From: Arthrobacter sp. ERGS1:01
GTDB lineage: Bacteria > Actinomycetota > Actinomycetes > Actinomycetales > Micrococcaceae
Assembly (NCBI RefSeq): GCF_001281315.1
Contig: NZ_CP012479.1
Coordinates: 1,178,001 to 1,242,000, forward strand
Length of the DNA stretch: 64,000 nt
Reading direction: 5' to 3'
How positions within the stretch are numbered: the first letter of the stretch is position 1; each line of letters begins with the position of its first letter. Shown one piece after another: positions 1 through 64,000 of this stretch. The notes beneath the pieces are model-generated. The model was given only the letters and a program-made list of their open reading frames with translations. It ran no database searches and had not been told where the DNA came from. The position numbers and the translations under genes are program-made.

Positions 1-387
1 GCGGCCGAACTCAGCTGGCGGTTCTCGCGTTCCTCCGGGCCCGGCGGCCAGCATGTGAACACCTCGGACAGCCGGGTTGAACTGTCCTGGAACATTGCGG
101 AATCTGCTGCGCTCACCGAGGAGCAGCGGACCGTGTTGTTGAGCCGCCTGGGCCGCCGGCTGGTGGCCGGAGTGGTGACCGTGACCGCCTCCGAACAGCG
201 CTCACAGCTTCGCAACCGTGAGATTGCCTTGCGCAAGCTTGCGGAGCTTGTCACGGCGGCCCTTGCCCCCGATCCGGCCACCCGACGCCCCAGCAAGCCA
301 ACCAGGGGATCGGCACGCCGGCACCGCGCGGCCAAGCAGCAGCGTTCGGAGACCAAGCGGCAGCGGCAACGACCGTACGCAGACTAG
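1..387 (+). CDS. arfB: ArfB-type peptidyl-tRNA hydrolase, 3' part
   Basis: The reading frame is open from the first base of the window, so the 5' end is cut off. The first residues contain SSGPGGQHVNT, the GGQ loop that hydrolyses peptidyl-tRNA in class I release factors. The tail after about residue 105 is rich in Lys and Arg, as in ArfB/YaeJ proteins, which insert a basic tail into the mRNA channel of stalled ribosomes. The known role of the family is codon-independent rescue of stalled ribosomes. The GTG at 55 falls after the GGQ motif and is not the true start. A strong hairpin directly follows the stop codon. The basic tail and short length favour ArfB over a full release factor RF1 or RF2. 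Confidence 0.88.
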   Translation, partial: AAELSWRFSRSSGPGGQHVNTSDSRVELSWNIAESAALTEEQRTVLLSRLGRRLVAGVVTVTASEQRSQLRNREIALRKLAELVTAALAPDPATRRPSKPTRGSARRHRAAKQQRSETKRQRQRPYAD

Positions 388-436
388 CGGCCGTTGCGCC
401 ACCGAATGATCGGTGGTGCAACGGCCGCTGGTTTTA
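387..436. terminator. Bidirectional rho-independent terminator between arfB and pdtaR
   Basis: An 18-bp arm (387-404) pairs with 411-428 with a single G-U wobble, around a 6-nt loop. The right arm is followed by TGGTTTTA. The hairpin overlaps the arfB stop codon and lies beyond the 3' end of the oppositely oriented regulator gene, so it can serve both. Confidence 0.85.
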
Positions 437-479
437 TCTGCCTTCTTGGGCGCTTTGCCGTTAGACGCGCGTGGAGACC

Positions 480-1079
480 TTAGTTGACCTGGTTGATGAT
501 GGTCTCGGCGACTTCGCGCATGCTCAGGCGACGGTCCATGGAGGTCTTCTGGATCCAGCGGAAGGCCTCGGGCTCGCTCAGGCCCATCTTGGTGGTGAGC
601 AGGCTCTTGGCGCGCTCCACGAGCTTGCGGGTGGCGAACTGCTCCTGGAGGTCGGAGACCTCGTCCTCGAGGGCCTTGATTTCCTCGTGGCGGGACAGTG
701 CGATTTCCAGGGCCGGGATCAGGTCCGCGGGGGTGAAGGGCTTGACCACGTAGGCCATGGCGCCGGCGTCGCGGGCGCGCTCCACGAGTTCCTTCTGGCT
801 GAACGCGGTCAGGAGCACGACGGGGGCGATGCGGGCCTTGACGATCTGCTCGGCCGCGGTGATGCCGTCCATGACGGGCATCTTGACGTCCATGAGGACC
901 AGGTCGGGCTTGAGTTCCTTGGCCAGCTCCACGGCCTTCTCGCCGTTGTCGGCTTCGCCAACGACGTCGTAGCCCTCGCCGCGCAGGATCTCCATGATGT
1001 CCAAGCGGATCAGGGTCTCGTCTTCGGCGACGATGACGCGGCGAGCGGGGACGGTGGTGGATTCCGATTGTTCGGACAC
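480..1079 (-). CDS. pdtaR: ANTAR-domain response regulator (PdtaR-like)
   Basis: The protein has 199 residues. An N-terminal receiver domain shows the acidic pocket AEDE, the phospho-acceptor Asp in LVLMDVKMP and the conserved Lys in VVKPF. A short coiled-coil follows, then a C-terminal ANTAR domain (about residues 135-195, ending EVAETIINQVN). ANTAR proteins bind paired RNA hairpins and act as antiterminators. In Mycobacterium the PdtaS kinase signals to PdtaR. The start chosen is the GTG at 1079, because AAGGAG sits six bases upstream; the longer frame to 1196 has no such site. No sensor kinase is adjacent, which is usual for this orphan regulator. Confidence 0.88.
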   Translation of the reverse strand: MSEQSESTTVPARRVIVAEDETLIRLDIMEILRGEGYDVVGEADNGEKAVELAKELKPDLVLMDVKMPVMDGITAAEQIVKARIAPVVLLTAFSQKELVERARDAGAMAYVVKPFTPADLIPALEIALSRHEEIKALEDEVSDLQEQFATRKLVERAKSLLTTKMGLSEPEAFRWIQKTSMDRRLSMREVAETIINQVN

Positions 1080-1265
1080 TAAGGGCTCCTTAGAAGCTGA
1101 TCGCTGTAACGGCAGGCGCAAAATCCGGGGAAATTCCGGCTGGACGCTGCTGGTTCTACAAAACAGCCTATCTGCATGTAGAGTAGTTTCGCGCACTTGT
1201 TCGGAAGCGATTCACGAACAAGAGCGTGATCTTTGTAACGGCGTTCACTTGAACCCTTTGCTAAG

Positions 1266-1346
1266 GCCCAAGTGGCGGAACGGCAGACGCGCTGCACTCA
1301 AAATGCAGTATCGAAAGGTGTGTGGGTTCGAATCCCACCTTGGGCA
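1266..1346 (+). tRNA. tRNA-Leu (anticodon CAA)
   Basis: The acceptor arm GCCCAAG pairs with CTTGGGC. The anticodon stem CTGCA/TGCAG encloses loop CTCAAAA, giving anticodon CAA. A long variable arm and the T-arm GTGGG-TTCGAAT-CCCAC are present, and the discriminator is A. The length of 81 nt and the variable arm fit a type II leucine tRNA. CCA is not encoded. The last ~21 nt are repeated downstream at 51966 and 56012, and shorter at 15680 and 57351, marking this gene as an integration site. Confidence 0.96.
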
Positions 1347-1347
1347 C
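1327..1347 (+). repeat. attL-like core: tRNA-Leu 3' end (copy 1 of 5)
   Basis: The core from the T-loop through the acceptor arm plus AC is the sequence repeated at 51966-51986 and 56012-56032, with 13-bp core matches at 15680-15692 and 57351-57363. Tyrosine recombinases commonly use exactly this part of tRNA genes as attB. Confidence 0.8.
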
Positions 1348-1356
1348 ATTTTTTCG

Positions 1357-1396
1357 AAGAATGACCTCCTGGAAACAGGGGGTCATTCTTGTTTTC
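1357..1396 (+). terminator. Hairpin terminator after tRNA-Leu, part of the element left end
   Basis: AAGAATGACC (1357-1366) pairs perfectly with GGTCATTCTT (1381-1390), followed by GTTTTCC. The same hairpin and its flanks recur after the 51966 repeat (about 51997-52036), so it probably belongs to the integrated element rather than to the native tRNA locus. Confidence 0.75.
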
Positions 1397-1656
1397 CGAC
1401 CCCGTTGGTCGAGCTTGTCGAGACCCGGTTTTTACCCCTGCTGATTGCCCAATGCTGATCGAGCGGTTTTCAGTGGATGCCCTCTTCCTTGTCGGTGGTG
1501 GATATTTTCCCTGACATCTATTCATGGCTCGCGGGACACTATTCGACATGACCAGTTTCGGCTAGGGCTTCCGGATCCATGCTTAACGGCTAGCCGCGGC
1601 TTGCCGGCGCAGAGGCTGGGCCATGGATCGGCACCACTGAAGCCTGTGGATCGGCT

Positions 1657-2421
1657 TTGACGCAATGGGTGAGTGCGATCCAGGAAAAAGGTAATCGTGC
1701 CAAGACGATCCACAATGTTCATGGGTTGGTCTTTTGGGCAATGGAGTTCGATGTTCGTGCCGGGTACGGGCCGGTGGGGGAGCGGATCGAGGGTGACGTC
1801 CAGTTCCTGACCCCGGACGGGTTCGCACTGCTCGCGTGGAAGATTCCGGAGGGGTTCAAGGTGTTTGTGCAGTTTCTGGTCATGACCGGTACCCGCTTTG
1901 GGGAGGCTACCGCGGCGACCATCAACGACATCGCGTTGGAATCCTAACCGGCGACAGTTCGGATCGAAAAGGCGTGCAAGCGGAATGGCGACAACGCCTA
2001 CTACGTGGGGCCAACCAAGACTGGTGCAGGGAGCAGCGCAGGGTCCCAGCCGCCGGTCCTGGTGGAACACCTGACCCCGCTCATGGCTGGGAGGCAGGGG
2101 AGTGAGACGGTCTTCACGTCGGAGTCGGGTGGGCGGATCGTGCACAGCACCTTTTGGCGGAAGACCTGGATACCCGCCGTAACAGCCGCCAAGGGGGCGG
2201 GATTTGCAAAGGCGTTGCGGATCGACGATCTTCGCCACATGCACGTGTACTGCCTAATCCACGAAGGCGTCCCGCTCTTCACTAATTCCCGTAGACTCGG
2301 CCACGCCTCCACCATCACGACGGAGGAGGTCTATGGACACCTCTTGCTCCAAGCCCTCCAAGACGCAGCCGATGCCATGGACCGATCCGAGCAGCGGATA
2401 CGCGAACAAGGAGACGCCTGA
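1657..2421 (+). pseudogene. Tyrosine recombinase (integrase), nonsense-broken remnant A
   Basis: Two in-phase blocks make up a decayed phage-type integrase. The first (1657-1947) covers part of the core-binding domain (KTIHNVHGLVFWAM) and the first catalytic block with the active Arg in MTGTRFGEA. It ends at an in-frame TAA at 1945-1947. The same frame resumes at PATVRI and reaches 2421 with the beta-strand Lys (VGPTKT), box II (DDLRHMHVY; the usual H-x-L-R-H reads D-D-L-R-H), LGHAS and the nucleophile Tyr in VYGHL. The parallel copy at 52240 has a sense codon at the nonsense position. The DNA-binding N-terminus is missing. It directly follows the tRNA-Leu att core, as expected for the enzyme that integrated the element. 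It is probably inactive. Confidence 0.85.
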
Positions 2422-2484
2422 GGCAACCCTCAATTCGTGACACGCCGTCTGGAGGCGTTCGTCCCAACTCAAAAAAAGACAGGA

Positions 2485-3198
2485 TCAGATCAAGGCCGGT
2501 TCATAGTTCCGACTTCTGTTCAATACCATTGGAAGAAGGGCCTCCGGGGAGGAGGCAATTGCTTTCGCGTGTGACGCTTCGCCCAAGTCTCCGTACCCCC
2601 ACGACACGAATATTGTGGGGATGCCATGCGCTGCTGCGCCGGAGACATCATATTCACGGTCTCCGATCATTACGGGATTGGAGACATCGACTCCTTGTGA
2701 TTCAAGACGGAGTAGCAGTTCTGCAATAACTTGCTTCTTATCGGCTCGTCCCTCGTTGTCAGAGGCGCCGCATATATTTGCAAAGTGGCGGGTGATGCCG
2801 AATCGCTGTGCGAGGCGTTCTGCCTGGTCTTCCACTTTTGAGGTAGCCACGGCCATCGGGATGCCCGCTGCCTTTAGTTGATCCAGAAGTTCGATGATTC
2901 CGGCGTAAATGCTGGACTGCTCGGCGCCGTGATCAGCGTACGCCGCGCGGTAGTGTTTGATGGCCCTTTTGGCCGTTGGCTCGTCCAGCCCTGAAACTGT
3001 TCTGAAGGACTCGATCATCGGAGGGCCGACAAATCGACGAAGTTCATCCAGCGGAGGCACCTGTGCTCCCACAGCAATGAGAGCCTGGGCTGCACTTGAT
3101 GTAACGCCAGGAGCCGAGTCCAGTAGCGTGCCGTCCATATCGAAGAAGATGCAGGTTATGTCTTTGAGAGTCGGCTGGGATTGATCTGGAAGTATCAT
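2485..3198 (-). CDS. HAD-superfamily phosphatase (phosphoglycolate-phosphatase-like)
   Basis: The protein has 237 residues. HAD motif I is FFDMDGTLLDS (residues ~19-29), with both catalytic Asp residues. Motif II is VATSK with its Ser/Thr, and motif III-IV includes the downstream Lys and IGDREYD. A helical cap of subclass C1 lies between motifs I and II. This layout matches Gph/YieH-type phosphatases acting on small phosphorylated metabolites; the substrate cannot be read from sequence. It is transcribed away from the lrp-like gene and lies between the broken integrase and the amino-acid genes. GGAAAG upstream of the ATG is a weak ribosome site. Confidence 0.8.
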   Translation of the reverse strand: MILPDQSQPTLKDITCIFFDMDGTLLDSAPGVTSSAAQALIAVGAQVPPLDELRRFVGPPMIESFRTVSGLDEPTAKRAIKHYRAAYADHGAEQSSIYAGIIELLDQLKAAGIPMAVATSKVEDQAERLAQRFGITRHFANICGASDNEGRADKKQVIAELLLRLESQGVDVSNPVMIGDREYDVSGAAAHGIPTIFVSWGYGDLGEASHAKAIASSPEALLPMVLNRSRNYEPALI

Positions 3199-3273
3199 TG
3201 CGTTGGAAACTTTCCGTCGTGAGACTGGTCAACTCAGGTTGTGCCAGAGGATTAATTGCTGTGAAGGGCGAAC

Positions 3274-3741
3274 ATGGATCGAGCGAGTCTTGACCAGATA
3301 GACCAGAAGATCTTTGCGGAGCTCACAAGAAATGCCCGTGTTAGCCATGCTGAACTGGCGACGAAAGTTCTCCTTTCACGCAATGCAGTGCGGCAGCGGA
3401 TCGACCGGATGGAACGGCACGGGCTAATCCAGGGGTACACCATTGTCACTGGGCCATCAGGGCAGGTCCCTGTCTCGGCGTTCTTGATGGTCTATCGGAA
3501 AGACAGAGTGCGGGGGGCTGATGTCATCACCGTTTTGCGGTCGATTCCGGAAGTGGTCCTGTGTGATGTAGTGAGCGGTGACTTTGATCTTTTGTTGCGT
3601 GTTGAGGCCCGCTCCTTGGCTAGGATCCAGGAGATTTGGGAGCAGGTCGCAGCGCTTCCGGGAGTTACGAATACTGTGACAGCAATGACGCTCTCCAGTG
3701 TCGTTCGGAGGGATCCCATAGGAGTTACTGGGATGGAGTGA
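3274..3741 (+). CDS. Lrp/AsnC-family transcriptional regulator
   Basis: The protein has 155 residues. An N-terminal winged HTH (about residues 5-55, with LLSRNAVRQRIDRMERHGLI as its core) is followed by a RAM/AsnC ligand-binding domain (about 70-150, with GDFDLLLRVEA). Family members bind amino acids and form octamers that wrap operator DNA. GAAGGG lies 6 nt before the ATG. The gene is convergent with aspA and the stop codons are separated by one base. It is the likely regulator of the neighbouring amino-acid catabolic genes. The ligand is unknown; aspartate or homoserine would be natural candidates from context. Confidence 0.88.
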   Translation: MDRASLDQIDQKIFAELTRNARVSHAELATKVLLSRNAVRQRIDRMERHGLIQGYTIVTGPSGQVPVSAFLMVYRKDRVRGADVITVLRSIPEVVLCDVVSGDFDLLLRVEARSLARIQEIWEQVAALPGVTNTVTAMTLSSVVRRDPIGVTGME

Positions 3742-3742
3742 T

Positions 3743-5155
3743 TCATCGACCCTCGTCTAAGACAGTGGCGGCCATGGGAAGTACTGCGGATTCAAGGAGA
3801 GACTGAGCCTCGGCCAGGTCCATGAGGTTCCGGCCGATGACTACGTCAACGATGGATGACCCGGTACGGAGGGCCTCTTTGGCAACCGCTGCTGCGGCGG
3901 TGTAGCCGATGGCCGGAATTAGTGCCGTCGCCAAGCCCACGGAGGCTGCCGTTTGGAGTGCGAGGTGCTCCGTGTTTGCTTCAATGCCTTCCATGCAGTG
4001 TGTACGCAGAACGCGCACGCCTCGTTCGAGCCATGAAAGGCTCTGAAGCAGGACGTGGGCAATAACCGGCTCGAAGGCATTGAGCTGGAGTTGACCGTTG
4101 TCTGCCGCCATCGTCACCGCGGTGTCCGCCCCGGCTACAGCGAAGGCGATCTGGTTCATTGTTTCGGGGATGACTGGATTGACTTTCCCGGGCATGATGG
4201 ATGATCCGGCCTGGCGGGGTGGCAAGATGATTTCGCCAAAGCCGTTTTGTGGGCCACTGGACAGCAGCCGGAGGTCGCTGCTGATTTTGGACAATTTGAT
4301 GGCCGTCCGTTTCAGCATGCCGGACATGTGCATGAAGACGCCAACGTCGGACGTTGCCTCGATGAGGTCGATGGCGGGAACAAGCGGTATGCCGGAGATT
4401 TTGGACAATGCTTGCAGCACCAGTTGCTGATACCCAGGTTCGGCGGTGATGCCTGTGCCGATGGCGGTGGCTCCTAAGCTACATTCGCGCATGAGTGCGG
4501 CGGACTCAGTGAGTCTGGAACGGTCTTCTTCCAATGTTGCGGCGAAGGCGTTAAATTCCTGTCCGAGTGTCATCGGGACCGCGTCCTGAAGCTGTGTTCG
4601 GCCCATCTTCACAACGGCGGCGAATTCAGTGCCCTTTCTCCTGGCGGCTGCGGCAAGGTTGCCCAGTTCGTGGTTGAGTTCTGCGGCGGCGAGAATCAGC
4701 GCAATTTTGATCGCAGTCGGATATACATCGTTGGTCGATTGGCATCTGTTGACATGATCAATGGGATGGAGGTGCTGGTATTCCCCTCGACGATGGCCCA
4801 TCTTCTCCAGTGCGAGGTTCGCGATGACTTCGTTGGCGTTCATGTTGGTGCTAGTTCCCGCCCCTCCTTGGATTACGTCGACGCAGAACTGTTTGTGGTG
4901 GTATCCGTTCTGGATTTCTTGGCACGATTTCTGGATTGCTATTGATTGTTGGTCCGTGATGACCCCGAGTTGGCCGTTGGCCTGCGCGGCTGCGTTCTTG
5001 ATCATTGCCAAGGATTGAACCAGGTGTGGGTGGCTTGACACGGGAAGGTCGCTGATGGTGAAGTTTTCCAACGCTCGGGCCGTGTGTGCTCCCCAGTAGG
5101 CAGCACTCGGCACTGCAATGGCTCCAAGTGAATCAGTCTCGATGCGGGTGGTCAT
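3743..5155 (-). CDS. aspA: Aspartate ammonia-lyase
   Basis: It would deaminate L-aspartate to fumarate and ammonia. The protein has 470 residues from the chosen ATG, giving MTTRIETDSLGAIAVPSAAYWG, which aligns with the start of known aspartases. The earlier ATG at 5221 would add 22 residues absent from the family. The fumarase/aspartase signature GSSIMPGKVNP, with the flexible SS loop that carries the catalytic Ser, lies near residue 300. TNDVYPTA and GRTQLQDAVPMTLGQE are the other two conserved blocks. It is encoded downstream of the aldehyde dehydrogenase and homoserine dehydrogenase on the same strand, so it would take the aspartate they produce. Fumarase is the alternative, but the block around GRTQLQDA favours aspartase. 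Confidence 0.88.
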   Translation of the reverse strand: MTTRIETDSLGAIAVPSAAYWGAHTARALENFTISDLPVSSHPHLVQSLAMIKNAAAQANGQLGVITDQQSIAIQKSCQEIQNGYHHKQFCVDVIQGGAGTSTNMNANEVIANLALEKMGHRRGEYQHLHPIDHVNRCQSTNDVYPTAIKIALILAAAELNHELGNLAAAARRKGTEFAAVVKMGRTQLQDAVPMTLGQEFNAFAATLEEDRSRLTESAALMRECSLGATAIGTGITAEPGYQQLVLQALSKISGIPLVPAIDLIEATSDVGVFMHMSGMLKRTAIKLSKISSDLRLLSSGPQNGFGEIILPPRQAGSSIMPGKVNPVIPETMNQIAFAVAGADTAVTMAADNGQLQLNAFEPVIAHVLLQSLSWLERGVRVLRTHCMEGIEANTEHLALQTAASVGLATALIPAIGYTAAAAVAKEALRTGSSIVDVVIGRNLMDLAEAQSLLESAVLPMAATVLDEGR

Positions 5156-5258
5156 GGTATTCCATTCGTTGTGCCATATCGCTGCGTGGGCAAGATCGGT
5201 AGTGCTGCTTCCAGAAGACATCGGAGGGACTGGACTTTCGGCCAGCCCCTCCGTTCCT

Positions 5259-6671
5259 TTAGCTCTTGATGCAGACGACTTTCGGCTGGGTCATTTCTTC
5301 GTAGGCGAAGCGGACGCCCTCCCTGCCCATGCTCCCGAACTTGGAGCCCCCGAACGGCATGCCATCGAAGCGGTAATCCGAAGAATCATTGATCATGACC
5401 CCACCTGCATCGAGGCGGCGAGCGGCATCCATGGCGTCGCTGAGAGAGTTGGTGAAAATGCCTGCATGAAGGCTGAACTCGATGGCATTCGCCATCTCAA
5501 TGGCATCTTCGAAAGCCTCGAATGCCTCCAGCATCACAACGGGGCCGAACGCTTCCTCCGTCCACAGTCGGCTCGTGGCAGGTACGGCCTCCAGAACAGT
5601 CGGATGAAGGACATTGCCGTCAGTCGTGTTGCCGGTGAGCAGAACGGCGCCGGCATCGATGGCCTCATCCACTTTGGCTCGAAGTTCCCGCAATGCGGCT
5701 GGGGTGATCATGGGCCCCACATCCGTCAGTTCGTGGGACGGATCGCCGGAAAGCAAACGCCTCGTCGCTTCAAGGAATCGCTGACGGAAGTCGCCGTACA
5801 GCGGTTCGGCTATGAGAATCCGCTGCACGCCCACGCAGTTCTGTCCAGCAGCCCAGAACGCCCCGGATACGCAAGATTCCACGGCGTCGTGAAGGTCGGC
5901 GTCGGCCATGACGATGACCGGCGCGTTCCCGCCAAGATCCATTGAGAGTTTCTTTAGTCCGGCCGCACGGGCAATACTCTCACCTGTGGAGAATCCGCCG
6001 GTGAAAGAGACCATGCGTACCTCTCGGGAACGGATGATGGATTCGGCAACCTCCCGGTCGCCGTGAACAATGGTGAGGACCTCGGGTGGAAGGCCGGCGT
6101 CCAGGAGCGCTTCGGTGAGTAGCTGGGCCGACAAGGGGGTCAGTGCGGAAGGTTTGAGGATGACAGCATTTCCACCAGCGATCGCAGGCCCGATTTTGTG
6201 CGCCACCAGATTGAGGGGGTCATTGAATGGTGTGATCGCTGCAATGATGCCTAGGGGTTCCCGTGAGTACCAGCCTGTTCGGTTTTCGGAGCCTTCATAC
6301 GAATCAAAGGGGATGACTTCCCCGGCGTTCCTTCGTGCTTCGGCTGCGGACAGGCGAAGAGTGTTTACAGCGCGCAGGACTTCCTTCCTGGCTTGGCGGA
6401 TGGTCTTTCCGGACTCGGCCACAATTGTTTGGGCAAATTCCTCGCTCCGTCCTTCGATGCCAGTCGCGGCGCAATCCAGAATCTTTCCACGTGAGTTCCG
6501 GGACAATGCGCGTGCTTTCTGCGCTCCGGCCCGGGCCGTCGCAAGAATGGCTTCGCCTGCGGCGTCCTCGGTAAGCGCGACTGTTCCAACTATCCTGCCG
6601 TCGTAAGGGCTTGTCACCATCCTGAACTGGGGGAGCGCCGTCTGTGTTGGACAGAGGATTGAATCAGACAT
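5259..6671 (-). CDS. NAD(P)-dependent aldehyde dehydrogenase, probably aspartate-semialdehyde oxidising
   Basis: The protein has 470 residues, the full length of the ALDH superfamily. The active Cys is in [10 protein letters not shown] (about residue 280). The NAD-site motif is [18 protein letters not shown], and FTGGFSTG is the dinucleotide loop. The position usually occupied by the general-base Glu (ELGG) reads MDLGG here, an Asp, which is odd. The subgroup resembles lactaldehyde, sulfoacetaldehyde and phosphonoacetaldehyde dehydrogenases. Its start overlaps the end of the homoserine dehydrogenase gene. Either the ATG at 6671 (AGGTG just upstream) or the GTG at 6677 could be used. Between homoserine dehydrogenase and aspartase, the simplest inferred reaction is L-aspartate-4-semialdehyde to L-aspartate. 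Substrate confidence is moderate. Confidence 0.8.
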
Positions 6672-7716
6672 GGGCACCTACGCTCTTCTTGGCGGCGTGC
6701 ATGGCGATGATGTCAGAAAGTAACGCATACGCAGTTTCCATGCGGCCGGCCCCTGGGCCGGAAACGGTGACGGGACCGAGAAGATCGGTGTCGAAGGAGA
6801 CTGCGTTCGTGGCCGCCGAGACTCCGGCAAGCCCGTGGTCAAGGGGCAAGGCGACGGGCGCAACTCCGGCCGTGACACTTCCATCAGGGTTCTTCTGCGC
6901 GGAACCAACCAGCTTCCAGCGGCGTCCCTCTTGGGCTGCCTGCTGGATGTCAGTAAGGGTCACCGTCGAGATTCCTTGACGCTGTACGTCCTTGAGCTCG
7001 ATGCCGGCATGGAGCAGTTCGTTGGCAAGGATCAGTACCTTGAGCTGTACGTCGAAGCCCTCAATGTCTGCTGCGGGATCAGCCTCGGCATACCCGAGTT
7101 CCTGGGCCTCCTTGATTGCCGCTTCGAAATCAAGGCCTGCTTCCATCCGCCCAAGCACATAATTGCTGGTGCCGTTTAGGATTCCTTCGAATCCGTTTAG
7201 CGTCAGGCCTTCAAACATGATCTTGGCCAGTCGGATCACCGGTGTGCCACTCATGACGGCGCCTTCGAATTCGAAGTGGACACCGTTCTGCCTCGCCAGT
7301 GACGTGAGCTCCGTGCCGCGCAGGGCAACAGGGCCCTTGTTTGTCGTGCAAACGCTCTTTCCGGATTCAAGTGCCCATTGCACGTGAGACACAGCCGGCT
7401 CGCCGTCGAGGGGGTTGGTGAATGTTGCTTCACAAACAATCTCAGCTGTACTTGTGCGGATGACTGATTCATTGTTGGTGTCTGTTGATCCACCGTGCTC
7501 GGCGAAGGAATCGCTATCTCCGCCCAAACTGAGCGCCATGGAGAGGTCGATGCCCTCAGGCTGCATGAGGGATCCAAGGCGAAGATCGGTGATGGCAACG
7601 ACCCGCAAACCAAAGCCCAATTCGGAACGTAGCTTCTCGCCGCGTGTGGCGATGAGTTCGGCCAAGGTTCTGTTGACGCCGCCAAAGCCAATCAGCGCAA
7701 TGTCATAGGTGGTCAT
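6664..7716 (-). CDS. Homoserine dehydrogenase lacking the ACT domain
   Basis: It would interconvert L-homoserine and L-aspartate-4-semialdehyde with NAD(P). The protein has 350 residues. An N-terminal Rossmann motif reads [10 protein letters not shown], followed by the [10 protein letters not shown] block, the catalytic-domain signature [13 protein letters not shown], and [17 protein letters not shown], which carries the catalytic Asp and Lys. Biosynthetic actinobacterial enzymes carry an extra C-terminal ACT domain of about 80 residues for threonine feedback; here the protein ends after the catalytic domain. Without feedback control and next to aspartase and an aldehyde dehydrogenase, a catabolic role is inferred. 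It is the first gene of the leftward operon, and its start faces the permease across a 306-bp intergenic region. Confidence 0.88.
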
Positions 7717-8022
7717 GGTGCTCCTTCAAATAATCAGTTGGGTCGGTCCTTCAATCTTGGTCGCATTTCATGTCAGTCCAACCATGTGATTGTGACCGTA
7801 GAACAGGGCAATCTGACCATCCTTCGGCCGATTCGACATCCACCACAAGAAGTAGCATTTGTGCAACATGAGCAAGACAAAATGTTCTTAATGACCAAAG
7901 GACTTGATTTGTGTTACCTTCATCACTATCCCGTTGCGTAGCTGAACCATCTTGTGACCGCTTGGCTCGGGGCAGTACGCGCACCATTTAGCTCTGGACC
8001 TTAACCACACCTGGGAGACACC
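7717..8022. promoter_or_regulatory. Divergent promoter region between homoserine dehydrogenase and permease operons
   Basis: This gap of about 306 bp is visibly more A+T rich than its surroundings, especially 7850-7930. It must hold promoters for both operons. A TTGATT followed 17 nt later by TATCCC (about 7907-7935) is a possible weak promoter toward the permease. The AT-rich tract would suit Lrp-type binding. No clear palindrome was found. Confidence 0.5.
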
Positions 8023-9461
8023 ATGGAACCATCAGCACGCGTCACGTTAGACCCCCAGCAGATAGAATCGCCACCGGCCGAAACTGGACTCCGCCGATCT
8101 ATGGGTGCACGGCATTTGGTCATGATCGCCATGGGCGGTGTGATTGGCTCCGGACTCTTCCTTAGTTCCGGGTACACGATTTCCCAAGCCGGTCCGCTCG
8201 GAGCCGTCATCGCCTATCTCATAGGTTCTTTTGTGGTGTACCTGGTGATGACCTGTCTTGGCGAGCTTGCTATCGCCTACCCCGTGTCGGGGGCCTTTCA
8301 CATCTACGCCGCTAGATCGATCGGGCCGGCCACTGGGTTCGCAACTGCGTGGCTGTACTGGCTGTGCTGGGCCGTAGCCATTGGCTCCGAGTTCACGGCC
8401 TCCGGTCTGCTCATGCGCCGATGGTTCCCCGACGTTGATGTATGGGTCTGGTGCATCATCTTTGCTGCCCTTTTGTTTGGACTCAACGCAATCTCCTCGA
8501 AGTTCTTCGGGGAATCAGAATTCTGGTTCGCGATCATCAAAGTCGCTGCCATCATTGGCCTCATCGTCCTAGGCGGCGCGGCATTGTTTGGTTTTCACCC
8601 GCTCAGCGAGGGAAGCAACCATCCCTTCCTCCTCGGGAACTTCAACACAAGCGGCGGTCTCTTTCCCAACGGATTCACAGGCGTTCTCGTCACGGCACTG
8701 GCAGTGTTCTACGCCTTCTCGGGTTCGGAACTGATCGGTGTAGCCGCCGGTGAAACTTCGGATCCAGCCACCAATATCCCGAAAGCAATGCGCAGCACCG
8801 TCATACGCCTACTGATCTTCTTTGTTGGGGCGATTACTGTTATCGCAGCAACTGTTCCGTATGAGAAGACTGGACTGGACGAGAGCCCGTTCGTCACAGT
8901 CTTCTCATCCATCGGCATTCCTTTTGCCCCCGACATTATGAACTTCGTCATCATCACGGCGCTTCTATCAGCTGGCAACAGTGGACTCTTCTCTTGTGCC
9001 CGGATGCTCTATTCACTCGCGGACGAAGGCCACGCCCCCGTGCACTCAAGAAGGTAACCCGACGCGGAATCCCCCTGATCGCGCTAACTGTCAGCATGCT
9101 CGGGGGGCTGGCTTCACTCATCAGTAGTGTTGTAGCTCCCGAAACGGTGTACTTGGTCCTCGTTTCTGTGGCGGGTTTCGCCGTCGTGGGTGTTTGGATG
9201 TCTATCACCGCATCGCACTTCTTCCACAGGAGGGCCTTCGTCAAGAACGGTGGCAACGTGGCTGCTCTGCCGTACAAAGCCCCACTGTTCCCGCTTGTAC
9301 CGATATTGGCTTTCTCCCTGTGCCTTATCTCGCTCATCGGTATTGCCTTTGATCCGAACCAGATAGCAGCCCTCTACTTCGGAATCCCGTTCGTAGGAGC
9401 CTGTTACGCCTTCTTCTATTTCAAGTACGGGCGGAAGGCCCGCATGATCAAACGGGCATAG
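8023..9461 (+). pseudogene. APC-family amino-acid permease, split by a one-base frameshift
   Basis: The N-terminal part (8023-9057) starts with the amino-acid permease motif [14 protein letters not shown] and contains about nine membrane segments. It runs out of frame after DEGHAP. The next frame continues exactly with [16 protein letters not shown] and carries the remaining helices to 9461. Adding one C to the run at about 9037-9042 would restore a protein of about 479 residues, the usual length of the AAT subfamily of H+-coupled amino-acid importers. The lesion is in a homopolymer, so it may be a real mutation or a sequencing error. GGGAG precedes the ATG by 6 nt. Its position opposite homoserine dehydrogenase suggests uptake of homoserine or a related amino acid. 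Confidence 0.85.
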
Positions 9462-9542
9462 TTGCGCCAGCCACATTCATCCATCCAGCTTCGCGCCAGA
9501 GACACACCTGCTGCTGGCGCGAAGCTGCCCCACGGAGACGAC

Positions 9543-10712
9543 ATGAATTCCCAAAATCTGATGACAGATGAAGGCAGATCGATCCACAATGTTGGCAATT
9601 GGCTGGAAATCGATGCGAACGCCTTCGAATCAAACGTCCGAACTGTCTTGTCAATGATTGACGGCCGTGCGCAACTGTGCGCAGTGATCAAGTCTGACGC
9701 CTATGGACACGGGGCGGACTTGCTCATGCCATCACTTGTACAGCTGGGCGTCCCGTTTGTGGGCGTCGGAAGTAACCAGGAAGCGGCCACGGCGCGCCGC
9801 TGCGGCTTCAGGGGAAGAATCCTGCGTGTTCGGGCCGCCGCACCACCAGAGGTCAAGGCAGGGTTGGCGTATGAAATCGAAGAGCTTGTCTCTGACCCGC
9901 AGAGTGCATGGGAGATGCAGAACATCGCTGCCGCGTCGGGAACCACAATCAAGATCCATCTGGACATCAACTCTTCGGGGATGAGTAGGCACACCCTTGA
10001 TGTTTCAACGGCTCATGGTCAGGCTTGTGCGGTAGAAATAGTTAGTCACCCGGGGCTTAAACTTGCTGGAATCATGACTCACTTCCCCCATGACGATGAC
10101 CGACATATCGAACAGGCCCTTGCGCGCTTTCAACGCGAGGCCAGGGTTTTGCTGAGCCTCACCGGTATTCGCCGGGACGATGTATTGCTCCATTGCGCGA
10201 ATTCGTATGCTGCCCTGCATATCCGCAGTTCCTGGCTGGACATGGTCCGTGCAGGCGCGGTCCTCTATGGCGACTCGGACCCAATCGTGGGCCAATTTCA
10301 ACGGTGCCTGACCTTCAAAGCCCGGATAGCTTCCATCAATTCCTATGCCGCCGGCAGCAAAGTCGGCTATGGACAGACACACACCCTTAATCGGGACTCC
10401 TGGCTGGCGTCGGTGACCGTTGGGTACGGCGATGGCTACCGACGAGCACTGGCGGTGGGTGGCAACGTCCTCCTTCATGGTCGCCGGGCCAACATTGTCG
10501 ACCTCGTTTCCATGAATTCCATGATGGTGGACATTACGGACATAGCAGGTGTTTCGCCGGGGGATGAAGTTGTTCTTTTTGGGCGCCAAGGAAACGATGA
10601 AATTACACCGATAGAGCTGGAAAAAGCCAACTTTGCAATCCTTGCCGACCTCTACACTGTGTGGGCAGGAGACCGTCGCTTCCTGTCCACCTATAAAGGC
10701 ATGTCAGAATAG
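9543..10712 (+). CDS. Alanine/broad-specificity amino-acid racemase (PLP fold-type III)
   Basis: The protein has 389 residues. The PLP Lys is in AVIKSDAYGHG (about residue 42), and the second-subunit block GYGQTHT and GYGDGYRRA surround the C-terminal beta-domain start. There is no signal peptide, so it is cytoplasmic. The ATG at 9543 has GGAG six bases upstream; the frame begins earlier, at 9462, but without support. It follows the permease by 81 bp on the same strand and is probably co-transcribed. Standard alanine racemase supplies D-Ala for the cell wall, but one inside a catabolic island may instead convert an imported D- or L-amino acid for the neighbouring enzymes. The substrate is not readable from sequence. 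Confidence 0.85.
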   Translation: MNSQNLMTDEGRSIHNVGNWLEIDANAFESNVRTVLSMIDGRAQLCAVIKSDAYGHGADLLMPSLVQLGVPFVGVGSNQEAATARRCGFRGRILRVRAAAPPEVKAGLAYEIEELVSDPQSAWEMQNIAAASGTTIKIHLDINSSGMSRHTLDVSTAHGQACAVEIVSHPGLKLAGIMTHFPHDDDRHIEQALARFQREARVLLSLTGIRRDDVLLHCANSYAALHIRSSWLDMVRAGAVLYGDSDPIVGQFQRCLTFKARIASINSYAAGSKVGYGQTHTLNRDSWLASVTVGYGDGYRRALAVGGNVLLHGRRANIVDLVSMNSMMVDITDIAGVSPGDEVVLFGRQGNDEITPIELEKANFAILADLYTVWAGDRRFLSTYKGMSE

Positions 10713-10725
10713 GCATGACTATTGG

Positions 10726-11502
10726 ATGGAAGGGGTGTGGAGAGTGGAGGGTTCCTCAGAATCAGCATCCCTGACACAAGGACTTCAGATCGTCCGACTG
10801 GTCGCAGACCGGGAAAAGTGGGGCAGGCGCCTCTTGGGGGTTTCGCAATTGGCCGCCGAGCTGGGTATGGAACAAAGCAGGGTGTCCCGACTGACTCGTG
10901 AGTTGTGTGACCTGGGTCTGTTGGAGCGCATCGAGAAGGGTCCGTTCCGGGTCGGTTCGCGATTCTTTACCCTGGCATCCTCGCTCAACACCGGTTGGGT
11001 TCGCGAAGCACGAACTGAGCTTGAAATTTTGGTGGCAGAGCTCGGCCTTAGAAGTAGGGTCTTTGTTCGCGATGGGTTCCGAGCCATTTTGCTCCGTTCC
11101 TCCACCAACGATGGACTTCCAGGGAGCTTCGTCAAACCTGGCATGGTGACCCCAGTATGGTGCACGGGATCGGGCAGAGCGCTGCTGTGGGACCATAGCC
11201 CCGAAGCAATTGAAGCCCTACTTAGAGACGTAAACTTCGTCGGCGTCGGTGGCCCGAGTGCAGCCCATTCGCCTGCGGAGGTCATTGATTTGATGGACCG
11301 CGACAGGTCCCGCGGCTTTGTATTGGCGGCGGAAGAATTTGAACACGGCGTCCATGAACTTGCCGCCCCCATCCGCAATCCGGAAGGCGGCATAGCTGCC
11401 TCGGTCAGCGTCCTGGGCGACACCGCCGAGATTCAGCCCGGGAACAAACGGATCCTCAAGGCTCTGACGGCAGCCGCCGACCGTCTTAGTTCCTGTGTCT
11501 AG
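10726..11502 (+). CDS. IclR-family transcriptional regulator (first copy)
   Basis: The protein has about 258 residues. A winged HTH (LLGVSQLAAELGMEQSRVSR at about 30-50) is followed by an IclR effector domain with TPVWCTGSGRALLW, RSRGFVLAAEEFEHGVHELAAPI and IAASVSVLG. The start is uncertain. The ATG at 10726 has little upstream, whereas the GTG at 10744 has AAGGGG eight bases before it and gives a compact protein. It reads in the same direction as the racemase, 13 bp behind it, so it is probably in the permease-racemase operon. IclR proteins usually respond to a small carboxylate or amino-acid-derived effector; the ligand here is unknown. Confidence 0.85.
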   Translation: MEGVWRVEGSSESASLTQGLQIVRLVADREKWGRRLLGVSQLAAELGMEQSRVSRLTRELCDLGLLERIEKGPFRVGSRFFTLASSLNTGWVREARTELEILVAELGLRSRVFVRDGFRAILLRSSTNDGLPGSFVKPGMVTPVWCTGSGRALLWDHSPEAIEALLRDVNFVGVGGPSAAHSPAEVIDLMDRDRSRGFVLAAEEFEHGVHELAAPIRNPEGGIAASVSVLGDTAEIQPGNKRILKALTAAADRLSSCV

Positions 11503-11536
11503 TGCCGACGGCGGTGGCGTCAATAATGCCTCAGAG

Positions 11537-12307
11537 TCACTTTGGGGCAGGTGAATGACCGAGCATTGACTCGAGCCACTTTCCCTGCAATATGAGGGCT
11601 GCTGCGCAGAGATCAGTCAGGGGCTCAAGACGTGTCTTGGGGCCCACAACCTGCAGTGCAGCCACCACGTCACCTTTGAAATCTCGAATAGGAACGGCCA
11701 AGGAATACAGGCCAGGTTCGGCTTCCTCATCGACGATAGAGTAGCCACGTGCACGTGCGTCATTGAGTCGCCGCAGAAAGTCCTCGACATCCACTGGCGT
11801 GTTGGGGCCATGACGAACGAAAGTTGCGGCAGCCAAAACCGTTCGGACTTCGGTGTCTGACGCCTCCCAAAGGAGTGCTTGGCCTGCATCACTACAGTAG
11901 GCGGGATAGGGCCGGCCTAGCCAAGAACCGACCATACTACTGCTTGGCGGAAGCTTTTCGCCGATGGTCACAGTACTGTCCCCGCTCAGCACCCCCAAGA
12001 AGCACCCTTCATCCGTCTCATTGGCAAGGCGCTCCAAAGCTGTTGTACCGTCGGTCTGCAACCGTTGCTCCGCTAAGAGTTGGGCGTCGGTGAACAATGA
12101 CCAATTTAGGGTATAGGACCGCTGGTCTGTGCGGTCCAGGAAGCCTTCTTGTTGGGCCCCCCTCAGGCTTCGAGATACTTGGCTGCGGTCTTTGCCCAAA
12201 TCGGCCGCTATGTTGGCCACAGTTCCGCCTGGAAGGCCTTGAGCGTTGCGAGTACCAACGGCGAGGACGGCCGTGATGCCACGCCCCATGCTTGATGTCT
12301 TTGACAT
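11537..12307 (-). CDS. IclR-family transcriptional regulator (second copy)
   Basis: The protein has 256 residues and is convergent with the first IclR gene. The HTH includes GGTVANIAADLGKDRSQVSR. The effector domain has PAYCSDAGQALLWEA, ARARGYSIVDEEAEPGLYSLAVPI and VVAALQVVG. The match in layout with the neighbouring IclR protein suggests the two are distant paralogues. No Shine-Dalgarno is visible before the ATG, so the message may be leaderless. It is followed on its upstream side by the cyclase and small-protein pair on the same strand, which it could control. Confidence 0.82.
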   Translation of the reverse strand: MSKTSSMGRGITAVLAVGTRNAQGLPGGTVANIAADLGKDRSQVSRSLRGAQQEGFLDRTDQRSYTLNWSLFTDAQLLAEQRLQTDGTTALERLANETDEGCFLGVLSGDSTVTIGEKLPPSSSMVGSWLGRPYPAYCSDAGQALLWEASDTEVRTVLAAATFVRHGPNTPVDVEDFLRRLNDARARGYSIVDEEAEPGLYSLAVPIRDFKGDVVAALQVVGPKTRLEPLTDLCAAALILQGKWLESMLGHSPAPK

Positions 12308-12338
12308 AGATTCGAGTCTATCCGCAGCAGAGTCCTAG

Positions 12339-13091
12339 CTAATGGACGGCGAAAACCCGGGCAGGAAAGCCGCTGCCCTGCAGAGGCTTGGGCCATGTCG
12401 CGATGAGAGCCGCGCCAGTCTCCGGAAGTCCATCCAAGTTGGCCAACAGCTCTATCTGCCACCGATCCTTCGACAAGACATACGTCTCCAAGCTGAAGTC
12501 ACTGTTAGAGGTAGCAATTCCCGGATCAGTGTCCGTTTGCTCATGACCGACGGCGGAAACCGACCGCTGCTCAATCAGGAAGGTGAGGACGGCCTGAGAC
12601 CAACCGGGAGTATGACTGACGCCCGCATCATCTTTGTTGGCCATGGCGTGCGTGTCCGGCCAGAGCCGGCTCCACCCGGTTCGCAAGGCCACAAATGACC
12701 CTGCAGGGACAGGGCCGTTGCGCTTCTCCCAAGCATGGACGTCTTCCAACGTTGGTGTTGCATCTGGGTCGGAATAGACCCGATCGGTGATGTCCAGTAT
12801 CACCAGCGGAAGGACCATTTCATCGACCGGGATTTGGTCAAGAGTCCGCCCCCCGCGAATGAAGTGCGAGGGGGGATCAACATGCGTCCCCCACTGCCCA
12901 ATGATCGAATACCGGTGGGCGGTAAAGCCGTCTCCCTTTGCTAGATCGAACACGGCCTCCCGCGTCTCATCCGGGAAGGCAGGGAAGTGCGGTTGCCCAG
13001 GGTGGAAAGCGTGCGTCATGTCGGTAAATGTTCGATCGGAAAGGAGCGTGCTGAGCTCGTTCCAAAGTCCAGTCGTCTTGACTTCATTCAT
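12339..13091 (-). CDS. Cyclase-family metal-dependent hydrolase (kynurenine-formamidase fold)
   Basis: The protein has 250 residues from the ATG that overlaps the preceding stop codon (ATGA). A PF04199-type core is visible: the metal-binding motif GTHVDPPSHF (about residue 55), LRTGWSRLWPD and the later HEQTDTDPG segment. Family members hydrolyse amide or lactone bonds, for example N-formylkynurenine, or act as isatin hydrolases. The substrate is unknown here; a lactone or amide of an amino acid such as homoserine lactone would fit the island but is only a guess. It is translationally coupled to the upstream gene for a 149-residue protein. Confidence 0.8.
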   Translation of the reverse strand: MNEVKTTGLWNELSTLLSDRTFTDMTHAFHPGQPHFPAFPDETREAVFDLAKGDGFTAHRYSIIGQWGTHVDPPSHFIRGGRTLDQIPVDEMVLPLVILDITDRVYSDPDATPTLEDVHAWEKRNGPVPAGSFVALRTGWSRLWPDTHAMANKDDAGVSHTPGWSQAVLTFLIEQRSVSAVGHEQTDTDPGIATSNSDFSLETYVLSKDRWQIELLANLDGLPETGAALIATWPKPLQGSGFPARVFAVH

Positions 13092-13537
13092 CGTGCGGCT
13101 CCGTCGGCATAGGCGGCAGAAGGCAGGCCGCCGGAGACGCTGAGGCGGCCGGACAACTCGATGACCGGAACTTCCCACGGGTGGATTTCCACTAGGCGAC
13201 GCAAGATCGACTCCACTGCGTCGTCGTCGAGGGACGCGTCGAAGTAAGTGGTAAAAACGAATGTTGGTGAAATTGTCCGCTGGCCAACGTGTCCCAGGGT
13301 GGGGTTGGCTCCGGCCGTCACGGTGAATCCTTCGAAGCCAACACCGGATTCAAAGACGTGCCGATAGTTGCCGAAATCGCCCAATTCCGGAGACTCTGCC
13401 ATGGCCTGAAGCAGGAGCGCGATGCTTTGGTCTTCCCGAAGCACCTCGTCTTCACCCATCGCGAGCCGGGCGAAGGCTGTCGAATCTATGGGCCAATGAA
13501 CGCGCAGCTTTCGTACTGACTTCATCTCAATACTCAT
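13088..13537 (-). CDS. Uncharacterised 149-residue protein coupled to the cyclase-family hydrolase
   Basis: No family was recognised. The protein is soluble-looking and acidic, with no membrane segment or signal peptide. It contains LGHVGQRTISPTFVFTTYFD, a short helix DDDAVESILRRLVEIHPWEVPVIEL and an Ala/Gly-rich end. The alternation of beta and helix resembles small alpha-beta barrel (EthD/Dabb-like) proteins, but this is weak. AGAGG precedes the ATG by about 7 nt. Its stop codon overlaps the start of the cyclase-family gene, implying a joint function. Confidence 0.7.
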   Translation of the reverse strand: MSIEMKSVRKLRVHWPIDSTAFARLAMGEDEVLREDQSIALLLQAMAESPELGDFGNYRHVFESGVGFEGFTVTAGANPTLGHVGQRTISPTFVFTTYFDASLDDDAVESILRRLVEIHPWEVPVIELSGRLSVSGGLPSAAYADGAAR

Positions 13538-13572
13538 GGGGAGACCTCTTCCTTAAGGTTCTTGCGGATTGC

Positions 13573-13602
13573 TTGACTGCCATAATGGCACAGTGTGATA
13601 AT
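13573..13602 (+). promoter_or_regulatory. Promoter with operator-like palindrome upstream of the homocysteine methyltransferase
   Basis: TTGACT (13573-13578) and GATAAT (13597-13602) are 18 nt apart and read toward the methyltransferase gene. A perfect 13-bp palindrome TGCCAT-A-ATGGCA (13578-13590) sits in the spacer, where a repressor would block RNA polymerase. One of the adjacent IclR or Lrp proteins is the likely partner. Confidence 0.6.
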
Positions 13603-13679
13603 CATTACAAGCATGAAAACTTGCCTATTATGACCACCAAATTATCTGTGAGATGCCCGAACAGGTTGGAGACCCATCG

Positions 13680-14726
13680 ATGTCCCGTAACATCACGCTT
13701 TCTCGCATGCTTCATGCCGGAGCCAATCTGACAGTGGATGGGGCGCTAGCCACAGAGCTCGAGGCGCGGGGTTGTGACTTGGCCGACCCGCTGTGGTCGG
13801 GCAAGGTCCTAGTCGAGCAGCCACAGCTGATCAAGCATGTGCACCGCGACTACTTTGTTGCTGGGGCCTCGGTAGCCATCACGGCCAGTTACCAAGCAAC
13901 ACCCCAGGGGTTTGCCCGGCGTGGAATTGGCGAGGTAGAAGCCTTGGAGCTAGTGGCGTTGAGTGTTCGGCTTGCCGATGAGGCGCGACATGAGTTTCTG
14001 TCTGAGAATCCTCAAGCTGGCCCTTTGCTGGTTGCCGGCTCGGTGGGCCCGTACGGAGCCTATCTCGCCGACGGATCGGAGTATCGGGGGGATTACGCCC
14101 TCAATCGGGATCAGTTCGAGGAGTTTCACCGACTCAGGATCGCCGCATTGGTCGAAGCCGGTGTGGACCTTCTGGCCTGTGAGACACTGCCGTCATATCT
14201 GGAGGCAGAGGTGTTGTTGGCACTTGTGGCCGAGTATGACGTCGAGTCATGGTTCTCATTCACACTCAGAGACGGTGGACATATTAGCGACGGCACACCC
14301 TTGGCTAAGGTTGCCGCACTCTGTGACCGCTATGCCCACGTGGCAGCCATTGGGGTGAACTGTGTGCCATTGGAGTTAGTCTCACCCTCATTGGAGGCAT
14401 TGCGCCAAGCCACCTGTACGCCGTTGATAGCGTATCCAAATTCGGGTGAATGCTATGACCCGGTCGGCAAGACGTGGGGTCCCGCCCACGCAGTAGACGG
14501 GGTATCAGATTCCATTGGCAAGCAACCCCTTGGCCTGGCTGAAAGGGCTGCCTCCTGGCGGGACGGCGGCGCCCAGCTTGTTGGAGGCTGCTGCCGAACG
14601 ACACCCCGTGATATCGCGGCGGTGGCAGGCTTGTCAAAGGACCGTGAAGGATTCTTCGGAACTCACGCAGTCGCGGAGCCTCCGTGTGGACAGCATTCGG
14701 GCCTGCATGAATCCAGAGAAGGCTGA
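13680..14726 (+). CDS. mmuM: Homocysteine S-methyltransferase (MmuM-like)
   Basis: It would transfer a methyl group from S-methylmethionine to homocysteine, giving methionine. The protein has 348 residues. The N-terminal block is DGALATELEARG, ITASYQATPQGF is in the barrel core, and the zinc ligands are the Cys of GVNCVPLE and the Cys pair in GGCCRTTP. There is no cobalamin domain, so it is the B12-independent pterin-free type. The ATG at 13680 has TTGGAG about nine bases upstream, and the protein then begins MSRNITLSRML. The region before it holds a good promoter with a palindrome. It may supply methionine or dispose of homocysteine; its link with the homoserine genes is an inference. Confidence 0.88.
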   Translation: MSRNITLSRMLHAGANLTVDGALATELEARGCDLADPLWSGKVLVEQPQLIKHVHRDYFVAGASVAITASYQATPQGFARRGIGEVEALELVALSVRLADEARHEFLSENPQAGPLLVAGSVGPYGAYLADGSEYRGDYALNRDQFEEFHRLRIAALVEAGVDLLACETLPSYLEAEVLLALVAEYDVESWFSFTLRDGGHISDGTPLAKVAALCDRYAHVAAIGVNCVPLELVSPSLEALRQATCTPLIAYPNSGECYDPVGKTWGPAHAVDGVSDSIGKQPLGLAERAASWRDGGAQLVGGCCRTTPRDIAAVAGLSKDREGFFGTHAVAEPPCGQHSGLHESREG

Positions 14727-14736
14727 GGTCCTCACC

Positions 14737-15164
14737 AACAGTGGTGGCGTTTCAGATTGTCTATCACCCACTGGAGCCGGTTCATACGGGAGTTGTAAAC
14801 CGCAATGAGCCTGGAATCCGGTTTGAGTACGCACCAGCTGATCCACCGGATCCGGCTGTGCATATTCGGGCCGGATAGCGGCAACTTTCGCCCGGAACAA
14901 CGATGCCGATCCCGACGAGCCCACCCGTTCCGCCAACGCTGCGGCCGGCATCGAAGGCGTCTTCATCTGCAACTCCCGCACCCTCGGAGCAGGCGCGTCA
15001 AGGATCGAAACGTCGGACGCCCTCTGATGTTCCGGCACGCAGCCCGACTGCCAAGCCCGGTCCCCTATTGAGTATGAAACCCGACAATTTGGCCGGTTTC
15101 CCGTTTGAGTGATGTTCGTTGAAAACAGGTGCCGTATGGCAGCCCAATCATCCAGATTGATCAC
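14737..15164 (-). pseudogene. IS21-family transposase IstA, N-terminal relic
   Basis: Fragments in one frame read like the start and middle of an IS21 IstA: LDDWAAIRHL, then after an internal loss MPAAALAERVG, KVAAIRPEYAQPDPVDQ and PYEPAPVGDRQ. The HTH region and the DDE catalytic domain are absent. Only the family resemblance of these blocks supports the call; a profile search would settle it. It lies near the right end of segment A. The matching C-terminal IstA and N-terminal IstB fragments occur separately at 52951-53550. Confidence 0.55.
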
Positions 15165-15179
15165 CCTCCATGATGATTG

Positions 15180-15232
15180 GTGGCCCTGTTTTCAATTGGC
15201 AGTCACGGCTCTATTTTCGGTTGGCGCCAACA
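15180..15232. repeat. Possible IS21-type terminal repeats
   Basis: Two similar direct repeats, CCTGTTTTCAATTGGCAG and CTCTATTTTCGGTTGGCGC, lie about 30 nt apart just upstream of the istA relic start. IS21 ends typically carry several repeated binding sites of this kind. The assignment is tentative. Confidence 0.35.
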
Positions 15233-15308
15233 GTCGGGTGGCCACCGCGAGCATTGACTTCCTCAATGGTTACAATGCCGGGCTGTTGACGTGGCTCGCC
15301 GATGCGTG

Positions 15309-15530
15309 ATGGCGTATCTCGATACTGAAGACGCTCTCTAAATCGATGATGGCAATGGCCTTCATATCGGGGACGCCACTTTCCTTGCCTCCACTCGTGC
15401 CCGCCCGGGAACCACCCTGAGGGGAACAGATCGGTATCCGAACCTTGCCTTGAAGGCTCCGGCATTGCTGGATTCGGGGGCGCGGTTTCGCCCCCCTCTC
15501 GTCGATGTGCTTAGTCGTCGTTGGCGGGTG
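15309..15530 (+). pseudogene. Doc/Fic-type toxin relic
   Basis: The frame starting ATG GCG TAT reads MAYLDTEDAL, then a stop, then continues with DDGNGLHIGDATFLASTRAR, PGTTLRGTDRYPNLALKAPA and LLDSGARFRPPLVD. This follows the known order of Doc toxins: the N-terminal helix, the LLxSALARPQ block, a TxFGxDAYP segment and the ARNHPLVDGNKR active loop. The loop now reads ARFRPPLVDVLSRRW, so the catalytic motif is lost. A Phd-like antitoxin is not recognisable upstream. It is a dead addiction module at the right end of segment A. Confidence 0.55.
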
Positions 15531-15589
15531 TACCTAACCAATACTCATGGAGAGGGGGCTGTTCTGCAGGGGGTAGGAATGACGTGCTG

Positions 15590-15692
15590 GACAGGTCCGG
15601 ACTGCGTCGTACTGGGCCTGAGATTCGCAGGTACTCGCTACTTCCTAGTGTTTACGAGGGTGAAAAGCGCGTTCTAACCCCACCTTGGGCAC
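15590..15692 (+). repeat. Element right end with att core (copy 2 of 5)
   Basis: About 90 bp (GCGTCGTACTGGGC ... GTGTTTACGAGGG) resemble the stretches before the 51966 and 56012 repeats. They end in the 13-bp core CCACCTTGGGCAC (15680-15692). What follows, GCTAAACCCCCTGGTCACAG, is a degenerate version of the hairpin after the fifth repeat at 57367. Confidence 0.7.
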
Positions 15693-16157
15693 GCTAAACC
15701 CCCTGGTCACAGGAGGTCGTGTTTGGGTGTTGACGCTGTCAGTACGAGGACTTGTGATTCTGGTGGCGGGTTATGAAGTTTACTGGGGAAGCGGGCGACT
15801 GTTGCGGCGCTAGCACTTCACTCGTCGCCGGGCGATGGCTATGTGCTTGTCCGGGGTGGGGCATCCTATAAGCGTCTTCGTCGAATCCACACAGTCGTCG
15901 AGGGGAGCGGTAAGAATGAGACGCGATATGTTGGCAGGACTAGAATGGCGGGCGCGGGTTGTGCAACGATTTGCTGTCGGCCGTGCTGGCTCGTGACGAC
16001 TGGGAGTTCACTTTGGCGAAGCGGACCCACAACGGCGACCGCAGCAATGTCACAATCGGCCCCGCCAACGCTGAAGCAGCCAGGGAAGCCGTCTTCCTCT
16101 GCCCCAACAGGGGCTCAGCTTCAACGATCACCAAGCCACCAACGCGTGGTTGGCGTC
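15693..16157. other. Non-coding or decayed left margin of segment B
   Basis: There is no convincing gene in this stretch of about 465 bp. A short frame at 15959-16100 (SAVLARDDWEFTLAKR, then THNGDRSNVTIGPANAEAAR) looks protein-like but has no start context, soon loses frame and was not recognised. It may be a decayed gene. No integrase was seen here, unlike the left ends of segments A and C. Confidence 0.4.
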
Positions 16158-16892
16158 CTACAATATCCCGCTTGCCCCCAAGGCTCTGCCGATGGCGAAC
16201 GTAACCGCAAGGGCTAGCGCGCCACCAATCACCAAACGGGTCGCAGAAACAGTCTTGGAGCTTCCGCCGATGGTCGCACTCAACATTCCCGTGAGAACCA
16301 GAGCTACCAATACCGCCACGAACGTCACAGGAATTCTCAGTCCGGACGGCGGTAACAGGATGGCGATGACTGGCAGGATCGCTCCGACGGCAAATGAGGC
16401 CGCGGAAGCGTATGCGGCCTGCCACGGGCTGGCCTCATCACGTTGGTCGATGTTCAGCTCAGCCGAAAGATGAGCTGCGAGGGCGTCCCGGTCGGTCAAC
16501 TCGGCCGCGACCTGCGCGGCCGTCGCTGCGCTCAGGCCCTTGGCCTCGTATAGGCCTGCCAATTCGGCCAGTTCTGCTTTCGGGTCACCAATCAGTTCAC
16601 CTCGCTCCTTATCAACGAGTGCCCGTTGACTGTCGCGTTGGCTGCTGACAGAGACATATTCGCCCAACGCCATCGAAACGGCGCCGCCGACGACGGCGGC
16701 AACCCCAGCGACGAGGATCGGAACCGGAGCGTTGGTCACCCCGGCGACGCCGACCACCGTTGCGGCGACGGACACGATGCCGTCATTGGCGCCCAACACC
16801 CCGGCCCGGAGCCAGTTCAGTCGCTGGGCGATGTTGTGGCCGTGGGGTTCATTGGCGTGAGGGCCGGCAACAAAAGGCACTGACCTGGGCAT
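16158..16892 (-). CDS. VIT1/CCC1-family membrane transporter
   Basis: The protein has 244 residues from the ATG at 16892, which has GAGAAGAAG just upstream. The N-terminal half is typical of the family: LNWLRAGVLGANDGIVSVAA with its metal-site Asp and Asn, then two helices and ALGEYVSVSSQRDSQRA. A soluble helical hairpin rich in Glu and Ala (about 95-150, a metal-binding domain in plant VIT1) is followed by three more helices. The family moves iron or manganese out of the cytoplasm. It is the last gene of the operon running left from phosphoketolase. A role in handling ferrous iron under low oxygen is inferred. Confidence 0.85.
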   Translation of the reverse strand: MPRSVPFVAGPHANEPHGHNIAQRLNWLRAGVLGANDGIVSVAATVVGVAGVTNAPVPILVAGVAAVVGGAVSMALGEYVSVSSQRDSQRALVDKERGELIGDPKAELAELAGLYEAKGLSAATAAQVAAELTDRDALAAHLSAELNIDQRDEASPWQAAYASAASFAVGAILPVIAILLPPSGLRIPVTFVAVLVALVLTGMLSATIGGSSKTVSATRLVIGGALALAVTFAIGRALGASGIL

Positions 16893-16903
16893 TTGTCTTC
16901 TTC

Positions 16904-17857
16904 TCACCGATTCCGGTAGTAGTCGCGCCAGATGAGGCGATGGACGGGGATCTTGCGCGGCAGTGATCGCAGTCCGGGGATGAAGGGAATCAGTGTCAAC
17001 GCGAAGGAGAGCACCAGCATGACGGTCACGACCAGAATGTCCGCGTTCGGTGAGGACTTGAACGGTTCGATCTGGTAGAAAAGGGAGAAAAGCCACAACC
17101 AGGACTGGCCCGGCGTGTTGCCGGTTTCATTCATGACGCCCCATTGGTCGCCTGTCAGGTGGGCCGTGGCGGCCAAGTTCTGGAAATAGCTGCCATCGCC
17201 AAGAAACAAGATGGTGGGCGTGTAGTCCAGGTTGTAGGGCTGCCCGCCATTCTGGAGGACACCGTCAAGGTTTCCGTCGCCGGCCATGCCCAATAGGGCA
17301 CCCGTGAGGGCAGGGACGGGACCGTAGCTGCCGGCGGCCACATGTGCCGGGTCGCCGTTGGGTGCGGCGGCCAGGGCGGTCGAGTAGTTGGCAGTCCATG
17401 TGGTCTGCTCCTGGGCGGTGGCTGCCGTCCAGGTGGCCAAGGCCGCTGGCGGGCGGGCCAGCGTTTTGAGCGGGTTGACGACGAACGCGTTGGCCGTGTC
17501 GACCGGCAGGCGCACCCCGGACATCGCCTGCAAGTCGATGAACCCGAGCTTTTGCGTGGCATCAGGCGTCGCGTTGTACGGGGGGCCGTAGCCTGCCGTG
17601 TCACTTGTCCCGCCCAATTCTGCGGTGGCGGTGGCGACGAAGTCCGACGGCGCCGTCGTTGCCCATGATTTCAGGGTCACCCCGGGATCATCCGGCGAAC
17701 TGAAGATGGCCGATAGGCCGACCACGAGCAGGCCAACAACGACGACGCCGATGGTCAGTTCCTTGAACAGGTCGTACTCGCGGACGCGCCCACGCCATGG
17801 CCTGCCCGCGATATTGTCGGCTTTCCGCCACGACATCGGTGAAGGGGTCGTATTCAT
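16904..17857 (-). CDS. Unrecognised membrane-anchored partner of the cytochrome b subunit
   Basis: The protein has 317 residues. One membrane helix near the N-terminus (about 33-53, ELTIGVVVVGLLVVGLSAIF) and one near the C-terminus (about 272-296) flank a domain of about 215 residues that would face outside. This domain is rich in Ala, Thr, Gly, Asn and Asp, contains no Cys and has no haem CxxCH or Rieske motif. The C-terminal tail is basic (LRSLPRKIPVHRLIWRDYYR). Its start overlaps the cytochrome b stop codon (ATGA), so the two are made in stoichiometry. By position it would replace subunit IV or the cytochrome c1/Rieske partner of a bc-type complex. I do not know its function. Confidence 0.8.
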   Translation of the reverse strand: MNTTPSPMSWRKADNIAGRPWRGRVREYDLFKELTIGVVVVGLLVVGLSAIFSSPDDPGVTLKSWATTAPSDFVATATAELGGTSDTAGYGPPYNATPDATQKLGFIDLQAMSGVRLPVDTANAFVVNPLKTLARPPAALATWTAATAQEQTTWTANYSTALAAAPNGDPAHVAAGSYGPVPALTGALLGMAGDGNLDGVLQNGGQPYNLDYTPTILFLGDGSYFQNLAATAHLTGDQWGVMNETGNTPGQSWLWLFSLFYQIEPFKSSPNADILVVTVMLVLSFALTLIPFIPGLRSLPRKIPVHRLIWRDYYRNR

Positions 17858-18561
17858 GATTGTTTCGCCTCCGTATCAGTTACTCCGGTGGTAATTTCCC
17901 TCAATTGGGCATCGGTCGCGGCCGCATCCAGCGGGGGAACCACTCCGTGGGCCCGAACAAGAAGCACATGCAGCGCGACCACGGCGCCAACAGCCAGGGG
18001 GAGCAACGTGATGTGCCACATGAAGATCTGCCCCAGATTGGCCACGTTGAACCAGGCCCCGACTCCGGTGGCATTCAATGCGTCCTTGGCCTCGAAGGAA
18101 ATCCATTGCGAATCAAAATTGGTTTGCAGAAGGTATCCCGTAAATGCCGTGACGATCGAGACGAGAAACGCCACCATACCGGTGATCCAGGTCAATACCC
18201 GCCCACCTCGCCATGCGGCCATCCAGAACTTGATCCACAGGTGAACCACCATGAATATGAAGAACAGTTCAACACTCCACAGATGTGCACTGTTGACGAA
18301 GTGGCCCAACGACGAGACGTGGTACCACTGAGGCCCGTTCAGGCTCAGGATCAGCCCGGACACGATGATAAAAACCAGCCCGGCAACGGCGCCCATACCG
18401 AACACGTAGGCCCAAGAGGCCACGTAACTGGGTTGGTCCTCCGGTAACAACTTGTCCGGGGGAAGGTGCTTCAAGAACCAGCGGCGTGACTTGCCGGTCC
18501 ATGTGTAGGCCCCGGTCCCCTCAACTTCGGGATCCGACGAAGGCTGTTTGACCGTGCTCAT
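17854..18561 (-). CDS. Cytochrome b N-terminal-domain protein (bc/b6-type)
   Basis: The protein has 235 residues. Four membrane helices are visible. The haem-binding His pattern of cytochrome b/b6 is present: SAHLWSVELFFIFMVVHLW in helix B, and MWHITLLPLAVGAVVALHVL in helix D. The GYLLQTNFDSQWISFE loop lies between helices C and D. There is no C-terminal Qo domain, so it resembles b6 rather than full mitochondrial cytochrome b. Start and stop overlap the neighbours on both sides, within a tight operon. No Rieske iron-sulfur or cytochrome c gene is nearby, so the electron acceptor of this membrane quinone enzyme is unknown. Confidence 0.88.
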   Translation of the reverse strand: MSTVKQPSSDPEVEGTGAYTWTGKSRRWFLKHLPPDKLLPEDQPSYVASWAYVFGMGAVAGLVFIIVSGLILSLNGPQWYHVSSLGHFVNSAHLWSVELFFIFMVVHLWIKFWMAAWRGGRVLTWITGMVAFLVSIVTAFTGYLLQTNFDSQWISFEAKDALNATGVGAWFNVANLGQIFMWHITLLPLAVGAVVALHVLLVRAHGVVPPLDAAATDAQLREITTGVTDTEAKQS

Positions 18562-18725
18562 TTTCTTCCCTTTCCTCCGGGAAACGGCAGTACCAGCGCC
18601 AGGCCAAACAGAACAAGCATCACGACAATAACAATGAAGTTGCCTGCCTGGATGGTGAAGTCGCCCCAGCCGAGGTAGGTGCCTGCATGAATGGCAGGCA
18701 GGACCGCCGCCGTCGCGCTAAACAT
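18558..18725 (-). CDS. Small single-span membrane protein of the cytochrome b operon
   Basis: The protein has 55 residues: a short N-terminal segment MFSATAAVLPAIHAGTYLGW, one membrane helix (about 30-48, NFIVIVVMLVLFGLALVLPF) and a basic end GGKGRK. The ATG at 18725 has AGGA eight bases upstream. It overlaps the end of the stress-protein gene and its stop overlaps the start of the cytochrome b gene (ATGA). It is probably a small structural subunit of that complex, as seen in many respiratory complexes. The longer frame to 18776 has no support. Confidence 0.75.
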   Translation of the reverse strand: MFSATAAVLPAIHAGTYLGWGDFTIQAGNFIVIVVMLVLFGLALVLPFPGGKGRK

Positions 18726-19179
18726 GGGACTTATCCTGTAACGGGTAGTGGACCACCAACACGGGGCAGCTCGCATGGGCTGTACAGGCCGAGCTGACCG
18801 ATCCCATGAGTAGACCTAGGAAGCCGCCAAACCCGCGCCGTCCAAGGACGAGCATCACGGCATTCTTGCTTGCTTCGATGAGCGCCGGCCGCGCGGGCCC
18901 GTGGATCAGCCGGGTGGTCAGAGAATCCGGCCAGTCCAGGCCGACAGCGCGCTCAACCGCGCCGTCGAGGACCTTTTGGGCTTCACCTTCAAATTCAGCT
19001 GTGGAGGTGCCCATCATTGTGGGCGGTTCATACACGCTCGGGTAGTTCCAACACAACACGGCCTCCACCCTGGCTCCCAGGGCTGCAGCTAGGCGCACGG
19101 CCTGACGTAATGCCTCAATCGAGGCATCTGATCCATCGATTCCGACGATCATGACGGGTTTTTCGGGTTGGTCCTTCAT
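18718..19179 (-). CDS. Universal stress protein (UspA family)
   Basis: The protein has 153 residues and a single Usp domain. The N-terminal strand MIVGIDGSDAS carries the first nucleotide-contact Asp, and the ATP-binding motif G-x2-G-x9-G-S is present as GRRGFGGFLGLLMGSVSSA. It is therefore the ATP-binding type. It heads the block of genes translated in tight coupling with cytochrome b, 74 bp downstream of phosphoketolase on the same strand. Family members act in hypoxic survival and are hallmark members of the mycobacterial DosR regulon. A sensing or regulatory role for the cytochrome operon is inferred. Confidence 0.9.
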   Translation of the reverse strand: MKDQPEKPVMIVGIDGSDASIEALRQAVRLAAALGARVEAVLCWNYPSVYEPPTMMGTSTAEFEGEAQKVLDGAVERAVGLDWPDSLTTRLIHGPARPALIEASKNAVMLVLGRRGFGGFLGLLMGSVSSACTAHASCPVLVVHYPLQDKSHV

Positions 19180-19253
19180 GATTGTTTCCTCCTACTCTCC
19201 TTCAATATGTGTACGTTCACGATTGCCCGGGCCAGGTTCGAGACCGCGGTCCG

Positions 19254-21758
19254 TCAGGCCTGTGGCGGAGTCCAGACCCAATCGCGGATCTCCGGCAGGT
19301 CCTCTAAATGTTCGTGAATATGGCGTTCGTGCTTGGCGAGCATCAAGGCGCAGTGCTGGGCCAGTTCCTGTGTTCCGTCGAAGTGGCCGCTCACCCGGCT
19401 AAGTGCCTCCATGACCAGGTGGTACCTGCTCATGCCATTGAGGACCACCATGTCGAAGGGGGTGGTTGTCGTGCCCTGTTCGCTGTAGCCCCGGACATGG
19501 AAGCGGCCAGGATTTCTGCGGCCATGCAGGAGTTGGTGGAAAGCCCGGGCGTACCCGTGCCAGGCCACGATCACGTCAGCGTCCGGGTCGAAGAGCTTTT
19601 CGAAGTCGACGTCCGTGAGACCGTGCGGGTGGACATCCTGGGGCGGCAGGACCAGAACGTCCATGACATTGACCACCCGTACTCGTAGTCCGGGCACATA
19701 TCGCTGCAGGAGCCAGGCGGCTGCAAGGGTCTCTTCGGTCGGGACGTCCCCAGCGCAGGCCATGACAATGTCCGGCGTGGAAGTAACGTCCGATTCCTCC
19801 GGGGTGGTGGTTGACGATGTGGTACCGAACGGGGCGCCGTGATAAGTAATCTTCTGGATGGGGGCGTCATCGTTGCCGGCCCAGAGCCAGATGGAGGCGC
19901 CTGCGGCGGCATGACGCCGGGCGTCCTCAAGCGATAGGTACTGCGGGTGGGCCTGTTTGTCCACCACGACCAGGTTCACGTAGTCGTTGCTGAGCAGGAT
20001 GTGCTCGGCCGTGGCCAGCAAGGTGTTGGAATCCGGCGGCAGGTATACCCGAATCACTGACCCGGACAGGGACAGCACCGTGTCAATCAGACCCGGGCCT
20101 TGATGGCTGAAACCGTTGTGGTCATTGCGCCAACACGTGGAGGTGAGCAGGATGTTTAGGCTTGGTACTGGGTACCGCCATGGTAGTTCACGTGCGTGTT
20201 GCAGCCATTTGGCGTGCTGGACTGTCATGGAGGCACTAACCATGGCGAACGCTTCATAGGTGGCGAAAAGACCGTGCCGGCCCGTGAGAAGGTAGCCTTC
20301 CAACCAGCCCTGGCAGAGGTGCTCGGAGAGGACTTCCATGACCCGGCCGTCCGGCGAAATATGGCCATGCCCATCATGCCCATCATGCGCAGGCTCCATC
20401 AGGCATCGGTCGGTAACCTCAAAAACCGCGCCAAGGCGGTTGCTGTTCGTCTCATCTGGGCAGAACAACCGGAATCTCGGATCCTGCGCGGTGTCCGTGT
20501 AGATGTCCCGCAGCATTTCGCCCAGGGGCCTTGTGGTCTCGTGTTTGGTGGATCCAGGGGTTCCAACATCCAGGGCATAGTCTTCCAACGGTCGCAGCGG
20601 TAGCGGCGCCATGCCGGGGCTTCCGTTGGAGCTCGGCGTTGCCCCCATGCGCAGGTGGCCCGTAGGTGCGAGTGCCGCTAGTTCGGGCACCAGTCGTCCG
20701 TTGGCGTCAAAAAGTAGTTCGGGCTTGTAGGAGCGCAGCCACGCCTCCAGTTGGGCCAAGTGTCCGGGGTTTTCCCGAACCCCAGCCAGCGGCACCTGAT
20801 GGGCGCGGAAGGTGCCCTCCACGGGAATGCCGTCTACCACGGCCGGGCCGGTCCAGCCCTTGGGCGTGCGCAGGATGATCGCCGGCCAGCGTTCCGGACC
20901 GTTTGTCCCGTGGTGGCGGGCCTCATCCCGAATTTGGAGGATCCGGGCGTGGGCGTGATCAAGTGCCCGGGCCAGGCTCGCATGGACAAGCCCGGGATCG
21001 TGGCCGGAGACCACCACTGGATCCCAACCGTGGGCCGCCAGCAGCGCCATGACCTGCTCGTCAGTTTGGCGGCCAAGCACTGTTGGCCCGGAAATTTTAT
21101 AGCCGTTGAGGTGCAATATGGGCAGGACCGCCCCGTCCCGGGTGGGGTTGAGGAATGCCGGGGCTTTCCACGCACCTTCCAGGGGACCTGTTTCGGCTTC
21201 CCCGTCGCCCACAACGCAGGCGACAATGAGCCCCGGATTGTCCATTGCGGCCCCCGTGGCATGGGCCAGCGAATAGCCCAGCTCACCCCCTTCGTGGATG
21301 GAGCCTGGAGTGGGTGGCCCCACGTGGCTTGGGATGCCGCCGGGCGTGGAGAACTGCCGAACGAGCCTGCGCAAACCGTCCTTGTCCCGGCCGATGAGGG
21401 GGTAGATCTCGGAGTAGGTACCTTCCAAGTAGAGGTTGGCGACTACTGCCGGACCGCCGTGGCCCGGGCCGGCGACAAAAAGAATCTCGGCCCCGGATTC
21501 TCGAATGAGCCGGTTGAGGTGAACGTAAATTAGTGACAATCCAGGGCTGGTTCCCCAGTGCCCCAAAAGCCGTGGCTTTATGTGGTCCACCGTCAATGGA
21601 ACACGAAGCAGCGCATTCTCCTTCAGGTAGATCTGTGCCACCGTCAGATAGTTGGCGGCGTCCCAGTACCTGTTGAGCAGTTGAAACTCATCGGGCATTG
21701 GGGCGGGAGCGGCACCTTGTTGCTGAGGGCTGCTGATGTGATCAAGCTGGCTCTTCAC
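19254..21758 (-). CDS. xfp: Xylulose-5-phosphate/fructose-6-phosphate phosphoketolase
   Basis: It would split xylulose-5-phosphate (and fructose-6-phosphate) with phosphate, giving acetyl phosphate plus glyceraldehyde-3-phosphate (or erythrose-4-phosphate). The protein has 834 residues from the GTG at 21758, which has GGAG seven bases upstream. Features are GHWGTSPGLSLIYVHLNR with its catalytic His, the thiamine-diphosphate motif GDGEAETGPLEGAWK, HQVPL and the C-terminal transketolase-like region. Acetyl phosphate can yield ATP by substrate-level phosphorylation, which suits low-oxygen life. Its 5' region faces a stress-protein gene and holds a DevR-like box at 21869. The following five genes are probably co-transcribed. 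No acetate kinase lies in the window. Confidence 0.92.
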   Translation of the reverse strand: MKSQLDHISSPQQQGAAPAPMPDEFQLLNRYWDAANYLTVAQIYLKENALLRVPLTVDHIKPRLLGHWGTSPGLSLIYVHLNRLIRESGAEILFVAGPGHGGPAVVANLYLEGTYSEIYPLIGRDKDGLRRLVRQFSTPGGIPSHVGPPTPGSIHEGGELGYSLAHATGAAMDNPGLIVACVVGDGEAETGPLEGAWKAPAFLNPTRDGAVLPILHLNGYKISGPTVLGRQTDEQVMALLAAHGWDPVVVSGHDPGLVHASLARALDHAHARILQIRDEARHHGTNGPERWPAIILRTPKGWTGPAVVDGIPVEGTFRAHQVPLAGVRENPGHLAQLEAWLRSYKPELLFDANGRLVPELAALAPTGHLRMGATPSSNGSPGMAPLPLRPLEDYALDVGTPGSTKHETTRPLGEMLRDIYTDTAQDPRFRLFCPDETNSNRLGAVFEVTDRCLMEPAHDGHDGHGHISPDGRVMEVLSEHLCQGWLEGYLLTGRHGLFATYEAFAMVSASMTVQHAKWLQHARELPWRYPVPSLNILLTSTCWRNDHNGFSHQGPGLIDTVLSLSGSVIRVYLPPDSNTLLATAEHILLSNDYVNLVVVDKQAHPQYLSLEDARRHAAAGASIWLWAGNDDAPIQKITYHGAPFGTTSSTTTPEESDVTSTPDIVMACAGDVPTEETLAAAWLLQRYVPGLRVRVVNVMDVLVLPPQDVHPHGLTDVDFEKLFDPDADVIVAWHGYARAFHQLLHGRRNPGRFHVRGYSEQGTTTTPFDMVVLNGMSRYHLVMEALSRVSGHFDGTQELAQHCALMLAKHERHIHEHLEDLPEIRDWVWTPPQA

Positions 21759-21868
21759 GATCGACTCCGTATGGTTGTGGCCGGGTTTGGGCCCCGTTGG
21801 AAGGCATGTCGACGCAGGCAATCAACGTCCGTTGCTTACAGCCTGACACGATCCGATCCGGACGGTTA

Positions 21869-21882
21869 GGGACCTTGGACCC
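21869..21882. promoter_or_regulatory. DevR/DosR-like box between xfp and the Usp-ATPase operon
   Basis: GGGACCTTGGACCC fits GGGnCnnnnGnCCC completely and matches 11 of 14 positions of the mycobacterial core GGGACTWWAGTCCC. It lies in the shared 5' region, about 110 bp from the xfp start and 130 bp from the divergent stress-protein start, and could serve either. Confidence 0.6.
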
Positions 21883-22012
21883 TGTCCAACACGTGCCCGT
21901 GGCGTTGACCATTGAAAGTGAAAGGTCGGGGTGAGAAGTCCGGCTTCGACGGCGACTTGGGGCTGCCTGACTCGGTGAGCTCATAGGACAAGAACGAAAG
22001 CCGGAAATACCC

Positions 22013-22513
22013 ATGAATGACCAGACAATCCATGAGAGCCCATGCATCGTGGTCGGTGTTGACGGATCGCCGCAGTCGATTCTTGCCCTTGGGTGGGCGC
22101 AGACTTTGGCCCCGACGCTGGGAGCCACCATTACCGCAGTCACGGCGTGGCACTTTGAGGCCTCTTTCGGACCCTATTCGCCGTCGGAATGGGACCCCGA
22201 CGCCGACGCGCAGCAAATCTTACGGGACGCACTGCGTGATGCGTTTGGGGATCAGCTTCCGTCGGGCCTTAGGGCCCAGTCATGTCGTGGCCGGCCCGCC
22301 CAGATTTTGATTGAACAAAGTAAAGACGCCGCCATGCTTGTCGTCGGTTCGCGTGGACACGGCGGCTTCGCTGGCATGTTGCTGGGGTCGGTCAGCTCTG
22401 CCTGTGCAGAGCAGGCGAGCTGTCCGGTTCTGGTGATCCATGCGGCGGCGGCAGGACCGTCACGGAGTGACACGGAAGTCGAGGACATCCGTGAGCCCGC
22501 CGACAACCACTGA
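22013..22513 (+). CDS. Universal stress protein (UspA family)
   Basis: The protein has 166 residues. The N-terminal strand is CIVVGVDGSPQSI, the ATP motif is GSRGHGGFAGMLLGSVSSA, and the final strand is CPVLVIHAA. The C-terminal tail of about 20 residues after the domain is acidic. It is divergent from xfp and overlaps the start of the downstream P-type ATPase gene by about 20 bp, so the two are coupled. In M. tuberculosis a Usp gene likewise sits beside the P-type ATPase CtpF in the DosR regulon; that parallel is from general knowledge of that regulon. Confidence 0.9.
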   Translation: MNDQTIHESPCIVVGVDGSPQSILALGWAQTLAPTLGATITAVTAWHFEASFGPYSPSEWDPDADAQQILRDALRDAFGDQLPSGLRAQSCRGRPAQILIEQSKDAAMLVVGSRGHGGFAGMLLGSVSSACAEQASCPVLVIHAAAAGPSRSDTEVEDIREPADNH

Positions 22514-25136
22514 GACGGTCAGCTCCACTCCGCTGTCAATCATGGAATCCGCCCACCGAACAGGTGAGCAGGTTCTGCACGATCTCCAGTCCACCCAACA
22601 GGGCTTGACGGGCGACGAAGCGGCTCAGCGGCTCAGCGCAGTGGGCCCCAACGCGCTGAGAACACACAAAGCCAGCCCCTGGTCTGTCCTGGGGCGCCAG
22701 CTTCGCAGCCCCATCCTGATCCTTTTGATAATCACGGCCGGCTTGTCCCTATTTCTCGGGGATGCCACGAATTCGATTGTCATCGGCGTCATTTTGGTGG
22801 CGAGCATCGGGTTGGGGTTCAGCAACGAATTTCGGGCCGAACGGGCCGCCGAGGCACTCCATTCACGCGTCACGCACACCGTTGTTGTCCTCCGGGACCG
22901 CGCGGCATGCCAAATCGACGTAGTGGATCTGGTGCCCGGTGACGTGGTCCGATTGGCGCTCGGGGCCATCATCCCGGCGGACCTCAGGCTGCTCAGCAGC
23001 GAAGACTTGCTCTGCGATGAAAGTATTCTTACGGGGGAGTCGCTGCCGGCAGAGAAAGAACAGGCACCGATCACCGGTGACTCCTCACTGGGGGACTTGG
23101 CTTGCTGCCTGTTCATGGGAACCATCGTCCAGACTGGCAGCTGCACCGGCGTCGTCGTGGCCACCGGAGGCCGGGCCGAATTCGGCCGGATCGCCCTCGG
23201 CCTGGGCGAACACCAGCCACAGACGGAATTCCAGCTGGGCCTAAAACGCTTCTCCTTCCTGCTTCTCCAGGTCGCGATCGTCTTGACCACACTCATTTTC
23301 ATCGCCAACCTACTGCTGGGCCGCCCCCTGATCGACTCCCTGCTCTTTTCCCTCGCCATTGCCGTCGGCATCACGCCACAGCTGCTGCCCGCCGTGGTGA
23401 GCACCTGCCTGGCCGCCGGCACCCGGGCACTGGCCAAGCGAAAGGTGCTGGTCAAGCGTCTGATCTGCATCGAGGACTTGGGTGACATGGATGTTCTGGT
23501 CACTGACAAGACCGGAACATTGACGGAGGGTCACATCAGCTTCACAGCGGCACTGCCCGTTCAATCCGAGATTTCCGAGACCGAGCTGTTTGCCTTGGGA
23601 CTGCTCTCAACAGAGGTTGACTACTCCCACGGTGCGGTGTCCTTGCTGGGGCAGAACCCACTTGATGCTGCACTGTGGGAATCCCAGCTTGCCCAGGCCT
23701 TCGAGCCGGGCAGTGCGAAACGGCTGGACATCATTCCCTTCGACCACCAGCGCCGCATGACCAGCGTCCTGGTGGCAGACGGCAGCGGGACCCGGCGTCT
23801 CGTCACCAAGGGTTCGCCGGAAGACGTGCTGCGGATCTGCCGCGAAGTTTCGCCGCAGGTGCAGGCCCAGCTGGATGAACAGTTCGACGCCGGAGCCCGG
23901 GTTATCGCCGTCGCCACCCGTCCCGCCGCCGGATTGAGCGCGATTGAGCCGGCGGATGAGCACGATCTGGTGCTGGCCGGTTTCCTCATCTTCCTGGACA
24001 AGCCCAAGGCCAATGCCAGGGAATCACTGATCGATCTGGCAGCACTGGGCATCACGGTAAAGATTGCGACCGGCGACAACGCCAAGGTTGCCGAAAAGGT
24101 CTGCCGGGACCTGGGCCTGGTCTCGGGCGGAACCCTTACCGGCATCCAGATCGAGGCCCTGTCCGACGAGGAACTCGGCACCGCCGCCAGAGAGTCGACC
24201 ATCTTTGCCCGCGTCTCACCAGAACAAAAGGCGCGCCTGATCAGGCTGCTGCGCGAACAAGGACGTGCCGTCGCGTTCCTGGGCGACGGCGTCAACGACG
24301 CGCTGGCACTCCACCAGGCCGACGTCGGCATTTCCGTGGACAGCGCCACCGATGTAGCCAAGGATGCGGCGGACATCGTCCTGATGGACAAGGACTTAGG
24401 GGTCCTCGCGGAGGGCGTGCGGGAGGGGCGACGGATCTTTGCCAACACCATCAAGTACGTCCTGATGGGAACGTCAAGCAATTTTGGCAACATGTTCAGT
24501 GCCGCGGCGGCCTCAGTCGTGTTGAGCTTCCTGCCCATGTTGCCCGGACAGATCCTGCTCAACAACCTGCTCTATGACACCGGCCAGCTGGCCATCCCGG
24601 GGGACAGGGTCGACGAGGAACAGTTGCTCGCCCCCTCGCATTGGGACATTGCCTTCATTCGGCGGTTCATGCTGCTATTCGGGCCCATCAGCTCGGTTTT
24701 TGACTTTGCCACTTTTGGCTTGATGTTATTCGTGTTCAATGCAGCACCGGGCGAATTCCGGGCCGGCTGGTTCATCGAATCCATTGCCACACAGACCCTG
24801 ATCATTTTCGCCATCAGGACCCGCCGGGTGCCATTCTTCCTCAGCCGTCCGTCAGCCGGACTGCTCTGGGCCTCTCTTGGCGTGGTGGCGTTTGGAGTAT
24901 ATCTGCCGCTTTCTCCCTTTGCCTCCGTGCTGGGCTTTGATCCGCTGCCGGTCCCGTTCTTCCTGGCGCTGCTGGCCATGACGATGGTGTATTTGGTGCT
25001 GGTCGAGTTCGCCAAACGGTGGTTCTTCTCCCGCCCCGCCCAACAGACACCGACGGTTCGCCGGCGTGGCCGCACCCACCATATCCAACGCCGTGCAGCG
25101 CGATTCAGCGTGCCAGACTCTATCCGGGGACCATGA
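22491..25136 (+). CDS. mgtA: P-type Mg2+-translocating ATPase (MgtA-like)
   Basis: The protein has 881 residues. The phosphorylation motif is VTDKTGTLTEG, the actuator loop is LTGES, and GDGVNDALAL is the hinge. The membrane motif around helix 4 reads AVGITPQLLPAVVSTCLAAG, followed by KRKVLVKRL, as in the P3B magnesium importers MgtA/MgtB. About ten helices are visible. The start chosen is the GTG at 22491 with GAGGAC just upstream; the ATG at 22542 is possible. It overlaps the stress-protein gene. Magnesium import could protect ribosomes and ATP pools during energy stress. Another divalent cation cannot be excluded from sequence alone. Confidence 0.88.
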   Translation: MSPPTTTETVSSTPLSIMESAHRTGEQVLHDLQSTQQGLTGDEAAQRLSAVGPNALRTHKASPWSVLGRQLRSPILILLIITAGLSLFLGDATNSIVIGVILVASIGLGFSNEFRAERAAEALHSRVTHTVVVLRDRAACQIDVVDLVPGDVVRLALGAIIPADLRLLSSEDLLCDESILTGESLPAEKEQAPITGDSSLGDLACCLFMGTIVQTGSCTGVVVATGGRAEFGRIALGLGEHQPQTEFQLGLKRFSFLLLQVAIVLTTLIFIANLLLGRPLIDSLLFSLAIAVGITPQLLPAVVSTCLAAGTRALAKRKVLVKRLICIEDLGDMDVLVTDKTGTLTEGHISFTAALPVQSEISETELFALGLLSTEVDYSHGAVSLLGQNPLDAALWESQLAQAFEPGSAKRLDIIPFDHQRRMTSVLVADGSGTRRLVTKGSPEDVLRICREVSPQVQAQLDEQFDAGARVIAVATRPAAGLSAIEPADEHDLVLAGFLIFLDKPKANARESLIDLAALGITVKIATGDNAKVAEKVCRDLGLVSGGTLTGIQIEALSDEELGTAARESTIFARVSPEQKARLIRLLREQGRAVAFLGDGVNDALALHQADVGISVDSATDVAKDAADIVLMDKDLGVLAEGVREGRRIFANTIKYVLMGTSSNFGNMFSAAAASVVLSFLPMLPGQILLNNLLYDTGQLAIPGDRVDEEQLLAPSHWDIAFIRRFMLLFGPISSVFDFATFGLMLFVFNAAPGEFRAGWFIESIATQTLIIFAIRTRRVPFFLSRPSAGLLWASLGVVAFGVYLPLSPFASVLGFDPLPVPFFLALLAMTMVYLVLVEFAKRWFFSRPAQQTPTVRRRGRTHHIQRRAARFSVPDSIRGP

Positions 25137-25602
25137 CGTGGCACCAGTTGCCGGACTCCCCGGGTGAAACGGGAACTGCGCCCGCCTGGAATCCATTGTT
25201 CGAGACATAGTGCCGACACTCGCAGGAAGTCTGCACGGTGCTTTTGAGGCCGAATGGGACGACCAGCATTTTATCGACGAATGCAGCCGTAACGACCGAA
25301 TCCGGACCTTTCTACAACACCGGGGGACTCAGCCCTTCTGAGGGTGCCGCGGATGAGCATCCGAATCCATGGCCATTAGCGGCATGGCGGCCCACAAGCA
25401 GCAGATCCTCGCCGCGTTGCCGGCAGGCGCGGGGCGAAGGTGTTCCCCAACGATAACGCTTCAGGCCAAGCCGAACACCGCACTCGCGGCATCCGCCTTC
25501 AGGGCAACGTTTGCGTCCCTCTGGATGGCATCAAGTTTGGCGCCGTGCCCGGCCTCGACTTCACCCCGACGCCGTTTCCTGGCGTGGGTTTCTTCTTGTC
25601 TG
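25137..25602. other. 466-bp intergenic stretch without a supported gene
   Basis: This lies between the converging ATPase and lysyl-PG-synthase-like genes. A frame at about 25239-25341 (GAFEAEWDDQHFIDECSRND) reads like protein but has no start context and soon stops, so it may be a relic. No convincing hairpin terminator, att site or known motif was seen. Confidence 0.35.
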
Positions 25603-26691
25603 TTAGTGGGGTTTTCTGAAGGCGTCCAGCTGCAGTGACGTGTAGGCCACAGCGCCGAGCGGAATGGGAAGCCAGAACTCGACCAGCCGCCAGGCGATCA
25701 CGCCCAAGAGGGCAACCCCGGCCGGCGTGCCAAAACCAATCAGGGCCGGAACCATGACACCTTCAACAATACCCAGGCCGCCCGGAGTCAGGGGCAGCAT
25801 CGCCAAGATGCTGCCCACACCATAGACCGTGAGTAACGGACCGACGCCGAGATGGTGTCCAAAGGCGGCCAGGAGTACCCACAATGATGCCGCATCGAGA
25901 AGCCAATTGGCGGCTGCGAGGAGAAGATCCGTGCCTAGTCGGCGGGGGTTTTTCGCCAGCTGGAGGATTTGGCTGACCATCATGCGTAGGAACGATTCAG
26001 TCGCATCCTCTTGCACCAAAGGTAGATGCCGCACAATACCTCGGGCTGCAGCAATGGCCCGGGTTGTGTGGCGGGTCAGGAACCAAATACCAACGCCTGT
26101 GGCCAAAAGTGCCGCTACGGCGACGCCGGAAGCGCTCCGGTAGTACGCGTTCGCCGAGATCGCCGTCAGTGAGAGCAGCAGGCCCGCGGCAAAAACGGCG
26201 GCCAAAACAAGATTGGAAATCGTAATCTCGATCGCAGCCGCGGCAAGCGCATTCGTCGGGTGGATTCCAGCACGTTGAAGCAACCGGAAGCGAACGGCCG
26301 CGGCCGTGGCCCCACCGCCCGGCACCACATGGTTGACGCCCAGGTCAGCCAAATCGATGCGCAACAGCGTGAAATAACTGGGCCGTCGGGCACCCAAGAC
26401 AGTGGCAGTCAGGGCCGAATAGGCGAGTAGCGAAGCCATCTCCAGAATGCCGGCCAGGAGCACGAGGGGAAACGAGATTTGTTCAAGAGTGCCGAGCGTC
26501 CGCACGGCGCCGGCGTATTGCGGCAGAATGACCCAACGCATCAAGACAAACAGCACGACCGCAGAAGCAATGGCGAGAATCCACTTCGGGATGTGCCGGC
26601 TCACGGCCTGATTCGGCGTCGTTCCTGCCACGCGGCCGCCTACCGCAGATGTGAGGGCCCGGCTTTCATCTTTTGATCGATTCGCGTCCAT
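25603..26691 (-). CDS. Lysylphosphatidylglycerol-synthase-type (YbhN/UPF0104) integral membrane protein
   Basis: The protein has 362 residues with about eight membrane helices. The family pattern is visible in DLGVNHVVPGGGATAAAVRFRLL, EITISNLVLA and the end block LAMLPLTPGGLGIVEGVMVPAL. These are the flippase-like membrane half of MprF (PF03706), here without the soluble synthase domain. Such proteins are implicated in moving lipids or lipid-linked intermediates. It is divergent from the slipin operon, and two DevR-like boxes lie in the shared region. A role in envelope remodelling during stress is inferred. Confidence 0.82.
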   Translation of the reverse strand: MDANRSKDESRALTSAVGGRVAGTTPNQAVSRHIPKWILAIASAVVLFVLMRWVILPQYAGAVRTLGTLEQISFPLVLLAGILEMASLLAYSALTATVLGARRPSYFTLLRIDLADLGVNHVVPGGGATAAAVRFRLLQRAGIHPTNALAAAAIEITISNLVLAAVFAAGLLLSLTAISANAYYRSASGVAVAALLATGVGIWFLTRHTTRAIAAARGIVRHLPLVQEDATESFLRMMVSQILQLAKNPRRLGTDLLLAAANWLLDAASLWVLLAAFGHHLGVGPLLTVYGVGSILAMLPLTPGGLGIVEGVMVPALIGFGTPAGVALLGVIAWRLVEFWLPIPLGAVAYTSLQLDAFRKPH

Positions 26692-27012
26692 TGTCCTCCA
26701 ATCTCGTTTGGCCGTGCCGGCCGGTGAGGGGAGAATCCGCGGGCATACCTTGCTGTGGTCTTGAGCCTATGCCCGCCGACAGCCCTTGGTTAGGGCTGAA
26801 AGGCCCGGATCCTACGGGAGCTCGGCCCCGATCGCGGCGCGATTGGGGTCTTTCGACTCTCCATTCCCGGAACCCATGCGTCTAGCGTTGAAGTCAACGC
26901 CGTATCACCGTCCATGAACTTATGGCGGCACGTCGCAGCGGCAGTCCATCCGGCTTGGCGCTCATCGTCCGCCCGTGCAACGTCCCGAGCGGTCAGCATT
27001 TAAGGAAACGTC
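26692..27012. promoter_or_regulatory. Divergent promoter region with two DevR-like boxes
   Basis: This gap of 321 bp contains GGGCTGAAAGGCCC (26793-26806; preceded by GGTTA) and GGGTCTTTCGACTC (26846-26859), each matching 10 of 14 core positions of the mycobacterial DosR site. They lie 150-220 bp before the slipin gene and 100-170 bp before the YbhN-like gene. The slipin has its own Shine-Dalgarno (AAGGAAAC). Confidence 0.5.
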
Positions 27013-27930
27013 ATGACATTCCTCATTGTCATCATTGTGGTCGTCGTAGTGTTACTGATCGCCGCAGTGCTTGGCATCCATGTGGTCAATCAGTACGAGT
27101 TGGGAGTGGTCTTCCGTCTGGGTCGGGTCCGCGGTGTCAAGAAGCCCGGTTTGGCGGTGATCATCCCGGTGATTGACAGGATGCCGAAAGTCTCGATGCG
27201 TATCATCACCATGCCTATTCAGTCGCAGGGCATCATTACCCGCGACAACGTCAGTGTCGACATTTCCGCTGTCGCGTATTTTCGTGTGGCGGACGCCGTG
27301 AAGTCGGTCGTGGCCATTGAAAACGTTTACTCCGCGATTGACCAAATAGCGCAGACGACGCTACGAAAAGTGGTGGGCCAGCACACTTTGGATGAAACGC
27401 TTGCCGAAACTGACGTCATCAACTCGGGAATCCGGGAGATCCTGGACGTGACCACACTGGAATGGGGTGTTGAGGTGACTTTGGTGGAGCTCAAGGACAT
27501 CCAGCTTCCGGAAAGTATGAAGCGCGCCATGGCCCGTCAAGCCGAAGCTGAGCGGGAGAAGCGGGCGAAGATTATTGCCGCCGAAGGTGAGTCTTTGGCA
27601 GCAGCTGCACTCGGTGACGCCTCGGACACCATGATGGCCCACCCGCTGGCACTCCAGTTGAGGAACCTCCAAACGCTGGTTGAGCTCGGGGTCGACAAGA
27701 ACACGACAGTCGTCTTCCCGGCACCGTTGATGAGCACCATCAGTGAACTTGGCGCCTTCCTGGCCCGCGAAACCGCATCGGCAAACGCTGTGAACCAGCC
27801 CGGGATCGCCCCGAATGGAAAGCCTGCCGGGGACGCGGAACCGCTTATGATCGCCAATGACCAAGGCCGTGCAGATTTTTACGGTGTCAACAGGGCCGAC
27901 GAGGAACAGGGCCTGGCGCCGGTCTCCTGA
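27013..27930 (+). CDS. SPFH/band-7 slipin (stomatin-like) membrane protein
   Basis: The protein has 305 residues. An N-terminal membrane helix (residues 3-23) is followed by an SPFH domain: [32 protein letters not shown], and [15 protein letters not shown]. The coiled-coil reads [21 protein letters not shown], the usual stomatin oligomerisation segment. Family members form rings that scaffold membrane microdomains. The C-terminal 60 residues are low-complexity. It is followed 68 bp later by a tandem universal stress protein, likely in one operon. No NfeD partner gene is beside it, in contrast to many slipin operons. Confidence 0.9.
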
Positions 27931-27998
27931 AGAGGCCCGGGCAAACTGTCCCACCGAGTGCTGGCACAGCGCGGTCGATGTGAAGGAAGGGAAATGCA

Positions 27999-28868
27999 AT
28001 GTCAACGAAGCACCCGATCTTCGTGGGAGTGGATCAATCAGCCTCAAGCAGGGCGGCCCTCGAATGGGGCGCCCGCCGGGCCGAAAGCCTTCACCTTGCG
28101 CTCCTTCTGGTCCATGTGATTCCGGACTACCTGGTTTCTCCGGGGAATCTGGAATATCAAAATGTCAAAGATGCTATCGCGGGTCTTCTGGAGAGTGAGG
28201 CAATCCGGGCTCGTGAACTTGCGCCCTCTTCGGAGGTGCAGACGAAGCTGATGTTCGGAGAGACGGTACCCGTGCTTGCGCAGCTGTCTGGCGACGCTGC
28301 CATGGTGGTGGTCGGGACGGACAGGACGGCTGATGGTCATGGGGAGGGGTTCGGGGCGGTCACTCTGCAGATTGCCATGGTGGCCAGATGCCCGGTGGCG
28401 GTCATTCCGGCACACTACTCAGCTGCCGGGTATGCCGGCGTCGTTGTTGGCATTGACGGTTCCGCGCACTCAACGAAAGCCGCAAACTTTGCCGCTGCCG
28501 AAGCCCTCAGCGGCGGATCGGAACTGACGCTCATCCATGCTTCACGCGCCCACTCCGGGTGGCTGAGCAGCAGTACCGTTGGGCCAAGGATTGCCGCGTG
28601 GGACGAGACTGCCGGGCGCATGATCCTGGAAACGGCCGTAACTTGCCTGCGTGCCCACTATATTCACCTCACCGTGTGTGATCGTCTGGAAACGGGAGAC
28701 GGGCCGGCGAAGGCCTTGATCGATGCGGCGCAAGGTGCGCAGCTGCTCGTGGTGGGAAGCCGTGGCAGTGGAGCCGTGCAGCACGCGCTCATGGGCTCGG
28801 TGACCCAAGATGTCCTACTGCATGTTCCCTGTCCCCTTATCCTGACCCGGCCGGCCAAGGGCACATAG
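27999..28868 (+). CDS. Tandem-domain universal stress protein
   Basis: The protein has 289 residues with two Usp domains. The first (about 1-140) begins IFVGVDQSASS and has a degenerate nucleotide loop (GTDRTADGHGEG). The second (about 147-289) begins VVVGIDGSAHS and has the ATP motif GSRGSGAVQHALMGSVTQD. Tandem Usp proteins of this size are typical of actinobacterial dormancy regulons. AAGGAAGGG lies before the ATG. It is in the slipin operon and ends at a strong bidirectional terminator. Confidence 0.9.
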   Translation: MSTKHPIFVGVDQSASSRAALEWGARRAESLHLALLLVHVIPDYLVSPGNLEYQNVKDAIAGLLESEAIRARELAPSSEVQTKLMFGETVPVLAQLSGDAAMVVVGTDRTADGHGEGFGAVTLQIAMVARCPVAVIPAHYSAAGYAGVVVGIDGSAHSTKAANFAAAEALSGGSELTLIHASRAHSGWLSSSTVGPRIAAWDETAGRMILETAVTCLRAHYIHLTVCDRLETGDGPAKALIDAAQGAQLLVVGSRGSGAVQHALMGSVTQDVLLHVPCPLILTRPAKGT

Positions 28869-28877
28869 CACGGGGAC

Positions 28878-28913
28878 GGTGGGGGCCGGAACGAACCCGT
28901 TCCGGCCCCCACC
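28878..28913. terminator. Bidirectional terminator between tandem Usp and alcohol dehydrogenase
   Basis: A perfect 16-bp GC-rich stem (28878-28893 with 28898-28913) encloses loop AACC. It lies between two convergent genes. The T-tract is poor, as is common in high-GC Actinobacteria. Confidence 0.8.
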
Positions 28914-28930
28914 ACTATTGCCCCTGCCGA

Positions 28931-30010
28931 TCAGCGGGTGGAATCGGTTTTGGCAGACCGGCTGATAATCACCTTGAGTGCTTTGGTTTCTGCTGCACGA
29001 GAGAAGGTGTCATACGCGTCTAGGATCTGGGCAAAGTTGAAGTGGTGAGTGGCGAATTTGCTTGCCGGGATTTTGCCTTGGGCCACCAGCTTGAGCAGCA
29101 TGGGTGTGGTGCTGGCGTTGACGAGGCCCATGCTGATGGTGATGTTTTGAATCCACAGTTCCGCCAGGTTCAGTGTGACGGCTTGCCCATGGACGCCAAC
29201 GTTGGCCACATGGCCTCCGGGCCGGACCAGGTCAACGGCCATGGTGAACGTCTGCGGCGTCCCCACGGCTTCGATGGCAACGTCCACACCGGCGCCGTCG
29301 GTGAGTGCAAGGACCTCTTCCTTCCAGCCGGGTGCACCGGAGGCGACGACGTTGGTGGCACCGAAGTCCTTTGCCTGTTTGAGTCGCCCTTCGTCGAGAT
29401 CGATGGCGATGATCGTAGCTGCTCCATAGAGGTTGGCCGTCGAAATCGCGGCAAGACCCACGGGGCCGGCGCCGATGACGGCCACAACATCACCTGGTGT
29501 GACGTGGCCGGCCTGGACACCAATTTCAAAACCCGTTGGCAGAATGTCGGACAGCATCACGCCCTGTTCGTCGCTGACGTTTTCCGGCAGCGCATGGAGG
29601 GAATTGTCTGCGTAGGGCACGCGGACGTATTCTGCCTGCGTGCCGTCAATGAGGTGTCCGAAGATCCAGCCGATTCCTGGGCGGCCTTCCTCGCCCAGGC
29701 AGTGTGAATAGAGCCCTGACCGGCAATTGGTGCAGTGGCCGCATGACTTGATGCAGGAGATGATGACCCGGTCGCCCACCTTGATGTTGCTGACACCTGC
29801 TCCCAATTCGGTGACCGTCCCCACGCCCTCGTGGCCCAAAATGCGTCCCGGTTCGACGGCGGGAACGTCGCCCTTGAGAATATGGAGGTCGGTCCCGCAG
29901 ATGGTTGTCGTGTCGACGCGCACTATCGCATCACTTGGATGGAGGATCACGGGCGGGGGAACGTCCGACCAGCTGATATTTCCTGGACCGTCGTAAACGA
30001 GTGCTTTCAC
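28931..30010 (-). CDS. Zinc-dependent alcohol dehydrogenase (MDR family)
   Basis: The protein has 359 residues. The catalytic zinc ligands are Cys of TICGTDLH and the His-Glu pair of GHEGVG. The structural zinc site is CGHCTNCRSGLYSHC. The NAD-binding loop is GAGPVGLAA, followed by the acidic IDLDEGRL that selects NAD(H). It would reduce aldehydes or oxidise alcohols; the substrate is open. A fermentative role, reoxidising NADH with acetaldehyde-type acceptors, fits with phosphoketolase in the same island. It lies 39 bp behind a pyridoxamine-oxidase-fold gene and is probably driven by that gene's DevR-like promoter. Confidence 0.9.
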   Translation of the reverse strand: MKALVYDGPGNISWSDVPPPVILHPSDAIVRVDTTTICGTDLHILKGDVPAVEPGRILGHEGVGTVTELGAGVSNIKVGDRVIISCIKSCGHCTNCRSGLYSHCLGEEGRPGIGWIFGHLIDGTQAEYVRVPYADNSLHALPENVSDEQGVMLSDILPTGFEIGVQAGHVTPGDVVAVIGAGPVGLAAISTANLYGAATIIAIDLDEGRLKQAKDFGATNVVASGAPGWKEEVLALTDGAGVDVAIEAVGTPQTFTMAVDLVRPGGHVANVGVHGQAVTLNLAELWIQNITISMGLVNASTTPMLLKLVAQGKIPASKFATHHFNFAQILDAYDTFSRAAETKALKVIISRSAKTDSTR

Positions 30011-30049
30011 TGGGATTCCTTGCGTTGGGTTCGGTCGTGGAGGCTGGGC

Positions 30050-30514
30050 CTATTCAAATGATGCGCGCCGGGCATCAGCCAGCGGCGTGGTCCAAATGTC
30101 GGGTTTTGTGACATGGAATCGTCGACCGCTGAGGTTCAGGGTGTTGATGCGAATGAGATGGTTCTTTTCACCGCCCTGCCAGGGCTGCAGGGCTAGGGCT
30201 TTGGCCAATCCGGTTGTGGATTCGAGCTGCTGAGCCCGTCCGCGCAGCACGACGCTCCAGGCCTGTTCGGTGTGGGGGTTGTAGCCGTCGATTTCGAAGG
30301 CCACCGGGGTGTTGTTGACCGAGCCGTACAGTTTGGTTCCCGGGGCTGTTCGGAAAATGACCGAGCCGTTGTGCACCACATAGTTGATCGGAAAGATGTC
30401 GGGGTGGTCGTCGTCGACGACGACCGCCAGCCGTCCGATGACCTGTCCCTGGAGCAGTTCCCAGCATTCGGTCTTGGGGAGGGTTTCAATGTCGGGGGAC
30501 TCATCGATTGTCAT
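30050..30514 (-). CDS. Pyridoxamine 5'-phosphate oxidase-fold protein, copy 1
   Basis: The protein has 154 residues and a split-barrel flavin-binding fold. The blocks shared with the two copies at 31079 and 33059 are ECWELLQGQVIGRLAV, DIFPINYVV, FRTAPGTKL, AFEIDGY and AWSVVLRGRA. Members of this family bind FMN, F420 or haem and occur in the mycobacterial DosR regulon; which cofactor is used here is unknown. No Shine-Dalgarno precedes the ATG. TAACGT lies at -13 to -8 and a DevR-like palindrome is centred at -44, so the mRNA is probably leaderless. It heads the operon with the zinc alcohol dehydrogenase. Confidence 0.85.
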   Translation of the reverse strand: MTIDESPDIETLPKTECWELLQGQVIGRLAVVVDDDHPDIFPINYVVHNGSVIFRTAPGTKLYGSVNNTPVAFEIDGYNPHTEQAWSVVLRGRAQQLESTTGLAKALALQPWQGGEKNHLIRINTLNLSGRRFHVTKPDIWTTPLADARRASFE

Positions 30515-30521
30515 AACAATG

Positions 30522-30568
30522 ACGTTACGGTCCTGACGAGTGGCCGGTTAGGGGCGAAAGTCCTAACC
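30522..30568 (-). promoter_or_regulatory. DevR-like leaderless promoter of the first pyridoxamine-oxidase-fold gene
   Basis: A box GGGGCGAAAGTCCT (30551-30564) lies inside the larger palindrome GGTTAGG/CCTAACC (30546-30552 with 30562-30568). Its near edge is 37 bp from the ATG. A TANNNT element (TAACGT) sits at -13 to -8. If transcription starts at the ATG, the box overlaps the -35 position, as activator sites of NarL-type regulators do. Confidence 0.65.
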
Positions 30569-30608
30569 TGTGCCACCCGCAGGAGACTCGGCCTGATGTG
30601 CGGGGCGG

Positions 30609-31079
30609 CTATTCGCTCGCTGTATGCGGGGCGGAGTCCAGCGAACCCCACCAGGTCGAGGGTTCGGTGACAACAAAACGGCGCCCGGTGATCGAGGTGG
30701 GGGTAATCCGGATGAAATGGTCCTTGTGCCCCGCTTCCCAGGGAAAAAGGGGGAGCCCTATTGTGCCGAGGACGTCGTCGGTGGCGAGTATGGCAGTGGC
30801 GCTGCCCTTGGCGACGACGCTCCAAGCGATCCCGGAGTTCGCGTCGACCCCGTCGGCCTCCATGGCGACCGGGGTGTCGCCGAGAGCGGATGCCAGTTTG
30901 GTTCCCTCGCCGGTCCTGAAGACAAGTGTCCCGTGGTCTGTTGTGAAGTTGATGGGAAAAATGTCAGGGTGGTCCATAACCCAAACGGCGAGCCGACCCA
31001 CGGACACGGTGCGCAGTAGTTTCCAACATTCATCTGGTTTCAGGGCCGTGGTCACTGCCGGGGCTGGTTTACTCGTCAT
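30609..31079 (-). CDS. Pyridoxamine 5'-phosphate oxidase-fold protein, copy 2
   Basis: The protein has 156 residues from the ATG at 31079; a longer frame to 31295 is open but its extra part crosses the promoter and is unlike the paralogues. Conserved blocks are ECWKLLRTVSVGRLAV, DIFPINFTT, FRTGEGTKL, AMEADGV and AWSVVAKGSA. It is probably a small cytoplasmic flavoprotein. There is no Shine-Dalgarno; TACGGT is at -13 to -8 and a DevR-like box is centred at -44, the same geometry as the first copy. It is divergent from the DevS-like kinase gene. Confidence 0.85.
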   Translation of the reverse strand: MTSKPAPAVTTALKPDECWKLLRTVSVGRLAVWVMDHPDIFPINFTTDHGTLVFRTGEGTKLASALGDTPVAMEADGVDANSGIAWSVVAKGSATAILATDDVLGTIGLPLFPWEAGHKDHFIRITPTSITGRRFVVTEPSTWWGSLDSAPHTASE

Positions 31080-31086
31080 GTGGCCA

Positions 31087-31129
31087 ACCGTAGGCCCCAC
31101 GGCCCAACATGTGTAGGGCACTAAGTCCC
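31087..31129 (-). promoter_or_regulatory. DevR-like leaderless promoter of the second pyridoxamine-oxidase-fold gene
   Basis: On the minus strand the box reads GGGACTTAGTGCCC (31116-31129), 11 of 14 matches to the mycobacterial core. Its edge lies 37 bp from the ATG, identical to the first copy. TACGGT occupies -13 to -8. The region also lies upstream of the divergent sensor-kinase gene. Confidence 0.65.
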
Positions 31130-31261
31130 CGAAGTTGCTTCTCGATCCCAGCCGGTGCTTGCAGACACTCTTGTGATGCCAGGGGTAGTCTGGCAGAAGC
31201 AGTGTCAGCCTCAGCGTACCGCTGCTATCAGGTGGCCGAAATTCGATCGAAGGTGGGCCCA

Positions 31262-32986
31262 GTGAGAGATCCCAACCAGGCTCCTGATGAGCCAATTCTG
31301 CCGGCTTCCGCCGGGACGAGGATAGAGGATTTGCTCCGCGAGTTCGTGGACCGGGCCGGAGAACTCCTGTCCACCCAGGAACGGATGCAGGGACTGTTGT
31401 CTGCCGTGGTCTCTGTGGCGGAAGACCTCAGCCTCGACGCAGTGTTGGAACGTGTGGTTACATCCGCCTGCACCTTGCTGAACGCCAGGTACGGCGCACT
31501 GGGAGTTATTGGTGAAGATCGGGCGCTCAGCCATTTCATCACCGTCGGCATTGACGAGGACTTGATTCGAAAGATTGGTCCGCTACCTACCGGTCACGGC
31601 GTGCTTGGGCTGTTGACGAGTGATCCGCGGCCGCTGCGGCTTCATGATCTGCACGACCATCCGGCGTCCTATGGGTTCCCGAAAAACCATCCACCCATGG
31701 TGTCTTTTCTTGGAGTCCCGGTGCGCGTCCGGGATACCGTCTTCGGAAACCTGTACCTGACCGAGAAGGAAGGTGCCGGGGACTTTACGGCCGAGGACGA
31801 GGAGCTTGCCGTTGCCCTGGCCGCCGCCGCGGGTGTCGCGATTGAGAATGCGCGGCTGTTCGAGGATGGCAGGCGCCGCTCGGGCTGGCTTGAAGCATGC
31901 ATGTACGTGGTGGGCCGGATGATGGGTGACGAGCGGAACATCACCGAAAGCGGTTTGGACATGATTGCGACTACGGCCTTGGAGGAATCCGAATCGGACC
32001 TGACACTAATCGGTGTCTCCTCCGATGATGGCCCCGATTTGTATGTTGCCGCGGCTGCCGGCGAACGGGCGGCATTGCTGGCAGGCCGTTCCATATCCCT
32101 TGATTCGCCGGCCGTCGCCGAGGTTTTGAGCACCGGGTTGCCGACCGTTTTCAACGATGCCACGGATCTTCTTGGCGAAGAGGACGGTACTGCCTTAGGT
32201 CCAATCATTGTCATCCCACTAGGACCCCAGGGGACCAACCAGGGCCTGTTGATATTGGCGAAGAGTCAGGGGACGGGCAGCTATTCAAAGATCGTGGTCG
32301 AAATGAGCGCTGTCTTTGGTTCCCATGTTGCGTTGGCGCTCGAGCTGGCCCGGACGCACCGGCTCCGTGAGCAAATCATGGTATTCACGGACCGGGACCG
32401 CATTGCCAGGGACCTGCACGACGTCGTGATTCAGCGCCTGTTTGCGGCAGGGCTGAGTATTCAAAGTCTCCAGAGGTTTATCACTGATAAGACGGCGTCC
32501 GCGAGGATAAGGGCGGTGACGACGGAGCTCGATGAAACCATTCGGGACCTGCGGAACACCATTTATTCGCTGCGCGTCAGTTCCGGGGAAACGGAACTGC
32601 TCAGTGACCTCATCCTGCGGGCCGTTCGCAATGCGGCCAAACCGCTGGCCTTCGCTCCCCGGCTCAATCTGGCCGGACCCATCGATTCAACGATTTCGGA
32701 TGAGACGGCGAAGCATCTGCTCGCGGTCTTGTCTGAGGGGCTAAGCAACGCCGTCCGCCATTCCGATGCCGGGGCTATTGAGGTGAGCGTTGCCGTAGAC
32801 ATCAACAACGTGACGGTCGTCATTGACGACGACGGCGTCGGGCTGGGTAGCCCTGTCCGTCGCAGCGGGTTGGCTAACGTCGAACAACGAGCCAAGATCC
32901 TGGGCGGCACCTTCGCGATTGAGAGTTCCGCGGACACTGGTACACGCCTGACGTGGGCCGTGCCCGTTGAAGAAGTCCTCTCCTGA
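31262..32986 (+). CDS. devS: DevS/DosS-like GAF-GAF sensor histidine kinase
   Basis: The protein has 574 residues. A first GAF domain (about 40-190) matches mycobacterial DevS closely from memory. It includes LPTGHGVLGLL, HDHPASYGFPKNHPPMVSFL and GVPVRVRDTVFGNLYL. The His of NHPPM (residue 143) aligns with the haem-ligand His149 of DevS. A second GAF domain (about 205-360) follows. The HisKA_3 phospho-acceptor is in DRIARDLHDVVIQRLF, and the ATPase part shows LSNAVRHSDA, DDDGVGLG and GLANVEQRAKILGG. It would sense oxygen, NO or CO through haem and phosphorylate the DevR-like regulator at 42065. The GTG at 31262 is preferred by family alignment and GGTGG upstream. Confidence 0.88.
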   Translation: MRDPNQAPDEPILPASAGTRIEDLLREFVDRAGELLSTQERMQGLLSAVVSVAEDLSLDAVLERVVTSACTLLNARYGALGVIGEDRALSHFITVGIDEDLIRKIGPLPTGHGVLGLLTSDPRPLRLHDLHDHPASYGFPKNHPPMVSFLGVPVRVRDTVFGNLYLTEKEGAGDFTAEDEELAVALAAAAGVAIENARLFEDGRRRSGWLEACMYVVGRMMGDERNITESGLDMIATTALEESESDLTLIGVSSDDGPDLYVAAAAGERAALLAGRSISLDSPAVAEVLSTGLPTVFNDATDLLGEEDGTALGPIIVIPLGPQGTNQGLLILAKSQGTGSYSKIVVEMSAVFGSHVALALELARTHRLREQIMVFTDRDRIARDLHDVVIQRLFAAGLSIQSLQRFITDKTASARIRAVTTELDETIRDLRNTIYSLRVSSGETELLSDLILRAVRNAAKPLAFAPRLNLAGPIDSTISDETAKHLLAVLSEGLSNAVRHSDAGAIEVSVAVDINNVTVVIDDDGVGLGSPVRRSGLANVEQRAKILGGTFAIESSADTGTRLTWAVPVEEVLS

Positions 32987-33058
32987 TCGAAGCGATGCCC
33001 CATACACCGTGCCGTCCGGCCCTATACAGCTTCGTAATGGCGCGGGGACAATCGGGCT

Positions 33059-33481
33059 ATGCCTACAAACGAAGAATTCGAAAGTATTTTATCCACCGAG
33101 GAATCGTGGAGCCTGCTTGAAGGCAGCCAGTTCGGCCGCCTCGCCGTCAGCGTCGCCAACAACCCCGATATCTTCCCGCTGAACTTCCTTGCCCACGACG
33201 GCTTGCTGCTGATCCGGACGAACCCCGGCACCAAACTGGCCGAACTAGCGGTCAACGCCACCGTCGCCTTTGAAACCGACTGCGTCACAGCGAACGAAGC
33301 GTGGAGCGTGGTGGTCAAGGGCACGGCCAGGATCCTCGAGTCACAGACCGAGATAGATGCCGCCAACGAGCTACCACTGCAGCCATGGACCCAGTCACGC
33401 AAATGGACGTATGTGGAGATCACGCCGACATCGATCAACGGCCGCCGCTTTGCGCTGGGCGCAGAACCTGAACGCTACTGA
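33059..33481 (+). CDS. Pyridoxamine 5'-phosphate oxidase-fold protein, copy 3
   Basis: The protein has 140 residues, shorter than its two paralogues. Blocks ESWSLLEGSQFGRLAV, DIFPLNFLA, IRTNPGTKL, AFETDCV and AWSVVVKGTA match them. It starts 70 bp after the kinase stop codon. The start lacks a Shine-Dalgarno; GACAAT is at -12 to -7. A weak half-site ending GGCCC (33009-33022) lies with its edge 37 bp from the ATG, again the same spacing. The gene converges on, and overlaps by seven bases, the ABC1-kinase gene. Confidence 0.85.
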   Translation: MPTNEEFESILSTEESWSLLEGSQFGRLAVSVANNPDIFPLNFLAHDGLLLIRTNPGTKLAELAVNATVAFETDCVTANEAWSVVVKGTARILESQTEIDAANELPLQPWTQSRKWTYVEITPTSINGRRFALGAEPERY

Positions 33482-35115
33482 CGCCCACCGCGGCGCCGGC
33501 CCGTCCACGCAAGGTAGGCGCCCAAAGCACCCACAGCGCCGATGCCACCGGCGGCCAGGGGCTTGCCCCACGTCCTGAGCCGATCGCCGTCGGCCGTCGC
33601 CACGTCTCCGAGGCCTCGAATAAAGGCGGCCGCGATCATGCCGGCAACCAGCCGATTCCCAATCTTTTCGACCCGGGCGACCAACGGCTCCAATTCCGCG
33701 GCCCGCAAATGCACCTCGACGCCGTCGTCCAAGCGTCCTGCCAGCCGGTCCAGTCTCTCCGGCAGGGTTGCTCCGAGATCCGCGGCGCTCAGTCCGAGCC
33801 TGGCCACCAGTTGTGCGACATTGCCGGGTTTGAAACGCTCCAGCGCAAGACGCGTGGCATAGGGTTTGAGCACTACACCCAGGCTGAAGTTTGGATCCAG
33901 TCGGGCGCCCATCCCCTCCGTCATGAGCAGCATCTTGATGAGCAGTGCCATTTCGCGGGGGAGCTGGAGGTGATGGTTGCGAAGGATGGCCAGCATATGG
34001 GTGATCAACGGGGCAATGTCGAGCTGCCCCAATTTCTTGCCCTCGTACAGCCGCATAAACACGGCCGTATCTTGTCGCAGGGTGCTGCGGTCCGTTGTCG
34101 GAGGAGAGACAGAAAGTGCCAGCAATGCGTTGCTGATGCGGCTGGGGTCATTTGAGGTGAAAGCTTGCAGCAGTTTGGCAAGCTGTTCACGGAGCTGCAT
34201 GGTGACCTCGCCGACCATGCCGAAATCGATCAGGCCGATCGAACCTGACGGTTCGACAAACAAGTTGCCGGGGTGCGGATCTGCATGGAAGAAGCCGTCG
34301 TCGAAAACCATTTTCGCGGCCGCCCTGGCTGCGCGATCGGCCAGTTCATGCCGGTCGATGCCCGCCGCCGTGAGGGCATGGTCGTCGTCGACCTTGAGCC
34401 CGCGGATGCGTTCCATCGTCAACACGCGAGACGTTGTTGTGGCCCAAAAAATCCGGGGAATGTGAATGTCCGGCACCGCCGCGAAGTTGGCCGCAAAGCG
34501 TTCGGCGTTCCGGCCCTCCTGAAGGTAATCAAGTTCTGCCCGCAGTGTTGCCGCGAAGTCTGCCGCGATACCGGTCAGGTTGTAGTTGGCAGCGGCTGCC
34601 CAATTGTGGCTAGCGTGGGTGGCCAGATTTTGCAGAATTTCCAGATCCTCGTTGACCACGGCGACAACACCTGGACGGCGAACCTTGATGACTACGGCGG
34701 TGCCGTCAAGAAGTGTTGCTGCGTGAGCCTGGCCGATAGATGCACTGGCCAGGGGGGCGTCGTCGAACGCGGCAAAAAACTGCTCCGGCGTCGCGCCCAG
34801 TTCCTGGCGGATGAGTGAGCGAACAACGTCCGCAGGAACAGGCGGGGCACTATCTTGAAGTTTGGACAACTCAGCAAGATAGTCCGGTGACAGTAGATCC
34901 GGGCGCGTGGAGAGCATCTGCCCGAGCTTGATGAACACCGGGCCCAGTTCTTCCAGGGCAAGCCTGAGTCGTTGGGGCGTGGAGATAGCGGTTTTTGATC
35001 CTGGGCTTCGCCCCGGATGCCACTTCTCCGAGGTGGTGGCCGAAGACAGATAGCCCAAACCATGGCGGGCGAAGATCTCGGCGACCTGGGCCAGGCGTTC
35101 CAGATGAGTGTTCAT
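33475..35115 (-). CDS. ABC1/UbiB-family (AarF) atypical kinase
   Basis: The protein has 546 residues. The family motif KxGQ is present in VFIKLGQMLSTRPDLL, with the Ala-rich nucleotide loop ASASIGQAHAA replacing a glycine-rich P-loop. VVIKVRRPG carries the ATP Lys. DPHPGNLF and LIDFGMVGE are the catalytic and metal loops. A C-terminal membrane helix (GIGAVGALGAYLAWTG) lies near the end. Relatives support quinone biosynthesis or lipid homeostasis. Actinobacteria use menaquinone, so a link to respiratory quinones at the membrane is an inference. It follows a universal stress protein gene after four bases and is in its operon. Confidence 0.88.
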   Translation of the reverse strand: MNTHLERLAQVAEIFARHGLGYLSSATTSEKWHPGRSPGSKTAISTPQRLRLALEELGPVFIKLGQMLSTRPDLLSPDYLAELSKLQDSAPPVPADVVRSLIRQELGATPEQFFAAFDDAPLASASIGQAHAATLLDGTAVVIKVRRPGVVAVVNEDLEILQNLATHASHNWAAAANYNLTGIAADFAATLRAELDYLQEGRNAERFAANFAAVPDIHIPRIFWATTTSRVLTMERIRGLKVDDDHALTAAGIDRHELADRAARAAAKMVFDDGFFHADPHPGNLFVEPSGSIGLIDFGMVGEVTMQLREQLAKLLQAFTSNDPSRISNALLALSVSPPTTDRSTLRQDTAVFMRLYEGKKLGQLDIAPLITHMLAILRNHHLQLPREMALLIKMLLMTEGMGARLDPNFSLGVVLKPYATRLALERFKPGNVAQLVARLGLSAADLGATLPERLDRLAGRLDDGVEVHLRAAELEPLVARVEKIGNRLVAGMIAAAFIRGLGDVATADGDRLRTWGKPLAAGGIGAVGALGAYLAWTGRRRGGRQ

Positions 35116-35118
35116 GGT

Positions 35119-35574
35119 CTACCCGTGGTCGCTGACGATCAGAACCGGGCAATGTGCGTGAGTGGCGCACGCGTCGGATACCGATCCGAGGCTCAGCCCG
35201 AGAAAGCCCCGATGACCGTGGCGCCCAAGGACCAGCATGCCCGCGGTGCGGCTTTCATCGACGAGAACCTGCGGGGGGTGGCCGTACCTGACAACTATTT
35301 GGAAACTCCTGGGCAGCTCGGGCCCAAATACTTGTTCGGCTGCTCGGTCCACCAAATGGCGTGCATCGTCAACAAAACTGTCGCGCTCGGCAAATCCCCC
35401 CACCGGCAGTTCCGCCATGTAATACCTCTCAGGCCTCCTCCAGCAGATGACCGCGTCCAGCGGCACCCCCAAAGCCGTGGCCAACGTCCCGGCGCTTTTC
35501 AAGGCCAGGGCAGAATTTTCCGAACCATCGACACCAACGACGATTCGATTCGTGACAGCTGCAGATCCAGTCAT
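35119..35574 (-). CDS. Universal stress protein (UspA family)
   Basis: The protein has 151 residues. The strand is RIVVGVDGSENS and the ATP motif is GRHGHRGFLGLSLGSVSDA. It is divergent from another Usp gene and followed closely by the ABC1 kinase gene. No clear Shine-Dalgarno precedes the ATG; CACACT is at -13 to -8 and a DevR-like box (35611-35624) begins 37 bp upstream. That spacing equals that of the pyridoxamine-oxidase-fold genes. Confidence 0.9.
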   Translation of the reverse strand: MTGSAAVTNRIVVGVDGSENSALALKSAGTLATALGVPLDAVICWRRPERYYMAELPVGGFAERDSFVDDARHLVDRAAEQVFGPELPRSFQIVVRYGHPPQVLVDESRTAGMLVLGRHGHRGFLGLSLGSVSDACATHAHCPVLIVSDHG

Positions 35575-35610
35575 AGGACCCAGTGTGCTCAGCGGTGCCG
35601 GAGGTTACTA

Positions 35611-35672
35611 GAGTCGAAGGCCCTGACCCGATGACCCAATCGGAGGCCCGACCAGAATGTGACTTTGGCCTC
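35611..35672. promoter_or_regulatory. Two DevR-like boxes between divergent Usp genes
   Basis: GAGTCGAAGGCCCT (35611-35624) has its edge 37 bp from the leftward start. GTGACTTTGGCCTC (35659-35672) matches 10 of 14 core positions and lies 74 bp from the rightward GTG start. Both are imperfect palindromes of the same type as the other island boxes. Confidence 0.5.
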
Positions 35673-35745
35673 TAGGAGAGTCGACACGGATGGGCCAGCA
35701 TTGAACCGTGAGCGAACGTTCAGCAATCCAAAAAGGGGATTCACC

Positions 35746-36213
35746 GTGACTCCGGAATCAGAACCAGTCAGGATCGTCGTCGGCGTAGACGGATCCGCCA
35801 ATTCGGTCCACGCCCTGCACCAGGCCGAACGGATAGCCACTGCACTGAAGGGGCGTGTGGAGGCGGTTACCTGCTGGGATTACCCCAGCATCTGGGCCGA
35901 ACCGATGGCCTTAGGCCCGGAAGACCTGGAAGCGGAAGCAAAGACAGCGTTGAGTGAGAGCATTGAGGCAGCCTTTGGCACGAACACACCGGAAAACCTG
36001 GACAGCAAGTTGCTGCACGCCCCGGCCCGTCCAGCCCTGATCGAAGCCAGCCGGGATGCCGCAATGCTGGTCGTTGGACGGCGCGGCCGCGGCGGTTTCG
36101 CGGGTCTGCGGATCGGGTCGGTCAGCTCGGCCTGCATCAGCCATGCACTGTGTCCCGTGCTCGTGGTGCACGCTGATGAGGACTCCGACGACTTGCTTGG
36201 ACACGCCACCTAA
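35746..36213 (+). CDS. Universal stress protein (UspA family)
   Basis: The protein has 155 residues from the GTG at 35746, which has AAGGGG eight bases upstream; the open frame reaches back to 35659 but would cross a regulatory box. The strand is RIVVGVDGSANS and the ATP motif is GRRGRGGFAGLRIGSVSSA. It strongly resembles the Usp of the cytochrome b operon (shared HAPARPALIEAS block), suggesting duplication within the island. It is transcribed rightward before a small unknown gene. Confidence 0.9.
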   Translation: MTPESEPVRIVVGVDGSANSVHALHQAERIATALKGRVEAVTCWDYPSIWAEPMALGPEDLEAEAKTALSESIEAAFGTNTPENLDSKLLHAPARPALIEASRDAAMLVVGRRGRGGFAGLRIGSVSSACISHALCPVLVVHADEDSDDLLGHAT

Positions 36214-36281
36214 GGACACGACCCCGCCGCGGGTGCGGTTGGGGCAGACGGCATTTTCGATCACAAAGGGGTTCGGCAGGT

Positions 36282-36506
36282 ATGGAAATTCAAGACGTTT
36301 GGCAGGGGCTAGACCCTAAGTCTCAAGACTGGTTTAGGCAAAACCCGGGGTGCCGGGCGTTGCCGCGAACGCTCGTGAATATCATCAGCACCGGCTACGC
36401 CGGTCACATCAAGGTCGACCAAGACGGCATCATGCCGCTGACCGAGAAAGACCTGAAGTTCCTTCATGACTTTGGGCGTGGGCCAGCTGACCACCGGCAG
36501 ATGTGA
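36282..36506 (+). CDS. Small uncharacterised 74-residue protein
   Basis: I did not recognise a family. The protein is soluble-looking and without Cys clusters, with helical segments VWQGLDPKSQDWFRQNPG and PLTEKDLKFLHDFG. It lies 68 bp behind a stress-protein gene and before a strong terminator, so it is probably the second gene of that transcript. Composition looks like true coding sequence, and a weak GGCAGG precedes the ATG. Confidence 0.55.
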   Translation: MEIQDVWQGLDPKSQDWFRQNPGCRALPRTLVNIISTGYAGHIKVDQDGIMPLTEKDLKFLHDFGRGPADHRQM

Positions 36507-36556
36507 GGGGATGCCCACCCTAGCTGCCGAGCGTCGTCGGCCCTTTGGGGAGACGC

Positions 36557-36600
36557 ACCGGTTGCTAAGAATGCAGGGATTCTTAGCAACCGGTTTGTCT
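36557..36600. terminator. Bidirectional terminator between the Usp operon and the decarboxylase gene
   Basis: A perfect 16-bp stem (36557-36572 with 36579-36594, arm ACCGGTTGCTAAGAAT) has loop GCAGGG and is followed by TTGTCTTA. It lies between convergent genes. Confidence 0.9.
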
Positions 36601-38516
36601 TAGATGGCGGGGGCTGGGACCACCAAGTGTGCCTGCGTCGTTTCAAGAATTTCTCCCACGGTTTTCGTCAAGATCTGCAGATACGACTGGAACAGTTCCG
36701 GGTATTCGGTGGTGTGGGCAAGCCAGGGGTGCATGACGCAGCTCCGAAGGACCGTCACCGTGCCCAATGAGTCCCAGTCTGATGCCGTGATCCCCATCCG
36801 TTCGATGAATTCTTGCGGCACATTGCCGTATACATCCTTGCGAAGTTCCGTGTGTGAGGTGATCCAGTCGTCGCTGTAGAGGGGCCCAAACTCGTAGGAA
36901 AAGCGGTGATAGAGCTCCTGATTCAGGGCGTTCATGCGGGCCAGGCTGGTGTTTCCGACGACGTTGAATGCCATGCAGACGATATTGAAATCCGGATCCG
37001 GGATCAAGGGCAGGCACGTGACCATCGTGCCGGCGACGGGGAAGAGTTCAACGGTCTTCAACGTGTCCAGGAAGTGCCGGGTTCCGGCCCAGCTTCGGGC
37101 CATGAGCTGCCCGTACCCGCTATGGTTCAGGGGCAGTAGTTGGTGCGCGGCCCAGACACCGGCGGCCGTGGTCCCTGATTTGGACCCTTCCAGGACAACA
37201 CTGCCCAGGCTTTCATCGAGATTGCCGCCGTCCTCAAAGACGTACGCGGCGGCGTAGGAGATCAGGGCCAGGATGCGGCGGTCGCGGAAGGTGACTCCGC
37301 CGGCAGCGTAAGGAACGTACCCCATCTTGTGGGGGTCAATGGTGATCGAGTCCGCGGATCCGATAGCCTCAAAAGCTGACCGGACACTCTCGCTGGGCCA
37401 GCCGTCGTCGTACCCTTCTTCCGCCAGTCGCGCGTGGAGTTCCGGCGCGGACATAAAGGAGCCGTCCTCGTTGAGGAACAACGACCGGGCGTAGCCCCCG
37501 TAGGCTGCATCGACGTGGAAGTAGAAATTGACGCCGTTTGCACGGTTCGTGGCTATGAGGTCTCGCATCCCCGCGATGTCATCGACGGCCCCTTCTTCGG
37601 TGGTGGCGGCGACGCCGACCAGTGCGAGAATGGGGATCTGCTGCTCCACCAATTCGTCAATGACGTACTGCAGGGCGCCCAGGTCCATCCGGTAGTGCTG
37701 GTCGACGGGGATGGTGATGAGGTTCTCCATCCCGATCCCCAACAGGTCCATGGCCTTGTCCCAGGAGTAGTGGCGGGTGCTTGGCACCAGCACTTTTCCC
37801 AAAAGACCGTTGCCGGAGCCTCGACCCCGGCTCGATTCGGCGATGGTGCGTTTGAAGAGGTCCCTGTCGGCCTTGATGGTGTCGAGCAGGTCCAACGCAA
37901 CGTCGACCGGCAGGTTCAGCAGATCCCATTCGGACTTTCCCTCAACCAGGGCCGGGCAGGTTTGCTTCATGGCCTGGGGAAGGGACTTAAGGTTCCTGGC
38001 GAGCCAGAGTCCTTCGTAGTTGGCGACTGTTCCGTCCGTGGTGAGGTGGCCCCAGGCGGTGTCCGGGCTCCATCCCGCGAGCGTCGCGAAATCCCGTCCG
38101 ACTTCGGTTTCCATCTGTGATGTGGCTACCGAGGATTCATAGGCGACATTGTTGGGGTTGTACAGAATGGTCGCTATTTCAGCAAGATTGGCGATCATCA
38201 GGGTGTCGGAGTTCATGTGTCCGAGGTAGCGTGTGGAGAACCAAGGAGTCGAGGTTGATTTGAGTCGGGACGTCAATTCCTCAAGGACCTGCTGGCTGCG
38301 GTCCACGGCGGCCTCGAACGAGGCTTCGCGTGTTTCGGCCGGGCTGATGATGTCGGCGTCTTCCGGATGGAAATCGCGCCTCCAGTGAATATGTTCCTGG
38401 ACGAGACCGTCCACCGCCTCTTTGAAGAATTTGCGGTTTTCCGCCTTCGGGCCAAGGAAGAGGGGTCTGACATCGATGGGTGAGTGGCGGTTTGGGCTGC
38501 TTGTGGCGTCGGGCAT
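36600..38516 (-). CDS. tdc: PLP-dependent amino-acid decarboxylase, tyrosine-decarboxylase type
   Basis: It would decarboxylate an aromatic amino acid (tyrosine to tyramine) and consume a proton. The protein has 638 residues, the length of lactic-acid-bacterial TyrDC rather than the ~470 of glutamate decarboxylases. Matches to that family from memory include RYLGHMNSDTLM, NNVAYESSVATSQMETEVG, FHVDAAYGGYARS and ITIDPHKMGYVPYAAGG. Lys397 of the last block is the PLP lysine. AAGG precedes the ATG. It lies 39 bp behind an APC-family antiporter on the same strand, as in the tyrosine decarboxylase-antiporter pairs of enterococci. Glutamate or another aromatic amino acid are the alternative substrates. 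Confidence 0.85.
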   Translation of the reverse strand: MPDATSSPNRHSPIDVRPLFLGPKAENRKFFKEAVDGLVQEHIHWRRDFHPEDADIISPAETREASFEAAVDRSQQVLEELTSRLKSTSTPWFSTRYLGHMNSDTLMIANLAEIATILYNPNNVAYESSVATSQMETEVGRDFATLAGWSPDTAWGHLTTDGTVANYEGLWLARNLKSLPQAMKQTCPALVEGKSEWDLLNLPVDVALDLLDTIKADRDLFKRTIAESSRGRGSGNGLLGKVLVPSTRHYSWDKAMDLLGIGMENLITIPVDQHYRMDLGALQYVIDELVEQQIPILALVGVAATTEEGAVDDIAGMRDLIATNRANGVNFYFHVDAAYGGYARSLFLNEDGSFMSAPELHARLAEEGYDDGWPSESVRSAFEAIGSADSITIDPHKMGYVPYAAGGVTFRDRRILALISYAAAYVFEDGGNLDESLGSVVLEGSKSGTTAAGVWAAHQLLPLNHSGYGQLMARSWAGTRHFLDTLKTVELFPVAGTMVTCLPLIPDPDFNIVCMAFNVVGNTSLARMNALNQELYHRFSYEFGPLYSDDWITSHTELRKDVYGNVPQEFIERMGITASDWDSLGTVTVLRSCVMHPWLAHTTEYPELFQSYLQILTKTVGEILETTQAHLVVPAPAI

Positions 38517-38555
38517 GGGGACCTTCTCATTTTGGGTCGGTGTGGCGTGAGGCTG

Positions 38556-40034
38556 TCAGCTGACGGGGGTAGGCACGGTTCCCGATTCGGTTTCTGTTTG
38601 CGGTTCCTCATCGGGCTTGGGCACCCAGGATGCACGGCGGAACCGGAAAATAATCAACGGGACGGCGGTGACAAGGACGGTGCCGACGATCATGAAGATC
38701 TCAAAAGGTGTGGCGTTTTCGGCCACCTGGCTTGGCGGCAGAAGGGCGATTAGGAAGACGAATACCATGCCCAGGAATCCCCAGCCTGCGACGATCCACA
38801 CGCCCACTTTTCCGCCTGGGATCCGGAAGTGCCGCACCGTATTTGGCTGGCTTGTCCGCAACTTGATGGCGGCCGCGTACATGAGGAAGTACATGACGAT
38901 GTAGACGGTGGTGGTCAGTGCGAACAACGCCCAGAAGCTCGCGTTGATGTTTCCGGGCCAGAAAAGGAACACGAGACCCCAAAAGGTCACCAGGATGGCT
39001 TGGGCGATAAGCAGTCCCACTGGCATGCCCTGCTTGTTCGTCTTTTGCAAGATAGGTGGCAGCGATCCAAGGCGGGCAGTTACCAGGAGGCCCCGCACCG
39101 GGCCGAGGACCCAGGCGACAACCTCGCCGACGGCACCAAGGACGATCAGGATGCCGACCGTGGGGACAATCCAGGTCGAGCTTGGTCCAACAATGATGGC
39201 GAAGGCCTGCATGATGCCGGCGTTGAGACTCATCGATTTTGCGGGGACCAGCCACGCAACGATCAAGGCACCGGAGATGCTGATGATGGCCATGACGACG
39301 CTGACGATGAGGATGGCGATGGGGTAGTTACGGCTTGGTCGTTTCATGTCGTTCACGTGGGCGGCGGTCACCTCAATGCCGATGAAGAAGAAGACGAACG
39401 TGACCAGCAGGACCAGGTTGTTCGCCGAGCCAAAGTTGGGCATCAAGGACTGCCACGACGGCGGCATCAGCGGAATCTGAGGGGCATGCCCGGCCGAGAG
39501 GTAAATGGCTGCGCCGATAACCAGAGCAATGAAAGGCAGGAAGGTTCCGACGGCGGCGAACCAGGTGGTCAGGCGTTGGTAAACCTTCAATCCGCGAAGA
39601 TTGGCGAGTGTGGCCCCCCACCAAACAACCACGATGACAATGAACACGAACAGTTTGCTCCCGGCAAGCCCGGGGGCAAACACATAGGCCAGTGCGGCGG
39701 CTATGAACGCAAGGATGCCTATGAAACCAATGGTCATCTGGAACCACTGGATCCATACCGCGGTGAATCCCCAACGTTCACCAAAAGCCTGCTTGACCCA
39801 TTCATACACGCCGCCTTCGCCAGGCCAGCCGGAGGCGAGTTCCGCCGCAACGTAGGCGGCGGGAAGCAAGAACATGACGATGGCGGCAATGTTGAATATG
39901 ACCGACTGCCAGCCCAGAAGCGCTTCAGTGGGGAAAGTGCGAATGCTTAGCAGCGCGGCGGAAGTGACCATCACAAAACCGAACAAGCTGATGGTGACCA
40001 CTTTAGGTCGGCGGGTGCGTTGGTCAAGGCTCAT
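38556..40034 (-). CDS. APC-family amino acid/amine antiporter
   Basis: The protein has 492 residues with about 12 membrane helices. The N-terminal part is VVTISLFGFVMVTSAALLSIR, then PGEGGVYEWVKQAFGERWG, which is characteristic of the glutamate:GABA and tyrosine:tyramine exchanger group. It would exchange the external amino acid for the internal amine, and with the decarboxylase downstream generate proton motive force and raise cytoplasmic pH. AGGAG lies nine bases before the ATG. The upstream region holds a DevR-like box (40180-40193), shared with the divergent Moco enzyme. Confidence 0.87.
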   Translation of the reverse strand: MSLDQRTRRPKVVTISLFGFVMVTSAALLSIRTFPTEALLGWQSVIFNIAAIVMFLLPAAYVAAELASGWPGEGGVYEWVKQAFGERWGFTAVWIQWFQMTIGFIGILAFIAAALAYVFAPGLAGSKLFVFIVIVVVWWGATLANLRGLKVYQRLTTWFAAVGTFLPFIALVIGAAIYLSAGHAPQIPLMPPSWQSLMPNFGSANNLVLLVTFVFFFIGIEVTAAHVNDMKRPSRNYPIAILIVSVVMAIISISGALIVAWLVPAKSMSLNAGIMQAFAIIVGPSSTWIVPTVGILIVLGAVGEVVAWVLGPVRGLLVTARLGSLPPILQKTNKQGMPVGLLIAQAILVTFWGLVFLFWPGNINASFWALFALTTTVYIVMYFLMYAAAIKLRTSQPNTVRHFRIPGGKVGVWIVAGWGFLGMVFVFLIALLPPSQVAENATPFEIFMIVGTVLVTAVPLIIFRFRRASWVPKPDEEPQTETESGTVPTPVS

Positions 40035-40179
40035 GGTCGGACACTCCTAGCAGTGTGGCTGAAACTTACTTACGACGGCGGTACGGCAGAAGCCTGTATG
40101 CTTACCGGCCTTCGCTCTCACCGGATTCCGTGGGAGTGGGTCATATCGTCAACTTACGTCGCGGTAGGTCGGGCGATCA

Positions 40180-40245
40180 GAGGCTTTGGACCCCTGTTGC
40201 CGATCGAGTTTGGCCCTAGCCGTGCCGGACCAGCATGGCTAGGCT
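40180..40245 (+). promoter_or_regulatory. DevR-like boxes and leaderless -10 of the Moco/cytochrome b gene
   Basis: GAGGCTTTGGACCC (40180-40193) is a near-palindromic box with one mismatch to GGGnCnnnnGnCCC. A second half-site ending TTTGGCCC (40203-40216) has its edge 37 bp from the ATG at 40253. TAGGCT (40240-40245) lies at -13 to -8. The box also lies 146 bp from the divergent antiporter start. Confidence 0.55.
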
Positions 40246-40252
40246 TCGAAAC

Positions 40253-42034
40253 ATGACCCCATTGCCGGAAGATCCCCCTCGTCCTGCTGCAGATATCGGT
40301 GCCGGCGGTGGACGCGCGAGTTTTCGCTCGGAGCTTGATCGCCGTCGGTTCTCTGTGGTTGATGAGACGTGGGCCGGGGGAGTACCTGCCCAATACGGTG
40401 TGGCTCCACGGGTGCGGGTTGGTCAAGGCAAATGGTTCAATTTGTTGTGGCTTATCCCGATCGGGTTTCTTCTACTCCTGGTCGCCGTCGGAATTGCCAA
40501 GGGCATCAGGGGGCTCCCCTCCGTGCAGGATTTCATTCATCGGTATCCGGGGATGTCGGAGCTGCCCGGCAATGCGCCCGTCGGGTTTCCCGCGTGGGTC
40601 GGCTGGCAGCACTTTTTGAACCTGTTCTTCATGACTTTCATCATCCGTTCCGGTGCCACGATTCTCTCCGACCATCCGCGGCTCTATTGGATCCGGCACT
40701 CCACCCCGGGCAGGGACTGGTTCCGGGTCCAGAAACCGGTACCGTCCAACCCGCTCTACACGGCCAAGGAGGATTCGATCACGTTGCCGGACGGGGTTGG
40801 CCTGCCTGGACGCCGGCATTCCATCGGCCTGGCCCGCTGGTGGCACCTGGGCATCGACACCCTGTGGTTGGCCAACGGCATAGTCTTCTTTGTCCTGCTT
40901 TTCACGACCGGGCAATGGGTGCGCCTGATCCCATTGCATTGGGATGTCATTCCGAACGCGATCTCTGTGGCAATCCAGTATTTGTCATTGGATTGGCCGG
41001 CCGAGAGCGGGTGGAGTAACTACAACAGCCTGCAACTGATCGCGTACTTCATCACGGTTTTCATCGCCGCCCCGCTCGCGCTGGTCACGGGGCTGGGCAT
41101 GTCCCCGGCGCTCTCCACCAAATTCCGGCGTATCAGTTCCATCTTCAGCATCCAGGTCGCCCGGTCCCTGCATTTTCTGGTTCTGTGCTGGTTCGTGATG
41201 TTCATCGTGATCCACGTAGCGCTCGTGTTGACCACCGGCGCCCTGCAGAACCTCAACCATATGTTCGCCGCCCAGGACACAGAATCATGGACGGGCTTTT
41301 GGATTTTCGCGGCAGCCATGGCCGTGGTGATTGTCGCGTGGGTGGCGGCCACCCCTTTCACCTACCGGCACCCGCGGGTCGTCCAGAGAGTCGGCTTCGC
41401 CCTCATTGGGCCGACACAACGCCTGTTCGAACACGTCGACTCCAAGCCCGGCCAGTACACGGAGAAGGACATCTCCCCGTACTTTTGGCACAACGGCAAC
41501 TACCCAAACACTGAGGAATACGAGCAACTCCTGGCCGTCAATTTCGCCGACTATAGACTGCGCATCAACGGGCTCGTTGAGAACCCTGTAGAGCTGGGCA
41601 TGGAAAAGCTGCGGGGGTTGGCCCATCACGAGCAAATCACCCAGCATTTTTGCATCCAGGGCTGGTCAGGGGTCGCTAAATGGGGTGGCGTCTCCCTACA
41701 AACCATCCTGGACATGGTGAAGCCGAAACCTGAGGCGAAGTGGGTCATCTTCTACTCCTTCGCCTTCGGACCCGAAGGCGGACTCTATTATGATGCCCAA
41801 CCCATCGATCAGATGGGGCACCACCTGACCATGCTCGCCTACGACATGAACGACGAAGCCCTGTCGTTCGGCCACGGTGCTCCACTGCGGCTGCGCAACG
41901 AATCGGAGCTCGGCTTCAAGATGGTCAAATGGGTCAAGGGCATCGAGTTTGTCCAGGACTTCACCGACATCGGTGGCGGGCTGGGCGGATACAACAACGA
42001 CCACGAATTCTTCGGGTACCGGCAATCGATTTGA
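40253..42034 (+). CDS. Fused cytochrome b561-like/sulfite-oxidase-type molybdopterin enzyme
   Basis: The protein has 593 residues from the ATG at 40253; the ATG at 40235 is possible but has no promoter or ribosome-site support. The N-terminal 370 residues have about five membrane helices with His pairs (GWQHFLNLFFMTF, ARWWHLGIDTLW, ARSLHFLVLCWFVMFIVIHV) typical of b-type haem proteins. The C-terminal 200 residues carry a sulfite-oxidase/YedY-like Moco domain, including HFCIQGWSGVAKWGGVSL with the Mo-ligand Cys. No Tat signal is seen, so the Moco domain may be cytoplasmic. It probably passes electrons between quinones and an unknown substrate. The substrate could be a sulfoxide or nitrogen oxide; sequence does not decide. 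Confidence 0.82.
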   Translation: MTPLPEDPPRPAADIGAGGGRASFRSELDRRRFSVVDETWAGGVPAQYGVAPRVRVGQGKWFNLLWLIPIGFLLLLVAVGIAKGIRGLPSVQDFIHRYPGMSELPGNAPVGFPAWVGWQHFLNLFFMTFIIRSGATILSDHPRLYWIRHSTPGRDWFRVQKPVPSNPLYTAKEDSITLPDGVGLPGRRHSIGLARWWHLGIDTLWLANGIVFFVLLFTTGQWVRLIPLHWDVIPNAISVAIQYLSLDWPAESGWSNYNSLQLIAYFITVFIAAPLALVTGLGMSPALSTKFRRISSIFSIQVARSLHFLVLCWFVMFIVIHVALVLTTGALQNLNHMFAAQDTESWTGFWIFAAAMAVVIVAWVAATPFTYRHPRVVQRVGFALIGPTQRLFEHVDSKPGQYTEKDISPYFWHNGNYPNTEEYEQLLAVNFADYRLRINGLVENPVELGMEKLRGLAHHEQITQHFCIQGWSGVAKWGGVSLQTILDMVKPKPEAKWVIFYSFAFGPEGGLYYDAQPIDQMGHHLTMLAYDMNDEALSFGHGAPLRLRNESELGFKMVKWVKGIEFVQDFTDIGGGLGGYNNDHEFFGYRQSI

Positions 42035-42064
42035 CGTGGTTTGTTTTGTTAGGGTGGCAGGCAC

Positions 42065-42763
42065 TCAGCCGTGCTCGGGCTGGGCCATCCACTTTGTGTC
42101 GGTGATGAACACGGCCGCTTGTGTACGGCGTTCAAAGCCCAGTTTCGCCAGCAGTGACGATACATAGTTCTTGACGGTCTTTTCGGCCAAGAACATTTCA
42201 AGGCCGATTTCCCGGTTGGTCAAACCCCGGCCGATGAGTTTGAGCACCCGGCCTTCCTGCGGGGTCAGTGCTGATATTCGGGGATCCACGCGGTCAGGTT
42301 CCGCCAAGCCTTGAACAACCTTCGCCATGACGTCGGCCGTAAACAGCGACTCGCCTTTGGCCGTCCGGTGCAAAGACGTCAGGAGGTCTGTCCCATCAAT
42401 TTCCTTGAGCACATAGCCGGCAGCCCCCGCGAGAACAGCCCCTCGCAGCGCTTGTTCGTCGTCGTAGCTGGTAAGAATCAGGCATTGTAAGGACGGGTCC
42501 ACGGATCTGACGTCACGACAAACTTCAATGCCGGTGCCGTCCGGTAGCCGGGCATCCAAGACCGAGACGTCCGGATGTAGGGCGGGTATGCGCCGGGTGG
42601 CCTCTAATGCGGACCCGGTGGAGCCGATTACACTGAATCCCTCGCCCTCCAGGAGTTCCTTCAGCCCCCGCCTGACAAGTTCGTGGTCGTCAAGGATGAA
42701 AACGGTGATCGGCCCCACCCGGGCAGCCGCCACCTTGTGTTCGGATGAAGCTACGTTATTCAT
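42065..42763 (-). CDS. devR: DevR/DosR-like LuxR-family response regulator
   Basis: The protein has 232 residues. The receiver domain reads VFILDDHELVRRGLKELL, with phospho-acceptor Asp in VSVLDARLPDGTGIEVCRD and CLILTSYDDEQAL. The NarL/LuxR HTH includes LIGRGLTNREIGLEMFLAEK and VKNYVSSLLAKLGFERRTQA. These blocks are nearly those of mycobacterial DosR. An extra segment of about 15 residues precedes the receiver. The ATG at 42763 has GGAGAG upstream. A degenerate box (TGGAATTTCGACTC, 42802-42815) lies 39 bp upstream, suggesting autoregulation. It is the likely partner of the kinase at 31262, 10 kb away, and master regulator of the island. Confidence 0.92.
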   Translation of the reverse strand: MNNVASSEHKVAAARVGPITVFILDDHELVRRGLKELLEGEGFSVIGSTGSALEATRRIPALHPDVSVLDARLPDGTGIEVCRDVRSVDPSLQCLILTSYDDEQALRGAVLAGAAGYVLKEIDGTDLLTSLHRTAKGESLFTADVMAKVVQGLAEPDRVDPRISALTPQEGRVLKLIGRGLTNREIGLEMFLAEKTVKNYVSSLLAKLGFERRTQAAVFITDTKWMAQPEHG

Positions 42764-42801
42764 TACGGCTCTCTCCCCGGCGGCGATGAAGAATCCTGAT
42801 C

Positions 42802-42815
42802 TGGAATTTCGACTC
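42802..42815. promoter_or_regulatory. Possible autoregulatory box of the DevR-like gene
   Basis: TGGAATTTCGACTC shares the TTCGACTC half with the boxes at 26846 and (inverted) 35611. The near edge is 39 bp from the ATG. It is a weak match to the mycobacterial core and is proposed by similarity within the island only. Confidence 0.35.
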
Positions 42816-42996
42816 TGTGACGTTTGAGGTGGTACTGCGTCAGTCTTGTTAGTCTTTCGCACGCACCAACCCGCCACAAGGGCCAAACGTCCCGCTGCCG
42901 GCTTGCACGCCACTTCGATCCCAATTGCTTAGGGGACCAGGAGATATCAGGGTGGAGCCTCTTGCATTGCTCGGGTGTCCATGTCAGGGCTAACTG

Positions 42997-43734
42997 TCAG
43001 AGCCCGGTGTTGTGTTCTTGCCGTTGCCGTTGCCGTCGTGGGAACGTACCGGCGAAAAGGAAGAGCGCGGCAAGCATGAACGGTACAAAGGACACCAGAA
43101 GGTTGATGAGCGGGTCGCCAAGGTCCTGCAGTATCCCGGATTCCCTGAGAAGACCGAGGAACAGCAGGCTCTCAAACGCTCCCACAAGGATTGTCCTTCG
43201 GCGGCCCTCGGACCGTGACAGGGCAGCGGCGGAAAACAGGGCGATTGACCCGACGGCGGTGGGGAGCAGCAGGGGAAGCCAATAGACCGCCAACTGGATC
43301 TGTTGGTTGTTGCTGTTGTGAATAAACGTCTCCGGCGCCGAGAGGAAGAAGCCGCTGATGATCACCGTCAGAGCAAACAATGGCAAGAGAATTCGGCGGA
43401 TGTGGCTTAGGAATCCGATGCCTTCCCTTTCAGAGCCGCGAAGGATTGTGCATGTGCCGACCATGATGAGTGCAAAGCCGAGGAAGTAGAGGCCGAACCG
43501 TACTTGCTGGAACCACACCGATGTCTTGAGCAGTGCATCGGCCATCAATCCGCCGGCGAGGGCAACCATGGTCCCTGCTCCCGCAAAGACGGTTCCCCGA
43601 CCATGTTCAATGTCGCTCGCGATTCCCGGCCGCCGCGTGAGCACGATTCCGCGGCCGACGGCCGCTGCCAATAACAAGAACACGGCGGCATTCATGGAGT
43701 AGTAGATGGCGTCAAAATAGTGTTCGAGATTCAT
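42997..43734 (-). CDS. Uncharacterised multi-pass membrane protein
   Basis: The protein has 245 residues with about seven membrane helices, a type not recognised further. It starts MNLEHYFDAIYYSMNAAVFLLL and alternates hydrophobic spans with short polar loops (LRGSEREGIGFLSHIRR, LSRSEGRRRTIL). The basic C-terminal tail (PRRQRQRQ) would be cytoplasmic. It is divergent from an OmpR-type regulator gene and shares a 112-bp upstream region with a perfect palindrome. It could be a sensor or transporter controlled by that system. Confidence 0.72.
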   Translation of the reverse strand: MNLEHYFDAIYYSMNAAVFLLLAAAVGRGIVLTRRPGIASDIEHGRGTVFAGAGTMVALAGGLMADALLKTSVWFQQVRFGLYFLGFALIMVGTCTILRGSEREGIGFLSHIRRILLPLFALTVIISGFFLSAPETFIHNSNNQQIQLAVYWLPLLLPTAVGSIALFSAAALSRSEGRRRTILVGAFESLLFLGLLRESGILQDLGDPLINLLVSFVPFMLAALFLFAGTFPRRQRQRQEHNTGL

Positions 43735-43810
43735 CGTTTCCTCCTTCGGTCACTATCAATACCTCAGTAGTAGCCCGGTGGCTGTGACATCAGCAGAACG
43801 TGGATTGTTA

Positions 43811-43824
43811 GGGTGATGTCACCC
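43811..43824. promoter_or_regulatory. Palindromic operator before the OmpR-type regulator gene
   Basis: GGGTGATGTCACCC has perfect 6-bp arms (GGGTGA/TCACCC) and ends 22 bp before the regulator ATG at 43846. It lies 77 bp from the divergent membrane-protein start. It differs from the DevR-like boxes and could be an autoregulatory site. Confidence 0.45.
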
Positions 43825-43845
43825 CGATCGGCGCACAATGAAGGC

Positions 43846-44496
43846 ATGAGGGTTCTAGTCGTCGAGGATCACGTCGTACTTGCTGAGCGGATCGCGGAAG
43901 GGCTGCGCGATGCCGGGATGGCCGCTGATGTGGCGTTCGATGGACGGCAGGCGCTTGATTCAGCAGCGAGTGTCCCCTACGACGTCGTCGTTCTTGATCG
44001 TGATCTGCCCGTGGTCCATGGTGACCGGGTTTGCAAGGAATTGGCGAGCTACACACCCGCTCCAAGGATCATCATGCTCACGGCGTCCGCGGAAGTTCAT
44101 GACAGGATCGACGGATTCGAGCTCGGAGCCGATGACTACCTGTGCAAACCATTTGCCTTCGAGGAATTGACCGCCCGCATCCGGGCCCTGGCCCGGAGGG
44201 AGCCCTCACAACCGGCCATCCTCCACCGTTGGGATCTGACCATAGACCGGGCCCGAATCCGGGTCAGCCGGTCCGGACAGGAAATCCGCCTCACAAAGAA
44301 GGAATTCGCGGTTCTCGCGCACCTCGCGACGGCGAACGGGGCGGTGGTGAGTGCCGAGGAACTCCTCGAGCACGAATGGGATGAAAACATCGACCCTTTC
44401 AGCAACACCGTGGCCGTCACTGTGGCGCGACTGCGAAAGAAACTCGGTGAACCAGTGGTGATTGAAACGGTAGTCGGCAGGGGGTACCGGATGTGA
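43846..44496 (+). CDS. OmpR/PhoB-family response regulator (system 1)
   Basis: The protein has 216 residues. The receiver domain starts MRVLVVEDHVVLAERI, with phospho-acceptor Asp in VVVLDRDLPVVHGD, Thr in IMLTA and Lys in LCKPF. The winged-helix DNA-binding domain ends NTVAVTVARLRKKLGE, VIETVVGRGYRM. The stop codon overlaps the start of the kinase gene by four bases. No strong Shine-Dalgarno is seen. Cluster context suggests it responds to envelope or redox state; the signal is unknown. Confidence 0.9.
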   Translation: MRVLVVEDHVVLAERIAEGLRDAGMAADVAFDGRQALDSAASVPYDVVVLDRDLPVVHGDRVCKELASYTPAPRIIMLTASAEVHDRIDGFELGADDYLCKPFAFEELTARIRALARREPSQPAILHRWDLTIDRARIRVSRSGQEIRLTKKEFAVLAHLATANGAVVSAEELLEHEWDENIDPFSNTVAVTVARLRKKLGEPVVIETVVGRGYRM

Positions 44497-45689
44497 AAGT
44501 ACACATGCTCACGGCCCGCGCCCGGCTCACCGTCTTGTTCACCGTGCTATTTGCCATCGGCGGCTCGATTGTCATCGTGGCCACCTACCTGCTCGTCGCC
44601 CAAAACCTCAGCCTTGGAAGCATTCGCACCCCCGCCACCGACCCAACCTTCATCGAGGATTGTGCCCGGATGAATCCATCCACCGCTGAAACCGATCCCA
44701 CGCTGAAAGCAAAATGCGCGAGCACCCTGGCCAACGGCGTCTCCGCGGCCGCACGCGTCCAGCGCCAAGGCATCCTGGATAACCTCCTGCTCACTTCGAC
44801 ACTCGTCCTCCTGGCCGTAACCATCGTCATCACTTTTCTGGGCTGGTATCTGGCCGGGCGGATCCTGCAGCCAATCCACCAAATGACCGAGGCCGCCCGC
44901 GCCTCCAGTGCTGGCAATCTTCGCGTCCGCTTGGGTATGACGGGGCCACAGGACGAACTGAGGGAACTGGCCGACACGTTTGACGCGTTGCTCGACCGGC
45001 TTGAAGCGGCGTTTGCCCGCCAGCAACAATTCATCGCTAACGCCAGCCATGAACTCCGTACACCCCTGACGGTCATGCGGACCACCCTCGACGTCGTCCT
45101 TGCCAAGAAGGCGCCCACTACGGACGAATTGGCCGCGATGGGTAACGAGGTAAGGGTTGCCGTCGAGCAGGCTGACTCACTGATCGAGACCCTCCTGGCC
45201 CTGGCCCGCAATGAGAGCGGCACCCTGGTCCGCGAGCCACTGGACCTTTCCGGCATAGCCGATAAAGTCATAAGCACGGCAAGCTGGGGAAACCTCCGCC
45301 CTACGCGTTCGCTACAGCCAGCACCTGCCGCGGGAGATCCGGTACTGATCGAGCGGCTTGTCGCCAACCTCATCGACAACGCCATCCGCTACAACAAACC
45401 CGACGGCACCGTTCAGATTACGACACTCTCACAGGACAGAATGGCCGTCCTGCATGTCACCAACACCGGACCGCTTATCGGCTCCGACCAGCTGGATGAC
45501 CTCTTCAACCCGTTCACCCGCATCCACCAACGCGTCGGTAGTGGAGGCCACGGGCTGGGCCTGACGCTCGTAAAGTCCATTGCCACAACACATGGCGGCA
45601 ACGTCACGGCCGTCGCTTGCCCGGACGGCGGAATGGCAATCAGCGTCGAATTGCCGGCTCGTCAGCCCGCCATAGACGGCAGTCGGTGA
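44493..45689 (+). CDS. Membrane sensor histidine kinase (system 1)
   Basis: The protein has 398 residues. Two membrane helices (about 12-34 and 104-125) enclose an extracytoplasmic domain of about 70 residues with two Cys that could pair (FIEDCARM, LKAKCAST). A HAMP domain follows, then HisKA with FIANASHELRTPLTVMRTT and the ATPase domain with LIDNAIRYNKPD and GSGGHGLGLTLVKSI. The GTG start overlaps the regulator stop codon. The periplasmic Cys pair hints at a thiol or redox signal, which is inference only. Confidence 0.9.
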   Translation: MKVHMLTARARLTVLFTVLFAIGGSIVIVATYLLVAQNLSLGSIRTPATDPTFIEDCARMNPSTAETDPTLKAKCASTLANGVSAAARVQRQGILDNLLLTSTLVLLAVTIVITFLGWYLAGRILQPIHQMTEAARASSAGNLRVRLGMTGPQDELRELADTFDALLDRLEAAFARQQQFIANASHELRTPLTVMRTTLDVVLAKKAPTTDELAAMGNEVRVAVEQADSLIETLLALARNESGTLVREPLDLSGIADKVISTASWGNLRPTRSLQPAPAAGDPVLIERLVANLIDNAIRYNKPDGTVQITTLSQDRMAVLHVTNTGPLIGSDQLDDLFNPFTRIHQRVGSGGHGLGLTLVKSIATTHGGNVTAVACPDGGMAISVELPARQPAIDGSR

Positions 45690-46053
45690 AGCCGGGAACA
45701 GAATCGGAGCACCCGGGACTGTTTGGACAACAGTAATGCGGGTAGGAGGTGCGACGCACGGACCGTTGCACTTGAACCAGTTAAATCCCTGGTCCCTACG
45801 TGTCGGGCTGGACGGCACCACAGGGAGCGAGCAAATACGTTTGATCGCCTGGGGTGAGAACCGGGAAACCAGGAATGTTCTCTAATCCGGTTTTGTCTGT
45901 AGTAGACGAAGATGGTCGTGGGAGAGGTCCCGAACCGCGTGCTGGTTGGGCCCCGTCGAAGGCCACTCACTCCCTGGTCGATCCTTGGCAAAGCCGCCAT
46001 CCAAACAAGAACGGACACAAGTCGGCGCCCACGATGGGCACCATCCGGCGAGC
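45690..46053. other. 364-bp stretch with no supported gene
   Basis: This lies between the kinase and a decayed VOC gene. Open frames here have no start signal and poor codon usage. No repeat, hairpin or motif stood out. Confidence 0.4.
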
Positions 46054-46437
46054 TCAGTCCGGCGGGGAAGACGAGGTGACCAGCCAGAGATGGCCGTCCA
46101 CATCGGCAAAGGTGCCGGTATAACCCCATGGCTGAAGGGCGGCATCGGTGACGATGGTGGCCCCAGGCTGCCGGGCCTTCCGGAGCCGCTCATCCACGTC
46201 CGCTTCGCTCCCGGCCGTGATGCTGATGAAACTTTCACTTTGGTTGCTGTGGGCCACTTCGCGGTTTCCCACGACCCACCCAAAACCTCCGGTGGGGATG
46301 AGCATGAGCCGGTCGCCGTCGTTGAGCTCGAACTGCAGCGGCTCCGGGACGCCGTCCTCGGCGAGCTCTCCCATGGGGCGAAGTCCAAGTCCCGTCGTGT
46401 AGAACGTAAAGGCCCCACCTCAATCGGAGGGCGCTGA
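46054..46437 (-). pseudogene. VOC (glyoxalase/bleomycin-resistance) family protein with a broken 5' end
   Basis: The readable part (from the ATG at 46374, 106 residues) ends in a VOC half: MGELAEDGVPEPLQFEL, GDRLMLIPTGGFGWVVG, ITAGSEADVDERL and PWGYTGTFADVDGHLWLV. The preceding beta-strand continues in frame upstream (GGAFTFYTTGLGLRP) but hits a stop at about 46418, and the first strand of the fold is in another frame. An indel near 46420 is likely. Relatives are small metalloenzymes or binding proteins. As it stands the first strand with its metal ligand is missing. Confidence 0.6.
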
Positions 46438-46475
46438 CGTCGTATCCCACCAGGACGAATCTGAGGGACGCATCA

Positions 46476-47225
46476 TTACTTTGCGGGCGCCAGCCAGCGC
46501 CTCAGATCTCCAGCATCGATGAAAGTGCCGTTCTCAGTTTGTGCCAGAACGCTGCAATCGAATCTTTCAGCAGCCCACCGTGGCCCTTTCGAACCCATCG
46601 CGAAGACAGTCGTTGCGAGAACATCTGCGGTGGTCAGATCTGATGCGATCACCGAGACGCTTGAGAATCCGTGGGCGGTGCATCCCGTGCGCCCGTCAAT
46701 GATGTGCCCACCCCGCTCGTAGGTGGCGGAAGTTGCGACCGCCATATCGTCAAGAGCAAGCACCGCCATCATGTGTTTGGGGGACTGCGGAGATCGAATC
46801 CCCACATTCCATGCCTTGCCCGGTTCAAAGGTCCCGGCGGCGATCACGTCTCCTCCGGCATTGATGCAAAAATTTGCCAGTCCCTGTGCCCGTAGCCTGT
46901 CGGCCGCCCCTTGGGCAGCCCAGCCCTTGACGATGCCGTTGAGGTCCCACTGGCCCGAAGCGGTGTGTAGTGAAAACACTCCACCGGAAAGTGCTGCAAA
47001 TTGGGATGCGCGTTCATGCACCTCCATGAACAACTCGCCCATGGTCTCAAGGGTGAGCTCGAAGCGGTTAAGCCGGCTAAGTTCGCTGTTCGGAAGGTAG
47101 GGGCTGAAGATGTCATCGGCCTCGTGCAGGATTGCGAAGGCTTCAGCCGCTGCAACGTGGTGGTCCCCGGCATCACGGATGTCAATGGACATTGGAATGC
47201 CCATGACGGTATCCAAGAACCTCAT
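46476..47225 (-). CDS. apbE: FAD:protein FMN transferase (ApbE-like)
   Basis: It would attach FMN to a Thr of the partner flavoprotein. The protein has 249 residues. The start is MRFLDTVMGIPMSIDI, followed by DIFSPYLPNSELSRLN, GQWDLNGIVKGWAAQ, CINAGGDVIAAG and the Mg-binding end with ADVLATTVFAMGS. No lipoprotein signal is seen, which is common in Actinobacteria. Its ATG overlaps by one base the stop of the FMN-binding protein gene, its obvious substrate. It is the last gene of a three-gene redox operon. Confidence 0.9.
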   Translation of the reverse strand: MRFLDTVMGIPMSIDIRDAGDHHVAAAEAFAILHEADDIFSPYLPNSELSRLNRFELTLETMGELFMEVHERASQFAALSGGVFSLHTASGQWDLNGIVKGWAAQGAADRLRAQGLANFCINAGGDVIAAGTFEPGKAWNVGIRSPQSPKHMMAVLALDDMAVATSATYERGGHIIDGRTGCTAHGFSSVSVIASDLTTADVLATTVFAMGSKGPRWAAERFDCSVLAQTENGTFIDAGDLRRWLAPAK

Positions 47226-47749
47226 CAGGGTAACCTATCGATGGCCGACTGGACGGACTGCAGATAGCCGTCGGAGGTGTAGGTGCCGCCGCTGACGGTG
47301 TTTACGGCAACCGACTGGGATGAGAGGATCTCTTGCTCGAGGACGGGAGGCACCGTTTGGGCAACCCGCTGGTCGTAATTGTTGGAATTGGGAACCTGCA
47401 ATACGGTCACACCGGTAATCTTCTTTCCACTGAAGCTGACCGATACTTGCACGTCGCCATAGGGGGTGCTTTCCGTGGCGCCCGTGATCGTCGTGGCAGC
47501 CGCCACTGCGCTTGGGCTCGTCGTTGCTGGCGAGGCACTGGGCGACGGACTGGACTTAGTGGCTGGCGATGCGACATTGCCTTGTGTCGACGTCGTGCCC
47601 GAGGAACCTGGCGAAACCGGCGCGCTCGAGAGTGAGGTGGTGACGGCCGAATGTTCCGAGCCCATGTATAGGCGTAGCCCGAACGTTGCGCCGATGACGA
47701 CGAAGATCGCCAAAAAGAGAGCTGTACCCTTCCACTTTCCGTTCTTCAT
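47225..47749 (-). CDS. Membrane-anchored FMN-binding domain protein
   Basis: The protein has 174 residues. An N-terminal membrane anchor (about 8-28) is followed by a Ser/Thr/Pro-rich linker (about 35-85), then an FMN-binding domain of the NqrC/RnfG type. The attachment motif SGGTYTS (with GYLQSVQSAI after it) provides the Thr that ApbE would flavinylate. The domain would lie outside the membrane and relay electrons. The gene sits between the ferric-reductase-like flavoprotein and apbE on one strand, forming an extracytoplasmic electron-transfer operon. Confidence 0.88.
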   Translation of the reverse strand: MKNGKWKGTALFLAIFVVIGATFGLRLYMGSEHSAVTTSLSSAPVSPGSSGTTSTQGNVASPATKSSPSPSASPATTSPSAVAAATTITGATESTPYGDVQVSVSFSGKKITGVTVLQVPNSNNYDQRVAQTVPPVLEQEILSSQSVAVNTVSGGTYTSDGYLQSVQSAIDRLP

Positions 47750-47761
47750 CCTTACCCTTGC

Positions 47762-49120
47762 CTATCCCATGCTCAATATTTCGCGGTGAATCAGTCGCTT
47801 GGAAATGCGAAGTTCTGACAGTGAGTTCTCAACGGTCAGTCCCATCCCCTCAGGGCCGCAGATGTAAACCTCGCGTTCTGAGATGTCTTTGACCAGCCAC
47901 TTAAGGCCCCGTGGGTCCAAGGGATCGTGTCCCAGTTCAGCTCGGCTCCCAACGACGGTGTGCAAAACCAAGGGATGAATGGCTCGCAGTTCCGCCTCAA
48001 GGGCGAGCCGGTCATGGCTGGTACTTCTGTACACCATCACCACATTGCGTCCTTCGTTGACAAGGCTCTCGGCGAGGGCACGAATTGGGCCGATTCCGGC
48101 ACCACCGGCGATCAGCAGCACTTTGTGCAAGTGGCTTGTCTCGGGGGTGAAATGGCCGAAAGGTCCTTCGGCGAAGACCACGGTTCCGGGCTTAAGGTGA
48201 GGCACGCGGGAACTGTGGTCGCCGAGCGCGCCAACGGTGATTCTCATCAGGCCGGCTGAAGGCAATCGTGAAAGGGAGAATGGGTGGGCGGTCAGCATAT
48301 GGCCAACGGTGACGAATCGAAAAATCATGAATTGGCCCGCACGTACGCCGAGCTCGTCCAGATGTGGGCCTGCCAGCCAGATGCTGGTGATTCCGTTGCC
48401 CTCATTCACAACGTGGTGGACCATCATGTGGTGTCGCCACGCAGCTGCTGCAGGGAGAATGAACCGCCAGGTGAGGATGGCGGAGGCAGTGGCGAAATAG
48501 AGAATGATCCAGAGTGCACGATTGGCGGGGTCGTTGACGAAGTGGACCCCTGCGCTCAGCTCGTGGAAGAACGTCAGGAAGATCGCACCATAGGCCGTGA
48601 CGTGGAGCCAGTACCAGGCTTCGTAGGAAATCCTTCCGCGGGGGATCCTGGCGCTGCTGATGCCGACGACGAAGAACAGCAAGGTACCAATTAGTGCGGT
48701 GAGCATGTCTGGGTAGGAGGTGAAGACCAGCCATGTTGCCCCCCACGGAGTGCCGGAGGTGAGTAGTTGCACCCCGAGGATCATGAGCAGCACATGGCTG
48801 ATGATGAGGAAAAGGACGGTGCTGCCCAGCGTCCTGTGCCAGCTGACCAAACGGTCCATTCCAACGGCATGCTCGAACCAGGGAATGCGGGCGATCAACA
48901 AAACCTGCGCGCAAACCAGAAACGCACCTACCATTCCGCTGAGCTCACCCAGGGAGGTTGCCGTGGACGCCGGGCTCAAGGTCAGCAGGGACGGGGCGGC
49001 AAACCACCATGCGCCAAGGACACCAACCACGCCTGCGGCTATCAGTATGCGAAGAAGCAGCCCGGACCTGCCGAGAGCGCGCTTTCGCAGCACAGGAGTG
49101 CGTGCAGTCATTGGTGCCAT
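47762..49120 (-). CDS. Ferric-reductase-like transmembrane flavoprotein
   Basis: The protein has about 452 residues. Six membrane helices with haem-ligand His residues (LVSWHRTLG, LIISHVLLM, YWLHVTAYG, FLTFFHELSAG) form a ferric-reductase/NOX-like domain. The cytoplasmic half is a ferredoxin reductase: AHPFSLSRLPS for FAD, IAGGAGIGPIRALAE for NAD(P)H and YICGPEGMGLTVE. It would carry electrons from NAD(P)H across the membrane to the FMN protein encoded downstream. Start options are 49138, 49120 and 49111; none has a Shine-Dalgarno. The real acceptor outside the cell is unknown. Confidence 0.85.
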   Translation of the reverse strand: MAPMTARTPVLRKRALGRSGLLLRILIAAGVVGVLGAWWFAAPSLLTLSPASTATSLGELSGMVGAFLVCAQVLLIARIPWFEHAVGMDRLVSWHRTLGSTVLFLIISHVLLMILGVQLLTSGTPWGATWLVFTSYPDMLTALIGTLLFFVVGISSARIPRGRISYEAWYWLHVTAYGAIFLTFFHELSAGVHFVNDPANRALWIILYFATASAILTWRFILPAAAAWRHHMMVHHVVNEGNGITSIWLAGPHLDELGVRAGQFMIFRFVTVGHMLTAHPFSLSRLPSAGLMRITVGALGDHSSRVPHLKPGTVVFAEGPFGHFTPETSHLHKVLLIAGGAGIGPIRALAESLVNEGRNVVMVYRSTSHDRLALEAELRAIHPLVLHTVVGSRAELGHDPLDPRGLKWLVKDISEREVYICGPEGMGLTVENSLSELRISKRLIHREILSMG

Positions 49121-49550
49121 ATCACAGAGATTACGCACCCAATCTTAGAGGAATCTTAGTCAGCATCCCCCAACCAGGTGTCGGAACAGACTACTCACCC
49201 ACCATTTCTTCCGAGAGTTATCAACCACCCGGTGGGGTCAATCCAACGACCCTTGAGGAGGCAAGGAGGACACAAACCATGCCAGGGATTCCGCCACAAC
49301 CCTGGAAACTGTCGGCTTGGCGTAGTCAAAGAACCGAAAGTGGTCATAGCGCGCCGTCGCCGGGACCCTATGCGTGCTTTGCGCATCTGGTAATCTGCCA
49401 ATTTCCTGGGCAATGGATGGTGGCGTTCACGAGGTCGATCATGCGAGAGCTGGATGTGTTCCTTGCTGTAAGGCTGCGAGGCCTGTCTTGGTGATTGCTT
49501 GGGCGCCCTCCCCAACTGCGCGATAGTTGACGACGCCTATACTTCACTTC
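49121..49550. other. 430-bp intergenic region between the redox operon and two-component system 2
   Basis: It must hold the divergent promoters for the ferric-reductase operon and the regulator at 49551. Open frames in both strands lack ribosome sites. No clear DevR-like box was seen here. Confidence 0.4.
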
Positions 49551-50219
49551 ATGGCTGTTGAACCGAGTGTGCTGGTCGTGGAGGATGATGCCGCACTGGC
49601 CTCGATGCTGGCCGAGTTGTTAGTTGGTGAAGGCTACGACGTCGTGGTGGCAAGTGACGGGCAGCGGGCACTTCATGAGGGACTGAGCGGGCATTTTGAC
49701 GTGATGGTGATGGACCGGGGGCTGCCGGCCATTGAGGGTTTGGACGTCCTGGAGCGCTTGCGCCGCAAGGGAATCACTACGCCTGCACTTATTCTCTCGG
49801 CGCTGAGCAATCCTGCGGACCGTGTGGAAGGACTGGACCGGGGCGCGGAGGACTATTTGGGCAAGCCCTTTGACATTGATGAACTGCTGGCCCGGATCCG
49901 CTCCCTCCTGCGCCGGCACGTCGATACCTCCACCAAGGTGCGGGTTCCCGGAGGGACCCTCGATGTCGGCTCGCGAACGGTGATGCTCGACGTCGAAGGC
50001 CGGGTGGTCCTGTCCGAGCGGGAATGTGAATTCCTGGAACACCTCGCGCGCCGCCCACAGCAGGTGTTTACCAGGACCGGCCTGCTTGAGTCGGTCTTTG
50101 CCGATGCCGACGACGGCGGCGTGGTGGACACCTACGTGCACTACCTGCGCAAGAAGTTGGGCCGGTCGTGCGTCTTGACGGTGCGGGGACTGGGATACGT
50201 CCTGGGGCCGCTGGGATGA
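49551..50219 (+). CDS. OmpR/PhoB-family response regulator (system 2)
   Basis: The protein has 222 residues from the ATG at 49551. The receiver starts SVLVVEDDAALASML, with phospho-acceptor in VMVMDRGLPAIEG, Ser in ILSALSN and Lys in LGKPF. The C-terminal winged helix ends VVDTYVHYLRKKLG, LTVRGLGYVLG. The stop codon overlaps the kinase ATG (ATGA). Placed next to the FMN-transfer operon it is its likely regulator. Confidence 0.9.
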   Translation: MAVEPSVLVVEDDAALASMLAELLVGEGYDVVVASDGQRALHEGLSGHFDVMVMDRGLPAIEGLDVLERLRRKGITTPALILSALSNPADRVEGLDRGAEDYLGKPFDIDELLARIRSLLRRHVDTSTKVRVPGGTLDVGSRTVMLDVEGRVVLSERECEFLEHLARRPQQVFTRTGLLESVFADADDGGVVDTYVHYLRKKLGRSCVLTVRGLGYVLGPLG

Positions 50220-51454
50220 ACACGAGGGACGCGGCAGAACTCCGACGCGCTGTGGTCCGATTGTCACTGCAATTTACTGCGCTGATAGTGGTTTTGTTGG
50301 CTTTGATGGGCGCGTTGCTCTACTCGATCGTCGCCGCCAGCTCGGCAGAGGCCATGAACAAATCATTGACCAACGCGACACAAGTAGATTCGCCGCGTGA
50401 TGCACCCGCGGGCGTCTATGTGGCCATCTCCGATGACGGACGCCTGAGCGCCTCGCCGGTGATGCCGCCCGGGCTTCCAGACACGGACACGATGAACCGC
50501 GTGGCAGCCTCACACTCGGATGAACAGGGAGACTTTTCCGTCGCCGGGCGAACGTACCAGGTGCTGACGATCTTTCGCGGAGACAGCGTAGTCCAGGCCG
50601 CGGTAGACACCCACGAGGGCCGCGAAGCGCTGAAAAGGCTCGTGTGGGCCATGGTCGTTGCCGTCGCGACGGCGGCCTTGCTGGCGGCAGCATCCTCGGT
50701 GTGGATGGCCAGGCGGGCCATGCGTCCCCTGGTGGAGAGCTTGGCGTTACAGCGACGATTTGTGGCCGATGCCAGCCACGAGCTTCGGACGCCGCTCACC
50801 TTGCTCAGCACCAGGGCTCAACTGCTGCGCCGAAAACTGGCCGGAACCGGGCTCCCGCCGGAAGGGGTGTCCACCGAGGTGGCCCGAATTGTCGAGGACT
50901 CAAAAATGCTCACGGGAATCTTGGATGACTTGCTGATTTCAGCCGACCCCCGGGGCGCCGTGGACCACACGGCCGTCGATCTGGTGGGCGTTGCCAACAG
51001 TGCGGTGGACTTGGCAAGCCCGCAGGCCCTGAAGCAGGCCATCAGGCTGGACTCCGTCGGAGCCGGGGGCCCGGTCAAGGTACTGGGTTCCCCCGTGGCG
51101 CTCCTGCGTGTCTTCACCTCCCTGATTTCCAACGCCCTGGATCACGCCGAGACAGCAGTCAGCGTCGAAGTCGGCGTTCGCGGCATGGAGGCGCGCATTG
51201 TCGTTACCGACGACGGGCCTGGCTTTGCCCCTGGAACTGAGAGCCGGGTCTTTGAGAGGTTCTCCTCGGCGCGCCCTGGAGCCGGCGGCTCCGGCGGCAC
51301 CCGCCACTATGGGCTGGGGCTGGCCCTTGTGGCGGAGATCGTGGCATTGCACAACGGCAAAATCATGGTCGAACCGATCGCGCCCGGCGCGGGTGCCGCC
51401 GTCGTGGTCGTCCTGCCGGTGCTGCGGAAGCGAATAGCTGATGTTAATCCCTGA
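50216..51454 (+). CDS. Membrane sensor histidine kinase (system 2)
   Basis: The protein has 412 residues. Helices (about 19-41 and 140-160) flank a sensor loop of about 95 residues. HisKA shows FVADASHELRTPLTLLSTR; the ATPase domain shows LISNALDHAETAVSV, DDGPGFAPGTES and HYGLGLALVAEIV. The HAMP linker is short. The ATG at 50216 overlaps the regulator stop codon. The signal is unknown. Confidence 0.9.
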   Translation: MNTRDAAELRRAVVRLSLQFTALIVVLLALMGALLYSIVAASSAEAMNKSLTNATQVDSPRDAPAGVYVAISDDGRLSASPVMPPGLPDTDTMNRVAASHSDEQGDFSVAGRTYQVLTIFRGDSVVQAAVDTHEGREALKRLVWAMVVAVATAALLAAASSVWMARRAMRPLVESLALQRRFVADASHELRTPLTLLSTRAQLLRRKLAGTGLPPEGVSTEVARIVEDSKMLTGILDDLLISADPRGAVDHTAVDLVGVANSAVDLASPQALKQAIRLDSVGAGGPVKVLGSPVALLRVFTSLISNALDHAETAVSVEVGVRGMEARIVVTDDGPGFAPGTESRVFERFSSARPGAGGSGGTRHYGLGLALVAEIVALHNGKIMVEPIAPGAGAAVVVVLPVLRKRIADVNP

Positions 51455-51526
51455 CTAAGGAAGGGCAAAGAATCCGTGGGGATGATGGGGGGGAGTACCT
51501 CACCAGCACACGGAAAGGAGCGGGTC

Positions 51527-51637
51527 ATGGCCACAAGACGCAGCGGCAGGAAGGTCGCGGTGGGCATTACCCCCAACAATTACTGCTTGTGCGGTGAGTT
51601 GGGCGATGTGACCCGGGATGGTTCTGCCCATGAGTGA
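51527..51637 (+). CDS. Possible 36-residue small protein
   Basis: The frame ATG to TGA has a strong Shine-Dalgarno, GGAAAGGAG, six bases before the ATG, unusually good for this window. The protein begins MATRRSGRKVAVGITPNN and contains a CxC pair (YCLCGE). No family was recognised. It lies 73 bp after kinase 2. A second short frame (51653-51748, FYVVDHVAYLEQIH) follows; together they may be a decayed or programmed-frameshift gene of about 70 residues. Confidence 0.35.
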   Translation: MATRRSGRKVAVGITPNNYCLCGELGDVTRDGSAHE

Positions 51638-51884
51638 TGGCAGCACACACCAATGCTCAAAGGTGATGGGCGCATTTGGTTCTACGTTGTAGACCACGTG
51701 GCCTACCTGGAACAGATTCATACGGATCATCCCAATGAGAACAAATAGCCGTGCCGGCAGGAGACGATCCCTTATCTGTCTGTCAACGCCGTTAGGTGGC
51801 CGGTAAATCGAGCTTTTGCGGGATTTGAGCCCGGATCCTGTCTTAGCTAGGGCCTGTTGACAGTGTCAACACATTTCCGTTCAG

Positions 51885-51986
51885 ACTGATTCGGATTGCG
51901 CCGTACTGGGCTGTACTTCCGGAGCAGTCTGCTATTTCCCTTTGATTGCAAGGGCTGAAAGCTGGTTCGAATCCCACCTTGGGCAC
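51885..51986 (+). repeat. Element right end with att core (copy 3 of 5)
   Basis: About 80 bp resembling the 15590 and 55930 flanks (GCGCCGTACTGGGC, then TTGCAAGGGCTGA) end in the 21-bp tRNA-Leu core at 51966-51986. It is followed by the same hairpin, spacer and integrase remnant as after tRNA-Leu, so it is the joint between segments B and C. Confidence 0.8.
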
Positions 51987-52239
51987 GCTTGTTCGAAGAA
52001 TGACCTCCTGGAAACAGGGGGTCATTCTTGTTTTCCGGCCCCGTTGGTCGAGCTTGCCGAGACCCGGCATTTACCCCTGCTGGTTACCCGATGCTGATCT
52101 AGCGGTTTCCAGTGGCGGCCCTCTCCGTTGTCGTTGGTGAATAGTTTCCCTGACACCTATTCATGGCTCGCGCGGGTCTATTCGAGGTGACTAGCTTTGA
52201 TCGTGGTTTCCGGGCACATGCCTATCGGCTTTCCGCCAC
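51987..52239. repeat. Second copy of the element left end
   Basis: It matches 1348-1600 almost base for base: the GAATGACC/GGTCATTC hairpin, the GGTCGAGCTTG...GAGACCCGG segment and the stretch CTATTCATGGCTCGCG. It carries the non-coding lead-in to integrase remnant C. The two copies have diverged by scattered substitutions, which shows they are old. Confidence 0.8.
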
Positions 52240-52868
52240 ATGCACTTGCCGGTAGGGGAGAAGGCCGGGGACTACGCCCAGTTCCTCACTCCGGCGGAGT
52301 TCGCACTGCTGCTGGACCAACTGCCGGAGCAGTTCAAGGTGTTCGTGCAGTTCTTGGTCATGACCGGCACCCGTTTCGGTGAAGCCACCGCCGTGACCAT
52401 CGACGACCTCGAACTGCAATCCCACCCAGCAACGGTACGGATTAGCGTGGCCTGGAAACGAGACGGCAACAATACCTACTATGTGGGGCCGACCAAGACC
52501 GGCGCCGGCAAAGGTACAGTGTCCCTGCCGCCGTCCTTGGTGGAACAAGTCGCCCCGGTCACAGCCGGGAGGCGGGTAAGCGAATTGTGCACAGCACCTT
52601 CTGGCAGAAAACCTGGGTTCCCGCCATTGCCGCCGCCAACGACGCGGGCCTGGCCAAGACCCCGAGGATCCACGATCTGCGCCATACGCACGTGTCCTGG
52701 CCAATTCACGAAGGCGTCCCCCTGTTCACCATTTCGCGCCGGCTCGGCCACACCTCCACGAGCACGACAGAGCAAGTCTATGGACACCTCATGCCCCAAG
52801 CCCTCCAAGAGGCCGCCGACGCCATGGAGTGTCCCGAACGACGCCTGCGCGAACAACGAGACGCCTGA
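52240..52868 (+). pseudogene. Tyrosine recombinase (integrase), deletion-broken remnant C
   Basis: This is a close homologue of remnant A. The first frame has FLTPAEFALLLDQLPEQFKV, the active Arg in TGTRFGEATA and the strand Lys in VGPTKTGAG. It goes out of frame after SPVTAGR-like sequence (about 52575), where about 31 bp present in the other copy are missing. A second frame from 52587 completes box II (IHDLRHTHV), LGHTSTSTTE and the Tyr in VYGHLMPQ. The whole N-terminal domain is missing. All core catalytic residues survive across the two frames, but no active enzyme can be made. Confidence 0.85.
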
Positions 52869-52950
52869 GAAGACCCGCAATCCCTGACCTGACACCTGGT
52901 CGAGTTCTTCCTCGCCGGCAGGGAGGCTGCATCAGGTCAGGGGCAGTTCT

Positions 52951-53411
52951 ATGCTCGACAAATTGGGTCGTTACCTGTCGGCGGCACCAATAGAACGGCG
53001 GGATGATTCCCGGGACTGTTCAATGATGAGCACTTTCCCGGATATGTGGAAAAGTTCCGGGGCGACTACACGCCCCGGGCCCGGACCGGGTCCGAGGCAG
53101 AATTCCTGGCCATCGGCGGCGGGGCCGGGGCCTGGTTGAAGGAAGTCGCCGTGGTCGGCACGTCCCGGATGAACGTGAAAATAGCCGAGGCCGTGTCCTT
53201 GGCGAAGATCGGCGGCGTCATTGATGTTGACCGGGCCCTGGGCACCGCCGCGATCCTTGGCCGCTTCGCCCACGGAGACCTCGCCTCAATCCTGCAAGCC
53301 GGCCGGGCCAACACCCTCACCCGAGCCGCGAACGAAGGCACGTCCCTGACCCCAGGCACCAGTGCCTGGGCCGCCAACACCACCGCCAACACCACCGCCA
53401 ACGGAGGATAG
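52951..53411 (+). pseudogene. IS21-family transposase IstA, C-terminal relic
   Basis: The frame contains the end of an IstA: EFLAIGGGAGAWLKE, VGTSRMNVKIAEAVSLAKIG, DRALGTAAILGRFAHGDLAS and a final LTPGTSAWA. Upstream DDE residues are lost. The call rests on remembered IstA C-termini and the following IstB-like start. The tail is a Thr-Ala-Asn repeat. Confidence 0.6.
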
Positions 53412-53417
53412 TCACGA

Positions 53418-53550
53418 CCCCTATCAACATCACCGCAGCACCCCTGCCCGCCGAGATGGAGGCGATGATGCGGTCGTTGAGGATGCCCCACGCCCGTACC
53501 TGGCACCGGAACTTATCGCCATCCTTGATCCGCGCGCACTATTTCACTCG
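53418..53550 (+). pseudogene. IS21 IstB N-terminal fragment
   Basis: After the istA relic a frame reads PINITAAPLPAEMEAMMRSL, then RMPH, which is how IstB helper ATPases begin. It slips frame near 53490 to APELIAILDP, again IstB-like, and stops. There is no Walker motif left. The short length limits confidence. Confidence 0.5.
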
Positions 53551-53591
53551 GAATGGGGGGAAGGGGCAATGTGGGGGGAGGTCGAAAATAT

Positions 53592-53607
53592 ACTTGAATC
53601 TTCAAGT
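53592..53607. promoter_or_regulatory. MarR/MhqR-like operator before the esterase-LLM operon
   Basis: ACTTGAA-TC-TTCAAGT has perfect 7-bp arms in an A+T-rich tract, resembling the TTGAA...TTCAA sites of MhqR-type MarR repressors. It lies about 145 bp before the esterase gene. No MarR gene is present in the window. Confidence 0.45.
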
Positions 53608-53748
53608 AATTCGTGTAGAGTTAATCCTGCCCGGCTCCCGCTGGTTCGCTTGTGGCCGGCTACGACCGCCCATGCGAACCTCCCTCGGATCCGTGGCGCC
53701 TGAGCCGGACCCCGGCTCCCGGACTAACCCAAGGAGCTGATCCTTCGA

Positions 53749-54399
53749 ATGACCATCACACTGCGCGACGTGCGCTCCCACGGCTGGACCACCGGTGCCG
53801 CTCCCGAAGCGGTAGCGCTCTTCCTGCATGGCTTTGGCTCCAACGAGCACGACCTGGGTGCACTGGCGCCGGCGCTGGGATTAAACCTGCCCTGGGCGTC
53901 TCTTCGGGCTCCAATCGAGCTCGGCAACGGCGGAGCAGCATGGTTCGCCATCACCACCCCCGGCGTCCCCGATGCGGGGCCGGTGGAAGAAGCAACCGAG
54001 GCCATCTGGTCCTGGGTTGAGGCCAACGTTGATCCCACCACCCGGATCGTGCCCATCGGATTTTCACAGGGTGGACTCATGGCCAGCCAGCTGCTGCGCA
54101 CGCGCCCCGAACGCGTCGTGGCTCCCGTGGTGCTGGGCGGATTTGTCCTTGGTGCACCGCAGCCCGGTGATGAGACGTTGAGCGGCAGCCGCCCCACGCT
54201 GTTCTGGGGACGCGGCGCCGAAGACAGAGTCATCGCCCCCGTAGCAATCACCCGCAGCAGCGAATACCTGCCACTGCACACCTCGCTCATTGAGCGTGTG
54301 TATCCCGGACTGGCGCACGGCATCAACGCACCGGAGCTCGACGACGTACGCGACTTCCTCGCTGCCGAAGTCGGTGCCGCGGCGGTAGTCCACGCATGA
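53749..54399 (+). CDS. Alpha/beta-hydrolase (phospholipase/carboxylesterase family, MhqD-like)
   Basis: The protein has 216 residues. The fold starts with FLHGFGSNEHDL, the nucleophile elbow is GFSQGGLMA, the Asp is in GAEDRVI and the His is in GLAHGIN. The family is made of small cytoplasmic carboxylesterases; some are induced by quinones or hydroquinones in firmicutes (MhqD). Its last codons overlap the LLM gene start (ATGA). AAGGAG lies 11 bases before the ATG. Confidence 0.86.
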   Translation: MTITLRDVRSHGWTTGAAPEAVALFLHGFGSNEHDLGALAPALGLNLPWASLRAPIELGNGGAAWFAITTPGVPDAGPVEEATEAIWSWVEANVDPTTRIVPIGFSQGGLMASQLLRTRPERVVAPVVLGGFVLGAPQPGDETLSGSRPTLFWGRGAEDRVIAPVAITRSSEYLPLHTSLIERVYPGLAHGINAPELDDVRDFLAAEVGAAAVVHA

Positions 54400-55430
54400 G
54401 CGACGCGACCACGTTCGAGATCGGCATCTTCACCTTCGGCGAGCTCACCCGCAATGCGGAGGGCAAGCCGATGGATGCCATGGCGCGCACCCGCGACATT
54501 CTTGAATGGGCGCGGGTCGCCGACGACGCCGGCCTGGACGTATTCGGCGTCGGCGAGCACCATAGGGAGGACTTCGCGGTGTCCTCGCCTGCCGTCTTGC
54601 TGGCCGCGGCAGCCGCCCAGACCAGGCGCATCCGCCTGACCAGTACCGTCACCGTCCTCTCGAGCGCTGATCCGGTGCGCGTCTTCGAGGATTTCGCAAT
54701 GCTCGATCTCATCAGTGCCGGACGCGCGGAAATCACGGCCGGAAGGGGCGCCTACCTGGAGTCCTTTCCGCTCTTTGGCCAGCCGCTGGAGCGCTATGAC
54801 GAGTATTTCGAGGACCGGCTCGATCTGCTGCTGCGGATCCGGGACGAAAACCCGCTCACCTGGAACGGGACCACCCGCGCGCCGCTGACCGATGCGGGAG
54901 TCTGGCCGCGGCCGGCCCAGGCCGTCCTCCCGATCTGGCTGGCGGTTGGCGGGACGCCCGCCTCTGCGGCGCGTGCCGGAACACTGGGGCTGCCGTTGTA
55001 CTTGGCGATCCTCGGGAGCCCGGAACGGTTCACGTCCCTGGCCGACCTGTACCGCCGATCCGCACGGGCCGCCGGCCAGGAACCGGGGCAGATTGGAGTG
55101 ACTTCACACTTTTACGTCGAGAAGACCTCACAGAGTGCCAAAGAGACCTTCTTCCCGCACTATGCCTCATACATTGAACAGAACATGCCGCGTGCCGGCC
55201 GCCTCACTCGAGCCAGCTTTGACGCCTGGGCTGGACCACACGGCGCGCTCTTCGCCGGCAGCCCCGCCGAAATCGTGGAGAAGATCCTCTGGGAACACGA
55301 GATCCTCGGCCACACCCGCTTCTTGGCCCAGGTCGGCCTGGGTGGTCTGTCGCAGACGCAGACCCTGCGCTCCATCGAGTTGCTTGCCACCGAGGTACTC
55401 CCTGTAGTCCGGGCAGCCTTGAAGCGTTAA
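54396..55430 (+). CDS. LLM-class flavin-dependent oxidoreductase (luciferase-like)
   Basis: The protein has 344 residues with a TIM-barrel fold of bacterial luciferase type. Blocks are FGVGEHHREDFAVSSPAVLL, RIRLTSTVTVLSSADPVRVFEDFA, LDLISAGRAEITAGRGAY and VGGTPASAARAG. It would use reduced FMN and oxygen, or F420. The substrate is unknown. It forms a coupled pair with the esterase, which could remove products of oxygenation. Its stop codon region overlaps the first preserved codons of the dapA-like relic. Confidence 0.87.
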   Translation: MSDATTFEIGIFTFGELTRNAEGKPMDAMARTRDILEWARVADDAGLDVFGVGEHHREDFAVSSPAVLLAAAAAQTRRIRLTSTVTVLSSADPVRVFEDFAMLDLISAGRAEITAGRGAYLESFPLFGQPLERYDEYFEDRLDLLLRIRDENPLTWNGTTRAPLTDAGVWPRPAQAVLPIWLAVGGTPASAARAGTLGLPLYLAILGSPERFTSLADLYRRSARAAGQEPGQIGVTSHFYVEKTSQSAKETFFPHYASYIEQNMPRAGRLTRASFDAWAGPHGALFAGSPAEIVEKILWEHEILGHTRFLAQVGLGGLSQTQTLRSIELLATEVLPVVRAALKR

Positions 55431-55680
55431 GGATTCCTCCGCGGACGATGTGGCTTTCCGGCAGCTGTTCATTGCGGCCCGGGACATCCCAGACTTCGAC
55501 GTCATTTCGGCGCACCAGCTGGTTGTCGACGGCGCACTTCTGGGTAGCGGCCAAGGTGTAGTGCCGGGGCTGGGCAACGTTGACCCGCGTGGCTACCGAA
55601 ACCTCGTTGACGCCGCCGGCACTGTTGTGGCTGCGGCCGAGGCAATCTCCGCCGATATGGCCGCCAAAAACGGACAATGA
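55429..55680 (+). pseudogene. DapA/NanA-family aldolase, 5'-truncated relic
   Basis: The frame begins at K-D-S-S (55429), the Schiff-base lysine motif KDSSGD of dihydrodipicolinate-synthase-like aldolases. It goes on through FRQLFIAARDIPDF, VVDGALLGSGQGVVPGLGNV and DPRGYRNLVDAA. About 160 N-terminal residues are absent. The cut lies inside the end of the LLM gene, so a deletion probably fused the two. No start codon makes sense; the piece is not expected to be functional. Confidence 0.7.
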
Positions 55681-55929
55681 GTCCGGTGGCTTTTGCCAAA
55701 AGAATGCGACGGGGGAATGACACCATGTTCGATTGGATCGAGAGCACCGACTCCGGCCATTACGGCTAGGTGGCCCCATAGCGGTGATCGCAGATCCTCC
55801 ACACTTGCGTCACGCTGCAGCTTGACGCGTGGGTGGAAGAATCTGGCTGAAGCCGCCGCAATCGGAGTGCTCAAATGCGTCGCAGATACTGGGTTTGGAG
55901 GTGTTCCCGCCGGGAACACTTTTCTTCGG
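55681..55929. other. Non-coding right margin of segment C with a perfect palindrome
   Basis: No gene is supported. GTGTTCCCG-C-CGGGAACAC (55901-55919) is a perfect 19-bp palindrome with 9-bp arms. It precedes the right-end flank by about 10 bp and might be a protein-binding site of the element. Confidence 0.45.
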
Positions 55930-56032
55930 GACTGCCTCGGACCGCGTCGTACTGTGGCGTACTTCCGTATAAACTCGCCACTTCCCAGTGTTTGCAAGGG
56001 CTGAAGTCTGGTTCGAATCCCACCTTGGGCAC
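55930..56032 (+). repeat. Element right end with att core (copy 4 of 5)
   Basis: The flank (CGCGTCGTACTGTGG, then CCCAGTGTTTGCAAGGG) resembles those before copies 2 and 3. It ends in the 21-bp tRNA-Leu 3' core at 56012-56032. The IS481-like element begins eight bases later. Confidence 0.8.
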
Positions 56033-56040
56033 CTATGTGA

Positions 56041-57308
56041 TGTCTCGGGTCATAGTTCCCACGTCATGTGGCGAAAAATTGGTTACACCCCGGTCTTCGG
56101 ATCGGGGTGTTTCTTTTTTGGCTGGTAGTCCTTGGTCTCGTCGAGGTCGAATTCAGCGATGATTTCCCCGGTGTCGTGGTGGGTGACGAGGGCGTCGGTG
56201 TCTTTGATCAGGATTCTGACTTTCTCGTGTTTGTAGGCCCGTCCGATGCCGAGATGTCGGAGTCGGCCGGCGTAGCGCAGGCTCACAGTGCCGGTGTCAT
56301 CGATCCGCTCCATCCGGGCACGGAAATGCTGCTGGCCCGCACCCAGTGTCGGGGCGGCTTTCGGGGTGGCCTGGTACGCGGTCGCCGGTGTTCTCCGGTT
56401 CAGGGCCCGGTGCGGGCGTTCTTCGTTATAGATGTACCGAAACTGGTTCAGCTCGGTGTTGAGCTCATCTAGGGTCCAGGCGGCGGGTTGGCCAGCGAGC
56501 CAGAGTTTGAGGGTTTGATGGAAGCGTTCGATCTTGCCCTGGGTTTGCGGGTGGCTGGGAGCACCGTTCTTCTGCTTGACGCCCAACAGGTTCAGGGTGT
56601 GTTCAAAAGCGTTGCGACCACCCTTGCCCCCGGAGAACCGGGCCGTGTAGACCATCCCGTTATCGGTCAACGTTGACGCCGGAACCCCGTAGATGGGGGT
56701 GCAAGCCAGGAATTCTTCGACCACGATCGGGCCGGTAACCCGCGTGTGGGCGGTGCAGCCCAGGAGCAGCCGTGAGTGGTCATCGAGGAAATTCAGGATC
56801 TCCACTTCTTGGTTGGTGTCCAGGTGTCCAGGTGTCAGTGGGTGAAGTCTGACTGCCAGGTCTCATTGGGCTGGGCCGCCTCAAAGCGCCGCAGCGAGGA
56901 CCGAGGCCGTTTATGAGGTTCCGGAACAACCAGCCCGCCCTGGCGCAGCAACCGGGCAGTGGTCGCCACTGCCGGCGCTGGCAGGCCCTCTTGTTCCAAG
57001 TGCCAGGCGATCGTTGCCGCCCCGGCATCCAACCCGGTAGAGGACAACTCGTGGCGCAAGGGAAGGATCCGGGCATGGCTTCCGGGACCTGGTGCGGATT
57101 GGAATGCGGGGCCCGGGAACCCGGTTCCAATCCCGCATCACCGTCACTGGCGTAGCGAAGCAAGAATTCGTACACCCAGCGGCGCGAGACGCCGTAGCGG
57201 CGGGCAGCCTCCGACTGCGCCATCCCCGCTTCGAGCACGGCCAAGACAATGACTTTATTCATTCCCAGAAACAACGCTCAACCAAAACGGGAACTATGAC
57301 CCGAGACA
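56041..57308 (-). mobile_element. IS481-family insertion sequence
   Basis: The 19-bp terminal inverted repeats are perfect: TGTCTCGGGTCATAGTTCC at 56041-56059 and its complement at 57290-57308. The element is 1268 bp and holds one transposase gene on the minus strand, broken by frameshifts. A further degenerate right-end copy, GGGAACTATGTCCTGAGATC, lies at 57326-57345. No clear target duplication was found. It sits between att copies 4 and 5. Confidence 0.85.
56083..57274 (-). pseudogene. IS481-family transposase with two frameshifts
   Basis: The N-terminal HTH part reads MNKVIVLAVLEAGMAQSEAA, then RRYGVSRRWVYEFL. The next frame carries LRHELSSTGLDAGAATIAWH and ends QSDFTH with the first catalytic Asp. 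The third frame carries EILNFLDDHSRLLLG, LTDNGMVY with the second Asp and TQGKIERFHQTLK with the Glu. The first break is near 57060. The second, near 56830, contains the 8-bp unit ACACCTGG repeated in tandem, which looks like a slippage duplication. The protein would be about 380 residues if repaired. The present gene is dead unless frameshifting restores it. Confidence 0.85.
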
Positions 57309-57350
57309 TCGAGGAAGTATCACCTGGGAACTATGTCCTGAGATCACACA

Positions 57351-57391
57351 CCACCTTGGGCACGCTAAACCCCCTGATCACAGGGGGTTTT
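57351..57391 (+). terminator. att core (copy 5 of 5) and its hairpin terminator
   Basis: CCACCTTGGGCAC (57351-57363) is followed by AAACCCCCTG-ATCA-CAGGGGGTTT (67-76 and 81-90) and T. This is a perfect 10-bp hairpin with a T run, a good tRNA terminator. It probably is the original downstream flank of tRNA-Leu displaced by integration. Confidence 0.7.
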
Positions 57392-57581
57392 CGTGTTTAA
57401 GTGTTCCCACCGTGTTCCCATGATGCTCCCGTGAAGAGCCTTTGGCGATATCTGGATTTGACTTCGAAACCTGAGTAAGGAGGTTCATCCGTGCTCCTCA
57501 ATCGGACATGCGCGCTCGACCACTGCGCAGCTGTCCTCGACCTTTGCCGGCAATGCTGTTTTACTCAGAACAGAGGATCCA

Positions 57582-58301
57582 CTAGATCCAGGCGGGCGCC
57601 GCGGATGCGCTGGCGATGGTGCCGCGGCCTGCTGCCCAAGTGGTGATTGCTATCAACGATCCTGAAACTTCGACGGCGTCGGGGTTGGAAACGTCTCCAT
57701 AGCGGGCGTCATTTTCCTCGACGTGCACGATCAGGCCGGTGTCGGTGCCGCGTGTTTTCCAGGCGCCGGCGATGTCGGCTAACAGCCGCTCGAGGATGGT
57801 TGCAGGGATATCGGAGAAGCTGGCACCGTTGTTGAGGTCGACGGCGTGGAGCCAGACTTCGCGGGTACGCATCCACACGGTCTCGGACACGGGCACTGTG
57901 CGGCCCTGGGCGGTTTTGACCTGGTTGGACCACTTTTCGTCGGGCAGGTCTCGCCATTCGACGTTGAGGTGCACGGCGGAGTGGTCGAAGAGGTTGCGCA
58001 GGGCGATGGGGGACAGGGTGGCGCCGAAGTCGATTTCCTGGTTGCGTGCGGAGGGGGAGGAGTACATGGGTGTCTCTACCCCGGTGGCGGCCCATTCAAC
58101 CAGGCGGGCGATGGCGCGGGCGTTGTAGCCAACGTGTGCCGTGAGATGCCGGCGGGTCCAGCCGGCGAGCAGGGAGTCGCCGTCGAGCTCGTCATCGGAG
58201 AGTTCGTTGAGTTTGCGGGCGAAGAACGCGGTGCCGCGCCGGGCCTGCAGGAGGGCTTCCTGCAGGCCTGGATCGGTCGTCAGGTCGCGGCGGGCGACCA
58301 T
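57582..58301 (-). CDS. Mycothiol-dependent maleylpyruvate isomerase
   Basis: It would isomerise maleylpyruvate to fumarylpyruvate with mycothiol. The protein has 239 residues. The DinB-like N-terminal helical bundle shows LLAGWTRRHLTAHVGYNARA with its metal His, VWMRTREVWLHAVDLNNG carries further metal-binding residues, and a C-terminal MDMPI domain follows. It has no thioredoxin or GST fold, unlike the glutathione type of proteobacteria, which fits an actinobacterial host. The start overlaps the hydrolase stop codon (TGATG). It is last in the leftward gentisate operon. Confidence 0.87.
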   Translation of the reverse strand: MVARRDLTTDPGLQEALLQARRGTAFFARKLNELSDDELDGDSLLAGWTRRHLTAHVGYNARAIARLVEWAATGVETPMYSSPSARNQEIDFGATLSPIALRNLFDHSAVHLNVEWRDLPDEKWSNQVKTAQGRTVPVSETVWMRTREVWLHAVDLNNGASFSDIPATILERLLADIAGAWKTRGTDTGLIVHVEENDARYGDVSNPDAVEVSGSLIAITTWAAGRGTIASASAAPAWI

Positions 58302-59125
58302 CAGGCTTCCTTGATGACTTTGTTGTTCAGTTGTCCCAGGCCCTCGATGGTGGTGGTCAGGATCTGTCCCTCTTGCAGATAAATCTTGGGGTCGCGGGCG
58401 TGGCCCACACCGCCGGGGGTGCCGGTCGCGATGACGTCGCCCGGGTTGAGGGTGATGATGGTGGAGATGTAGTGAACCAGGAATTCTGGGGTGAAGACCA
58501 CATCTCCCGTGGGGGTGGACTGCATGATTTCTCCGTCAACTTCGCTGGTCATGAGCGGGCCGGCCGTGAATTCATCCGTGGTGACCAGGGCGGGGCCGAA
58601 CGGTGTGCTGTTCTCCCAGGTCTTGCCCTGGAGCCACTGGATGGTGCGGAACTGGTAGTCGCGCATGGACACATCGTTGAGCACGGCGTAACCGGCGATG
58701 TGCTCGCCTGCGTCGGCTTCGGCGATGCGGCGTCCGGGCTTGCCGATGATCACGGCCAGTTCCGCTTCCCAGTCCACGGCGTCCGATTCCTGTGGCAGGG
58801 CAAGGTCGTCATTGGGGCCGATCAGGGATTCGGCGTACTTGGCGAACAGGGTCGGGTACGGGGGGACCTCCCGGCCCATTTCCTTGATGTGGTTGCGGTA
58901 GTTGTGGCCCACGCAGATGATCTTGCCCGGGGCGGGGACGACGGCGGCCAAGTCGGCGCCGTCGTACGCGTGGGTAGCGCCGTGGGCGGCTGCCGCAACT
59001 GCCTTCCACCCGGGGTTCTTCAGCAGCTCGCCAACGCATGCGTAACCGGTGATTTCGGTGAGGGTGTCCCCGTCCTGGCGAACCGCCTGGGTGCCGTGGG
59101 GGGTGCGGAGAGTCAGAAGTTTCAT
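58301..59125 (-). CDS. Fumarylpyruvate hydrolase (FAH superfamily)
   Basis: It would cleave fumarylpyruvate to fumarate and pyruvate. The protein has 274 residues. An N-terminal cap is followed by the FAH core: CVGHNYRNHIKEMG, DAVDWEAELAVIIG with the metal-binding Glu pair, LNDVSMRDYQ and TGTPGGVG. The ATG overlaps the dioxygenase stop codon. Fit to this step rests on the operon with gentisate dioxygenase and the isomerase. Fumarylacetoacetase-like relatives (homogentisate route) are the alternative. Confidence 0.9.
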   Translation of the reverse strand: MKLLTLRTPHGTQAVRQDGDTLTEITGYACVGELLKNPGWKAVAAAAHGATHAYDGADLAAVVPAPGKIICVGHNYRNHIKEMGREVPPYPTLFAKYAESLIGPNDDLALPQESDAVDWEAELAVIIGKPGRRIAEADAGEHIAGYAVLNDVSMRDYQFRTIQWLQGKTWENSTPFGPALVTTDEFTAGPLMTSEVDGEIMQSTPTGDVVFTPEFLVHYISTIITLNPGDVIATGTPGGVGHARDPKIYLQEGQILTTTIEGLGQLNNKVIKEA

Positions 59126-60255
59126 GAGTTGGCGCGTCCTTCGATGTAGCTGCGGTTGAGGTTGAGGCGTTCGATGATGGGGTGGTCACCGAACTGGAAC
59201 AAATCAAATTCGGTCTCGGCGTGGATCGACCAGGCGGCCCAGGACGGAACGACGATCAGATCACCCTTTTCCAGGGTGCTTGTTTCACCGTTGATCACGA
59301 TCGAGCCGCGGCCTTCGAAGACCTGGTAGACGCTGGAGCCGACTTCGCGGACGGTGTCGGTGGAGGCGCCGGCGCGCAGGCGGTGGAATTGGGCCCGGAT
59401 CGTGGACATGACATCGCCGCCGGTGGTGGGGTTGACGAACCGCACAGCCGCGTGTCCCTGAGAGACCGTGGCCGGGTGGCCCTCGTCTTCAAGCCGCAAC
59501 TGTTCGGCCAGCGCACGGTCGGTGTGCTCCCAACGGTAGGCGCCGATGGGGGAGGAGATCGTGTTTTGCAGGCCGGAGAGCGGACGCAAACCCGGGTTTG
59601 CCCAGAGGCGTTCGGAGCGGGAGATGTCGGGTGTGGATTCATCAGTGACCCGTTCGGTGCCAAATTCAAAGAAGGCGGTGTCGGTGTAGTGCACGAACGG
59701 GATGTCCAGGCCATCGATCCAGGCCATGGGCTGATCGGTTTCGTTGTGGTGGCCGTGAAAATTCCACCCCGGGGTCAGTAGGAAATCACCGCGCGACATC
59801 CGCACGGGGTCGCCATTGACGACCGTCCAAACACCTTCGCCCTCGACGACGAAGCGGAAGGCATTTTGGGAGTGCCGGTGCTCCGGGGCTGTTTCGTGTC
59901 CCCCCAAGTATTGGATGGCAGCCCACAAGGTCGGGGTGACATAGGGCTTACCGCCCAAACCGGGATTCGCCAAGGCAATCGCCCGGCGTTCCCCGCCACG
60001 ATCCACAGGGACCAGGTCCCCGGAACGCTCAGCCAAAGGCAGTAGCGTGTTCCAGCGCCACACATGCGGCACGGCCTTGGGGGTGGGCACCATGGGCATC
60101 AGATCAGCAATCTGTGTCCACAACGGGATGAGGTTCTCCTGCTCGAAGTCCTGGTAAAGAACCTCCAGCGCGGCAGCCTCCTCCGGCGATGCCTCGGGCG
60201 CGGATTGCCCGACGGCGACTGACTCATGCGTGATGCGATCGGCGTTGATGGACAC
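59122..60255 (-). CDS. Gentisate 1,2-dioxygenase
   Basis: It would open gentisate to maleylpyruvate with oxygen and Fe(II). The protein has 377 residues with two cupin halves. The N-terminal cupin has EHRHSQNAFRFVVEGEGVWT and TPGWNFHGHHNET, which give the Fe ligands. The C-terminal cupin has YQVFEGRGSIVI and VPSWAAWSIHAETEF. The GTG at 60255 is chosen because GGAGG lies seven bases upstream; the open frame to 60339 has no such site. It heads the leftward operon and has an IclR-type palindrome about 90 bp before the start. Confidence 0.92.
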   Translation of the reverse strand: MSINADRITHESVAVGQSAPEASPEEAAALEVLYQDFEQENLIPLWTQIADLMPMVPTPKAVPHVWRWNTLLPLAERSGDLVPVDRGGERRAIALANPGLGGKPYVTPTLWAAIQYLGGHETAPEHRHSQNAFRFVVEGEGVWTVVNGDPVRMSRGDFLLTPGWNFHGHHNETDQPMAWIDGLDIPFVHYTDTAFFEFGTERVTDESTPDISRSERLWANPGLRPLSGLQNTISSPIGAYRWEHTDRALAEQLRLEDEGHPATVSQGHAAVRFVNPTTGGDVMSTIRAQFHRLRAGASTDTVREVGSSVYQVFEGRGSIVINGETSTLEKGDLIVVPSWAAWSIHAETEFDLFQFGDHPIIERLNLNRSYIEGRANS

Positions 60256-60343
60256 TTCTGGCCTCCGGTTGTGGACTATGTGAACGGAATGAATGTTGCT
60301 CTCGTCACAACCGTATGTGTGTGTGGGTCGCCCATCCAAACAT

Positions 60344-60360
60344 ATTCTGCACGCCAGAAT
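60344..60360. promoter_or_regulatory. Palindromic operator of the gentisate operon
   Basis: ATTCTG-CACGC-CAGAAT lies about 89 bp upstream of the dioxygenase start. It matches the operator before iclR and the transporter (61194-61210) at 15 of 17 positions. It is the likely IclR-family binding site. Confidence 0.65.
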
Positions 60361-60404
60361 CTAAGGGAAGGAACTACGTCCCTAGCACCGCCGGCCAGTT
60401 TGGT

Positions 60405-61241
60405 TCACTCTCGATTGGCGGGATTCGCGGCTATGTCCAGTTCCACCTGTCGCCGGGACTCGGCCAAGGCCTGTACCAGCCCCGCGTCATAGAGCGGGCG
60501 AAAGCGGGCCACGGGCGTGGCAACACTCATGGCGCCCACTACGTCGCCGGTTCCGTTGTGGAGGGCCATGCCGAGCGCGCTGATGCCCTCCTCCGTGCCC
60601 TCGAAGTTCGCGGCGAAACCATTGCGGCGCACGGCTTCAAGCTCGCGCATGAACGCGGGATACTCCTGTTCGGAAATGTAATCTCCACCGATCTCCGCAC
60701 TATTGGACGAAAAAAGCTTGTGGACCATGGCGGCATCGAGTTCGGCCAACATGGCCTTGCCTCCGGATGCCCTGTGGGCAGGCATGACACTGCCTTGCCT
60801 GTCGCCAACCCGGAGCGCGCTGCCTCCCTCCGAAGTGCTGAGGAACCTGACCTTGGTGCCCACTCGGACCATTAGGTTGACGGTTTCGTTGAGGCGACTG
60901 GACAGAAGCTCCATATGGGGCTGAGCCAGTTGGCGCAACTGGCGCGTCCAGCCGAGACCCGCCGGACCTACTCCGATGGCTACCCCGGGAAGATAATTTT
61001 TGAACTCGTCCTGGACGGCGAAGCCGCGGTAGACGAGCATCGCCAACAGGCGGTGTGCCGTGGACGTTGCCACTCCCAGCTCGGCAGCGGCATCCTTGAG
61101 CCGCAGCTTGCCGCCGTCGCGCAGGAGCTGCAACAGGAGAAGGGCGTTGTCCACGGCCTCGATGGGATACATGGGCTTTTTTCGAAACTCATTATTCTGC
61201 ACAATAGAATTATATTGCTCCTCGGGTGTGAAGTGGGCCAC
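60405..61241 (-). CDS. IclR-family regulator of the gentisate cluster
   Basis: The protein has 278 residues. The HTH region is LKDAAAELGVATSTAHRLLA, and the effector domain includes VMPAHRASGGKAMLAEL, RRNGFAANFEGTEEGISALG and VVGAMSVATPVARF. Start options are the first codon or Met24 (61172; MYPIEAVDN), which would place the operator at 61194 upstream. It sits between the two divergent transcription units. It is expected to respond to gentisate, 3-hydroxybenzoate or a ring-cleavage product. Confidence 0.88.
   Translation of the reverse strand: MAHFTPEEQYNSIVQNNEFRKKPMYPIEAVDNALLLLQLLRDGGKLRLKDAAAELGVATSTAHRLLAMLVYRGFAVQDEFKNYLPGVAIGVGPAGLGWTRQLRQLAQPHMELLSSRLNETVNLMVRVGTKVRFLSTSEGGSALRVGDRQGSVMPAHRASGGKAMLAELDAAMVHKLFSSNSAEIGGDYISEQEYPAFMRELEAVRRNGFAANFEGTEEGISALGMALHNGTGDVVGAMSVATPVARFRPLYDAGLVQALAESRRQVELDIAANPANRE
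61194..61210. promoter_or_regulatory. Palindromic operator between iclR and the MFS gene
   Basis: ATTCTG-CACAA-TAGAAT matches the 60344 site in 15 of 17 positions. It lies 40 bp before the transporter start and inside the 5' end of the longer iclR frame, so Met24 may be the true iclR start. Confidence 0.65.
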
Positions 61242-61250
61242 CCTTATGGG

Positions 61251-62561
61251 ATGGATTACACAAACAACCCCGTCACGGCCGGCAAAACCGCCGGTGTGAC
61301 CCGAACCAGGCCAGCAGCGCAGCCGGCCAAGTTCCCGCGTGCATCACTGATGGCCGTTCTGGTTTGCTGGCTGTTGGTGGTCTTTGATGGATACGACCTG
61401 ATTGTCTATGGCACCGTCCAGTCCTCGCTGATCAACGACACAGGCTGGGGCCTGACCAAGGCAACAGCCGGCACGATTGGATCGCTGGCGTTTGTGGGCA
61501 TGATGATTGGCGCTATCGTTGCCGGCCGGCTCGCTGACGCGCTTGGCCGACGGCACACCATCTTGGCCTGCGCTGTCGCCTTCTCGGTTCTAAGTGCAGC
61601 ATGTGCCTTCGCCCCCAATGCCTACGTTTTTGGCGCACTGCGGCTCCTGGCCGGGATTGGTTTGGGCGGCCTGGTTCCTTCGGCCAACGCACTGGTGGCC
61701 GAGATGGTGCCCGAGAAGTGGCGTTCCGCCATTGCCACCTTGATGATGTCCGGCGTGCCCATTGGTGGCACCCTGGCGGCACTTGTTGGCATCCCGTTGA
61801 TCCCGCTCTTCGGCTGGCACGTCATGTTCTTGATCGCCGGATTGGCTTTGGTCATCGTTGTTCCCCTGGGAATCAAGTACCTGCCGAAGACGGCCGCTCC
61901 GCGTTCGACGGGAGAGCGCGGCGGCTTCGGTGCCCTGCTGAAGGCTCCCTATCTGGGTGCCAGCGTCCTCTTTGCGCTGGCCACCATTGCCACCCTGTTT
62001 GCGTGGTACGGGTTGGGCACATGGTTGCCCAACCTTATGCAAATGGCCGGGTACAACCTTGGCTCGGCCCTGACCTTTGCCGTCGCACTGAACCTGGGCG
62101 CCGTGGCGGGATCCATCATTACCGCCTGGGCCGGGGGCCGATTTGGCCCCATCCGTACCGGAATCGTCGCAGCAGCTGTCGCCGCAGCGGCTCTGGCAGT
62201 CATCATGACGGCGCCGCCGGTATTCCTTGTCTACGCCATGCTGGTCTTGGCCGGCGTCGGCACCCATGGTACTCAGTGCCTCATCATCGCCGCCGTGGCT
62301 ACCCGTTACCCCAGCCACCTGCGCGGCACCGCACTTGGTTGGACACTCGGCGTCGGACGCATTGGTGCCGTAGCAGCCCCACAGGCGGGCGGATTCCTGC
62401 TCGCAGCCGGACTTGGCGTGAACTCCAATTTCCTGGCGTTCGCCGGTGCCGCAGCTATTGCAGCGATCATGCTCCGGGTCATCTCGGTCCGGGTCAAAGC
62501 CAGCGCCTCATCTACCTCATCATCGAATTCACTTAATAACGTAGGAAGCAGTCATGTCTAA
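61251..62561 (+). CDS. MFS aromatic-acid:H+ symporter
   Basis: The protein has 436 residues with 12 helices. The motif LVVFDGYDLIVYGTVQSSL is typical of AAHS-family carriers (BenK/PcaK), and the loop 2-3 motif is GRLADALGRRHTIL. The second half begins APYLGASVLFALATIATLF. It would import 3-hydroxybenzoate or gentisate. The ATG at 61251 is preferred. The last codons overlap the hydroxylase gene by eight bases. It is the first gene of the rightward unit. Confidence 0.88.
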   Translation: MDYTNNPVTAGKTAGVTRTRPAAQPAKFPRASLMAVLVCWLLVVFDGYDLIVYGTVQSSLINDTGWGLTKATAGTIGSLAFVGMMIGAIVAGRLADALGRRHTILACAVAFSVLSAACAFAPNAYVFGALRLLAGIGLGGLVPSANALVAEMVPEKWRSAIATLMMSGVPIGGTLAALVGIPLIPLFGWHVMFLIAGLALVIVVPLGIKYLPKTAAPRSTGERGGFGALLKAPYLGASVLFALATIATLFAWYGLGTWLPNLMQMAGYNLGSALTFAVALNLGAVAGSIITAWAGGRFGPIRTGIVAAAVAAAALAVIMTAPPVFLVYAMLVLAGVGTHGTQCLIIAAVATRYPSHLRGTALGWTLGVGRIGAVAAPQAGGFLLAAGLGVNSNFLAFAGAAAIAAIMLRVISVRVKASASSTSSSNSLNNVGSSHV

Positions 62562-63831
62562 CTCATCCAGTTCCACCACAGAGAAGATCAATACCACCCC
62601 TGTCCAGGACGTTTTGGTGATTGGTGGCGGCATGGCCGGTTTGGCCGGTGCTCTCGCCCTGCGGGAAAATGGTGCCAGTGTCACGCTCGTGGAAAACGCT
62701 CCGGCGTTTGGCGAAGTGGGTGCCGGACTGCAGATGGCCCCGAACGCGTCGCGTGTTTTGAAGCGCTGGGGCTTGCTGGAAAAAGCGTTGGAAATCGGTG
62801 TGCAGCCCAAGCACTTGGTCTTCCGCGACGCCGTCACCGGCGAAGAACTGACCCGCCAGACCCTTGGTGCTGAATTCGAAGAGCGCTACGGCGCCCCCTA
62901 CGTGGTGATTCACCGCAGCGACCTCCACAGGATCCTCTTGGAGGCCTGCCAAGAGTCCGGCGTGACGCTGCTCAACGGCGTCTTTGTTGAAAAGGTCGAG
63001 ACCGAAGGGGACAAAGCTCGCGCCTTTGCCGCCAACGGAGACGTTTATGAGGCCGACGCCATTCTGGCAGCGGATGGTTTGAAGTCAACCCTGCGCAAGG
63101 CTGTATCCGAGGATGTTCCGGTTCCGTCGTCGTATGTTGCCTACCGTGGCACGGTGCCCATCACGGACGCCACCCCGAAGGCTGACCTGGAGGACGTCAT
63201 TGTCTACCTCGGCCCGAACTGCCACCTGGTCCAGTATCCGCTGCGCAAGGGCCAGCTGCTCAACACCGTCGCCGTATTCAAGTCGCCGTCGTTTGAGCGT
63301 GGCGAGGAGCAGTACGGTGGCGTTGACGAGCTGGAAGAGGCCTACAAGCAATGTGTTCCTGCTGTTCAGGAAGCCCTCAAGAACCTGGCAACCGGCATCC
63401 GCTGGCCCATGTACGACAAGAACCCCATTGAGAACTGGGTCAGCGGCCGCATGACATTGATTGGCGACGCCGCCCACCCCATGCTCCAGTACCTGGCCCA
63501 GGGGGCCTGCCAGGCACTCGAAGATGCTGCCGTGTTGCAGGAAGTCACGCAGGGCACCGTCTTCACCGAGTCCGGGATCGACGCCGGTGCCTGGGAAGGT
63601 GCCTTCAAGGAGTTCAACGGAGCCCGCGCCGGCCGCACGGCGCGCGTCCAGCGCTCGGCTCGTGTCTGGGGCGCGTCATGGCATGTTTCAGGCCTCGCCC
63701 GCACCCTGCGGAATCTGTTGTTCAAGAGCCGGGGTGACGGAAACTACCAGTACAACGACTGGCTCTACGGCCAGTCCGGCGACGGCGTGCCTTCAATAGA
63801 GGTGAACAGCACGAAAGTCCTCGCCGGCTAG
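62554..63831 (+). CDS. FAD-dependent 3-hydroxybenzoate 6-hydroxylase
   Basis: It would hydroxylate 3-hydroxybenzoate to gentisate with NAD(P)H and oxygen. The protein has 425 residues of the salicylate-hydroxylase type. The FAD site VLVIGGGMAGLAGALALREN is followed by QMAPNASRVLKRWGLL, the DG segment AILAADGLKSTLRK and GDAAHPMLQYLAQGACQALE. The presence of a full gentisate pathway next to it points to 3-hydroxybenzoate or salicylate 5-type hydroxylation. The exact substrate (3-hydroxybenzoate rather than salicylate) is inferred from context and length. A hairpin terminator follows. Confidence 0.87.
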   Translation: MSNSSSSTTEKINTTPVQDVLVIGGGMAGLAGALALRENGASVTLVENAPAFGEVGAGLQMAPNASRVLKRWGLLEKALEIGVQPKHLVFRDAVTGEELTRQTLGAEFEERYGAPYVVIHRSDLHRILLEACQESGVTLLNGVFVEKVETEGDKARAFAANGDVYEADAILAADGLKSTLRKAVSEDVPVPSSYVAYRGTVPITDATPKADLEDVIVYLGPNCHLVQYPLRKGQLLNTVAVFKSPSFERGEEQYGGVDELEEAYKQCVPAVQEALKNLATGIRWPMYDKNPIENWVSGRMTLIGDAAHPMLQYLAQGACQALEDAAVLQEVTQGTVFTESGIDAGAWEGAFKEFNGARAGRTARVQRSARVWGASWHVSGLARTLRNLLFKSRGDGNYQYNDWLYGQSGDGVPSIEVNSTKVLAG

Positions 63832-63845
63832 GTCGAAGCCACAAG

Positions 63846-63873
63846 GTGCCCGTCCCTCTTCCGGGGCGGGCAC
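63846..63873 (+). terminator. Hairpin after the hydroxylase gene
   Basis: GTGCCCGTCCC pairs with GGGGCGGGCAC with one G-U wobble around loop TCTTCC. It begins 15 bp after the stop codon. The last 127 bp of the window contain no supported gene. Confidence 0.7.
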
Positions 63874-64000
63874 TCTCTGGTCCGGGGCTGAACCGTACTT
63901 GGGTGAAGCCGATGCGAATCCTGCGAACTGACAGGACGGGCACTCTGACCGGGGTCGACGAACCGGAATCGCGGTTGAGATCGTACCGCCCAGATACCAC

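Follow-up and report, generated by a model that had tools for sequence, protein, structure and literature searches.

Our analysis of a 64,000-nt stretch of DNA (the window) from the genome under study, here called G000, points to a DevR/OsdR-type regulon cluster placed at an old tRNA-Leu(CAA) integration hotspot, and we judge it reasonably probable (about 0.7) that its pieces have been repackaged, and probably exchanged, in modular form rather than delivered once intact. The reading of an old DevR cluster in a hotspot follows from its conserved position downstream of the tRNA, from DevS and DevR trees that disagree with gyrB and from the mixed nearest relatives of its genes. Mycobacteria are the best-known case of dormancy at low oxygen; in these soil bacteria a sensor, a regulator and boxes of that kind occur together with likely targets at a mobile-DNA hotspot, which offers a natural system for asking which target genes are central to the response and whether regulon and binding sites are exchangeable as a module.

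Gene content of the 36-kb segment

The segment at 15693-51986 of the window is flanked by two copies of the tRNA-Leu(CAA) 3' end. A Pfam scan of 32 segment ORFs bore out the inventory of an initial annotation of this DNA, which had listed a kinase, a regulator, six Usp domains, three pyridoxamine-oxidase-fold proteins, phosphoketolase and others. Assignments are by Pfam unless otherwise indicated:

16158..17096, minus strand, VIT1-family protein (PF01988)
16904-17857, minus strand, gene adjoining the cytochrome b/b6-like gene, without Pfam match
17854-18561, minus strand, cytochrome b/b6-like gene
18718..19179, minus strand, Usp protein 1 (PF00582)
19254..21821, minus strand, phosphoketolase XFP (PF09364/PF03894/PF09363)
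22013..22513, plus strand, Usp protein 2
22440..25136, plus strand, P-type cation (Mg-like) ATPase; the real start may lie further in
25603..26691, minus strand, LPG_synthase_TM membrane protein (PF03706)
27013..27930, plus strand, slipin/Band_7 protein (PF01145)
27999..28868, plus strand, two-domain Usp protein
28931..30010, minus strand, zinc alcohol dehydrogenase (ADH)
30050..30514, minus strand, Pyridox_ox_2 protein 1
30609..31295, minus strand, Pyridox_ox_2 protein 3, divergent from devS; start probably downstream
31109..32986, plus strand, DevS-type kinase, GAF-HisKA_3-HATPase (Pfam and match to solved DevS GAF)
33059..33481, plus strand, Pyridox_ox_2 protein 2
33475..35115, minus strand, ABC1 kinase-like protein
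35119..36213, both strands, divergent Usp proteins 4 (minus) and 5 (plus)
36600..40034, minus strand, PLP amino-acid decarboxylase and amino-acid permease
40235..42034, plus strand, molybdopterin oxidoreductase with cytochrome b561-like part
42065..42913, minus strand, DevR-type response regulator with GerE (Pfam and match to DevR 3c3w)
43813..45689, plus strand, OmpR-type regulator and kinase
46476..49138, minus strand, ApbE, FMN_bind and Ferric_reduct proteins
49527..51454, plus strand, second OmpR-type regulator and kinase

Five proteins of the segment hold six of the 17 Usp domains of the 4.94-Mb genome, and all three of the genome's Pyridox_ox_2 matches fall inside it. This concentration favours the view that a self-contained 36-kb element brought in integrase, regulator and target genes together, in line with the transfer as one unit considered in the initial annotation; we nonetheless consider this scenario unlikely as a whole.

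The predicted sensor and regulator

The DevS-like and DevR-like identities of the two regulators were upheld by comparison with solved structures. The GAF domain of the kinase matched solved DevS GAF domains with E values of 1.6e-48 to 1.9e-47, and 2vzw (titled probable histidine kinase), which we take to be DosT, with 5.5e-50, while the regulator matched full-length DevR 3c3w with 1.4e-61. Two stretches of the DevS GAF domain, HPPM and LYLT, are retained in the kinase; they presumably have haem roles, and the kinase is predicted to be a haem-GAF kinase of the DevS/DosT type. Its counterpart is a NarL-type regulator like DevR, retaining LAEKTVKNYVS and the same recognition helix. The genes devS and devR lie 9 kb apart in this genome; in 10 of 11 regions from relatives they are convergent neighbours.

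Candidate DevR/OsdR boxes

Predicted palindromic DevR boxes stand at the promoters of likely targets and of the regulators themselves:

21868..21883, plus strand, box AGGGACCTTGGACCCT between XFP and Usp2, 24.8 bits
22263..22278, plus strand, candidate box before the P-type ATPase gene, within Usp2, 13.9 bits
26790..26862, plus strand, two candidate boxes between the LPG_synthase_TM and slipin genes, 12.4 and 12.1 bits
30548-30567, candidate box at Pyridox_ox_2 protein 1, 9.3 bits
31113..31132, plus strand, candidate box where devS and Pyridox_ox_2 diverge, covered by the longest devS ORF and preceding the likely devS start, 15.7 bits
35565, weak candidate box at the divergent Usp genes 4/5, 8.3 bits
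40177, candidate box at the molybdopterin oxidoreductase gene, 9.3 bits
42877-42896, candidate box at the DevR-type gene, at the 5' end of its longest ORF, 11.0 bits

Several of these scores are modest. The only exact copy of AGGGNCNWWNGNCCCT in the whole genome is the box at 21868..21883.

The scan for DosR boxes against background that the initial annotation had proposed revealed enrichment when a matrix trained on relatives was used (its training sites chosen by consensus match), with six matches of at least 10 bits in the segment against 1.33 expected (Poisson p ~0.0025). Nine of the ten candidate boxes scoring 8 bits or more fall within 21.8-42.9 kb, and none was found upstream of genes in 43.8-51.5 kb, including the OmpR-type pair at 43813..45689, so that the term regulon should not be extended to every gene of the segment; this right third speaks against a self-contained mobile regulon.

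Among the upstream rows of cluster genes in relatives, 72 of 191 (redundant; 32 distinct sites) showed at least nine of the ten fixed positions, compared with 3 of 459 control ORFs. Exact palindromes were not raised in number genome-wide (29 against 31 for the reversed pattern) and were enriched in position alone, 17 of the 29 genus-wide sites sharing a contig with DevS at a distance of 35 kb or less, compared with 1 of 31. That the stress genes are grouped without DevR control, the boxes being due to chance or to another palindrome-binding regulator, appears very improbable to us. The modest scores would agree with it, as would the strict M. tuberculosis consensus, which showed no enrichment at 15/20 matches (1 vs 1.03 expected) and a mild one at 14/20 (10 vs 6.0; largest of 30 shuffles 9). 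It is opposed, however, by the positional enrichment over the reversed-pattern control, by XFP promoter boxes that keep nine or all ten of the fixed positions in six of the seven relatives with a scored XFP row, and by the palindrome type, which matches the OsdR and R. equi boxes given in the available parts of PMC5069765 and PMC2947987.

The tRNA-Leu array and its integrase remnants

The attachment core corresponds to the last 23 nt of tRNA-Leu(CAA), 1325-1347, and is repeated downstream in an array of eight copies in one orientation over ~132 kb, with conserved arms (the tRNA and one partial copy counted in). In the window, CCCACCTTGGGCAC occurs exactly at 1334, 15679, 51973 and 56019, with one mismatch at 57350 and with two at 46028, inside the segment; these six sites compare with 0.94 expected at up to two mismatches, and 0 of 100 shuffles reached six.

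1266..1347, plus strand, tRNA-Leu(CAA) (ARAGORN)
1573..2421, plus strand, first array segment, left end: broken tyrosine integrase, two stops within the match
15590..15692, plus strand, right arm and att copy 2, left border of the segment; att 15670-15692, 3 mismatches
15727..15736, plus strand, candidate left arm GTGTTGACGC, which differs from the GTGTTGACAC motif at one position
51884..51986, plus strand, right arm and att copy 3, right border of the segment; att 51964-51986, 0 mismatches
52231..52868, plus strand, second broken integrase, match divided over two frames
55930..56032, plus strand, right arm and att copy 4; 84.8 bits with the arm-plus-att matrix, in its training set
57350..57363, plus strand, att copy 5 (partial), next to an insertion sequence

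The limits of the initial annotation, 15693-51965, are the inner edges of att copies 2 and 3; both borders carry same-orientation direct repeats of the tRNA 3' end. The arm-plus-att matrix gave 25 matches (16 from its own training set and 9 outside) of 29.7-84.8 bits, against a largest null of 5.5; copy 2, outside the training set, scored 55.1 bits and copy 3, within it, 78.7, while partial copy 5 was missed. The GTGTTGACAC motif, picked after inspection of att neighbourhoods where it was seen beside many copies, turned up with at most one mismatch to the right of 15 of 39 att sites, compared with 0.36% of 3600 random windows.

Copies of att and element-like sequence at both ends would suit a self-contained mobile element, but no integrase match was found inside 15693-51986, the broken copies lying only in adjoining segments. 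All close integrase matches in this genome are broken or fragmentary; an unbroken relative is carried by G005, whose 392-aa integrase matches the copy at 1573..2421 at 63%. No relaxase or conjugation genes appeared among the 32 ORFs scanned with Pfam, and the base make-up of the segment is unremarkable for its host (G+C 0.58-0.63, with 0.61-0.66 on the right and 0.55-0.60 in the left-hand neighbouring segment). Comparison of 200 kb of G000 genes with 11 other stretches revealed no common right flank, and an empty site could not be drawn.

Distribution in relatives

Of the 23 genus genomes, 19 have a DevS ortholog. Where it shares a contig with this tRNA-Leu, in 11 genomes, it is in every case downstream of the tRNA and on its strand, at distances of 5.4-199.5 kb. 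Arm-plus-att copies on both sides of the cluster were detected in three of nine contiguous regions (G000, G010 and G003). In G011 the cluster lies between the tRNA and a distal copy, G001 has only a weak distal copy of 14.2 bits, and none was found in G002, G008, G019 and G021 over ~26 to 129 kb beyond the cluster. The att borders claimed in the initial annotation exist at both ends here, and just those 3/9 regions have them on both sides; conversely, the conservation in place without such borders that it had set against an island is found as regards position, but the both-sided borders of these three regions limit it.

The 19 genomes with DevS each have 3-7 Pyridox_ox_2 genes, and the four without it have 0, 0, 1 and 1 and lack XFP; this joint absence, like the enclosure of the cluster in G010 and G003 as well, would be expected of a self-contained mobile regulon. 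XFP is also absent from G001 and G006, two of the 19 genomes with DevS, and appears to be a looser member of the module.

A wider survey took in 32 named Micrococcaceae loci, each 20 kb or longer and drawn from the best 80 matches; four of them are probably also among our genus genomes. Within 10 kb of DevS, 30 of these loci from the best 80 have DevR, 24 a Usp1 match, 21 Pyridox_ox_2 and 18 ADH (15 at 71% identity or more), and an arm-plus-att copy was present in one of the 32. The packed arrangement as such, which the initial annotation had contrasted with M. tuberculosis, is not special; in Streptomyces coelicolor, too, osdR is surrounded by Usp genes and further OsdR targets, as described in the accessible part of PMC5069765.

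Such clustering across Micrococcaceae, the constant position downstream of the tRNA, the first Usp gene of G008, which begins ~0.2 kb past the tRNA, and the two clusters of G003, which include both DevS types, would all fit a resident cluster inherited vertically, with tRNA elements accreted around it and the DevS types being old paralogs sorted by loss. We regard this as rather doubtful, since it predicts att copies only between the tRNA and the cluster, whereas distal ones occur in G000, G003, G010 and G011; moreover, the left end of the segment bears the motif typical of att right sides, the order of the cluster relative to aromatic-acid genes differs between G001 and G010/G000, and the DevR tree is in conflict too.

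Gene trees

In the gyrB tree, where 13 of 22 rows were flagged for differing base make-up and G020 was left out, G000 groups with G010 and G004 with 100/100 support. The pairing of G000 with G010 was rejected for DevS (p-AU 5e-45), DevR (0.0016), ADH (0.02) and the ATPase (0.035), the last two values being modest and uncorrected for five genes. The XFP tree already pairs G000 with G010 (41/56) and is free of conflict, and nearest relatives differ by gene, the ATPase being closest to G011 (89%) and ADH to G008 (87%). A move of the entire regulon in a single step, as initially proposed, does not follow from these results. In G002 the kinase is placed with type II (93/88, on a long branch) beside a type I-like regulator; the two DevS types could have arisen by ancient paralogy with loss.

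Proposed explanation

Building on the regulator families, box enrichment and box positions, which the sequence itself shows, we infer that the DevS-like haem-GAF kinase may signal oxygen loss, or NO or CO, by phosphotransfer to the DevR-like regulator, which would bind AGGGnC-nnnn-GnCCCT boxes and thereby induce the Usp, Pyridox_ox_2, phosphoketolase, cation ATPase and slipin genes and both regulator genes. A family of tyrosine-integrase elements using the last 23 nt of the tRNA would have built the same-orientation att array; in this species a single 36-kb segment, bounded by att copies and with element-like sequence at either end, contains the cluster. At the tRNA-Leu hotspot the cluster probably goes back to the ancestor of the group. 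Its pieces appear to have been repackaged and duplicated, and related species probably exchanged them as modules, by way of att-bounded segments or by homologous recombination. Overall, it looks like an old regulon repackaged and probably exchanged, not a newly arrived one. More tentatively, tRNA-Leu elements of Arthrobacter might repeatedly capture, duplicate and pass on att-bounded cassettes of sensor, regulator, targets and boxes; if so, hypoxia survival would be gained and lost in the genus largely as a module.

Comparison with known systems

The DosT/DevS-DevR (DosR) system of Mycobacterium tuberculosis shares the DevS-type GAF domain and the DevR recognition helix with the pair described here. 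Usp genes are among the DosR targets of that species, whose regulon is scattered over the chromosome, unlike the packed cluster of G000. The conjugative plasmid of Arthrobacter sp. U41 (NZ_CP015734.1) encodes a DevS 55% identical with an adjoining response regulator, but no Usp, Pyridox_ox_2 or phosphoketolase is annotated within 20 kb in the PLSDB gene table, which is incomplete, and the plasmid apparently carries the regulators alone.

The closest parallels in the available text of PMC5069765 concern the OsdK/OsdR regulon of Streptomyces coelicolor, with a DevS/DevR-type pair, many neighbouring Usp genes, a palindromic AGGGCCGATCGGCCCT box and a core regulon near the regulator; there, osdR and osdK form an operon, whereas the two genes lie 9 kb apart here, and that text does not mention tRNA-att borders. 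The DosR regulon homologs of Rhodococcus equi share the box type (NNNGGGHCNWWNGNCCCBNN in a table legend of PMC2947987), also in a non-mycobacterial actinobacterium, but the boxes and transcription units are given in a supplementary table and the accessible part names no island.

Gain by horizontal transfer is likewise described, in the part of PMC5720804 available, for hypoxia-responsive genes of M. tuberculosis, which belong to the molybdenum-cofactor pathway and not to a sensor and regulator with their targets. Finally, the actinobacterial tRNA-directed elements covered by the accessible portions of PMC3218068 and PMC9513070 appear to resemble the array in their integrase, tRNA target and tandem repeats, and differ in that the cargo here is a two-component regulon together with its own boxes.

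Borders of the segment and the att array

Our analysis supports the view that the dormancy cluster of Arthrobacter sp. ERGS1:01 lies between two copies of a tRNA-derived repeat, as the initial annotation had proposed. In the 4.94-Mb genome of this strain (G000, with the window at C3:1178001-1242000; other G numbers denote genomes of the same genus), whose named relatives are Arthrobacter and other Micrococcaceae, the repeat (att) corresponds to the last 23 nt of a tRNA-Leu(CAA) gene:

Window 1266-1347, + strand, tRNA-Leu(CAA), att source

Further copies of this 23-nt end follow downstream, similarly oriented, at window coordinates 15670, 51964, 56010, 64564, 67626 and 132966, the last three past the window end, and together with a partial copy at 57350 the array amounts to eight copies, the tRNA itself counted. 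The segment at 15693-51986 contains all the genes named in the initial annotation, as judged by Pfam. A 53-nt matrix comprising att and the conserved sequence beside it (arm), built from 16 clear copies, scored 55 bits at 15670, outside the training set, and 79 bits at 51964, inside it, against a null maximum of 5.5 bits when the sequences of 15 assemblies were reversed. The same matrix gave 29 matches of at least 8 bits, namely the 16 training copies, nine others at 29.7-66.5 bits and four weak ones (8.0-22.5 bits, in G021, G002, G001 and G003) that were left out as borders. Five right arms of G000 align across ~103 nt with a mean column identity of 70%, and GTGTTGACAC, a motif chosen only after inspecting the right sides of att, was seen, with one mismatch or none, in the 110 nt right of att in 15 of 39 copies, that at 15670 included, versus 0.36% of 3600 random windows. 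Taken together, the scores at 15670 and 51964, the right arms and the motif right of 15670 indicate that each end of the segment carries element-like sequence.

Terminator-like hairpins, of about three types by eye, stand directly after att copies on the right sides seen in 12 regions, as if the tRNA gene received a separate terminator with each element type. An insertion sequence with an rve transposase domain occupies window 56033-57363, between att copies 4 and 5:

Window 56039-56060 and 57289-57310, 22-nt perfect inverted repeats of the insertion sequence

An additional att copy, which has a right arm, is located on the minus strand at G000 contig C3:2082737-2082759 (stretch L261, 3738-3760), ~0.8 Mb beyond the array. 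No tRNA was present beside it in the 8 kb read, and its arm side shows first a universal-stress (Usp) gene and then an MFS transporter; either a displaced junction of the array or a second insertion could account for this copy.

Close integrase matches in G000 (57-73% identity) are all broken or fragments, and remoter integrases with open frames (25-29% identity) occur elsewhere in the genome. In G005, a 392-aa integrase relative with an open frame directly follows the same tRNA-Leu, within an 11.3-kb stretch reaching the next att copy. The cargo of this relative of the element family (L127, 1412-11967), comprising TIR-domain genes and a STAND NTPase whose Mrr-like part scores below the cut-off, looks like anti-phage defence.

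DevR-type boxes

The GAF domain of the kinase matches solved DevS domains, and the response regulator matches DevR. The strict M. tuberculosis DosR consensus was dropped, since 14 of 20 matching positions gave 10 sites in the segment versus 6.0 expected (no more than 9 in any of 30 shuffles) and 15 of 20 gave one versus 1.03. The published OsdR consensus (AGGGCCGATCGGCCCT; PMC5069765) took its place, followed by a matrix whose training sites came from relatives alone. With looser OsdR settings, the segment yielded 15 sites versus 8.7 expected. Nine or ten of the ten fixed box positions were found in 72 of 191 upstream rows of cluster genes (regions of 11 relatives) versus 3 of 459 other ORFs (12 regions), the 191 rows being redundant because several queries match the same Usp gene, with 32 distinct sites. 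An exact match to the palindrome AGGGNCNWWNGNCCCT was found at 29 sites across 23 genomes, and 17 of these sites share a contig with DevS and lie no more than 35 kb from it, versus one near DevS among 31 occurrences of the reversed control; the total over the 23 genomes is thus not raised and the enrichment is in position only. Its single occurrence in G000, at 21868, falls between phosphoketolase (XFP) and Usp2. An exact DevR-type palindrome is also seen on the second contig of G001 (G001:C2:90775-90790).

Box enrichment, a check named in the initial annotation, was observed with the matrix built from 29 sites of relatives, with expectations taken from the other 164 kb.

Boxes in the segment by matrix threshold (observed; expected; Poisson p)
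At least 10 bits: 6; 1.33; 0.0025
At least 9 bits: 8; 2.22; 0.0021
At least 8 bits: 10; 2.66; 0.0004

Candidate boxes lie near XFP/Usp2, devS/Pyridox_ox_2, the P-type cation ATPase and LPG_synthase_TM/slipin (two), with others near devR, Pyridox_ox_2 1, the molybdopterin oxidoreductase and Usp4/5, and a tenth at 51847, past the last gene of the segment. Genes in 43.8-51.5 kb showed no upstream box at 8 bits or more. Two OmpR-type two-component pairs enclose, at window 46476-51454, a candidate module for flavin electron transfer made up of ApbE, FMN_bind and ferric-reductase-like genes; the G010 cluster region contains a weakly similar trio (33-45% identity). A terminator-like 22-nt inverted repeat (window 36551-36600), 91% complementary and with a 6-nt loop, is situated between Usp5 and the decarboxylase gene.

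The cluster in related genomes

DevS orthologs (at least 53% identical) were present in 19 of 23 genomes, each with three to seven Pyridox_ox_2 genes. G004, G012, G014 and G016 hold distant kinases only, lack XFP and have 0, 0, 1 and 1 Pyridox_ox_2 genes. XFP is also absent from G001 and G006, and DevS is split across two reading frames in G003 (C1:2979323-2980917) and G006 (C1:2337429-2339023). The content and order of the cluster vary among relatives.

Wherever DevS and the tRNA-Leu share a contig (11 of 11 genomes), the two are on one strand, with DevS 5.4 to 199.5 kb downstream of the tRNA. Nine regions were read unbroken from the tRNA as far as the cluster. Of these, G000, G010 (149845 to 179603) and G003 (92454 to 121283) have arm-plus-att borders on both sides of the cluster, and in G011 the cluster stands between the tRNA and an att copy at 68372; a clear distal copy was not found within ~26-129 kb in G001, G002, G008, G019 and G021. 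The cluster thus looks like an old resident of this hotspot, enclosed in some species in att-bounded segments. Because insertion at the tRNA puts new material beside it, the distal copies suggest, as we infer, that in at least those four genomes the cluster was captured or brought in by way of the att system. When genes from 200 kb of G000 were set against 11 further stretches (43-220 kb), no conserved right flank emerged, and therefore an empty site could not be drawn.

Another array segment (window 57582-63831) carries genes for the catabolism of aromatic acids, by eye a gentisate pathway, with counterparts in G001, G010 and G016; G001 has them on the tRNA side of its dormancy cluster, G000 and G010 beyond it.

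DevS relatives were present in 73 plasmid records, none of them reaching 60% identity; 23 of the records are from Streptomyces and 19 from Rhodococcus. An annotated Usp cluster was absent from both plasmid regions read (2 of the 73 records).

NZ_CP015734.1 107557-109966 (L151), DevS/DevR pair, conjugative Arthrobacter plasmid, no annotated Usp genes nearby

Gene trees and probable exchange between species

In a gyrB tree that lacks G020 and in which the base composition of 13 of the 22 rows was flagged, G000 groups with G010 and G004 (support 100/100). Its DevS belongs to the type common to G001, G003, G005, G007, G008, G011, G018 and G019 (identity 78-83%), and its identity with the DevS of G010 is only 58%. 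The G000+G010 pairing was rejected for DevS (p 5e-45), DevR (0.0016), alcohol dehydrogenase (0.02) and the ATPase (0.035); it was unrejected for XFP, in which the two are already together with weak support. Species sharing the DevS type of G000 do not form one gyrB clade (p-AU 5e-07), and G003 carries both types. Interspecies exchange would explain this conflict, as would old paralogs followed by loss. The nearest relative differs from one cluster gene to another, and in G002 a type II kinase seems to be combined with a regulator resembling type I, so that exchange by modules fits better than movement as one whole unit.

Relation to known systems

Searches of open-licence PMC papers yielded no report of a DevR regulon within tRNA-att borders, of a DosR island, or of DosR, tRNA-Leu islands or the present cluster in Arthrobacter. 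Related systems are in print, among them the core regulon around osdR in Streptomyces (PMC5069765), DosR homologs in Rhodococcus (PMC2947987), the DosR motif in mycobacteria (PMC3388012) and a hypoxia-responsive pathway horizontally gained in M. tuberculosis (PMC5720804).
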